Below, one piece after another: positions 1 to 33,999 of a stretch of DNA of 33,999 bases. Every line of letters starts with the position of its first letter. Position 1 is the first letter of the stretch. Made by a program: the position numbers and the translations under genes. The DNA lies in IMG/VR virus record IMGVR_UViG_3300035698_006246, positions 1-33,999 of that record, one strand, 5' to 3'. The notes below the pieces were generated by a model that was not told where the DNA came from, did not search any database, and saw nothing but the letters and a program-made list of their open reading frames with translations. This DNA is from a virus.

Positions 1-127
1 ATTAACAACAAGTTTGTTAATAAAAGTTCAGTATCAGATTTGAGTCTACGCCCCCAAGATATTAACAGTACGCAAGTAGTGTTGATTGACGCGGACGCTT
101 ACCCCGACAAATGGGTTGAGATGGTCC
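1..127. repeat. Terminal direct repeat, left copy
   Basis: These 127 bases are identical to the last 127 bases of the window (33873-33999). The length is a common maximal k-mer in de Bruijn assemblers, so the repeat is most simply the overlap left when a circular or circularly permuted genome is assembled. The non-redundant genome would then be 33872 bp. A true short terminal repeat of a linear virion is possible but less likely, because a gene reads straight through it. Confidence 0.95.
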
Positions 128-327
128 TCATGGCAACCGAATTACCCTCCGTAAGGAGGGGTGGTGTCGTAGTTTTATCAACCTTTGGCGATCAAGATGT
201 ATTAATGAAAGCAAAGAACGCTGGCGCGGCTGAGTTTATCGTAATGCCTTTTGATATTATCGGTGTTCATCAGCTTATTCGGAAGCTTCCTGGGTTTTCA
301 TTACAGATCATCCAGGATAGTGAGTGA
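1..327 (+). CDS. Receiver-like domain protein, C-terminal part (gene crosses the contig join)
   Basis: This is the continuation of the ORF that starts at 33738. Joining the ends gives 153 residues; codon 46 begins at base 1. The fold pattern looks like a two-component receiver domain: a beta strand QVVLIDAD with Asp75 or Asp77 at the phosphoacceptor position, a strand VVVLSTF ending in the conserved Ser/Thr (105/106), then NAGAAEFIVMPFD, which matches the usual GA-x-x-y-l-x-KPF stretch. The conserved Lys before Pro is replaced by Met127, and the acidic pair after the first strand is missing (LLSQ). It is therefore probably an inactive pseudo-receiver used for protein binding. No output domain is present. 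Family assignment is inference from pattern. It sits between a zinc-ribbon-like gene and the lysis genes. Confidence 0.75.
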   Translation: MNNKFVNKSSVSDLSLRPQDINSTQVVLIDADAYPDKWVEMVLMATELPSVRRGGVVVLSTFGDQDVLMKAKNAGAAEFIVMPFDIIGVHQLIRKLPGFSLQIIQDSE

Positions 328-351
328 GCAGGATAGGAAAGTGAATGAAAG

Positions 352-675
352 ATGGCTGAACGGAAAGGAAGTCCAGATAAGAGTCCCCGAGTTTATCGAA
401 CGCGTAAAGATACAGCTTTTTACACATTTGTGGGTGGTCTTATTGCTTTTGGCTTCAAACTTGGTGTGGACATTGTCAAAGATATCGACAAGGGTACAGG
501 TGCAAACCCAGTCCCTTCGACAGTGTCAAGAGACATTGGCAACGAGCTTAAACTCCACATCAGTACCGAGCTTAAAAGCAGAGATAAAGTCTACGATGAC
601 AAGTTCAAAGATATCAAAGACGACATCCGGGAACTAAGAACGATTGTGTTGACCAATAACAGGGGGGGTAAGTGA
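352..675 (+). CDS. Small membrane protein with charged tail
   Basis: The 107-residue product has a basic N-terminus, one hydrophobic segment at about residues 21-40, and a strongly charged, probably helical C-terminal half rich in Lys and Asp (about 60-100). Its position immediately before the endolysin and holin suggests a lysis accessory role, for example an XhlA-like or antiholin-like protein, but the domain order (membrane segment first, coil second) does not match XhlA and no family is recognised. The Shine-Dalgarno is weak. The stop at 673-675 overlaps the next start. An overlapping frame (251-637) also contains a hydrophobic stretch but is Ser/Thr-rich further on, as expected of a shadow frame. 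Confidence 0.65.
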   Translation: MAERKGSPDKSPRVYRTRKDTAFYTFVGGLIAFGFKLGVDIVKDIDKGTGANPVPSTVSRDIGNELKLHISTELKSRDKVYDDKFKDIKDDIRELRTIVLTNNRGGK

Positions 676-1052
676 TGCTTAAATTCATTTTGGCTGTTCT
701 TCTCCTTTGTGTAGTGCACACCCCTCCTGCTATTGGCCAAGACTTCGGCGTACATAAATACAACAAAGAAGGAGACAGCATACCTTTTGGGTCAGTTTGT
801 TATGATGTTGATGGGCAAATGAGGCTTGATGAAGCATTGGAATCTAATACAGGATGTTTAAAGAACTTGACTCTTTGTCGAGAGTGGAGGGATGCATTCA
901 GAAAAAAGTCAAAAGCGAATTGTTCAGATATTATGAACGATCCACAATTCGCAGTCAAGACCTCTTTTTTAAAGAAGAATCAGAGAGGTCTCGTCATTGG
1001 CGGCCTTGGGGGGTTCGTATTGGGGTTGATTATTATGGGATTAGCTAACTGA
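675..1052 (+). CDS. Exported or membrane-anchored cysteine-containing protein
   Basis: The product is 125 residues from ATG 675; a GTG directly upstream at 672 would add one residue. The N-terminus is a clear signal sequence (hydrophobic residues about 3-18, possible cleavage after AIG or Q near 22). Four cysteines follow in the central part, consistent with a disulfide-bonded periplasmic domain. The C-terminus is a second hydrophobic, glycine-rich segment (about the last 22 residues), which looks like a membrane anchor. No family is recognised. Tight coupling to both neighbours places it in the lysis operon, so a role in envelope disruption is plausible but unproven. Confidence 0.7.
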   Translation: MLKFILAVLLLCVVHTPPAIGQDFGVHKYNKEGDSIPFGSVCYDVDGQMRLDEALESNTGCLKNLTLCREWRDAFRKKSKANCSDIMNDPQFAVKTSFLKKNQRGLVIGGLGGFVLGLIIMGLAN

Positions 1053-1465
1053 TGTACACCTTTGGTCCTACATCAAAGCTGAGGATGGAGGGCTGCCACC
1101 CTGATATCCAGAAGATCTTAAATGAGGCTATTCAGATTATTGACTTTTCAGTGCTAGAGGGCCACCGTGATGAGAAGCGGCAAAACAGGTTCTTTCGTTC
1201 CGGAGCCAGTAAGTTGAAATGGCCACATTCAAAGCACAACAAACTACCCTCTATGGCGGTGGATGTAGCCCCTTATCCTATCATCTGGGAAGGGCACGTA
1301 GCGAGGGCAAGGTTTTACTATTTACAAGGTATTATCAAGGGGATTGCTGAGACCTTAGAAATCAGCATTCGCTTTGGTGGTGACTGGGATGGTGACGGAG
1401 ACATCACCGATCAGTCTTTTAACGATCTACCCCACTTTGAGCTATGGGAGCGACGGGCCGGGTAG
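1052..1465 (+). CDS. Endolysin, M15-family L-alanyl-D-glutamate-type peptidase
   Basis: This 137-residue protein has the metal-binding pattern of peptidase M15 (VanY/Ply500/T5 endolysin group). SKHNKLPSMAVDVAPYP carries zinc ligands His62 and Asp71, and LPHFELW near the end carries the third ligand His128, with Asp125 as a candidate catalytic acid. The family cleaves the peptide stems of peptidoglycan. There is no signal peptide, so it should depend on the holin encoded next. The length is normal for single-domain phage enzymes of this type. The ATG overlaps the final base of the upstream stop codon, showing translational coupling. Confidence 0.92.
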   Translation: MYTFGPTSKLRMEGCHPDIQKILNEAIQIIDFSVLEGHRDEKRQNRFFRSGASKLKWPHSKHNKLPSMAVDVAPYPIIWEGHVARARFYYLQGIIKGIAETLEISIRFGGDWDGDGDITDQSFNDLPHFELWERRAG

Positions 1466-1483
1466 GCAACAAAGGAGAATAAT

Positions 1484-1708
1484 ATGAAAGCAATATGGGA
1501 ACTATTAGGTCAAAAGAGATTTTGGCTACCAATAATCGGTACAGCCGTCATGACTGTTGTAATGGCAGTAGGGAGTCAACTTGGAATAGATGAAGAAATT
1601 CTAGTCAAAGTGATTGCCTGGGTTGGTACCTTGTTTGGTGCAGGTACATTGAGCAACGCCGCTGCTGATTTTGGTAAGGAAAAAGCCAAGATTGATAAAG
1701 GGCAATAA
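1484..1708 (+). CDS. Holin
   Basis: The product is 74 residues with two predicted membrane helices, about 13-33 and 40-58, separated by a short acidic turn, and a lysine-rich C-terminal tail. This is the topology of small two-helix holins that open the inner membrane for the endolysin. A strong Shine-Dalgarno (AAAGGAG) precedes the ATG. Placement between the endolysin and the spanins supports the assignment; sequence alone gives no precise holin family. Confidence 0.8.
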   Translation: MKAIWELLGQKRFWLPIIGTAVMTVVMAVGSQLGIDEEILVKVIAWVGTLFGAGTLSNAAADFGKEKAKIDKGQ

Positions 1709-1989
1709 TGATTTGGGGTCTGCTCGCTCTATCGGGGGTCCTCATAGGGGCTCTCATTTGGGCATATAAGCTCGGAAAAAGGTTGGAGCGAGTAGAGAAC
1801 CAAAACAGCAACGAAAAGGCACTACGTGAGCAAACAGAGAGAGTTACGAAGGTTCTTATCAAGACAGCCGACCGTATGGTCAAGTCTGAGAAGGTTAAGC
1901 AAAAGCTTAGCAGTACTTCTAATGTTGATGAGTTTCTTCGGGTGTACAGTAAAGAAGTACTCGGTATCGACCCCGATCCAAGTTCCTGA
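1708..1989 (+). CDS. Inner-membrane spanin (Rz-like)
   Basis: The 93-residue product has an N-terminal membrane anchor (about residues 2-20) followed by a long charged coiled-coil region (about 22-75). This is the architecture of i-spanins, which tie the inner membrane to an outer-membrane lipoprotein partner and fuse the two at lysis. The ATG overlaps the last base of the holin stop. The downstream half overlaps, in another frame, the gene for the probable o-spanin, an arrangement well known for Rz/Rz1 pairs. Confidence 0.85.
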   Translation: MIWGLLALSGVLIGALIWAYKLGKRLERVENQNSNEKALREQTERVTKVLIKTADRMVKSEKVKQKLSSTSNVDEFLRVYSKEVLGIDPDPSS

Positions 1990-2143
1990 CGTTGTCCGGA
2001 ATCCGGTCTATATTGTACCAAATTCGGACATGTCCGTCTTGGACATCATGAAGGTTTTAGGGGGGAACCACGAGAGCTGCAAAGCAGCCCACAATGAGCT
2101 TCTGTTGCTTATCGATGCGTTAAAAGAAGAGCCTACAAAATAG
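1826..2143 (+). CDS. Outer-membrane spanin lipoprotein (Rz1-like), overlapping the inner spanin gene
   Basis: The frame encodes a hydrophobic segment ending in the lipobox-like SFFGC (Cys40 from GTG 1826), then a short proline-containing periplasmic stretch (TPIQVP, RNPVYIVP) and a charged end. After lipoprotein processing the mature protein would be about 66 residues, fitting o-spanins. No ATG lies at a sensible distance from the lipobox, so GTG 1826 is the best start, giving an unusually long basic n-region. The first 164 bases overlap the i-spanin gene in the +2 frame. The residue before Cys is Gly, as is common, but the -3 position is Phe, slightly off consensus. Confidence 0.8.
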   Translation: MSKQRELRRFLSRQPTVWSSLRRLSKSLAVLLMLMSFFGCTVKKYSVSTPIQVPDVVRNPVYIVPNSDMSVLDIMKVLGGNHESCKAAHNELLLLIDALKEEPTK

Positions 2144-2146
2144 GGT

Positions 2147-2176
2147 TTGACTTTCAGTGTAGCACCATGCTATAAT
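2147..2176 (+). promoter_or_regulatory. Sigma70-type promoter with 13-bp dyad operator
   Basis: A -35 box TTGACT (2147-2152) and a perfect -10 box TATAAT (2171-2176) are separated by 18 bases. The dyad TAGCACCATGCTA (2160-2172) fills the spacer end and overlaps the -10, so a bound protein would block RNA polymerase. The predicted start point falls at the ATG of a 12-codon ORF at 2183. A near copy of the whole element is at 9343-9372. Confidence 0.85.
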
Positions 2177-2182
2177 CATAGT

Positions 2183-2221
2183 ATGGATACACGAAAGGAA
2201 ACCTATGAAAAAAACAAATAA
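2183..2221 (+). CDS. Possible 12-residue leaderless leader peptide
   Basis: ATG 2183 lies where transcription from the 2147-2176 promoter should begin. It opens a frame reading MDTRKETYEKNK and stop, overlapping the start of the next gene at 2205. The first six residues match the start of the 71-residue gene at 9379, which sits behind the duplicate promoter. It may be a translated leader, or a decayed start retained because AAAGGAA inside it serves as ribosome-binding site for the 2205 gene. Confidence 0.35.
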   Translation: MDTRKETYEKNK

Positions 2222-2423
2222 TGTCTTATCTGACACCAATAAATACATACTAAACGAGTACAGAAGAATGATCAACATGGTTCACGCCCAGATTGATTAT
2301 CTTGAAATTGAGTACTACGAGGCTCCGGAGAAGCACAAGCACATGTTCCTTGTAAGCATCCGCCGCCACGGGGTTAATCTCAATGAGATGAAATTGAAAG
2401 TAAAAGAGTTGGAAAACAAATGA
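2205..2423 (+). CDS. Hypothetical small helical protein
   Basis: This is a 72-residue, highly charged protein, probably all helical, with no recognised domain. AAAGGAA about four bases upstream decides the ATG start. It is the first full gene behind the operator-controlled promoter at 2147-2176, so it is likely an early gene under the control of the phage repressor. The stop is followed directly by the next operator. Confidence 0.65.
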   Translation: MKKTNNVLSDTNKYILNEYRRMINMVHAQIDYLEIEYYEAPEKHKHMFLVSIRRHGVNLNEMKLKVKELENK

Positions 2424-2438
2424 GCACTGTGCTATCTT
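2409..2438 (+). promoter_or_regulatory. Promoter with dyad operator, second copy
   Basis: The dyad GAGCACTGTGCTA (2422-2434) has the same offset to a -10-like TATCTT (2433-2438) and a -35-like TTGGAA (2409-2414) as the operators at 2160 and 9356, including the 18-base spacer. The hexamers are weaker than at those sites, but the preserved spacing supports a real promoter for the gene at 2455. Confidence 0.6.
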
Positions 2439-2454
2439 TCTACAAGGAGAACTT

Positions 2455-2664
2455 ATGGAAAGTTTAAAAGGTTACGATCAGTGGAAGACTACACCCCCTG
2501 ATGCATCAAAAGAAGATTCAATTCGTGAGCGCGTTCAAGATTTTGCTGACGAAGCGATATTACACTGGTTGATTGATCATGGTATTCAACTTGATGATAA
2601 GTCCAGGACAGCCCTAGACGACATCGTTGTGGACCAAATAATCAACGGAGATGCGAGCCTATAG
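2455..2664 (+). CDS. Hypothetical small acidic protein
   Basis: This 69-residue acidic protein has no recognised domain. AAGGAG (2444-2449) precedes the ATG at good spacing. The C-terminal half reads as amphipathic helices. It is preceded by its own operator-bearing promoter and overlaps the next gene by 14 bases if that gene starts at 2651. Confidence 0.65.
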   Translation: MESLKGYDQWKTTPPDASKEDSIRERVQDFADEAILHWLIDHGIQLDDKSRTALDDIVVDQIINGDASL

Positions 2665-2953
2665 TGATCTGGGTCGTGATGTTTATAATGATCTGTTGGA
2701 TATGCCAATGGGAATAAAGGAAGGTAAAGCTATGTTAGAAGTACCAAAAGGTGATTTGAGTAGTAAGTTATTCGAAGAGGTGAAGAATATAACAAAGGCG
2801 CATGCCTATGATTTGTTGTCTGAAAAGATACAAGACCTGTCAGCAGTGGTCAAGCAATTGACTGAAGTTAATGATGAATTGCTTCTTACTAATGATAAAT
2901 TGCGAAATACTAACGAGCAATTACTTGAAAGATTGCACAAGGTCTCAGAATAA
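2651..2953 (+). CDS. Hypothetical coiled-coil protein
   Basis: The frame encodes up to 100 residues ending in a coiled coil of repeated asparagine- and leucine-containing heptads (VNDELLLTNDKLRNTNEQLL). The start is uncertain. ATG 2651 overlaps the upstream gene but its GGAG touches the ATG, whereas ATG 2732 has AGGAAGG at a normal distance and would give 73 residues. No family is recognised; the coil suggests oligomerisation. Confidence 0.6.
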   Translation: MRAYSDLGRDVYNDLLDMPMGIKEGKAMLEVPKGDLSSKLFEEVKNITKAHAYDLLSEKIQDLSAVVKQLTEVNDELLLTNDKLRNTNEQLLERLHKVSE

Positions 2954-2970
2954 TGTATAGCATAGTGCTA
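2933..2970 (+). promoter_or_regulatory. Dyad operator touching a start codon, with weak promoter
   Basis: The dyad TAGCATAGTGCTA (2958-2970) ends on the A of the start codon of the next gene. In the spacing used by the stronger copies there is no good -35, but TTGCAC (2933-2938) and TATAGC (2956-2961) are 17 bases apart and would start transcription within a few bases of ATG 2970. No Shine-Dalgarno is visible. Confidence 0.5.
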
Positions 2971-3242
2971 TGGGTACACTGACAGAAGATCAAAAAGAGG
3001 CTTTAAATGTAGCGTATAAGGAATTTCTAAATCGGCACTGGATGAAAGGTGCTTTTGGTACAGTTCTAGAGCGCGTTAGCAAGGAGGATTTTGCTGACAT
3101 TAAACAACAGGCTATTAATTCGATTCTAAAGGATCGGCTACCAGAGAACGACTCTGAATTTATGGAGCGTATCGGAAGTAGGTTGGCAGCATCACATGGG
3201 CGTATTACACAGCCTGGGTATGGTGGTAAAATTGAAAGCTAA
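2970..3242 (+). CDS. Hypothetical protein, probably leaderless
   Basis: This 90-residue protein looks helical, with a conserved-looking aromatic patch (NRHWMKGAFG). No domain is recognised. There is no Shine-Dalgarno before ATG 2970; the last base of the dyad operator is the first base of the start codon, so expression is probably from a leaderless or nearly leaderless transcript shut off by the repressor. It is followed by a structured non-coding gap. Confidence 0.6.
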   Translation: MGTLTEDQKEALNVAYKEFLNRHWMKGAFGTVLERVSKEDFADIKQQAINSILKDRLPENDSEFMERIGSRLAASHGRITQPGYGGKIES

Positions 3243-3248
3243 ACGATT

Positions 3249-3296
3249 CCCTTCGGGGGCTCCGTTCGGACACATAGGCCTAGCCTTCGTGTATCC
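3249..3296 (+). other. Structured intergenic element with two hairpins
   Basis: CCC-TTCG-GGG at 3249-3258 forms a short stem with a stable tetraloop. A longer hairpin spans 3268-3296: GGACACATAGGC pairs with GCCTTCGTGTATCC, leaving one mismatch and a two-base bulge. No U-run follows immediately, so it is not a standard terminator. The 3' arm (3284-3296) is the reverse complement, except for one extra A, of the leader sequence GGATACACGAAAGG at 2184-2197. Confidence 0.5.
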
Positions 3297-3328
3297 AACC
3301 GGGCGGGGCAGTATTTTTAAGGGGCATT

Positions 3329-3562
3329 ATGAGTAGTCAAGTAAGGTCTCTTAAAAGAGCAAAGAGTAAACAAGTTAAGCGTATCACCGCCTCCAAGGAT
3401 GTTCTAAATGATATGCTTGCTTGTATTACTTTGGTTTGCGATGAGTTGACTGTTGACCAGTTGACTGAAATTAAAAAGACTTTGGATATACGTCCCGTGA
3501 CTAAATATAAAATGCTTAGGGCTATCATTGCCAAGGGGCATACGAAACTAACGGCCTCGTGA
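3329..3562 (+). CDS. Hypothetical small basic protein
   Basis: The product is 77 residues: a strongly basic N-terminus (many Lys and Arg in the first 20) and then helical segments with a final TKYKMLRAII stretch. No family is recognised; the basic tail could bind nucleic acid. AAGGGG precedes the ATG. The stop overlaps the GTG start of the next gene by two bases, so the two are translated together. Confidence 0.65.
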   Translation: MSSQVRSLKRAKSKQVKRITASKDVLNDMLACITLVCDELTVDQLTEIKKTLDIRPVTKYKMLRAIIAKGHTKLTAS

Positions 3563-4002
3563 ATGACAAACTTATAAAACTACTTAACCTCACTAGATCA
3601 GAGAATGACGGAGAAGCTTTATCGGCTATCCGCAAAGTCAATATGTTGATGGGCAAGGTTGATATGACTTGGGAGACCGTCATAAACCCAGCTACTTTAA
3701 GAAAAAATCAATATGAATCTCAGGCGGCGGAAACACTTCGTAAATATGCTGAGGCACAGGAAAGATTTGCTCGCAGGCAAGCTGAAGTAGATCGGGAAAG
3801 ATACCTTCGTGAATTAGCTTTTGAACGGGCTCAACAAATGCAAAACCAACAATGGGCCGCCCAACAACAAGACACTACGTATTCTTTCGCGGCTGAGGCA
3901 GCGTGCAACTATGTGCCTAAGGGTGTAACGGTGGATCCCCCTAAACCTACTTTTATCGAAAAGCTTATAAACAAGGTAAAGGGCGAGGCAACCTCTCCTT
4001 AA
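3559..4002 (+). CDS. DUF2786-like protein
   Basis: The first 45 residues of this 147-residue protein (KLIKLLNLTRSENDGEALSA and following, with MLMGKVDMTWE) resemble DUF2786, a short helical domain of unknown function that recurs in phages and bacteria. A long charged helix rich in Arg, Glu and Gln follows (about 50-100), then a proline-containing linker and a basic helix. The GTG start overlaps the upstream stop. The TAA stop is the start of a TAACAGATA motif. Confidence 0.7.
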   Translation: MNDKLIKLLNLTRSENDGEALSAIRKVNMLMGKVDMTWETVINPATLRKNQYESQAAETLRKYAEAQERFARRQAEVDRERYLRELAFERAQQMQNQQWAAQQQDTTYSFAAEAACNYVPKGVTVDPPKPTFIEKLINKVKGEATSP

Positions 4003-4019
4003 CAGATATAATTAAGATA
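4000..4019 (+). promoter_or_regulatory. TAACAGATA late-type motif, copy 1
   Basis: The core TAACAGATA spans 4000-4008 and shares its first bases with the stop codon of the upstream gene. Here it runs into a perfect TATAAT (4007-4012) whose expected start point is the A of ATG 4019, with no Shine-Dalgarno and no good -35. This is the clearest of the six copies as a promoter. Confidence 0.6.
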
Positions 4020-5608
4020 TGGCACAAACCTACACCCATTTAAAAGGCAATCGGCTTACGGATATAAACAACTTTGCGTCGATATTCTTAGATAATAACT
4101 CTACGTCCACGGCGTTATGGAGCGCAGCTACTTTCACAGGCGACTGGGAAGTTTCTATGAAGCCCGTAACTAAAGTTTACGTTTTAGCAGATCAGGTCGG
4201 GACCCTTTATATTGAGCAATCAACCAGTGAGACTGGCCCGGCAGATATTACTCAGGCGTTTCCTGTTGATGCTGATCAAGAAATATTTGTTGATGTCACC
4301 AATAAGCTAGCATACATGCGCGCGCGGTACGTTAATGGGTCAAGTATCCAAACATCTTTTATCTTACAAACACAGCTAACCTCAGGGACCTCAGGCGCTA
4401 TTTCTGTTGCTCCGGCAGACGGACCAAATGTCGATTCATTCGGTAGATCTCGTGTATCTAATCCGTATACTCTTTTCGATTCAAAACGTTCGAATAACGA
4501 ACAAACATATTTTTGGGACAACCAAGAAACATCAGGAAGTGGAACTTTAAGTTCCTATTCTCAAAATAGGGCATCGACCTTTCTGTCGGTAGCTGGACCC
4601 GTAGGGAAAAGGACCCTTCAAACCTTTCAACGATTTAATTACCAGCCGGGGAAATCACAACAGATCATTATGACGGGTATACTAGGGGCAGGTCAGCCAG
4701 GGGTCATAAGATCATTAGGTTATGGGGATGATCAGAATGGGTTGTTTTTTGTACTTGATGAAAGTATCTTAAAGGTCCGGAAAAGAACTTTTTCAAGTGG
4801 GTCAGCTGTAGATATTGATGTGGCACAATCAGCTTGGAATCTAGACCGGTTAGATGGAACGGGCCCTAGCGGGATCACTCTTGATACCAGTAAGACGTTA
4901 ATTTTCACAATTGATTTTGAGTGGCTTGGCGTTGGTCGTGTTCGTATGGGTGTAGTTATTAATGGGAGGTTTCATACCTGTCATGAGTTTAGGCACTCTA
5001 ATGTGCTAGATGTGGTTTATATGAGTAGCCCAAACTTACCGCTCCGTTATGAGATAGAAGGCACAGGCTCTCATGAGTCGGCAAGTATTGAATGTATATG
5101 TTCAACGGTTATTTCTGAAGGGGGGATCGATCCTTTAGGTGCGGTTTTTAGTGTGGGTTCTTGGGAATCAGGTGGTCCGATTGATGCCAACACTGCTGGG
5201 AATACATATGCACTTGTGGGGATTCGATTAAAATCAACAAACTTAAACACTGTTTTAAAAGAGCTCCGACAAACAGTTGTCTACACAACAACTGATGATG
5301 CATATTGGACGTTAAGATTGAACCCAACTGTTGCGGGGACATTTACGTATGGGTCGGTCAACACTTATTCAGGTGTAGAATTTGCTAGAGGAGATAATGT
5401 TTCAGCTAATTCAGATTCTCAAGTAACAGGGGGAACTATTATTGACTCTGGGTATTTGTTGGGGAACGCCGCCACCGCAACTGAGCTAAAGAATCAACGA
5501 CATTTAGGGGTTGCTCTTGATGGCACCATTGATGAGTTGGTTTTATGTGTTAGTCCGATAACCTCTGGTCTAGATGTATATGGCTCTCTGACGTGGAGGG
5601 AATTATGA
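4019..5608 (+). CDS. Virion surface or receptor-binding-type structural protein
   Basis: This 529-residue protein is rich in Ser, Thr, Gly and Asn with short beta-strand patterns throughout and no signal peptide or membrane segment, as in phage fibre or surface proteins. The central part (from VDSFGRSRVSNP to QQIIMTG, about residues 140-220) looks like a block common in virion proteins of unrelated phages; I recall it as a structural signature but cannot name the family. It lies away from the main structural block but shares the TAACAGATA motif with it, which supports late expression. A tail-fibre or receptor-binding role is inference. Confidence 0.6.
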   Translation: MAQTYTHLKGNRLTDINNFASIFLDNNSTSTALWSAATFTGDWEVSMKPVTKVYVLADQVGTLYIEQSTSETGPADITQAFPVDADQEIFVDVTNKLAYMRARYVNGSSIQTSFILQTQLTSGTSGAISVAPADGPNVDSFGRSRVSNPYTLFDSKRSNNEQTYFWDNQETSGSGTLSSYSQNRASTFLSVAGPVGKRTLQTFQRFNYQPGKSQQIIMTGILGAGQPGVIRSLGYGDDQNGLFFVLDESILKVRKRTFSSGSAVDIDVAQSAWNLDRLDGTGPSGITLDTSKTLIFTIDFEWLGVGRVRMGVVINGRFHTCHEFRHSNVLDVVYMSSPNLPLRYEIEGTGSHESASIECICSTVISEGGIDPLGAVFSVGSWESGGPIDANTAGNTYALVGIRLKSTNLNTVLKELRQTVVYTTTDDAYWTLRLNPTVAGTFTYGSVNTYSGVEFARGDNVSANSDSQVTGGTIIDSGYLLGNAATATELKNQRHLGVALDGTIDELVLCVSPITSGLDVYGSLTWREL

Positions 5609-5823
5609 TGCCTAACAAGAACCTAAAAACACTCTCTCTTTGTCAGTTAAAAACCGTTGGGGGCGATCTTATATCTGTGAATATTTTACACATTTGTTCT
5701 TTTGCTCAAGTAGATGACAGCGTCTCTCAAATCACCATGGTGAACGGGGAAGGCTACGACGTCTTTATTCATCACGACAAGCTAGTGAAATTATTCGGGA
5801 AACAAGTTACTGAAATAGGTTAA
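5605..5823 (+). CDS. Hypothetical small protein following the surface protein
   Basis: This is 72 residues from ATG 5605, which overlaps the upstream TGA and has GGAGGG five bases before it; a GTG at 5593 is less likely. The sequence suggests a small beta-rich fold (INGDLISV, YDVFIHHDK type strands). No family is recognised. Coupling to the surface-protein gene suggests an accessory of that protein, but this is only context. Confidence 0.6.
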   Translation: MMPNKNLKTLSLCQLKTVGGDLISVNILHICSFAQVDDSVSQITMVNGEGYDVFIHHDKLVKLFGKQVTEIG

Positions 5824-5827
5824 TTTG

Positions 5828-5862
5828 TTGACGGACTGTCATTGACGACATAACGTCGACAA
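5828..5862 (+). promoter_or_regulatory. Replication promoter with its own dyad operator
   Basis: TTGACG (5828-5833) and TAACGT (5851-5856) are 17 bases apart, placing the start point at ATG 5863. An imperfect inverted repeat, TTGACGAC and GTCGACAA with five bases between, occupies 5842-5862 directly before the ATG. The 9-mer TTGACGACA recurs inside the gene at 6284-6292. This operator differs from the TAGCA/TGCTA dyad used elsewhere, so a separate regulator, perhaps the initiator itself, is likely. Confidence 0.55.
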
Positions 5863-6741
5863 ATGCACTACACAAAACTATTCAACGAAATTTTAGATTC
5901 AACCATATGGAGCCGGCCAGATTATGTCAGGGTTGTATGGATAACCATGTTGGCTATGAGAAGTCAAAGGCATCAGGTCAGAGCATCGATTCCAGGTCTT
6001 GCGGCTAGGGCTCGTGTTTCAATGGAGCAATGTGAAGAGGCAATAAACCTATTCATGGCGCCAGACAAATACAGCCGAACAAAAGATCATGAGGGCCGTC
6101 GTATCCAAGAATGTGACGGAGGGTGGTTAATTCTTAATGCTGAGAAGTATCAAGCGTTGATGAGTTTAGAAGAGCGAAAATCGTATCAATCGTTATGGCA
6201 GAAAAACAAGCGCCTAGAAAGCAAGATAGCAGCCCTTTCTAGAAGCGACGACAGTTCGTCATCTTTGATGACTACCGTCGACGTTGACGACACAGTAGAG
6301 TATAGTAAAGTAAAGAACAGTAGAGTAAAGAAAAGTATAGTAAGTACTACTAACAACGATCGAGCTAATTCTACGTATTGGGCGACAGGGTTCGCCCGCT
6401 TCTGGGAAAAGTACCCAAAAAAGCGTGGAAAAGGCGCGGCTGAAAAACTTTGGTCAAAACTTCGACCTTCTCAAACGTTCACTGAACAAATCATTCGTTC
6501 TGTCGAAACTCATACAAAAAGTCCTGATTGGTTACGTGAGGGTGGGCAATTCATTCCTAACCCCTCAACGTGGTTAAACCAAAAACGCTGGGAAGATACT
6601 CCGGACCAGTCGATTGATCAGGCATTTAGATCAGGAGTATTTAAACACCAAAAGTCCAAATCTGAAGTTGAGTTAGCTATGGAAATGGTAGATCAGGAGA
6701 ATAATGGAAACGCAAAAGAAAATAATAGCCCTCTTGGGTAA
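5863..6741 (+). CDS. Phage replication initiator (winged-helix N-terminus, replisome organizer type)
   Basis: The 292-residue protein begins with a pattern typical of phage replication proteins: IWSRPDYVRVVWITMLAM, a SIPGLAARARVS helix-turn-helix stretch, PDKYSRTKDHEGRRI and GGWLILN. A low-complexity linker follows (about 120-165), then a C-terminal FWEKYPKKRGKGAAEKLW block and FIPNPSTWLNQKRWED, known from phage initiators that load the helicase. The linker DNA holds repeats that may be the replication origin. The ATG lacks a Shine-Dalgarno and sits at the predicted transcription start. The 3' end overlaps the next gene by 38 bases. Confidence 0.85.
   Translation: MHYTKLFNEILDSTIWSRPDYVRVVWITMLAMRSQRHQVRASIPGLAARARVSMEQCEEAINLFMAPDKYSRTKDHEGRRIQECDGGWLILNAEKYQALMSLEERKSYQSLWQKNKRLESKIAALSRSDDSSSSLMTTVDVDDTVEYSKVKNSRVKKSIVSTTNNDRANSTYWATGFARFWEKYPKKRGKGAAEKLWSKLRPSQTFTEQIIRSVETHTKSPDWLREGGQFIPNPSTWLNQKRWEDTPDQSIDQAFRSGVFKHQKSKSEVELAMEMVDQENNGNAKENNSPLG
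6247..6330 (+). other. Candidate replication origin inside the initiator gene
   Basis: The stretch holds an inverted repeat GACGA-CAGT-TCGTC (6247-6260), the half-sites CGTCGACG and TTGACGACA (6276-6292) shared with the operator before the gene, and then a purine-rich A/T tract with a direct repeat ACAGTAGAGTA (6292-6302 and 6317-6327) and several AGTAAAG copies. Binding sites beside an easily melted tract within the initiator gene is the lambda-type layout. The encoded linker is low-complexity, as expected if DNA function constrains it. Confidence 0.55.
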
Positions 6742-7207
6742 GGTAGCAAAGATAACTAAAGGGGATACGGATGCCGAGACGTTTAAACTTATGGCACAGG
6801 TTCTACAAAAACATGGGTATGAGGCTGTAGAAAATGCTGCTGTCAAAGGTTTAGAGAAGTGGACCTTCTTCCCAACAGTTGCTGAGATCGTTGAGATACT
6901 TAAACCTAGTCATAAGGTTCAGGCCAACGATTCGTTTCAACGCGCCTTAGAGCACGTTAAACGCTTTGGGAGTCAAAAAGCGATGAATGGCCTTACTAGG
7001 GTAGAGCAAGTCGCTCTCAAGTCAATTGGTGGACTCTCTGGCATAGGTATGTGTACGTCGGATGAAGTTAAATGGAAGCGTAAAGAATATTTAGATCTCT
7101 ATGAGTCTTATGCCGACACACCTGGTTATGAGGATGATTCTAAACAGATCACCGATGGCCAAGCAAAGAAGTTCTTGAATAAACTTGATGTTCAAATCGG
7201 AACATGA
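6704..7207 (+). CDS. Probable helicase loader or loader-like replication protein
   Basis: The 167-residue protein follows the initiator with AGGAG before its ATG. Its first 65 residues (ALLGKVAKITKGDTDAETFK and later KWTFFPTVAEIVEIL) resemble the helical N-terminal domain of G39P-type loaders, where acidic-threonine and FPT-x-x-EI patterns recur. The C-terminal half is charged and helical, without Walker motifs, so it is not a DnaC-type ATPase. Context supports a partner for the host replicative helicase. The assignment is inference. Confidence 0.6.
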   Translation: METQKKIIALLGKVAKITKGDTDAETFKLMAQVLQKHGYEAVENAAVKGLEKWTFFPTVAEIVEILKPSHKVQANDSFQRALEHVKRFGSQKAMNGLTRVEQVALKSIGGLSGIGMCTSDEVKWKRKEYLDLYESYADTPGYEDDSKQITDGQAKKFLNKLDVQIGT

Positions 7208-7220
7208 TAGCATAGTGCTA
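7185..7220 (+). promoter_or_regulatory. Promoter and operator in front of the Cro-like gene
   Basis: TTGATG (7185-7190) is 17 bases from TAGCAT (7208-7213), which is the left half of the dyad TAGCATAGTGCTA (7208-7220). The expected start point is at or next to ATG 7222 and no Shine-Dalgarno exists. The 13-bp dyad is identical to the one at 2958-2970. Its position suggests autoregulation by the downstream protein. Confidence 0.6.
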
Positions 7221-7221
7221 T

Positions 7222-7434
7222 ATGACTGGTAAAGAATTAAGAGATATAAGAGAAGCCCTAGGTATCAAATCAATGAAGATGCTTGGGAGCATAACAGGCT
7301 ATAGTTATAGCCAGATTCAGAGAATGGAAACTGGTAAACAAAAAGTTTCAAAAAAGGTAGAAAATCATATCACTATGCTACATAATGATAATGTGGTAAT
7401 AATCACAAAAAAAAACCCTACCGGTGAAAGATAG
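7222..7434 (+). CDS. Cro/C1-type helix-turn-helix repressor
   Basis: The 70-residue product is almost entirely one helix-turn-helix domain of the XRE/Cro group. The pattern KSMKMLGSITGYSYSQIQRM and ETGKQKVS (about 16-45) matches the scaffold and recognition helices followed by the usual ERGK-like turn. There is no additional domain and no cleavage site, so it is Cro-like rather than a full CI-type repressor. It is the only recognised DNA-binding regulator and has the recurrent dyad at its own start, making it the best candidate to bind all seven copies. A hairpin overlaps its 3' end. Confidence 0.85.
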   Translation: MTGKELRDIREALGIKSMKMLGSITGYSYSQIQRMETGKQKVSKKVENHITMLHNDNVVIITKKNPTGER

Positions 7435-7440
7435 GGCTTT
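7411..7440. terminator. Hairpin terminator at the end of the repressor gene
   Basis: CCCTA (7416-7420) and TAGGG (7432-7436) form a stem with an 11-base loop. On the minus strand it is followed by a run of nine T, a good intrinsic terminator, while on the plus strand only a short CTTTAAAT follows. It probably separates the repressor gene from recT and may work in both directions. Confidence 0.55.
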
Positions 7441-7458
7441 AAATCAAAAAGGTTAAGC

Positions 7459-7487
7459 TTGGTGAAAGACTTATTTAAAACTACAAA
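7459..7487 (+). promoter_or_regulatory. Weak candidate promoter before recT
   Basis: TTGGTG (7459-7464) and TACAAA (7482-7487) are 17 bases apart in the 102-base gap before the recT start. There is no dyad operator here. The match is modest and is supported mainly by the terminator-like hairpin just upstream, which implies that a new transcript starts. Confidence 0.3.
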
Positions 7488-7536
7488 TTGAGTATGTCTG
7501 AATCTCGCTTTGCCGTCAAGCAAAGGAGAAATGTTT

Positions 7537-8415
7537 GTGAATCAAGTACAAAAAAGGAAAGACGACGTATCTCGTTTTTTCAACGAACAATCTGTTCAGG
7601 ATAAGTTAAACGCTTACTTCGAGAACAACGAAAACAAAATCGAAAAATTCAAATCAACCATGACTATGTTGTCCATGGAGCAGGACTTTCAGAAGTGGAA
7701 GCCGATGAGTATTATGGCGTGTGGTATTCAAGCTGCGCAGATAGGTCTCAGCCCACAGAAGAGTCTTGGTTTAGTATATTTCGTTGCCTATAAAGGGCAG
7801 TTGGAATTGACCGTTGGATACAAGGGTTGGCAGGCATTGCTTGAGCGATCTGGCAAAGCGGTAAAGTCCTTCCCTGTATACAAATGCGATGAGTTCTCAA
7901 TGGAAGTCAAAGGGTTTGAAGAGATTGTTTCTTTAAAACCTAACTACGACGAACACAACGAAGGGGATGTCACTTGGGTAGATGAAAATCTACGGGGTAT
8001 ATTGGTTGCGATCAAGGATACGAGCAATGGTATTGTTTACAACAAATTCGTTCACAAGGCGAAACTCGATCAACTCAAAGGCCAGAGCCCAAGCGTGAAG
8101 AAACAAAGGTTCTCTCCCTGGACTCATTTTGCACTTGAGATGTTCATGGCAAAAGCTATCAAATACGTGATAAGTAAAACGGCCATGGATGAGAAAGTCT
8201 CACTCGCTGTCAAGATTGAGGATGAGCTGGAAATAAAACAACAGGGGCATTTAAACAAAAGAGGGTCACTCGTCGCACAACAAATCGCGCAGGAAATTCC
8301 TCAAATTGAACAAGGAGAAGAAAATGGAAACACAGTTACCGACGGAAGCCAACTTACCACAGAAGACCAATACCCAGTTGAAGACGAATCACAAGCCGAG
8401 CCCGAACTGCCCTGA
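7537..8415 (+). CDS. recT: RecT-family single-strand annealing protein
   Basis: The protein has the RecT family pattern: NQVQKRKDDVSRFFNEQ at the start, WKPMSIMACGIQAAQIGLSP, the YFVAYKGQLELTVGYKGW core strand region, and TAMDEK near the end. RecT anneals complementary single strands, working with an exonuclease that resects ends. GTG 7537 is chosen because AAAGGAG (7522-7528) is at normal distance; ATG 7531 is too close to it. The C-terminal tail is acidic and Gln-rich. It overlaps the exonuclease gene by 92 bases. Confidence 0.9.
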   Translation: MNQVQKRKDDVSRFFNEQSVQDKLNAYFENNENKIEKFKSTMTMLSMEQDFQKWKPMSIMACGIQAAQIGLSPQKSLGLVYFVAYKGQLELTVGYKGWQALLERSGKAVKSFPVYKCDEFSMEVKGFEEIVSLKPNYDEHNEGDVTWVDENLRGILVAIKDTSNGIVYNKFVHKAKLDQLKGQSPSVKKQRFSPWTHFALEMFMAKAIKYVISKTAMDEKVSLAVKIEDELEIKQQGHLNKRGSLVAQQIAQEIPQIEQGEENGNTVTDGSQLTTEDQYPVEDESQAEPELP

Positions 8416-9334
8416 ATCTGAATATAGATCACATCCAGCTCTTGGATCCACAGATGTCAAAACAATTTTAAGTAATGCGAAGAAGTTTAATGCAATTCGT
8501 ACAGGCGAACACCAAGAGAACAAAGATGCCTTTAGAACAGGTAGAGCTTTTCATAGCCTCCTTTTAGAGCCTGAACGCTTTTTTGAGGATAATGTTGTCA
8601 CGAAAGTCAATTCAGATCGCCTCTCTGGGATCTTTGAAAGAAACAATTATGTCGTGGCACCATGTAAGGGGAAGACTGCTAAAGTGTACAAAGATTTGGT
8701 GGAGCAGCACCCGGACAAGGATGTTGTAATTGAGCCAGATGCTAGCCGGATGGAATTCATGAAGGAGCACGCAGGGAAGACTTTCATCAGCCCTGACGAG
8801 ATGGAAGTTGTCGAAAGCCTTGTGGTTAAGATTCAAAACTTACAAGGCATGTCTAGGTACCTGAAGGAGGGGACTAGGGAGCAATCGTTCTTCGGTGAGA
8901 TTGAGGGCGTTCCTGTGAAGTGTAGAATAGATCTATTTGTCAAATCCAAGGATTCGGACCAGGTTATCATTTTTGATCCAAAGAGTACTGCTAAGGAAAA
9001 TACACCTGAGGTGTTTGTAAAAAGCTCCGCCAACTTTTCTTACTACATTCAAGAGTGGCTTTATACTGAGATTCTTAAACAAAATGGGTTTGATGTGAAG
9101 GATTATATCTTTATTCAAGCAAGCTCTTTGCCTTACAGTGGAGCTAGTTACTACAAACACGACTATATCGCTATGGAACGAGCTGAGGAAGAAGTGAAAC
9201 GGGCCTTACAGAAGTATAAATTTTGTAAAGAAACCGGCAAATGGTCAGAAGATAAGTTTGATTTCAACGAAAACAAGTTTGAAATAGTGAACGAAATACA
9301 GTTACCCAACTACATTTTTTATCGAAATGAATAG
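8324..9334 (+). CDS. recE: RecE-like / exodeoxyribonuclease VIII-type nuclease
   Basis: The 336-residue protein has the marks of the PDDEXK exonuclease group paired with RecT. They include STDVKTILSNAKKF, TGRAFHSLLLEPERF, CRIDLF, the active-site Asp and Lys in IFDPKS, and a Gln/Tyr helix (YIQEWLYTEIL). Such enzymes resect double-stranded ends and leave strands for RecT. ATG 8324 is preceded by AAGGAG at six bases; the upstream in-frame TTG 8306 is ignored. The gene follows recT, the reverse of the Rac order. It is the length of the nuclease domain alone. Confidence 0.85.
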   Translation: METQLPTEANLPQKTNTQLKTNHKPSPNCPESEYRSHPALGSTDVKTILSNAKKFNAIRTGEHQENKDAFRTGRAFHSLLLEPERFFEDNVVTKVNSDRLSGIFERNNYVVAPCKGKTAKVYKDLVEQHPDKDVVIEPDASRMEFMKEHAGKTFISPDEMEVVESLVVKIQNLQGMSRYLKEGTREQSFFGEIEGVPVKCRIDLFVKSKDSDQVIIFDPKSTAKENTPEVFVKSSANFSYYIQEWLYTEILKQNGFDVKDYIFIQASSLPYSGASYYKHDYIAMERAEEEVKRALQKYKFCKETGKWSEDKFDFNENKFEIVNEIQLPNYIFYRNE

Positions 9335-9342
9335 ATATTTGT

Positions 9343-9372
9343 TTGACATTCAATGTAGCATCATGCTACAAT
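9343..9372 (+). promoter_or_regulatory. Promoter with dyad operator, duplicate of the one at 2147
   Basis: TTGACA (9343-9348, perfect) and TACAAT (9367-9372) are 18 bases apart with TAGCATCATGCTA (9356-9368) overlapping the -10. The region from -35 to about 15 bases past the ATG closely matches 2147-2200, showing a duplicated control cassette. The expected transcription start is ATG 9379. Confidence 0.85.
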
Positions 9373-9378
9373 ATAAGA

Positions 9379-9594
9379 ATGGATACACGAAAAGAAATAA
9401 AACAAAAAATTAAAGGCCTTGAGGAGCGTATCATATGTTTCCGAGAGAATATGAATAATCCCATGCTGAGCACATTCTACGTTCAGTGTTACAAACAGGA
9501 CATTGATCGCACAGTTGGTCAAATCCTTAAACTTGTATATGTCGACCCAGCAAAGCCAAAGGCTATATGTCTTACTAGAGGGGTGATCGTATGA
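9379..9594 (+). CDS. Hypothetical small helical protein from a leaderless start
   Basis: The 71-residue protein starts MDTRKEIKQKIKGLEERI and is probably a helical hairpin. ATG 9379 lies seven bases after the -10 box, so the mRNA should begin at the start codon; an upstream in-frame codon at 9343 would be inside the promoter. No family is recognised. The stop overlaps the ATG of the lipoprotein gene. Confidence 0.65.
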   Translation: MDTRKEIKQKIKGLEERIICFRENMNNPMLSTFYVQCYKQDIDRTVGQILKLVYVDPAKPKAICLTRGVIV

Positions 9595-10073
9595 AAAAGC
9601 TATTCCCAATCCTAGTATTAACCATGCTTTTAGGTGCTTGTGGCAGCGATTCTAGCAACTTTGATGTAGCTCCGGAAGACGAGCCTATCGGACTTGGTAA
9701 GATGTACACGCTACATGATCAAGCTATTGCCTACCTTACTGACTGTACATACTTGAAAGACAATTATCCTGAAGGTGTAGAGCACATTAAGCAGGTTGAG
9801 TTGACGATCAAATGGTACCGGGAAGATGGAAACGGAAGTTGCGCAAATGCCAATGTGGATGGAAGTATCTTCTATAACGCCGACCCCCAATGCCAATGGG
9901 AAAAGAACAAGTGGAAGGTTGGTATCCTTCATGAGTTGGCACATGTCGCCGGCTTAACACATGGCGATTATACCAAAACAACATCAGACGAATACATACA
10001 TTTTTTATGGGAGCTAGAGCAGTGCAATGCTTACCCATACGGTCTTGTAATTCAAACACCATGGTGGGAGTAA
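9591..10073 (+). CDS. Lipoprotein with metzincin-type zinc protease motif
   Basis: The 160-residue product begins with a lipoprotein signal ending LGAC (Cys17), so it should be lipidated and face the periplasm or outer membrane. HELAHVAGLTHGD (residues 114-126) matches HExxHxxGxxHxD: His114, His118 and His124 as zinc ligands and Glu115 as general base. Further cysteines suggest disulfides. A Met-turn after the motif is not evident. It lies in the operon of the strong operator-controlled promoter at 9343, far from the lysis genes, so early expression and an envelope function such as exclusion of rival phage are plausible inferences. Confidence 0.75.
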   Translation: MKKLFPILVLTMLLGACGSDSSNFDVAPEDEPIGLGKMYTLHDQAIAYLTDCTYLKDNYPEGVEHIKQVELTIKWYREDGNGSCANANVDGSIFYNADPQCQWEKNKWKVGILHELAHVAGLTHGDYTKTTSDEYIHFLWELEQCNAYPYGLVIQTPWWE

Positions 10074-10076
10074 AAT

Positions 10077-10292
10077 ATGACAAAAGTAAACATGAATAAA
10101 CAGTATTTAGGTGAAGATATCTTTGTTGAACATGACGGATATAATTTTATCCTGACAAGGGAAACAGAGGTTCATACCAGGGAAACTATTATTCTAGAGC
10201 CTTATATGGTGAACTTCCTCAAGGACTTTGTGGACAAGAGACACCAAGAAAAGGATCGAGAAGACTACAAAAAGCAAGGGGTGTTCAAATGA
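10077..10292 (+). CDS. Hypothetical small protein
   Basis: The 71-residue protein has an N-terminal beta-rich half (KQYLGEDIFVEHDGYNFILT) and a charged helical end. No family is recognised. It starts three bases after the lipoprotein stop, with GGGAG upstream, and its stop overlaps the next ATG, so it belongs to the same operon. Confidence 0.65.
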   Translation: MTKVNMNKQYLGEDIFVEHDGYNFILTRETEVHTRETIILEPYMVNFLKDFVDKRHQEKDREDYKKQGVFK

Positions 10293-10459
10293 GAGGTTTT
10301 ATAAAAATAGGTAAGGTTTATGAAGTTGATGCAGATACGTTTGAAGGTATGGCGCGCCAGCTCGCAGAAGCTAAGGAAATAATCAAAGACCTGGGCACAG
10401 AAGAATCACATGACTGGATGAGCACAAAATTTAGTGATCCTAAAGGTGAGAAGCATTGA
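10289..10459 (+). CDS. Hypothetical 56-residue protein
   Basis: ATG 10289 overlaps the upstream TGA. The frame reads MRGFIKIGKVYEVDADTF, then an alanine/glutamate-rich helix and the ending SDPKGEKH before TGA 10457-10459, where the next gene starts by overlap. Tight coupling on both sides and a natural amino-acid composition support it as a real gene despite its size. Function unknown. Confidence 0.6.
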   Translation: MRGFIKIGKVYEVDADTFEGMARQLAEAKEIIKDLGTEESHDWMSTKFSDPKGEKH

Positions 10460-10749
10460 CCGGTGTATGGGTATTTACTGTAGGAATCTTATTTTTTGTT
10501 TATGGATGTTTAGGTAAATTTCTTAAAAAAAATTACAAAAGAAAAATAACAGCCATTCCTTGTCCACATAAAGCTGCTTACGATATTTATGTAAAAACCT
10601 TAATTGATATAGCGGGTGGGCAAACCATGTGGCACAAAGAATATTGGACATGGGAGACTGTTAGATACTTAGGTGTGCCATGGCAAGAGTATGATGGCTG
10701 GATGAAAGGGGAAGTTAATATATCCCAGTACCTAGATAAGGAGTTTTAA
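10456..10749 (+). CDS. Small membrane protein
   Basis: The 97-residue protein has an N-terminal membrane segment (about residues 3-20), a basic cluster KKNYKRK and a soluble, Trp-rich end (TMWHKEYWTWETV). This gives an inner-membrane anchor with a cytoplasmic domain by the positive-inside rule. TTG 10456 is the likely start; it overlaps the preceding stop, and GGTGAG lies upstream. No family is recognised. Confidence 0.6.
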   Translation: MTGVWVFTVGILFFVYGCLGKFLKKNYKRKITAIPCPHKAAYDIYVKTLIDIAGGQTMWHKEYWTWETVRYLGVPWQEYDGWMKGEVNISQYLDKEF

Positions 10750-10751
10750 TC

Positions 10752-11228
10752 ATGAACACCGACGAAGCACAGAAATTAATTGAGGATGACATTCTTAAAA
10801 ATAAAATCATGTCTCTTGCGGATAAGTGGTCAACGCAACTTCTCGACGCAGAAGGTTATGTAAATTCAGATTATATGAATGCTTCGGATATAATGGAAAA
10901 AGCCCTCTTAGAATCCATGGCCTTAAAGAGTGAGATCTTTACACAAGGAGGAAGGACCAAGATGAACTGGATAAGTGTTAAAGATGGGTTGCCAGAAACC
11001 GGGGAAAAAGTAGTCGTGTGGGTTAAGCCTGGTTGCAGAGGGTATTGGAGTAGCGCCGTTTACAGAGAAGATAAAGAATATAAGTGGGTTGAAAGTGATT
11101 ATGATCGCACTCGCGATAGTATATATGATTTTTTTATACACGATTACAATATTACTCACTGGTGTGAAATAACCCCACCGAAAGAAGATGACCCCCAAGA
11201 ACAACACGATACTAGGAATGGTGATTGA
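10752..11228 (+). CDS. DUF551-domain protein
   Basis: The C-terminal part of this 158-residue protein, from MNWISVKDGLPETGEKVVVW to ITHWCEITPP (about residues 71-142), is a DUF551 domain, a small beta-rich domain frequent in enterobacterial-type phages and of unknown function. The first 70 residues form a helical extension. An internal ATG at 10962 with AGGAGG upstream could make the DUF551 part alone. TAAGGAG precedes the main ATG. Confidence 0.8.
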   Translation: MNTDEAQKLIEDDILKNKIMSLADKWSTQLLDAEGYVNSDYMNASDIMEKALLESMALKSEIFTQGGRTKMNWISVKDGLPETGEKVVVWVKPGCRGYWSSAVYREDKEYKWVESDYDRTRDSIYDFFIHDYNITHWCEITPPKEDDPQEQHDTRNGD

Positions 11229-11261
11229 TATGACCAATAAAGAGAGAGTAGAGTTAGTGAA

Positions 11262-11390
11262 ATGAACGTTAGCCCCAAAGGAGAAATTGATATTGGTACA
11301 ATTATAGTTACCTTATTATGCTTTGCCCCATTCGGTATATGGAAGGTTGTTGACATAATTATTTGGGTAATAAATCATGTGGAATGGTGA
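11262..11390 (+). CDS. 42-residue membrane peptide
   Basis: ATG 11262 overlaps the stop of an 11-codon frame (11230-11265). The product starts MNVSPKGEIDIGTIIVTLL and is mostly one or two hydrophobic segments, ending INHVEW. A protein this hydrophobic in a dense early operon is likely translated, but no homologue is recognised. Confidence 0.45.
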   Translation: MNVSPKGEIDIGTIIVTLLCFAPFGIWKVVDIIIWVINHVEW

Positions 11391-11442
11391 TTGATGCAAT
11401 TAAATTAGATGGTGGAGCATGAGCCATCAAGGAGGGGACTAT

Positions 11443-11661
11443 ATGAGAATCGACCAGATGATGGAAGAGAGTAGATATTTGGAACTTATTCAAAAAGAAA
11501 AGAAGTTGGAAAAAGTGAGTGCCCACTTCAAAGAACTTAAAATAACCCAAAGACAGTATTGGACTGCTAAAGATCCTGCCTATTGGGAATTGTGCTTACG
11601 TAGAGATGAATTGTTTATGGAGGCTGAAGAGGTGTTGGACATAATAGAGGGTAAAGAATGA
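11443..11661 (+). CDS. Hypothetical helical protein
   Basis: This is 72 residues from ATG 11443, chosen because AAGGAGGGG lies eight bases before it; the upstream ATG 11419 has no such site. The product is a charged, probably coiled-coil protein with a Trp/Tyr patch (QYWTAKDPAYWEL). Unknown function. The stop overlaps the next ATG. Confidence 0.6.
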   Translation: MRIDQMMEESRYLELIQKEKKLEKVSAHFKELKITQRQYWTAKDPAYWELCLRRDELFMEAEEVLDIIEGKE

Positions 11662-11843
11662 AAAAAGTATGGACCCATACCAACCATCTCAAGTGGCATT
11701 TAAGATTTCTTTTATGGTTCAAGCGGCCTGTTGTAGGGGTTGGCCTTGGCGACAATAACGAATGGGAAACTTTGATTGTAGGGAAGATGCTTTTCAATAC
11801 CTTCTATATTATCGAAGAAAGAGTTCGTGCCAAAAAGTTCTAA
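11658..11843 (+). CDS. Hypothetical small basic protein
   Basis: The 61-residue protein is rich in Trp, Phe, Arg and Lys, with WHLRFLLWFKRP near the N-terminus, suggesting membrane-surface association. It is coupled to the upstream gene by ATGA. No family is recognised. Confidence 0.55.
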   Translation: MKKVWTHTNHLKWHLRFLLWFKRPVVGVGLGDNNEWETLIVGKMLFNTFYIIEERVRAKKF

Positions 11844-11844
11844 G

Positions 11845-11873
11845 TTGCCATAACGGCCGCACTATGCTACACC
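11845..11873 (+). promoter_or_regulatory. Promoter with a half-degenerate dyad operator
   Basis: TTGCCA (11845-11850) and TACACC (11868-11873) are 17 bases apart. The dyad CCGCACTATGCTA (11857-11869) keeps an intact right half but only part of the left half, suggesting weaker repression. The predicted start is at ATG 11881, again without a Shine-Dalgarno. Confidence 0.55.
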
Positions 11874-11880
11874 TATATGC

Positions 11881-12174
11881 ATGAAAGAATTAAGACTAGG
11901 TAAGGAATTACACTGTGAAGACTGTATATTTTTTGACAACACCGACGAAGAATTTGCAGACGAAAACGGATACTGTAGAAAAAATCCCCCCATTGAGAGT
12001 TCTATATATGGCTGGCCTGTTGTAGATAAACATATTGATTGGTGTGGAGGCTACGCCCTCAACCATAAATTAAGATCAGAGCTTGAAGAGGGGGCGATCG
12101 AGGTGGTGAAGGACATGTTCAAGGAAGACTGTGATGATCCTGACTGCAATGAACACAAGGGGACAAAGCATTGA
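11881..12174 (+). CDS. Cysteine-rich, probably metal-binding protein
   Basis: The 97-residue product has CEDC (residues 12-15), GYCRKNPP and DWCGGY, a four-cysteine arrangement seen in small phage and prophage proteins and probably a zinc- or iron-binding fold. The acidic tail has two more cysteines. The start is probably leaderless behind the promoter at 11845. The stop overlaps the RusA start. Confidence 0.65.
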   Translation: MKELRLGKELHCEDCIFFDNTDEEFADENGYCRKNPPIESSIYGWPVVDKHIDWCGGYALNHKLRSELEEGAIEVVKDMFKEDCDDPDCNEHKGTKH

Positions 12175-12533
12175 GTTATACCCTAAGTTTTCCACAACCT
12201 CCAAGCTCGAATCGCATGTGGCGTTCGGTCGGCGGTTTAAAGGCAAGGCACTATAGAAGCCCTCTTTATGAGACTTTTTGTGCGGCTGTTGGCTGGGAAT
12301 GTAAAGCCCGTAAGGTCAAGAAGATCGAAGGAGAGATTCATGTTGATATTATTTGGTACAGGGCCAAACGAATTGGGGATGCTGACAATCGAATCAAGCC
12401 TATACTAGATGCCCTTCAAGGATTTGCTTACAAGGATGATAAACAGGTCATAAAAGTGTGTATCGAGAAAATAGATGGGCACGAGAAGAAAGGTACAGTG
12501 CAGGTTAAAATAGAACAACATGTTGGGGGATAG
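12171..12533 (+). CDS. rusA: RusA-type Holliday junction resolvase
   Basis: The 120-residue length and motifs fit RusA: PPSSNRMWR near the start, and RIGDADNRIKPILDALQGFAYKDDKQV, which carries the acidic active-site residues. RusA dimers cut four-way DNA junctions made by recombination, fitting the RecT/RecE pair. The TTG start overlaps the preceding stop. The last ten bases, including the stop, are also the first bases of the tRNA gene. Confidence 0.92.
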   Translation: MSYTLSFPQPPSSNRMWRSVGGLKARHYRSPLYETFCAAVGWECKARKVKKIEGEIHVDIIWYRAKRIGDADNRIKPILDALQGFAYKDDKQVIKVCIEKIDGHEKKGTVQVKIEQHVGG

Positions 12534-12597
12534 TGTAGCGGTAGCACACGAGGTTTTGGGTCTCGTATCCCAGGTTCGAATCCCGGTCCCCCAGCCA
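12524..12597 (+). tRNA. tRNA-Gln (anticodon UUG)
   Basis: A complete cloverleaf can be drawn: acceptor TGGGGGA with TCCCCCA, D-stem GTGT with GCAC around a loop containing GG, anticodon stem CGAGG with TCTCG around TTTTGGG (anticodon TTG), and T-loop TTCGAAT. Discriminator G and an encoded CCA follow. The T-stem has one A-C mismatch. The U1-A72 pair and the G73 end are features of bacterial glutamine tRNAs. It overlaps the rusA stop. Confidence 0.93.
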
Positions 12598-12600
12598 ACC

Positions 12601-12630
12601 TAACAGATAGATATGAGACGTAATCTCATA
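12601..12630 (+). promoter_or_regulatory. TAACAGATA motif, copy 2, with hairpin
   Basis: The core spans 12601-12609, three bases after the tRNA. It is the only copy not overlapping a stop codon. A perfect 7-bp hairpin, TATGAGA-CGTAA-TCTCATA, follows at 12612-12630. It stands at the boundary between the early accessory genes and the block leading into packaging. Confidence 0.55.
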
Positions 12631-12654
12631 ACCAACTGGAAGGAATAAAAGAAA

Positions 12655-13050
12655 ATGAAAAAAGAAAACATAGAGACCATGCTGAAGTACCTAGGATTTT
12701 CCGCTGTACATTCTCGCTCTGTAACTATCAAGGGTCGCAATTGGCCTCAGGTGGTTAATGAGTGTGCGCGTATCTTAGATGGAAAAGCCCCTGAATTAAC
12801 AGCGGATGAAAAAGCTGCCGATGAAGAAGTCGCAGTCAAAGCACGTCAAGCCAAAGCCATGGAGCGTCATGCCCAGGTGCAAGCTGACAACAAGCAGACC
12901 CCTCCAACTGTCAACAACGGTGGTCAAACTCAAGAAGAAGTTGATCAGTATTATGCTGACATGAAAGAGGTTGATGCTAAAGCGAACAACAGTGTTGGCC
13001 GTATAGAGCTAGACAAGAAGCCAAAGGCAAAGAATAAAAAGAAAAAGTAA
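12655..13050 (+). CDS. Hypothetical charged protein
   Basis: The 131-residue protein has a short ordered N-terminus (MLKYLGFSAVHSRSVTIKGR) and then a long Ala/Glu/Lys/Gln-rich, low-complexity region ending in a lysine-rich tail. GGAAGGA lies upstream. No family is recognised. It follows the TAACAGATA motif and may be an abundant late product. Confidence 0.65.
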   Translation: MKKENIETMLKYLGFSAVHSRSVTIKGRNWPQVVNECARILDGKAPELTADEKAADEEVAVKARQAKAMERHAQVQADNKQTPPTVNNGGQTQEEVDQYYADMKEVDAKANNSVGRIELDKKPKAKNKKKK

Positions 13051-13051
13051 T

Positions 13052-13228
13052 ATGGAAGAGCCAGTTCTAGGGGATCGCCCAGGTGACTACCCCATCTCTT
13101 TCAATATTTATTTTAATGAACGCTTAATCGGGGGAGGCATACTCGCTTCCCCTGAGATAGCTGAAGAAATGAAAGAGGTAATGGAAGAATATGACGAAGG
13201 CTATAAAATGGTTATCATCTATAATTGA
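13052..13228 (+). CDS. Hypothetical 58-residue acidic protein
   Basis: The frame from ATG 13052 reads MEEPVLGDRPGDYPISF and ends YKMVIIYN before TGA 13226-13228. It begins three bases after the upstream stop and overlaps the next gene by 38 bases. Composition is protein-like (acidic with beta-prone ends). Function unknown. Confidence 0.5.
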   Translation: MEEPVLGDRPGDYPISFNIYFNERLIGGGILASPEIAEEMKEVMEEYDEGYKMVIIYN

Positions 13229-13613
13229 ATGGCTAGAGAGCCGCAAGAAGACTGCTTACAAACCCAAGAATCTAAGGGATACAATCAAACCCTATCAGAT
13301 GAAGCCTGTCAAAATTGAAGGCAGAGAAATACGTAAGAGCACTACGATCAGAACACCGAACGGCAAAGTACGCGCGCGCAAAAATGATTTTCACATCAAG
13401 ATTGACAAGGCAAACTTTGTTGTGGACCCACAAACGTTTTGGGCATTATGCGAAGATGTATATGAACCCAAAGCTCATAGACTAGATCAAGCCATACGGT
13501 GGAAGATACACTTTACTAATTTGGTACAAGAAATTGATGCTGAGAAGGAATTGTTCTCAGTAGGTGAAGATCATGAAACTAAAAGTCGAAAGACATTTGA
13601 AGTTGTGAGCTAA
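13191..13613 (+). CDS. Hypothetical basic protein
   Basis: The 140-residue protein has a basic N-terminal half (RKKTAYKPKNLRDTIKPYQM, GKVRARKND) and a mixed C-terminal half. No family is recognised; nucleic-acid binding is possible from charge alone. Its 3' end overlaps the convergent minus-strand gene by 35 bases. Confidence 0.6.
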   Translation: MTKAIKWLSSIIEWLESRKKTAYKPKNLRDTIKPYQMKPVKIEGREIRKSTTIRTPNGKVRARKNDFHIKIDKANFVVDPQTFWALCEDVYEPKAHRLDQAIRWKIHFTNLVQEIDAEKELFSVGEDHETKSRKTFEVVS

Positions 13614-14007
13614 GGTCCATGGCAAAGTACGTGAATGAGGCTAGTATGAAAGACCCTGATGCGTAGTTTGTATCAATGGCTTCGTCGGCGCCTTTATGCC
13701 AAGCGTCAGGTATCACCTCCTCATAGTTTTGATACTCATCCCCAACCGGAATTTCCCCCCGGCCATAACCCGCTACTATCTCTCGACTTAAAAGATCTCG
13801 ATTTGCTTGGTTGTTATTCGCATAACATTGACGACGACTCTCATCGTCTGCATGAAGAGCCGTTTGATCCCCTTTCTTTACATTCCCTTCGATGAACTCT
13901 TTATTAAACTTATGTAGAAAGTCCTTCTCCTCAGGGTTGAGCTTCCCGTAATAATCAACCTCGAAACGCCAACGCTTATAAACTGGTATCTTGGATAATG
14001 CTTTCAT
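13579..14007 (-). CDS. Conserved-looking hypothetical protein, the only minus-strand gene
   Basis: The 142-residue protein begins MKALSKIPVYKRWRF and contains KLNPEEKDFLHKFNKEF and a Cys/Asn/Arg helix (DDESRRQCYANNNQANRDLLS). This order resembles small hypothetical proteins of other phages, but no function is known. It is the sole convincing gene on this strand. Transcription should start four bases before its ATG from an operator-bearing promoter, so it belongs to the same regulon despite its orientation. Confidence 0.75.
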   Translation of the reverse strand: MKALSKIPVYKRWRFEVDYYGKLNPEEKDFLHKFNKEFIEGNVKKGDQTALHADDESRRQCYANNNQANRDLLSREIVAGYGRGEIPVGDEYQNYEEVIPDAWHKGADEAIDTNYASGSFILASFTYFAMDLSSQLQMSFDF

Positions 14008-14017
14008 AATTGTGGAA

Positions 14018-14047
14018 ATTGTAGCACTATGCTAAAGAATGTGTTAC
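14018..14047 (-). promoter_or_regulatory. Minus-strand promoter with dyad operator
   Basis: Read on the minus strand, GTAACA (14047-14042) is 18 bases from TACAAT (14023-14018), and TAGCATAGTGCTA (14034-14022) overlaps the -10, exactly as at 2147 and 9343. Start is expected near 14011. The same dyad could affect a rightward promoter for the gene at 14060. Confidence 0.75.
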
Positions 14048-14059
14048 ATTTTTCTACGA

Positions 14060-14347
14060 ATGGCACAGAAAAAAATAACACCTCCAAAATCCATACCCAG
14101 CAAACCCAACAAGATGATCTTAAATGTTGACGGGCGAACGAAAGAGTTGAAATCGTTCTTTGCTTACACAATCGCTCAAGTGGAAGGAGGATGGACGGCT
14201 GTCAGGCTCTCAGTAAAAGGCACTGAAATTACCAAGGTCCAAGGTACTAAACTGGACACCCAGCAAATAACAATTATACGAATGGGAGAGCTTATGCGCG
14301 ATGACCTCAAAGGAAAAGTAAGGGAGAAGCTAGCATGGCAAGATTAA
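14060..14347 (+). CDS. Hypothetical protein
   Basis: This is 95 residues from ATG 14060 (MAQKKITPP); an upstream ATG at 14039 would start inside the promoter region. Beta-rich middle (ILNVDGRTKELKSFFAYTI). Divergent from the minus-strand gene, with the shared operator between them. No Shine-Dalgarno is visible. Function unknown. Confidence 0.55.
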   Translation: MAQKKITPPKSIPSKPNKMILNVDGRTKELKSFFAYTIAQVEGGWTAVRLSVKGTEITKVQGTKLDTQQITIIRMGELMRDDLKGKVREKLAWQD

Positions 14348-14661
14348 TCCAAGTATATCTATACGCCCTACCAGTTTTAGTCATAGCATCATGGGGACTA
14401 GATAAACCACTCTCACTAACAGGAACCACAGCTTTGCTTACAGCTCTTATATGCTGCGTAGCATTGGACTACATCAAGAAAGATAGCGCACGCGCGATTG
14501 AGCTAGCCTCGATGGATGGCTTGAAGTCTAAAGACCGTGAAGACCTAGAGGTCATGAAAGCTGAACTCACTGCAATCAAAAATCATCTCATCAAATCAAA
14601 CAACGCATCAGCCCTCAGAGACATACTTAAAAATGTAAAGGGCGCGAGTGCCAAAGACTGA
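14335..14661 (+). CDS. Small membrane protein
   Basis: The 108-residue product has two hydrophobic segments (about residues 5-20 and 27-46) and a charged helical C-terminal half. Overlaps both neighbours. No family is recognised. The position just before terminase is not informative about function. Confidence 0.6.
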   Translation: MARLIQVYLYALPVLVIASWGLDKPLSLTGTTALLTALICCVALDYIKKDSARAIELASMDGLKSKDREDLEVMKAELTAIKNHLIKSNNASALRDILKNVKGASAKD

Positions 14662-15115
14662 CACAGCCGAACGAGAAAGACGTGTTTCGATAGTCGCTGG
14701 GTGGATTGCTGAGTGTAAAAGCTATAGGGATATATTTCGACTAACTACGGAAAAGAAGTGGAACGTCAGCTCAAGAACAGTTGATGCTTACATCGCAGAC
14801 GCACGAAAACTAACCAGAAAGATCTTTGAAGGAAGTCTTGAGGATCAGCTATCAGAAATATGCAATAGGCTTGAGAGCATCGCTCAGCTAGCTTTAAAAG
14901 GACAAGATGTATTCAATGCAATGGGCGAAGTGGTAGGCAAGAAGCCAGAACTACATATAGCTCGTCAATGCATTATGGATAAAGCCAAACTTGTTGGCCT
15001 AGGGACAGAGAAAGTCGATCTGACTATCAGCCATGATAGAGATCTTGACGATGAAGATGACGACGTCTTATTGACAGCAGCAACCTTAGTACCAGACCCC
15101 AAAAGGGTTCATTGA
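14648..15115 (+). CDS. Probable terminase small subunit
   Basis: The 155-residue protein starts at GTG 14648. The first 60 residues contain a helix-turn-helix-like run (ECKSYRDIFRLTTEKKWNVS followed by SRTVDAYIADARKL), fitting the DNA-recognition domain of small terminases. A central helical region suits oligomerisation, and the end is very acidic (DLDDEDDD). Position shortly before the large terminase supports the call, which is inference from pattern and order. Confidence 0.7.
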   Translation: MPKTDTAERERRVSIVAGWIAECKSYRDIFRLTTEKKWNVSSRTVDAYIADARKLTRKIFEGSLEDQLSEICNRLESIAQLALKGQDVFNAMGEVVGKKPELHIARQCIMDKAKLVGLGTEKVDLTISHDRDLDDEDDDVLLTAATLVPDPKRVH

Positions 15116-15297
15116 TGAATCTATCTGGCCTAACACCTGATGAACGGGCAGACTTCGAAGAGCGCGCAGCTATCAAAGAATTTCACGGTGGAATGCCAAG
15201 GTCTGAGGCAGAGACGCAAGCTATCGGTGAGATACTAGACAAAAAGCTTTTGAAAGCAAAACGAGAAAGGGTACCTAATGCATCAACCAGGATATGA
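15115..15297 (+). CDS. Hypothetical small protein before the terminase
   Basis: This is 60 residues from ATG 15115 (overlapping the upstream TGA by one base); TTG 15112 would add one residue. Charged and helical, with a short run resembling a helix-turn-helix (GGMPRSEAETQAIGEI), but too little to assign. Confidence 0.55.
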   Translation: MNLSGLTPDERADFEERAAIKEFHGGMPRSEAETQAIGEILDKKLLKAKRERVPNASTRI

Positions 15298-15454
15298 TTA
15301 CGCATACTACCAAGAGAAGCAAGCCGTTGAAGAGTATCGCCAAGAATTAAAGAAAGCCAGCGCCGAAGGAAAATTGGATGAGGTTACCAGGAAGGAAATA
15401 GGAGAACGCCTTGATTCTAAACTTATAAAGATTAAGAAAGATAGTAAGAGCTGA
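15278..15454 (+). CDS. Hypothetical 58-residue protein
   Basis: ATG 15278 (AAAGG upstream) opens a frame starting MHQPGYDYAYYQEKQAVEEY, a single charged helix, ending KKDSKS at TGA 15452-15454. It overlaps the preceding gene by 20 bases and fills the gap to the terminase, so it is probably real. Function unknown. Confidence 0.55.
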   Translation: MHQPGYDYAYYQEKQAVEEYRQELKKASAEGKLDEVTRKEIGERLDSKLIKIKKDSKS

Positions 15455-15460
15455 TCTAGT

Positions 15461-16915
15461 GTGGCTGGACAACGAGGATATACCAGGGCTGAGGCTCGAA
15501 GAGAGCTATGGTACAGAGGCAACCTGGGCTGGAAACTACACACCGGGCAACATAAGATCGAGGACGCATTTAATGCAGTCGACAGGATATTATTCGTTGG
15601 AAACTGCGCTCGACGTTTTGGAAAGACACATTGGGCTGTTAAAAAGTGTGTCGAGTATGCCCTTGACCCAGACATTCCAAGAGCACGAATTAAGTATGCC
15701 TCCGCTTTCTTGTCCGATCTGGAAGAATTTACAATCCCTGCATTCCACGACATCCTTGGCGACATACCTAAAGAGATGCAACCAGTCTGGCTTGAGAGTA
15801 AAAAGAAATTTAGATTCCCCAGATTAGATAGGAAAACAGGCAAGTGGACTCTCTACGGAGGGGCTGAGATAAAGCTCGTTGGTCTTGATGCAAAGCCCAA
15901 TGGATTACGTGGTGGTTACGCAGACCTCGTCATCTTTGAGGAAGCTGGCCTTATCAAGCGCCTTGATTACCTATACAGCTCGGTCGTCCTACCCATGACA
16001 ATGTACCGGCCTAAGCCAAAGATCATCATGATCAGTACACCACCTGAGACCCCGTCACATCCGTTCTCTATGTTTGCCAAAAAGGCTGAGATGGAAGGCG
16101 CATATATTAAGCTAACCATTTACGACAACCCTATGGTCACTGAAGAGATGATCGAGCAGTATCACAAAGAATGTTTAACCGAAACCGAGTGGAAGCGTGA
16201 GTATCTATGCTTGTTTGTTGTCGATGAGTCCAGAGCCATCATCCCTGAATGGGAAGCATGGATGGGGGAGACGGCAGTGGAGCACGACGAGTACTTCCAG
16301 TTCTACGATGTCTACCAGTCCATGGATCTAGGGGTTGTGGATAACACCGTGGCCCTATTTGGATATTATGATTTCAAAGAGGCGACGTGTGTCATCGAGA
16401 ATGAGCTGATCATGTCAGGTACCAAGATGACCACAGATCTACTAGCTGAGGCCCTAAAGGCCAAACAGCTTGAGACCTATGGCAAAGATAAGGAACCATA
16501 CTTACGTATTTCTGACAGCGATAATATGCTTCTGGTACAGGATCTGATAGCAAATCACGGGTTACCTTTCCATCGTACTGAGAAGAAGAAGCTACACGTC
16601 ATGGTCAATGAGGTAAGAATGTGGGTACGAGAGGGTCGTGTCAGGATCCATCCGAATTGTACATTCACTAGGGCCAGTCTAGAGTCTGGTATTTGGAACG
16701 TTAGGAAGACAGAGTTTGAGCGTGTTGAGATGTTTGGTCACTTTGATGCCATCGCTGCCTTGATTTATTTCATTAGAAATATCAATGAAGTTCGTAATCC
16801 TATACCGAAGATGTATAATATCAACCCAGCCCATACTCACATGACCGAAGAGTTCATCGATAAGAAGAGCGTAAATGCTAATGCTATGAAAAAAGCATTT
16901 AAGCTTAACAGATAG
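15461..16915 (+). CDS. terL: Terminase large subunit
   Basis: The 484-residue protein has the packaging ATPase Walker A variant CARRFGKT (Lys55), Walker B DLVIFEEA (Asp155, Glu160/161), a motif III-like MISTPP, and a C-terminal nuclease with Asp residues in SMDLGVVDNT and in HFDAIAAL. It translocates DNA into the prohead through the portal and cuts concatemers. GTG 15461 is used; its Shine-Dalgarno is weak. The end of the gene encodes LNR-stop within a TAACAGATA motif. Confidence 0.95.
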   Translation: MAGQRGYTRAEARRELWYRGNLGWKLHTGQHKIEDAFNAVDRILFVGNCARRFGKTHWAVKKCVEYALDPDIPRARIKYASAFLSDLEEFTIPAFHDILGDIPKEMQPVWLESKKKFRFPRLDRKTGKWTLYGGAEIKLVGLDAKPNGLRGGYADLVIFEEAGLIKRLDYLYSSVVLPMTMYRPKPKIIMISTPPETPSHPFSMFAKKAEMEGAYIKLTIYDNPMVTEEMIEQYHKECLTETEWKREYLCLFVVDESRAIIPEWEAWMGETAVEHDEYFQFYDVYQSMDLGVVDNTVALFGYYDFKEATCVIENELIMSGTKMTTDLLAEALKAKQLETYGKDKEPYLRISDSDNMLLVQDLIANHGLPFHRTEKKKLHVMVNEVRMWVREGRVRIHPNCTFTRASLESGIWNVRKTEFERVEMFGHFDAIAALIYFIRNINEVRNPIPKMYNINPAHTHMTEEFIDKKSVNANAMKKAFKLNR

Positions 16916-16924
16916 TTAAGAGAC
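16904..16924 (+). promoter_or_regulatory. TAACAGATA motif, copy 3, before portal
   Basis: The core spans 16906-16914, with the terminase TAG stop inside it. Here the motif forms a perfect dyad, CTTAAC-AGATA-GTTAAG (16904-16920). The portal ATG follows at 16926 with only AAGAG as a weak ribosome site. Confidence 0.55.
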
Positions 16925-16925
16925 C

Positions 16926-18932
16926 ATGGATAAAGATATATACTTTGCAACATTACCGCCTGACGAAATAGGCGATTCGCTCCTTAAAAAGGTTGAGGAT
17001 TACTATGACCATTTAGACCAAACTGGTCGTATGGGACTATGGAAACTCGCTTATGAATTCTACTACCAGTCATGGACGTCTGGGGGTAGGCTCTACAACT
17101 CAGGTAGCCAGGATGAGTTTACAAATATGGATGTGGCTGATTTTCGGAATATCTTGCAGCATCTGAAGGTACTCACCACAAATGAGAGACCTAGTTTCGA
17201 TGCCATCAGTGCCAACACAGACTACTCCACCCAAGCAGAGACCACACTTGCTGACTCAATTCTCGATTATTACCTTACACAAAAGAAATTAGAACGGAAC
17301 GCTGACGGATCCACTGAGCATGCCCTTATCTTCGGAGAGGGTTTTGTTGAGCTAGAATGGGACGCGACAGAAGGCGACGAGTTTGCCATTGAACAACAGG
17401 AAGATGAAGCAACTGGGCAGGTTGTACGTACTGGTGATTTGGTGGCAACGAATTATATGCCAAATAACGTGATCAGGGATTTTACCCGGCGTGACCATAA
17501 GAAAAGTGATTGGGTTATCTTACGTAAGTTCGAGAACAGATTCGAGCTAGCAGCCAAATTCGACACACTGAAAGATGAGATTCTAGGATCCAGCATGGAC
17601 ACGAGAATGCGACAGTCTGTACTAGGCAGAGATATTCCAGAAGAATCAGACCTTGTGCCTGTATATACCTTTTATCACCGTAGATGTAATGCAGTTCCAA
17701 ATGGCCGGATAGTTCAGTTTGTGGGTACAGATTCTATCCTGACGGATGGACCACTGCCATACAAAAATGTGCCTGTGTACCGTATGAGTCCAGGTGAGCA
17801 AGAGGGAACGATCTTTGGTTGGACTGTTGCATATGACCTGCTCCCCCTACAAGACGCACTTAATAAGCTTTATTCAATCATTTTAACCAACCAGGAAACC
17901 TTTGGTGTTCAGAACATCCTAGTCCCTGAAGGTCACAATATGTCGGTCGAAGAGATTGTCGAAGGTCTAAACTTAATGACCTACAATCCAGAGCTTGGGA
18001 AACCAGAACCTCTTAACCTGACAAGCACCCCGGCAGAGATATTTAAATACATTGAGATGATCGAAAAGAAGATGGAAACCATCTCAGGTATAAACTCAGT
18101 CAACCGTGGTAACCCAGAAGCCTCACTTAAATCAGGTGCTGCCTTGGCCTTGGTACAATCCATGTCCTTGCAGTTCAACAGTGGTTTACAGCACTCATAT
18201 GCCCAACTCATGGAAGACATGGGTACAGGGATCATCAACATTCTTCAAGACTTTGCTAATGCTGAACGGGTCACCGTCTTGGCAGGTAAATCCAAAGGAG
18301 CGATGGTCAAAGAGTGGACCTCTGAAAGTTTAAAGAATATCAACCGTGTCTCTGTACAGCTAGGCAACCCCTTGTCACGTACTACAGCAGGTAAAGTCGA
18401 GATGGCTACCCAGTTACTTCAGAGTGGCATGATCACCAACCCAGAGCAGTACTTGCAGGTAATTCAGACAGGTAAGATTGAGCCCTTGGTTGAAGGTCAA
18501 CAAGCTGAACTTCTTGCCATTAAGAAAGAAAACGAAGCACTTAGAGAAGGTGGCTTGGTAAAAGTTGTATTTACAGATAATCACGTCATGCATATCAAAG
18601 AGCACAAAGCCATTGGATCTGATCCGGAAGCCCGAAAGGACCCTGAATTGATGAAGGGCCTACTTGCTCACATCCAAGGACATATCAATGAGCTTAAATC
18701 CGGAGACCCAGCACTTCTGCAAATGCTTGGACAACCATCTTTAGCACCACCCGCGCAACCACAACTACCTCAAGCAGGTGGAAGTGATATGCCCCAAGGA
18801 GTAGCTGAAGGGCTTGATGAGACATTAGCACCAAGTCAGACCGGACAAGACAACTTACCAAATCTTCCAAGTATGCCGACAAACCCGCTTACTGGGGAGA
18901 AATTTAATTTAGTAGATGGAGGATTAGGATAA
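16926..18932 (+). CDS. Portal protein
   Basis: At 668 residues it has the size of podovirus portals. It follows the terminase directly and shows the mixed helical pattern of the family, including LYSIILTNQETFGVQNILVP, INSVNRGNPEASLKSGAALA and a Gln/Pro-rich C-terminal tail. The portal is the dodecameric ring through which DNA passes and to which the tail binds. No catalytic motif is expected. The call rests on order, size and overall resemblance. Confidence 0.88.
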   Translation: MDKDIYFATLPPDEIGDSLLKKVEDYYDHLDQTGRMGLWKLAYEFYYQSWTSGGRLYNSGSQDEFTNMDVADFRNILQHLKVLTTNERPSFDAISANTDYSTQAETTLADSILDYYLTQKKLERNADGSTEHALIFGEGFVELEWDATEGDEFAIEQQEDEATGQVVRTGDLVATNYMPNNVIRDFTRRDHKKSDWVILRKFENRFELAAKFDTLKDEILGSSMDTRMRQSVLGRDIPEESDLVPVYTFYHRRCNAVPNGRIVQFVGTDSILTDGPLPYKNVPVYRMSPGEQEGTIFGWTVAYDLLPLQDALNKLYSIILTNQETFGVQNILVPEGHNMSVEEIVEGLNLMTYNPELGKPEPLNLTSTPAEIFKYIEMIEKKMETISGINSVNRGNPEASLKSGAALALVQSMSLQFNSGLQHSYAQLMEDMGTGIINILQDFANAERVTVLAGKSKGAMVKEWTSESLKNINRVSVQLGNPLSRTTAGKVEMATQLLQSGMITNPEQYLQVIQTGKIEPLVEGQQAELLAIKKENEALREGGLVKVVFTDNHVMHIKEHKAIGSDPEARKDPELMKGLLAHIQGHINELKSGDPALLQMLGQPSLAPPAQPQLPQAGGSDMPQGVAEGLDETLAPSQTGQDNLPNLPSMPTNPLTGEKFNLVDGGLG

Positions 18933-19333
18933 TGAAAAAGAAAATTGTATTAATTGGGCTTATGGTTATAGCCATACCTTTGGCAGTGTACGCACGTAAC
19001 TGGAATGAAATTGCCAGCAATACCTATGGAGCACAGAAGGTAGGTTGTATCAAGACCTCAGTGACGACCTCAGGTGATAACCGTTCAGTGCAGTTGAACC
19101 AGAACAAGTACTACTTGCTTTATGGCTTCGATGACTCTGACAATGCAGGCATTGCTATTCGATTTATTCAAGGTGAAGTTACTATCGATGTCACAAATTT
19201 GGCCGGCTCGCTTGAAGGTGAATTGATCTTTGCCAATCAACAACGAGTAATCTACACTACGGGCGCAACTCGTTATGTATCAGTAGTTTCAACAGACGCC
19301 TCTAAATCTTACCACCTTTGCGAACTGGATTAA
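18932..19333 (+). CDS. Exported protein within the head-gene block
   Basis: The 133-residue protein begins with a textbook signal peptide: KKK, a hydrophobic core, and a cleavage site after VYA (residue 21). The mature part is beta-rich, with two cysteines far apart (C39 and C130) that could form a disulfide. ATG overlaps the portal stop. A secreted protein is unexpected here; it may coat or modify the host surface, or be a moron. No family is recognised. Confidence 0.7.
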   Translation: MKKKIVLIGLMVIAIPLAVYARNWNEIASNTYGAQKVGCIKTSVTTSGDNRSVQLNQNKYYLLYGFDDSDNAGIAIRFIQGEVTIDVTNLAGSLEGELIFANQQRVIYTTGATRYVSVVSTDASKSYHLCELD

Positions 19334-19336
19334 TCA

Positions 19337-20497
19337 ATGAGATATATCTCGATCGGTAAAGCTTGGATCCTTGCCATAACAGGACTAGCCTTGTGTATTG
19401 TAGGGGTTGCTTTTGCTAATGGGAATACTTGGCAGCCTATCTCAAAGATGGCCGGCCAGAATAACTCAATAGCAGCATCTAGTGGCGGAGCTTCACCGGC
19501 TACCTTGGTGATTACCAGTACCGAGATTGCTGGCACCACTGCGAGCCCTATTCCGACGACATATACTTTTAGCGCAGACGTCACAGGCTTTGTCATTGGG
19601 GATATCACCGAAGGCAATTCCACTATAGGAAACTTTGCAGGCTCAGGGGCTGTGTATACAGCAGATCTTACCCCAACAGGTGGATCATGTAGCGAGGTTA
19701 CATCTAATGTAGCTTTGGACGTAGTAGATGCCCCAGGTAACTTGGCAGCAACTCAGTTTTCAATCATAACTGGATCAGCAGACGTTGAGACAAACTACTG
19801 GCTCAAGGTAGCTGATGGCTGGACGGACTTCGTGATATTTAATGATTGTTCTATTCGCTCATACAGTGAAATTCTTAACGAGGCGTATGCCAATGGGAAT
19901 GCAGAGTATCAACAAGCAGGTCCAGCATTAACCAACCTCAACGGTGTACGGATTGAAAAGACAGCCAGTGTTTCAAAAGCGAATGGGTTATTTACAGCTA
20001 CCCAGGATCATACCATCGACCCAGGGACAAGTGACTTTGTCTTCTTTGTCCAGCTCTCTCACCGTACAGGCTCATCCAATCCACAATATGTATGGGATCA
20101 GGAACGTAAATGGCCTACTCATTCAGAGGGTGTGGCTATGGAACTTACCTCAACCACAATCGAGATGTGTATAAACGATGGCAGCAATGATCATTGTAGT
20201 GTGTATTCTCATGGTGGCGACATCTGGGAAGATGATACCTTTTGGTCTGTCCGCTTTGAGTGTGATCGGTCTAACACTGCATGCGATTACTATGTCAAGG
20301 AGGCAGGTGGAACGGCCTCTACAGGAACCGCTACATCAGTCGGGACAGCTCTTTCTAGCATGGGGGATGTAAGCCCTGGCGGTAATCAACTTAGATTTGG
20401 CAACCGTCGATCAGGTTCGTTCAATACAAATATTACTTTATGGCAGTGGGGCGTTGAAGTGGGCGGCCTAACAGCAGACGTCACAACCTACCCTTAA
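19337..20497 (+). CDS. Exported two-domain protein with Ig-like and lectin-like regions
   Basis: The 386-residue protein has an N-terminal signal sequence ending AFA (residue 27). Residues about 50-125 (PTTYTFSADVTGFVIGDITE to APGN) resemble bacterial Ig-like repeats of surface adhesins. The rest (about 180-385) has a concanavalin-like beta-sandwich flavour, with conserved Trp, Gly and paired cysteines (FECDRSNTACDYY). It starts three bases after the previous exported gene. Surface binding is likely; whether it is in the virion or on the host cell is unclear. Confidence 0.6.
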   Translation: MRYISIGKAWILAITGLALCIVGVAFANGNTWQPISKMAGQNNSIAASSGGASPATLVITSTEIAGTTASPIPTTYTFSADVTGFVIGDITEGNSTIGNFAGSGAVYTADLTPTGGSCSEVTSNVALDVVDAPGNLAATQFSIITGSADVETNYWLKVADGWTDFVIFNDCSIRSYSEILNEAYANGNAEYQQAGPALTNLNGVRIEKTASVSKANGLFTATQDHTIDPGTSDFVFFVQLSHRTGSSNPQYVWDQERKWPTHSEGVAMELTSTTIEMCINDGSNDHCSVYSHGGDIWEDDTFWSVRFECDRSNTACDYYVKEAGGTASTGTATSVGTALSSMGDVSPGGNQLRFGNRRSGSFNTNITLWQWGVEVGGLTADVTTYP

Positions 20498-20536
20498 CAG
20501 ATAAGTATGAGGACCACCCATTTAGGGCGTCCCATA
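20495..20536 (+). promoter_or_regulatory. TAACAGATA motif, copy 4, with downstream hairpin
   Basis: The core spans 20495-20503, sharing TAA with the upstream stop. A long hairpin spans 20506-20536: TATG and GGAC pair with GTCC and CATA, and inside them CCC-ATTTA-GGG. TTTAAC follows, so it could act as a terminator or an mRNA stabiliser before the scaffold gene. Confidence 0.55.
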
Positions 20537-20561
20537 TTTAACTCAACGTTAAGGAGTAATT

Positions 20562-21656
20562 ATGTCAGAAGAAGTAGTAGGCACCGCTGCGCCCGCAGCA
20601 GAAGCCCCAGTAACCCCCACAACACCACAGGCACCCAATGTCCCAGATCTTAATGAATACGTCGAGACCACGTTCGATAATCTCAACGCAGTTAATCGCC
20701 AGAAATACGGTATCGATGCTGATCCGAATTCCGATGGTGGTGGCGAGCCATCAGACGAAGTCCGCGATACTGTTAAGTCGCTTACGGACATTACAGAAGA
20801 TCAATCAGCAGCACCCGAAGGTGAGCAAGAGGCTGAGGCGGAGACGGATCCGGCAGAAGGTGGCGAAGAAGCTGATCTTATTAAGGTCAATGGGCGTGAA
20901 ATTGACATATCAAAGCTATCGAAGTCCGAAAGGGTTTCATTAATCCAGAAGGGGTTTGGAGCTGACGAGAAGTTTAAACAGGCTGCCGATGCTCGTAGTC
21001 AAATGGAAACGATCCTCAAGCAATTACAGACCAACCCAATGGAAATTCTAAAGCATCCGTCGCTTGGCATAGGTGAGGAAAAGCTTCGTGAGATGATGGA
21101 GAATGAGCTAGGTGAGAAGTATAAGTATGAGTCCATGTCAGATGAAGAGAAGGAATATCACGACAACCTTCAGAAGCTGAAAGGCTATGAACAAGAGAAG
21201 GCACAACGTGAAGATAACGAGATCAGTGCTCAGAAAGAGGCCATGAAGGTCGATGCTCGAGAGCGATTCTCTGCCGACATCATGGAAGCAATCACTGAAT
21301 CTGGAATAACACCGAGCCCATTTGTAGTGAAGCAAACAGCTAAATATATGCTTGAAGCCCGTCAAAGAAAGTTTAACCTAAGTGCGAAAGATGTCATCGG
21401 TTTGGTAACTGAAGATATTCAGAATTACATGAGGCAGTACGTTGGATCTCTGGCCCCTGAGAAGATCACTGAAGTTCTGGGCGCAGATGCTGCTAAGGCA
21501 TTACGTCAGGCAGAGCTAGGCAAGGTCAAGACCAGAGGCAAGTTGCCTACCACCCCAGAAAAGCAGGGCAAAGGTAGATCAAATCCTCGTAAAAAAACTA
21601 TGTCAGTTGATGAGTGGCGTGATCGAAATGAAAAGATCAAGCTTGGATTGGCTTAA
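20562..21656 (+). CDS. Scaffolding protein
   Basis: The 364-residue protein is acidic and low-complexity at the N-terminus (Ala, Pro, Glu), helical and charged in the middle, with a basic C-terminal stretch (GKGRSNPRKKT) ending DEWRDRNEKIK. This composition, directly before the capsid gene, fits a scaffold that binds coat protein by its C-terminus. AAGGAG precedes the ATG. Identification is by composition and position. Confidence 0.82.
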   Translation: MSEEVVGTAAPAAEAPVTPTTPQAPNVPDLNEYVETTFDNLNAVNRQKYGIDADPNSDGGGEPSDEVRDTVKSLTDITEDQSAAPEGEQEAEAETDPAEGGEEADLIKVNGREIDISKLSKSERVSLIQKGFGADEKFKQAADARSQMETILKQLQTNPMEILKHPSLGIGEEKLREMMENELGEKYKYESMSDEEKEYHDNLQKLKGYEQEKAQREDNEISAQKEAMKVDARERFSADIMEAITESGITPSPFVVKQTAKYMLEARQRKFNLSAKDVIGLVTEDIQNYMRQYVGSLAPEKITEVLGADAAKALRQAELGKVKTRGKLPTTPEKQGKGRSNPRKKTMSVDEWRDRNEKIKLGLA

Positions 21657-21671
21657 CAGATAGATAAGAGG
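21654..21671 (+). promoter_or_regulatory. TAACAGATA motif, copy 5, before capsid
   Basis: The core spans 21654-21662, shares TAA with the scaffold stop, and continues GATAAGAGG, the fullest form of the consensus. It lies 173 bases before the capsid ATG, the longest distance of the six copies, followed by a hairpin with GATTCA (21676-21681) and TGAATC (21703-21708) arms. Confidence 0.55.
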
Positions 21672-21826
21672 CACAGATTCACAAGGGACGTTTAGGCTAT
21701 CCTGAATCGAAGCTTCAAGGAATTTACTTTGATCATAGTGGAGCGGACGCATTAGCTATCCAACCTACGAGCGGATTGAAAGTAAAGTTACAATAATAAC
21801 TTTTAACCTTTTTATAGGAGTAGAAA
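21672..21826 (+). other. Capsid 5' leader with an open frame lacking a usual start
   Basis: No gene with a standard start lies between scaffold and capsid. One frame stays open from 21668 to a TAA near 21795 and reads like protein (HKGRLGYPESKLQGIYFDHS and on), but has no ATG, GTG or TTG until almost its end. AAGAGG lies just before an ATT at 21677. It may be a decayed gene, a non-AUG start, or chance. Confidence 0.35.
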
Positions 21827-23104
21827 ATGGCACAATATATCAGCCCCACCGAGCTAGATGGTCTTTTCTATGAGGCGTACAGCGATTCTGTCGAGAATTT
21901 AATTCCCGATGGTGCAAAGCTTACAAAAATGATCCGCTTCGTAGAAGAATCAAAGCAAGAGGGAAACAAATACAATCAACCAGTCGTTCTTTCACATGAG
22001 CACGGCGTAACCTACGCAGCAGCGGACGAAGGTGCTTTTGCACTTAACGACCATGTTGCAATGACCATGAAAAATGCCGAGGTTCAAGGCTCTCAAGTAC
22101 TCTTGAGAACTGCGATCTCTTATGAAGTAGCTGCGAAAGCCTCTAGTTCAAAGAAAGCATTTGTCAAACATACCGAGCTAATCGTTGAGAATATGCTTGA
22201 TTCAATCACTAAACGTGTTGAGTTGATGCATCTTTATGGCGGATCTGCGACAGGTATTGGTCAAGGCACATCATCTGCTAACGTAGATGGTACACATACA
22301 GTGGTTACGTTTACAGCGGCTACGTTTGCAGCAGGTATCTGGGCAGGCTTAGAAGGTTGTAAAATGGATGCATACCATACTTCGTTTGGTACCAAGCTTA
22401 GCGCAACTTTGCCGTTTACGGTAGACAGCGTTGACTTTGACAACCTAGCGGTAACGTTCTCAAATACGGACACAACTGACCTTAGTAACTTGGACTCTCA
22501 ATTGAGCTCAGGCACTGCGGAATTTGTATTCTTTGGAGCTTACGGCAAAGAAGCAAACGGTATCGATAAGATCATCACCAATACTGGATCGTTGTTCGGA
22601 ATTTCTGCTGCCACTTATGGTTTGTGGAAAGGTAACAGCTACGGTGTAGGTGGAGCAGCCTTATCCTTGTTCAAAGTCCTTCGTGGTCTTTCAGACGCAG
22701 TTAACCGTGGATTAAACCGCGATACGACTATCCTTCTGAATCCAACTACATGGGAAGAGTTGAATGATGACTTGGCAGCCCTTAGAACCTTTGATCAGTC
22801 TTACAAAACACGTAAACTGGAAATTGGTACTTCGGCGATCACTTATCACGGACAAAACGGAATGATTGAGCTTATACCTCACATCTTCTGTAAACCAGGG
22901 GAAGCGTTCGCGGTTCCGTTGAAGAAAATCCGTAGATTAGGTGCTCAAGACATTAGCTTCAAGACCCCAGGTCGTGGTGATGAGATCTTCACCCACTTGA
23001 GCGATAGAGCTGGTTATGAGCTTAGAGCGTATACCAACCAAGCCGTCTTCATTGAGAAGCCAGCATGGTGTGTCAAGTACACAGGAATTACGAATACTGC
23101 GTAA
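21827..23104 (+). CDS. Major capsid protein
   Basis: The 425-residue protein follows the scaffold and has the alternating helix and strand pattern of HK97-fold coats. It starts with an AYSDSVENLIPDG N-arm, followed by a helix with VELMHLYGG, a probable beta-rich insertion (about 150-215), and a C-terminal part with LLNPTTWEELNDDLAALR. AUAGGAG gives strong translation. The following terminator is typical of an abundant capsid message. The call rests on position, size and pattern. Confidence 0.88.
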   Translation: MAQYISPTELDGLFYEAYSDSVENLIPDGAKLTKMIRFVEESKQEGNKYNQPVVLSHEHGVTYAAADEGAFALNDHVAMTMKNAEVQGSQVLLRTAISYEVAAKASSSKKAFVKHTELIVENMLDSITKRVELMHLYGGSATGIGQGTSSANVDGTHTVVTFTAATFAAGIWAGLEGCKMDAYHTSFGTKLSATLPFTVDSVDFDNLAVTFSNTDTTDLSNLDSQLSSGTAEFVFFGAYGKEANGIDKIITNTGSLFGISAATYGLWKGNSYGVGGAALSLFKVLRGLSDAVNRGLNRDTTILLNPTTWEELNDDLAALRTFDQSYKTRKLEIGTSAITYHGQNGMIELIPHIFCKPGEAFAVPLKKIRRLGAQDISFKTPGRGDEIFTHLSDRAGYELRAYTNQAVFIEKPAWCVKYTGITNTA

Positions 23105-23117
23105 GTAGTTAACAATG

Positions 23118-23150
23118 GGGCCGCTCTGGGAAACTAGGGCGGCTTTATTT
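23118..23150 (+). terminator. Intrinsic terminator after the capsid gene
   Basis: GCCGCTCT (23120-23127) pairs with AGGGCGGC (23136-23143), eight base pairs with one G-U, eight-base loop, then TTTATTT. It follows the capsid stop by 16 bases and would lower expression of the tail genes relative to capsid. Confidence 0.8.
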
Positions 23151-23161
23151 AAGGAGTTTTA

Positions 23162-23698
23162 ATGCCAACATCGATAGACATAGCAGGGTCAAACTACGAC
23201 TTCCCATTGCAGGGAGAATCATACGCCGGTTGGGGCGATGATATGGTCGCGGCCTTCACAGCTATGGCAGCAAATGCCCAATATTCAGGCGCATCAAGAC
23301 CAGCAGTAGTTTTATCTAGAAACCTTTTTCAAGGTACAAACATCGCGTCAGGTGATCAAATCGAGTTTGATACACAACAATACGCAAAGACTTTAACAAA
23401 TTCAAGTGGAACCATAAGCGGCCTAGAAGCCGGCAAAACATATTTCTTCCTTGGACATCCATCAGGCCAATTGGGCACGGGTGCAACAGTTACCTTTCAA
23501 TGGTACATCGAAGGAGCGTTGAGGGGGCAAACGGGTCGAATATCTGACAGCGTACCCAACCAGACCACCCCAGCACTATCAACAATTTATACCTGTACCG
23601 CAGATACAACCGCAGAGCTTCGAGTCACCGCAGTATCAGGTGGAACGTTCAGTGGCTGGATCGGTGGACCCACAGGATGTAGTATCTTTGAAGTTTAA
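23162..23698 (+). CDS. Possible capsid decoration or small fibre protein
   Basis: The 178-residue protein is rich in Gly, Ser, Thr and Ala, beta-prone, with no signal peptide: GLEAGKTYFFLGHPSGQLG and TAELRVTAVSGG look like a jelly-roll or Ig-type sheet. AAGGAG precedes the ATG. A gene of this kind straight after the capsid is often a head decoration protein. No family is recognised. Confidence 0.5.
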   Translation: MPTSIDIAGSNYDFPLQGESYAGWGDDMVAAFTAMAANAQYSGASRPAVVLSRNLFQGTNIASGDQIEFDTQQYAKTLTNSSGTISGLEAGKTYFFLGHPSGQLGTGATVTFQWYIEGALRGQTGRISDSVPNQTTPALSTIYTCTADTTAELRVTAVSGGTFSGWIGGPTGCSIFEV

Positions 23699-23715
23699 AA
23701 TGGAAGGAGTAAACA

Positions 23716-23946
23716 ATGAAAAAAGAACCAATCGATAAAAACGAAGTCGAAATGGGAGAGCTAGAGCATCTCATGGGAGACATGGATAAACTAGCGTTTG
23801 ATGATGTAGCCAAGAGGCACCCGAAGATGGGTGGCTTCTCAGTTACTGTTGAGCAAATGGGAGCCCCTGCACCGGCTGAAGACGAAGAAGAAGGTGATGA
23901 ACTAGATCAACGCTTTAAGCAGATTGCATCAAAAAAGGGTAAGTAA
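23716..23946 (+). CDS. Small acidic protein
   Basis: The 76-residue protein is acidic with a central helix and a low-complexity acidic run (APAEDEEEGDELDQ). GGAAGGAG precedes the ATG, and the stop is adjacent to the next TTG start. Possibly a minor head protein or chaperone. Unknown. Confidence 0.6.
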   Translation: MKKEPIDKNEVEMGELEHLMGDMDKLAFDDVAKRHPKMGGFSVTVEQMGAPAPAEDEEEGDELDQRFKQIASKKGK

Positions 23947-24873
23947 TTGGCTATAGATTACACAGTTACGGAGGTCATTGCGGATGCTAAGCGAATCGCT
24001 TCAGCTCCGACCTCACAGAAGCTCTTTCAAGATCCTGATATCATCAAGTTCATGACAAACGAGATTCGGTCTACACTTGTGCCCCAAATCATGGCACAGC
24101 GTGAAGAGCATTTTGTTGTCAGCTCAGATGATACTATCGTATCTGGGACTAGTGAATACCTTATCAATCGAAGAGCTATTGGGGCGAAGCTTCGAGATAT
24201 CGTGATCGTAGATTCTTCAGGTTCCGAACGTGATCTACCTCAGATCGGATACAAGGACCGTACATCTTCAGGCTTTTCATCAGCTACATTCCTTGATGGT
24301 TTTTTCATCAAAGGCAACAAGATCGTTCTCTATCCGGACGATACTCATGTAGGGGAAACCTTGCGTCAGTACTACTTTAGGAGGCACCCTTATCTTGTGC
24401 CCACAACTGAGTGCGCAAAGGTCGAGTCCATCAATACAGGTACCAAGCAAGTGACATTTACTTCCGTGCCGAGCGACTTCGCTACCTCTTTGACATACGA
24501 TTTTATTAAGGCCAAGCCAGACTTTGAACCTCTTGGCGACGACTTAACCATCACAACAATTGCAACTAATGTGATTACTTTCACAAATGATTTACCTAGT
24601 ACTCTAGAGGTAGGGGATTATCTGGCAGAGGCGGGGGAAAGCCCCATACCTCAGATACCATACGACTTCTATCCACTGTTGGCTGAGATGGTTGCGACCA
24701 AATTCAGGCAGGCAATGGGGAATACTCAACAGTTGCAGGCTGCTCAAGGAAAACAAAAGATCCTTGAGGAAAACGCTCAAGTGATGATCCAGCCACGGGT
24801 TGACTCTGCAACAAAGAAGCTAGTTTCTAGAAACGGCATCTTTAGATCAGGGAACCGAACATGGCGCAAATAG
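23947..24873 (+). CDS. Tail tubular protein A-like head-tail adaptor
   Basis: The 308-residue protein is mostly helical at both ends with a beta-rich middle, and includes YYFRRHPYLVP and PQIPYDFYPLLAEMVATKFR. In T7-like phages the two genes after capsid make the adaptor (gp11) and nozzle (gp12); this protein is in the first place. TTG 23947 immediately follows the preceding TAA. It overlaps the next gene by 13 bases. Identification is by order and resemblance. Confidence 0.7.
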   Translation: MAIDYTVTEVIADAKRIASAPTSQKLFQDPDIIKFMTNEIRSTLVPQIMAQREEHFVVSSDDTIVSGTSEYLINRRAIGAKLRDIVIVDSSGSERDLPQIGYKDRTSSGFSSATFLDGFFIKGNKIVLYPDDTHVGETLRQYYFRRHPYLVPTTECAKVESINTGTKQVTFTSVPSDFATSLTYDFIKAKPDFEPLGDDLTITTIATNVITFTNDLPSTLEVGDYLAEAGESPIPQIPYDFYPLLAEMVATKFRQAMGNTQQLQAAQGKQKILEENAQVMIQPRVDSATKKLVSRNGIFRSGNRTWRK

Positions 24874-27341
24874 CAGACTTCAAGATCAAGGGCAGACATA
24901 CTCATCCCAATCCACTTAGCTCGGTGCCTCAAGGGGCATTGATTACAGCGACCAACGTGGTTATTGATAATGATGATGTGGCAGAGACTCGTCGAGGGTC
25001 CAAGAAGTTCTACGAGACAGCTCTAGGGTCAGTTATTGATAAACTCTTTGGGTATAGGAATATGATACATGCTCATTGGGGCACAACACTATCCTACTTC
25101 TCAAGTGATGGGACAACCAAAACAGATTATACAGGTTCTTATGATGAGCCATTGGGTTCTAGAATGAAGACCATGGCAGCAAAACAGAACCTTTATTTTA
25201 CCACAGACGCAGGGATCAAGAAGATCGACACATTGGGGGGAACTATTGTTTCCTCAGGTGGAATCCAAGCACTCGATGGGGAAGCCGCTCTCACAGTTGG
25301 TGTTGGCTTTATGAGTGATGGTGTCCAGGTGGCATATCGTGTAGTTTGGGGATATAAAGATGCAAACGAAAATCTGGTACTTGGAGCTCCTTCGCAGCGA
25401 ATCACTATTGCTAACTCAGCAGGTGCAACTCGAGATGTGGATCTTACAATCACAATCCCGGCGGGGGTTACGACAGACTATTTCTACCAAATCTACAGAT
25501 CCGGAGAATCGGCCAGTGCATCGGCAGAGGCAAACGATGAGCTTCAACTCGTGGCAGAGGCGAATCCTACGGCAGGGGAAATCACAGCTAAAGAGGTCGC
25601 GGTCACTGACTCCACCCCTAACTCGCTACGAGGTGCAACGCTTTACACGTCACCTAGCCAAGAAGGAATCTCAGAAAGCAATTACCCTCCACCGCTCTGC
25701 AAAGACATGGCGGTCTTCAAAGAGCATGCTATCTATGTCAACACAGAGACCAAGCATCGCCTATTCTTAAACCTTATTGGGGTTGGATCTGGGGCCTTTA
25801 ATACAGGGGATACTATTACCCTTGATGGCGTGGTGTTTACCGGAGCTGTCGCAGAAGATGATACGATTCAAGAATTTGAAGTTGTTACCGCTGGGACTCC
25901 AGCCGATAACATTGAGGACACGGCGCAAAGTCTAGTCCGAGTGATTAATAAGCAAACTTCTGGGGGGATCTACTCATATTATGTTTCTGGGTTTGAAGAG
26001 CTACCAGGGCAGATACTAGTTGAGTCTAGGGATGTAGGGGATACTCAGTGGGCTGCAATCAGTTCAGCAGGCGCAGCATGGCTACCAGCCTTGCCATCTA
26101 GTGGCACAACTGTGCAAAGCTCAAGCGCGCAAAAGAAGAATCGAGCTTATATATCTAAAGCTGGCCAACCAGAGTCAGTGCCTTTGCTTTCATTTGTAGA
26201 TGTGGGTAGTGCAGATGATGAGATTGTAAGGGTATTGGCCCTGCAAGATGCTGTGTATTATCTCAAAGAAGACGGAGTGTACCGTATGACCGGCACATCC
26301 CGTAGCAACTTCGATGTGTCAGAGTTTGATAGGACAGCAGTCATTAAGGGGGAAGAGACCGCCGTCGTACTTAACAACCAAATTTGGTGTTACTCGACAC
26401 AAGGTGTTATATCAATAAGTACTAGTGGAGTGCAAGTAGTTTCTCGACCAATCGAAGATGACCTATTATCGATCTCTAGTGACCTATTTTCGGACTTTGA
26501 GACCATTGCCTTCGGTGTAGCTTATGAAACTGAGCGACAATATCAATTATGGGTCCCAACCGCGACGACTGATACCTATGCAACTCAAGCACATATTTAC
26601 AATACATTCACTGCTGCCTGGACCTTATGGACAGGGGATCGAAAGCATGCCGTGGTGCTTCGTGAAGACGATAAGCTATACCAAGCGCAGGCTGATACTT
26701 TCTTTTTACGACAAGAACGCAAGAACCGTACAGTTGAAGACTATGCTGAAGACGAGTTTGCCGTGGTTCTTTCTTCTTCTAGCACTACAGAGATTACCCT
26801 AGTTGATACCTCAGATATTGTGGCAGGTCAGTCCATAGCCCAAGAGATTACGACCGGAGTATTCCGACAGGCAAAGGTTGTTAGTGTTGATTCAGCTACC
26901 GTGATTACCGTAGATCGGAATAAGGGGTGGATCGCTGGCGCAGCAAAAGTTTACAATGCTATCTCACAAGAAGTAACTTGGACCCCTATCCATGGCGGAA
27001 ACCCTGGTATGATAAAGCAACAGCCTATGGTTGCCTTGTTCTTCAGGAATGCAGAATTCAGGACTGTAGATGTTAAGTTCTCATCTGACTTTGCCGATGA
27101 ATCTACCGTAACCAGCATTGAGTCTGTCCGAACTGGGGCCTTTGGTGTGGGCACGTTTGGAATTGGAACCTTTGGTGGTGGCCTCGCAGATCCACAGCCT
27201 ATCGCAACCTATGTCCCAGCAGAGCAACAAATAGGGCACTGGTTGAATATGACTATCGAACACAATGAAGCCTTAACCAGGATGGCTTTGGCTGGCTATT
27301 CACTCGGAGAAGTGCAGCCACAATCTGCACACTTTAGATAG
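24861..27341 (+). CDS. Tail tubular protein B-like nozzle protein
   Basis: The 826-residue protein starts with a pattern typical of T7 gp12-type nozzles: LSSVPQGALITATNVVIDND followed by ETRRGSKKFYETALG. Repeated short beta segments suggest a propeller. The stretch YLKEDGVYRMTGTS and later NNQIWCYSTQGVISIS are typical of this family. It would cap the tail tube and carry fibres. Length is similar to known nozzle proteins. The stop overlaps the next GTG. Confidence 0.8.
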   Translation: MAQIADFKIKGRHTHPNPLSSVPQGALITATNVVIDNDDVAETRRGSKKFYETALGSVIDKLFGYRNMIHAHWGTTLSYFSSDGTTKTDYTGSYDEPLGSRMKTMAAKQNLYFTTDAGIKKIDTLGGTIVSSGGIQALDGEAALTVGVGFMSDGVQVAYRVVWGYKDANENLVLGAPSQRITIANSAGATRDVDLTITIPAGVTTDYFYQIYRSGESASASAEANDELQLVAEANPTAGEITAKEVAVTDSTPNSLRGATLYTSPSQEGISESNYPPPLCKDMAVFKEHAIYVNTETKHRLFLNLIGVGSGAFNTGDTITLDGVVFTGAVAEDDTIQEFEVVTAGTPADNIEDTAQSLVRVINKQTSGGIYSYYVSGFEELPGQILVESRDVGDTQWAAISSAGAAWLPALPSSGTTVQSSSAQKKNRAYISKAGQPESVPLLSFVDVGSADDEIVRVLALQDAVYYLKEDGVYRMTGTSRSNFDVSEFDRTAVIKGEETAVVLNNQIWCYSTQGVISISTSGVQVVSRPIEDDLLSISSDLFSDFETIAFGVAYETERQYQLWVPTATTDTYATQAHIYNTFTAAWTLWTGDRKHAVVLREDDKLYQAQADTFFLRQERKNRTVEDYAEDEFAVVLSSSSTTEITLVDTSDIVAGQSIAQEITTGVFRQAKVVSVDSATVITVDRNKGWIAGAAKVYNAISQEVTWTPIHGGNPGMIKQQPMVALFFRNAEFRTVDVKFSSDFADESTVTSIESVRTGAFGVGTFGIGTFGGGLADPQPIATYVPAEQQIGHWLNMTIEHNEALTRMALAGYSLGEVQPQSAHFR

Positions 27342-27760
27342 TGGCAAGACTCCCCACCATTAGAAGGCTACTTAGGGAGAATATCCCCGAGGCACCGGAC
27401 TGGATTGATAAGCTTCTTAACCCATTGAACAAGTTCTTTGAAGAGACCTTTGCGGCCTTAGATAAGAACATCACATTTGAAGAGAACATTCGGGCGCAGC
27501 TCAAAAGCATCACATTTACCACAGGCGCTGCATACGATGGAACGGCGGCCAACTTTGAAATGCTCGTATTTTCGTCCACCTTACCGACAAAGGTCCAGGG
27601 CGTAATTATTATGCAGATCAAGGCTGACACAGACAACTACACCCCTATTGAGGGCGATGTATGTTTGGACTGGCAAGAGATTAATAAAGAGGTTCAGGTC
27701 GGTTTGATCAGAGGACTTTCAACATCAACCAAATACATTTTAAATGTTCTGGTGATCTAA
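27341..27760 (+). CDS. Hypothetical tail-associated protein
   Basis: The 139-residue protein starts at GTG 27341, overlapping the nozzle stop. An N-terminal helical half (RRLLRENIPEAPDWIDKLL and onward) precedes a beta-rich C-terminal half with a fibronectin-like ending (TSTKYILNVLVI). It could join a fibre or ejection protein to the nozzle. No family is recognised. Confidence 0.6.
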   Translation: MARLPTIRRLLRENIPEAPDWIDKLLNPLNKFFEETFAALDKNITFEENIRAQLKSITFTTGAAYDGTAANFEMLVFSSTLPTKVQGVIIMQIKADTDNYTPIEGDVCLDWQEINKEVQVGLIRGLSTSTKYILNVLVI

Positions 27761-27776
27761 CAGATAGAAGAGAGGA
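27758..27776 (+). promoter_or_regulatory. TAACAGATA motif, copy 6
   Basis: The core spans 27758-27766, sharing TAA with the upstream stop and running into GAAGAGAGG. ATG 27785 follows. Here GAGAGG may also serve as ribosome-binding site. The motif opens the block of helical virion proteins. Confidence 0.5.
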
Positions 27777-27784
27777 ATATAATT

Positions 27785-28942
27785 ATGGCATTTGTAGCAC
27801 CAAATCAAGGACAGAACGAAGAAGACCAAAACGGTCAACCCACCGCAACAGGTGGAGGGACGGGCGGTCTTATTGGCGGCGGAGGTTCAGGCAATGCCGG
27901 GACTCAAGCAGCACCCCAAGCATCTGGGGGATCAGGCGCACCTTTTGCGAACATTCGGGCATTCTTAGACGCAAACAAGGACCAAGCTGGGTCATTGGCA
28001 GAGACGGTCGGAAATACGATCAAGCAACCTGCTGATCAATTAGGCACAGATATTAACACATCAACGGATGCGTTCACTCAAAGCTTGAATGATTCCAATC
28101 AAATAGATCAAGACTTGATTAACCGTTCTATTGCGAACCCTACTCAATTTACACAGAACAAAGATGATGTTGCGGATTTTCAACGTATCAGAAATAATCA
28201 GATTCATGGTAACCGTGACTTTAGCACTACCGAAGACTTTCGGGGTTTTGGTAACCGTATTGAAGATATTAAGGGGCGAGCTGGTTTAGTTGGCACCGAA
28301 GACGGTCGTAATCAATTGCTAGAGGGTACCAGTGAGGACCCTACGGCAGGTAAGACGGCTTTTAATCAGTTACTATTGGCATTGGATCCAAACGCTCAGA
28401 ACACCCTTCAAACGGCTTCTGATGAGGCCATAGCATCTACCCAGCCTTTGCTTGATAATGCACAGAACACCATCAACCAGTTTATCAATAAAGATCTTGG
28501 CCCTCGAATGGCTCAAGGGCGTAATCAGATCAACGATGCTTTTATCGGCGATTCATTCCTTGGTGGCGAAGGCGCTGGTTTAGTTGGACAGTTAGCAGAG
28601 GCATTGAGAAATCAAGGTAACTCAGCATCTCAAGACTTTATGGAGCGATTCGCTAGATCAGAGGCAACCAGAGCCCAAGGCTTTAAACAGGCACCGGCAA
28701 GAAGTGCTCATTCAGCTATTGCGGCCGCTCGTGGTGGATCATTAGCAGATGGCAACAGGTTGTTTGGCAATGAAGATGTAGCTTCCCAACAGCAGCGTGC
28801 AGAAGAGTTAGCATTGCAAGAGCTTCTTGAGCAAGACTTTAATATTCTACAAGATGGGGGCAATGCAACGCTCTCACCATTCCAAGCAAGTCAACGCTTG
28901 ATTCCACAGAATCTTCCACCATGGTTTGCAACGAGAGTCTAA
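27785..28942 (+). CDS. Internal virion (ejection-type) protein
   Basis: The 385-residue protein begins with a Gly-rich disordered region (TGGGTGGLIGGGGSGNAG) and continues as long Gln/Asn/Ala-rich helices without hydrophobic core, similar to the protein at 29352. Such helical proteins between the tail nozzle and the end of the structural block are usually ejected into the host with the DNA. The assignment is by composition and order only. Confidence 0.55.
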   Translation: MAFVAPNQGQNEEDQNGQPTATGGGTGGLIGGGGSGNAGTQAAPQASGGSGAPFANIRAFLDANKDQAGSLAETVGNTIKQPADQLGTDINTSTDAFTQSLNDSNQIDQDLINRSIANPTQFTQNKDDVADFQRIRNNQIHGNRDFSTTEDFRGFGNRIEDIKGRAGLVGTEDGRNQLLEGTSEDPTAGKTAFNQLLLALDPNAQNTLQTASDEAIASTQPLLDNAQNTINQFINKDLGPRMAQGRNQINDAFIGDSFLGGEGAGLVGQLAEALRNQGNSASQDFMERFARSEATRAQGFKQAPARSAHSAIAAARGGSLADGNRLFGNEDVASQQQRAEELALQELLEQDFNILQDGGNATLSPFQASQRLIPQNLPPWFATRV

Positions 28943-29352
28943 TGGAAGCCGTTAACTACATAGAGCATGCCTCACCACGATTGATCCAAGACGAAGATAA
29001 ACCTTTGGTCAATAAATGGTTAGAAGATCATGGTCGTAAGGCATTCCATGATGAGATGTGGCCGGGTTTGGGCTTTGTTGTGGATGATGTTGCGGCGGGG
29101 TTCGTCTACCTTACAGATGCAAAAGTAGGATTTGTAGAAGGATATGTTTCCAATCCAAAAGCGAAACCACAAGATGTGAGCCGTGGGATTGATGATATTA
29201 CATCCTCATTAATAGAAACCTGTGACCGTGCGGGTGTCCGTCGGTTGGTTATTATGACTCGAAATGAGTCCATCGCAAAGAGAGCTAAAAAGTTTCATTT
29301 TGTAGAGAAGCAAGGCGATTGGAAGCTATTAGCTGGGGAGTTTAAAAAATAA
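28942..29352 (+). CDS. GNAT-like acetyltransferase-fold protein
   Basis: This is 136 residues from ATG 28942, overlapping the upstream TAA; ATG 28921 would add seven residues. The order of elements is GNAT-like: a strand in GLGFVVDDVAAGFVYLTD, then KVGFVEGYVSNPKAKPQDVS at the acetyl-CoA loop position, and VRRLVIMTRNESIAKRAKKF before the last strand. The Q/R-x-x-G-x-G/A loop is not canonical, so catalysis is uncertain. Located between virion genes; it could modify a virion or host protein, or be a structural derivative. Confidence 0.65.
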   Translation: MEAVNYIEHASPRLIQDEDKPLVNKWLEDHGRKAFHDEMWPGLGFVVDDVAAGFVYLTDAKVGFVEGYVSNPKAKPQDVSRGIDDITSSLIETCDRAGVRRLVIMTRNESIAKRAKKFHFVEKQGDWKLLAGEFKK

Positions 29353-30563
29353 TGGGCGGACTAGTAGATTTTGTAACAGAAGATGTTTTAGGGTTAGGCG
29401 AAGGCGGTAGAGAAGCCGAGAAGACCTTGCGCGAAGGCCAAGCTATATTTGATGAGGTAGGCAGAAACGCCCCAAGACTTCAGGACATGCGTATTGATCC
29501 TGAGATGATGAAGGTGATCGGAGAGCTTGACCCTGAAATGCAACAGGTTGTGCTTCAAGATCCTTCTTTACTTCAAGATATTGTTACCGACCCAAGGCTT
29601 CGGGATGCTCAACTTAATGCCCTTGATGACCTAGTCAACATTGCTGACAACGATGGCTTAGATGCTACCGCAAAAGCTAGGTTGAATCTGGTTAATCGTA
29701 ATGCAGCCACTGAAGAACGGGGCGCACGGGATGCCATTATTCAGAATGCAAACGCTAGGGGTATTGGTGGTTCAGGCTTAGAATTAGCGCAAAAACTTAT
29801 TTCAAATCAAGGCAGTGCTTCTCGTCGGTCAGATCAATCATTTGATGCGGCTGCTGAGGCAGAACAAAGAGCTTTGCAAGCGATCATGAGCAGTGGTCAA
29901 TTGGGCGGTCAGATTCGTGGCCAAGACTTCGATCAAGATTCTCGAGTCGCAGCGGCTGGGGATGCGATCAACAGATTTAATGCAGCCAACCGAAATACGG
30001 TGAATGCTGGGAATGTTGGGGCTAACAATCGTGCAGCAGAATTAAACTTAACCAACAAACAACGTGTGGCAGATACCAATGTAGGTATTGGCAATGCGAA
30101 CAAAGAGCGCAACTCAAACTTGAGACAGCAAATGTTTGATAACGACTTGAATGTTGCGGCTGGACGTACAGGGAATTTAAACGCTATTGCAGGGGCTCAA
30201 CAGTCTGCTGGTCAATCTCGTGATGACTTCTTGGGTGCTGGTATGCAGGCTGGGGGAGCAGCTCTTGCGGCTTCCGATGAGAGAGTCAAAGAGAATGTTG
30301 GTGATGGCAACGTCGACGTTCAAGGCTTCTTGGATTCTATCAGTGCGAAGAACTTCAACTTTAAAGATGAAGATCGCTTTGGCGAAGGTAAGCAAGTTGG
30401 AGTTATGGCTCAAGACTTTGAGAAAACACCTGTTGGATCAACGATGGTCGAAGAAGGTGATGATGGGGTCAAACGTATTAACTTTGGTAAGGGCGCAGGG
30501 GTTCTATTTGCAACCCTGTCTGATTTACATGAACGAGTGAAGGAGATCGAAGGCCGTGGATAG
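29352..30563 (+). CDS. Helical virion protein with S74 self-cleaving chaperone domain
   Basis: Of 403 residues, the first 300 are Asn/Asp/Ala/Gln-rich helix (ARLNLVNRNAATEERGARDA). The last 96 are a peptidase S74 intramolecular chaperone domain, beginning SDERVKENV with Ser308 and Lys313 as the dyad and continuing KQVGVMAQDFEKTPVG and LHERVKEIEGRG. S74 domains trimerise fibre stalks and then cut themselves off after folding. A helical, not beta-helical, passenger is unusual. The GTG of the next gene overlaps its end. Confidence 0.8.
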   Translation: MGGLVDFVTEDVLGLGEGGREAEKTLREGQAIFDEVGRNAPRLQDMRIDPEMMKVIGELDPEMQQVVLQDPSLLQDIVTDPRLRDAQLNALDDLVNIADNDGLDATAKARLNLVNRNAATEERGARDAIIQNANARGIGGSGLELAQKLISNQGSASRRSDQSFDAAAEAEQRALQAIMSSGQLGGQIRGQDFDQDSRVAAAGDAINRFNAANRNTVNAGNVGANNRAAELNLTNKQRVADTNVGIGNANKERNSNLRQQMFDNDLNVAAGRTGNLNAIAGAQQSAGQSRDDFLGAGMQAGGAALAASDERVKENVGDGNVDVQGFLDSISAKNFNFKDEDRFGEGKQVGVMAQDFEKTPVGSTMVEEGDDGVKRINFGKGAGVLFATLSDLHERVKEIEGRG

Positions 30564-31629
30564 AGAAATGGAAATGCAGGCTCTGCAAGACTTGCTAGAT
30601 CAAGACTTCAGTGAAGGTGCTCGTCAAGAAGCTGGCAAACAAGAGTTATCAACCAAACAAAAGATTGGTATGGCTTTGGCTGGCCTTGGGGATTCAGTCA
30701 GTGCGGGTTTTGGTAAAGGCGGTAAGGGGAATACTTTGCAGTCAATTATCGCTGGTCAAGCTAAAGAGAAGGCGGGGAAGCTCGCCAACTTTGATGACAA
30801 GCGCAAGGAACTCGTTCGTCAAAAGATCATGGCCAAGCAACAAGGATTCAGTGCTGACCAAGCACAAGCGGGGCGTGACTTTAGTGGGGCTCAAGCCGAC
30901 AAAGGTCGTGATTTCCAAGAAGGCCAATCGGATAAAAGCAGAGCATTCCAAGGTGAGCAGGCTGACAAAGGAAGATCTTTCCAAGCTGGACAAAACGACA
31001 AGAACCGAGAAATCGGACGTGAGAAGATCGAAGCTTCAAAGGCTGCCAAGGTTAATGAGAATGCTGGCAAGGTTAGCGAAAAGAACAATAAATTCATTCG
31101 AGACGTTCGCAACGATGTTCAGAAAAAGGGATCTTTCAAAGCAGCACAGGCAGCATATAAAGGCTTGCACCTGGTTAAGAAGTTTACCAAGAATCCAAAC
31201 GGGTTTACTGATTACGGTACCTTGATGGCAGCTCTTAAATCCATGCAGGGCGATGAATCTGTCATTCGTGAAGCTGAATTGCGCCAAGGGCAGAATGCTG
31301 CAAGCATGTTCACCAAAGGGCGTAATGCTATTCAGAGTGCGATTAACGGTAAGAAGTTATCACCTGAGCAACGTAACCAAATTGAACAGGCTTTACAATT
31401 CGCATCTGCTATTTCTTTAGACCTTCATAACGCAGAGATTGAACCTATCAAGAAGCAAGTTGAGTCTATGGGTCTTCCCCAAGATCAAATTTTTGCAGAG
31501 TTTAAAACTATCTACGGCGTTGATCCTAAAGAAGATGACGGCGGGCAAGAGATCCAGCGTAAAACCAAAGATGGTAGGATCGCTATATTTGACGAAAACA
31601 AGAAGTTCTTGAGGTATGCTGATGAGTAA
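30556..31629 (+). CDS. Internal virion protein with hendecad repeats
   Basis: This 357-residue protein starts at GTG 30556. Residues 113-156 consist of four 11-residue repeats (QADKGRDFQEG, QSDKSRAFQGE, QADKGRSFQAG, QNDKNREIGRE). The flanks are charged helices, with a Gly-rich, mildly hydrophobic segment near 37-60. It is a likely ejection protein. The C-terminus carries a small beta element (KTKDGRIAIFDENKKFLRY). The family is not recognised. Confidence 0.6.
   Translation: MDREMEMQALQDLLDQDFSEGARQEAGKQELSTKQKIGMALAGLGDSVSAGFGKGGKGNTLQSIIAGQAKEKAGKLANFDDKRKELVRQKIMAKQQGFSADQAQAGRDFSGAQADKGRDFQEGQSDKSRAFQGEQADKGRSFQAGQNDKNREIGREKIEASKAAKVNENAGKVSEKNNKFIRDVRNDVQKKGSFKAAQAAYKGLHLVKKFTKNPNGFTDYGTLMAALKSMQGDESVIREAELRQGQNAASMFTKGRNAIQSAINGKKLSPEQRNQIEQALQFASAISLDLHNAEIEPIKKQVESMGLPQDQIFAEFKTIYGVDPKEDDGGQEIQRKTKDGRIAIFDENKKFLRYADE
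30892..31023 (+). repeat. Four tandem 33-base repeats encoding 11-residue units
   Basis: The units begin at 30892, 30925, 30958 and 30991. Each encodes Q-x-DK-x-R followed mostly by F-Q. The 11-residue period fits three helical turns per repeat, a hendecad pattern for a straight or right-handed coiled coil. A fainter unit may precede the first. Confidence 0.8.
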
Positions 31630-33463
31630 CCCAACGTTTGATGAAACAGAAGCCGTCGAAGAAGACGTTCCTTTATTTGATGACACCCAGGAAGTTGACT
31701 CTGGTATCTCAAAGACAGAATCAGTTTTAAGGGGAGCATCACAGGGGGCCACGTTTGGTTTTCAAGATGAGTTATCCCCCCACGCTTTTAAAGCCACCGC
31801 CGCTATCGATGATGCTATTGGTGGGCGTCTATCTGGCTTGGCTAGAGATGGTTTAAAAGGGTTGATCCATGGCACATCTGAAGAAGAGCAAGATGCCATG
31901 AGAGCTATTCCAAACGAGCAGCTTCGTGATGAGTTTCGTGCAGACAACAACGCCGCTGAAGAAGCAAATCCAAAGAGTTTTTTAGCAGGTGAGATAGGCG
32001 GTAACCTAGTCACAACGTCCCCTTTACTTGCTTTGTCTGGCGGGGCTTCGGCTTCTTTACAGACAGCAAAAGGGGCCTCTTTACTTGGCGCCGGCATGGG
32101 GGGCTTAAATGCTGCCGGGCTGAGTGAAGCGGAAGAGGCAGATGAGTTATTCAAAGATATTGCTAAAGGGACAGCTCTTGGGGCGTTCTTTGGTGTAGCT
32201 AGTGTTGGTGCAACTAAAGTTGCGGGTGCCTCAGCTAGAGGGCTGAAGAAAGCCGGCGGTAAAGCTTTTGATATGAGTGATGATTTTGTACGTAGAGCCC
32301 TTGGGTTTGAACGTGGCTCAATGAACAAGCTCCGAGGTGGGCAAGATAGAGCAAACAAAATAGGTGGGGTGCTTCGTGAGGCAGGGCTTTTTGATAACGG
32401 GATCAAGCCTGAAAACATGAAACAACAGTTACTTAAAATGGGGGATGATGTTGGGGTCATCATAAGTGAGACTTACAATAATAGCGCATTAGGTAGAGTC
32501 TCTGCCGTTTCCAAGAACAGGTTGGTCGGTCGTATTGAAAAGGAAGTGGGGTCCAAACTCCGTGGACGAGCTCTCCGTGGGGCTGAAGAAAACATGCTCG
32601 ACAGGGCTATTCAAGATGTCACTAAGCATGCCGACCCTAGCGGTAATGTTACGTTAAAAGGCCTTTGGCAAATGAAAAAAGAGATTGGTGATTTTGCTTA
32701 TGGCAAAGGCGCTAACCTAGAGAACCGAGAAGCTGCCAAGAGAGTTTGGCAAGTTATAGCTGATACCCTAGATGAATCGATTGAAACCTCTAGCGGTAAG
32801 GGGACTTCAGTTGCGTTGAAAAAAGCTAACGAACTATACAATGCTACTCGAGAAGGTTTAAAAGTTTTAGATGTACGAATTAATCGTAAGGCAGGCAACA
32901 AGCTATTTGGCCTTACGGATGTGATTGCTGGGGGTGCTGCTTTCGGTGCTACCGGTGGTGGAGCTGGACCTGTTATTGCAACAGTTATAGCGAAAAAAGC
33001 AGGTGAAGAGTTTGGTGCACAAATCGGTGCAAAGACCATGGCGACTGTTGGCAAGCAGCTTAGTACGCCGCTGCTACAAAAGATTCTATCACAGCCAGAG
33101 TTACTGGGGAAGTTTGCCGCTCCCTTAACCAAGGCCGCCCAACGCGGGCCACTGTCATTAATGGCAGCCCATATGGTGCTAACAAAGAACAACCGGGATT
33201 ATAAGAAGAAATACGCGTCAGTTGAAAGAAGCTTAACTAAGGAAACTAAACAAAAAGTCGATTCGACTCCCAAAGGGGACCCACTTACTGAGGTGATGAC
33301 TACCAACCCCAAGGCTATGGGTAAGTATACTAAGGTCCTTCAGGATGCTCAAAAGAAAGGGGGCAACGCCGCTGCCGCAACACACTTTCTCATGATGCAA
33401 AAGGATGATGATTACAGACGTCAATTTGAAGCTGCAAGCGGAAGAGATAGGGATAATGAATGA
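31622..33463 (+). CDS. Large internal virion (ejection) protein with membrane-active segments
   Basis: This is 613 residues from ATG 31622, with GAGG at seven bases; ATG 31616 is too close to it. The N-terminus is acidic. Glycine/alanine-rich hydrophobic segments occur at about residues 115-165, 180-210 and 435-470 (for example GGAAFGATGGGAGPVIATVI). This composition is typical of ejection proteins that insert into the host membrane to form a DNA channel, such as P22 gp16. There is no lytic transglycosylase motif that I can see. Family by composition. Confidence 0.65.
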   Translation: MSNPTFDETEAVEEDVPLFDDTQEVDSGISKTESVLRGASQGATFGFQDELSPHAFKATAAIDDAIGGRLSGLARDGLKGLIHGTSEEEQDAMRAIPNEQLRDEFRADNNAAEEANPKSFLAGEIGGNLVTTSPLLALSGGASASLQTAKGASLLGAGMGGLNAAGLSEAEEADELFKDIAKGTALGAFFGVASVGATKVAGASARGLKKAGGKAFDMSDDFVRRALGFERGSMNKLRGGQDRANKIGGVLREAGLFDNGIKPENMKQQLLKMGDDVGVIISETYNNSALGRVSAVSKNRLVGRIEKEVGSKLRGRALRGAEENMLDRAIQDVTKHADPSGNVTLKGLWQMKKEIGDFAYGKGANLENREAAKRVWQVIADTLDESIETSSGKGTSVALKKANELYNATREGLKVLDVRINRKAGNKLFGLTDVIAGGAAFGATGGGAGPVIATVIAKKAGEEFGAQIGAKTMATVGKQLSTPLLQKILSQPELLGKFAAPLTKAAQRGPLSLMAAHMVLTKNNRDYKKKYASVERSLTKETKQKVDSTPKGDPLTEVMTTNPKAMGKYTKVLQDAQKKGGNAAAATHFLMMQKDDDYRRQFEAASGRDRDNE

Positions 33464-33738
33464 AGAACGCGAAAGCATTGTACACGATGTTCGACTGGGA
33501 ATCGTTGTGCTCGCAGAGACTTGCTTATGAACCAGAAAATTATCGCTTCCCCAGATTGGTTCCAATTGAGTGCCCAAACGTACTACATTTCAATTCTCAA
33601 ACCGACGAGCCTAGAATGTGCCTGTCCAAACTATGGGACGATAAACTAGTATTCGCATTTGGGGATAGATTGAGAAGAGTGGTTCGCTGTCAAGTATGTG
33701 GCTGGTCAGGGACTAGAGCTTTGGGAAAGGATGATTAA
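33460..33738 (+). CDS. Zinc-ribbon-like small protein
   Basis: The 92-residue protein ends in a CxxC knuckle (VRCQVCGWSG, Cys77 and Cys80) with further cysteines at about 17, 38 and 54 that could complete a zinc site. It is coupled by overlap to the ejection gene upstream and to the receiver-like gene downstream. A zinc-binding late activator of the Ogr kind is one possibility; an assembly factor is another. There is no direct evidence for either. Confidence 0.6.
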   Translation: MKNAKALYTMFDWESLCSQRLAYEPENYRFPRLVPIECPNVLHFNSQTDEPRMCLSKLWDDKLVFAFGDRLRRVVRCQVCGWSGTRALGKDD

Positions 33739-33999
33739 TGTTACAAGCTTCAGAGGTTAAAGAATTCCGTACAGTACCGCAAAGAACTAGGAAACGTAAG
33801 ACAAGTTTTGTATTGTTGTCTCAGAACAAGAAGACAGCTAGAACGATAAACGAGTCTTTCGAGTCATGCAAGATTAACAACAAGTTTGTTAATAAAAGTT
33901 CAGTATCAGATTTGAGTCTACGCCCCCAAGATATTAACAGTACGCAAGTAGTGTTGATTGACGCGGACGCTTACCCCGACAAATGGGTTGAGATGGTCC
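33738..33999 (+). CDS. Receiver-like domain protein, N-terminal part (continues at base 1)
   Basis: ATG 33738 overlaps the stop of the upstream gene. The frame stays open to the window end and is continuous with 1-327, since the last 127 bases equal the first 127. The N-terminal 22 residues are very basic, then TSFVLLSQNKKTARTI forms the first strand and helix of the receiver-like fold. The acidic residues expected after the first strand are absent. See the entry at 1-327 for the rest. Confidence 0.75.
   Translation, partial: MLQASEVKEFRTVPQRTRKRKTSFVLLSQNKKTARTINESFESCKINNKFVNKSSVSDLSLRPQDINSTQVVLIDADAYPDKWVEMV
33873..33999. repeat. Terminal direct repeat, right copy
   Basis: These bases are identical to 1-127. 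They mark contig closure and should be counted once when the genome is numbered. Confidence 0.95.

Follow-up and report, generated by a model that had tools for sequence, protein, structure and literature searches.

The genome examined here raises the question of why a single 9-letter word, TAACAGATA, should recur six times at gene ends in a small phage genome, and what would read it. The window, by which we mean the whole analysed stretch of 33,999 nucleotides (positions 1-33,999 of record IMGVR_UViG_3300035698_006246, with genes taken from mechanical open reading frame calls), carries an exactly identical 127-bp repeat at its two ends (1-127 and 33873-33999), leaving 33,872 unique bases once the repeat is removed. 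Since the ends repeat, the genome is regarded as complete, and the absence of a gene from it is thus informative. A 153-aa open reading frame spans the circular junction (33738-33872 joined to 1-327, 5' of the lysis genes), and the C-terminal half of its product shows weak similarity to response-regulator receiver domains (E 0.12).

The six exact copies listed in the preliminary description were all recovered, at 4000, 12601, 16906, 20495, 21654 and 27758, on the plus strand, with none on the minus strand. The overlap with stop codons that it reported for five of the six was likewise reproduced: the TAA of TAACAGATA is itself the stop codon at 4000, 20495, 21654 and 27758, the stop at 16906 is a TAG starting inside the word, and the sixth copy (12601) begins 3 nt past a tRNA-Gln gene. 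With transcription starts predicted from the spacing known for phage phiEco32, copy 1 occupies 4000-4016 (9-mer 4000-4008, predicted start about 4014-4016) before a plus-strand virion structural gene (4019-5608, phrog_1645), which is set apart from the other structural genes by a replication and recombination block (5863-12533; replication initiator, RecT, exonuclease VIII and RusA) with no copy of TAACAGATA inside it. Copy 2 (12601-12617; 9-mer 12601-12609, predicted start about 12615-12617) stands at the head of the late module, directly 3' of the tRNA-Gln (ttg) gene (12524-12597, plus strand; ARAGORN, Rfam RF00005). Copy 3 (16906-16922, predicted start about 16920-16922) marks the boundary between the plus-strand genes for the terminase large subunit (15461-16915, phrog_2) and the portal protein (16926-18932, phrog_156), and copy 4 (20495-20511, predicted start about 20509-20511) precedes a plus-strand scaffold-like gene (20562-21656), so named from synteny and from homologues located directly before the capsid gene in contigs G004, G005, G032 and G057. 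Copy 5 (21654-21670, predicted start about 21668-21670) lies in the gap between this gene and the plus-strand gene for the major capsid, or major head, protein (21827-23104, phrog_14242; 29-55% identity to relatives), and copy 6 (27758-27774, predicted start about 27772-27774) follows a 139-aa gene and precedes the gene at 27785-28942; an internal-virion-type protein (PHROG match) is encoded at 24861-27341. The earlier statement that mainly structural genes follow the word thus held for the virion structural, portal and major head protein genes, assigned by PHROG, and for the scaffold-like gene, while the genes after 12601 and 27758 carry no assignment.

In the capsid-gene leader (21657-21826), an element resembling GGACG-TTAGCTATCC occurs twice and there is an open reading frame without the usual start codon (KGRLGYPESKLQ...); similar pairs also precede the capsid genes of G004 and L166. 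This leader is possibly a conserved leader RNA or a packaging site.

To judge the repetition by word count, the chance expectation on the plus strand was calculated with a trinucleotide-based, second-order model, which gave 0.22 copies rather than the earlier figure of 0.1. In simulations, 1 of 60 genomes contained some 9-mer at least as extreme as TAACAGATA, and another word, ACGCCGCTG, present four times in the window, had an enrichment score slightly above it. Since all 9-mers were in effect scanned, the count of TAACAGATA is by itself suggestive, and its genome-wide enrichment is moderate. With one mismatch allowed, 11 sites were found in comparison to 8.9 expected, which is not above chance, so that the signal resides in the exact word and its position. 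The decisive evidence comes from the positions of the copies and from comparative data: all six copies fall at places not wholly inside a coding sequence, a property shared by 7.5% of the positions in the window (P about 1.8e-7).

The sequence after the word is also constrained. The loose continuation noticed earlier is real, but its spelling is better given as NNTAWGAGR, and the bases at +6 to +8 after the six copies are G-A-G with 1.3, 1.7 and 2.0 bits. The hexamer TATAAT, which had been taken to overlap the end of the motif, exists at 4007, at that copy alone, and the idea does not generalise. No conserved -35-like block was found upstream of the copies in the window, as the preliminary description had stated, or in the relatives N111 and G005, and a loose sigma-70 scan of the window gave no strong -35/-10 pair positioned to start RNA at the copies.

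Relatives were gathered with a terminase profile and capsid profiles, which yielded about 130 loci. One motif, of the general form TTAAY-A-NN-T, recurs in thirteen related contigs, each with a variant of its own; the variable letters are CAGA in the window and CAAG, CAAC or TAAG in other contigs. The 116 aligned copies from the 14 motif-bearing contigs (window included), 7 of them on the opposite strand, share TTAAYANNT and, at offsets 14/15 counted from where the motif begins, a weak TA. The relatives' motifs lie almost exclusively on the late-gene strand and at shared boundaries, namely before the portal gene, before the scaffold gene, between the scaffold and capsid genes, and after the capsid gene. 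The scaffold-capsid gap holds a copy in 13 of the 14 contigs, and most of them have copies before portal and scaffold as well. The terminase/portal boundary of copy 3 is occupied in N111, G032, G033, G034, G041, G061 and G066, with the G005 counterpart 100 nt 5' of the portal gene; the pre-scaffold boundary of copy 4 is occupied in N111, G005, G032, G033, G034, G066, L298, L316 and L320; and the copy at 55785 of N111, after a homologue of the 139-aa gene, is the orthologous counterpart of copy 6.

Individual relatives show the same strand preference. N111 (NVTQ01000001.1) is a complete phage of about 80 kb whose ends are redundant over about 2.4 kb. It contains nine copies of TTAACAAGTA, every one on the plus strand and eight in the late module, and the remaining roughly 2 Mb of its metagenome-assembled genome hold two more. 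G005, which seems to represent the structural half of some larger phage, has 16 copies of TTAACAACT on the coding strand and none on the other. TTAATAAGTA is carried by G032, whose capsid protein is 52% identical to that of the window, and by G033 and L298. Each phage uses one main spelling, and the spellings cluster on the capsid tree, in which the window and G032 group with G004 and G057, both small-genome members (support 88/88); the label "none" given to L302 on this tree is too strict, as four copies of TAATAAGTA occur in that contig. A further set of 21 relatives showed no strongly enriched TAA-N4-TA word. The literal TAACAGATA is absent from relatives or away from gene boundaries, because each lineage spells the motif in its own way. 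The preliminary description had regarded copies inside unrelated coding regions of relatives as speaking against a promoter; the relatives' own variants are wholly inside an open reading frame of at least 100 aa in 6 of the 116 cases, which does not amount to such a pattern, and it was only the literal spelling of the window, which is not the relatives' motif, that showed it. A scan of viral contigs for TAACAGATANNTANGAG returned 120 scattered stretches, with one match per listed locus.

The closest named genome is Proteobacteria phage MWH-Nonnen-W8red 1 (CP017838, Silvanigrella host), whose terminase, portal and major capsid proteins are about 26-28% identical to those of the window, and a motif equivalent to that of the window was sought in it and not found. 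The enrichment of TGCAGATA in this phage was rejected as a motif, being largely due to internal duplication, as for several repeated words there. In contig L300, a unit containing TTAATCCGTATAA is repeated four times in tandem after a capsid-region gene (11199-11290), and these repeats are possibly clustered promoter-like elements or iterons.

Late promoters with a -10-only element are familiar from phage T4, where TATAAATA is read by a small phage sigma (gp55/gp33/gp45); TAACAGATA would be alike as a -10-only element but differs in sequence. A closer likeness is offered by phiEco32, whose middle and late promoters consist of a single element, tAATGTAtA, with transcription starting 6-8 bp downstream (PMC8948821), and where these promoters are read by the host core RNA polymerase with the ECF-type phage sigma gp36, a protein without region 4 that therefore needs no -35 (PMC8948821; PMC4331800). 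As a control, the tAATGTAtA element was recovered in the phiEco32 record. Both elements are single, 9 letters long, of the TAA...ATA type, without a -35 and upstream of late or structural genes, and they share 6 of 9 letters, with the inner letters being CAG in the window and TGT in phiEco32, so that the exact tAATGTAtA is not the element of the window. The conserved GAG at +6 to +8 falls where the phiEco32 starts lie (6-8 bp downstream), the starts in the window being predicted from sequence. The two phages differ in genome size (34 kb for the window in comparison to 77 kb), and among the phiEco32 late proteins tested, only the portal protein matched, weakly, to N111 (E 1e-4). Phage 7-11, which is related to phiEco32, keeps the promoter positions with a different sequence, and its late promoters, GTAAtg-16-aCTA, are read by the sigma gp47 on the host core (PMC8948821); they comprise two elements because gp47 has region 4. 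The clade of the window likewise keeps promoter positions between relatives while the sequence changes, whereas its element is a single one. Taken by their architecture, the elements of the window appear to resemble phiEco32 late promoters closely.

N111 encodes a 159-aa ECF-type sigma (PF08281, 6.6e-10) that matches phrog_1740 at 4.4e-18, in comparison to 1.9e-45 for gp36 of phiEco32, and matches to the same family were found in the motif-bearing relatives G066 (3.1e-8), G061 (2.8e-6) and G034 (6.6e-10), as well as in G052/L321 (8.6e-11), a contig outside the scored motif copy sets. In the window, no sigma factor or homologue of gp36 was found by Pfam, PHROG (phrog_1740), phmmer, hhalign or a custom profile, and none was recognised in G032, G045 and G048; the methods applied differed between these four genomes. 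Even the sigmas of the relatives lie close to the limit of detection, so the window may encode a strongly diverged one. A size-matched candidate at 6704-7207 gave an uninformative AlphaFold model, with a mean pLDDT of 47.

A 142-aa gene on the minus strand inside the late module (13579-14007), with homologues in at least 10 relatives, encodes a protein with the pattern DY..KL..EE..WL.KF..EY...H...NN.RN. It was rejected as the reader for its presence in contigs that yielded no motif and for its weak model (pLDDT 58). The promoter-like site at this gene is overlapped by an operator-like palindrome, AGCAYNRTGCT, which occurs six times exactly in the window (2161, 2423, 2959, 7209, 9357 and 14023). 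Two copies overlap the two strongest sigma-70-like promoters of the window (2147 and 9343), and two others overlap weaker minus-strand ones (14047 and 7233). By their arrangement these sites probably constitute a repressor regulon, for which the small HTH gene at 7222-7434 is a candidate repressor.

The likeness to phiEco32 and the sigma-like proteins of motif-bearing relatives together make a single-element late promoter with a sigma-type reader the best explanation, and several other readings were weighed against it. The elements might be RNA-level sites, that is, intercistronic processing or stability elements of one long late transcript, as their location at gene ends, one directly 3' of a tRNA, and the hairpins after several of them could suggest. 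However, the plus-strand copy at 15946 of N111 stands alone between minus-strand genes, and with no gene upstream on its own strand there is no transcript to process; one G005 copy directly follows the terminator-like hairpin after the capsid gene, and the spelling varies between lineages, all of which makes this reading very unlikely. Several leader hairpins start about 10-14 nt past the motif start, as expected if RNA starts there, with z scores of -2.1 for 12601 (12 nt past the motif start) and -3.1 for 20495 in the window, -3.4 for N111 38805 and -3.4 for G005r 39210, and other leaders have no hairpin. Frameshifting or recoding at the stop codons was rejected after the scaffold-capsid gap was checked, the frames past the motif running into stops. 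The N111 (L240) segment that starts with the copy at 15946 (15946-16190, plus strand) ends in a terminator-like hairpin and is a candidate small RNA; it has no Rfam family match and folds no better than shuffles, so a non-coding RNA label would go beyond these data.

More weight is given to the reading in which the same late promoters are served by a host alternative sigma, or by the sigma-70 holoenzyme with a small non-sigma phage activator, although it too is unlikely. The failure to find a sigma in the complete genome of the window favours it, as does the overlap of the N111 copy at 15946 with a sigma-70-like promoter (TTGACA-17-TATGTT), but each phage has its own spelling, which follows the phage lineage and points to a phage-encoded reader, and several motif-bearing relatives encode sigma-like proteins. 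Moreover, some copies are followed within 5-11 nt by an ATG codon, too close for a separate core promoter to fit in between; the element must therefore itself be the core promoter and not an upstream activator site. Promoters for a T7-type single-subunit phage RNA polymerase, with a compact element and then initial purines superficially like ...TATAGGGAGA, are highly improbable, since the window has no unassigned early open reading frame of polymerase size and the long early-strand frames tested in N111 are a DNA polymerase, a helicase-primase and an RNA ligase; PF00940 found no match in the window, G001, G004, G005 or the Silvanigrella phage, in a weak search that was silent on control genomes as well. 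Least probable of all is that the word recurs by chance or as a side effect of codon usage and TAA stops. The modest enrichment and the four copies that use the motif TAA as a stop would fit it, but two copies do not use that TAA as a stop, and an effect of stop codons would not be expected to conserve position without spelling across 13 other contigs.

The assignment of TAACAGATA as a phage late promoter thus appears well supported on sequence grounds, and quite probably it is the central part of a -10-like late promoter of the single-element type, which is specific to the phage, serves at six places and is read by the host polymerase core with a phage-controlled sigma-type factor. Weighing against this reading are the failure to recognise a sigma or a single-subunit RNA polymerase in the complete genome, the modest word enrichment, the many relatives that show no such motif, and the leaders predicted for the copies at 4000 and 16906, which would be as short as about 3-6 nt. 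The preliminary proposal of a late promoter with no -35 and a phage-specific factor is supported by equivalents at orthologous late-gene boundaries in relatives and by an architecture that matches the mapped phiEco32 promoters; its suggestion of an activator or a modified polymerase is best recast as a sigma-type factor. The start and timing of transcription, as well as the sigma-type nature of the reader, none being recognised in the window itself, are what we infer from this likeness. The holoenzyme, consisting of the host core and the phage-controlled specificity factor, would need no -35 box to bind the element, which is roughly 9 bp long and lies at about -14 to -6, and RNA would begin 6-8 nt downstream, in the conserved purines (GAG). 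The copy at 12601 would open the late operon, those at 16906, 20495, 21654 and 27758 would boost the portal, scaffold, capsid and downstream virion genes, and that at 4000 would place the isolated structural gene (4019-5608) in the late class.

Late-promoter recognition by this type of phage sigma has been worked out experimentally for phiEco32 and 7-11 (PMC8948821; PMC4331800). What is new here is that phiEco32-like single-element late promoters apparently extend to a clade in which the spelling differs from lineage to lineage, and to a small, complete genome where no sigma was recognised. In this metagenomic phage clade (contigs of roughly 15-89 kb) the promoter positions are kept while two to four inner letters change, so that its members form matched sets from which the pairing of sigma residues with the bases they read could be learned, and the motif family would allow the late operons of unannotated phages to be delimited from sequence alone. 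The window itself poses a puzzle: its 34-kb genome is complete and has six elements, yet nothing recognisable to read them. Tentatively, and with rather less confidence than in the promoter itself, we suggest that in the members of roughly 31-34 kb (the window and G032) the late promoter may be read by a phage specificity factor of a class not yet recognised, outside the known sigma and RNA polymerase families, with factor and element drifting together; if so, the clade would constitute a natural series of matched factor/promoter pairs.
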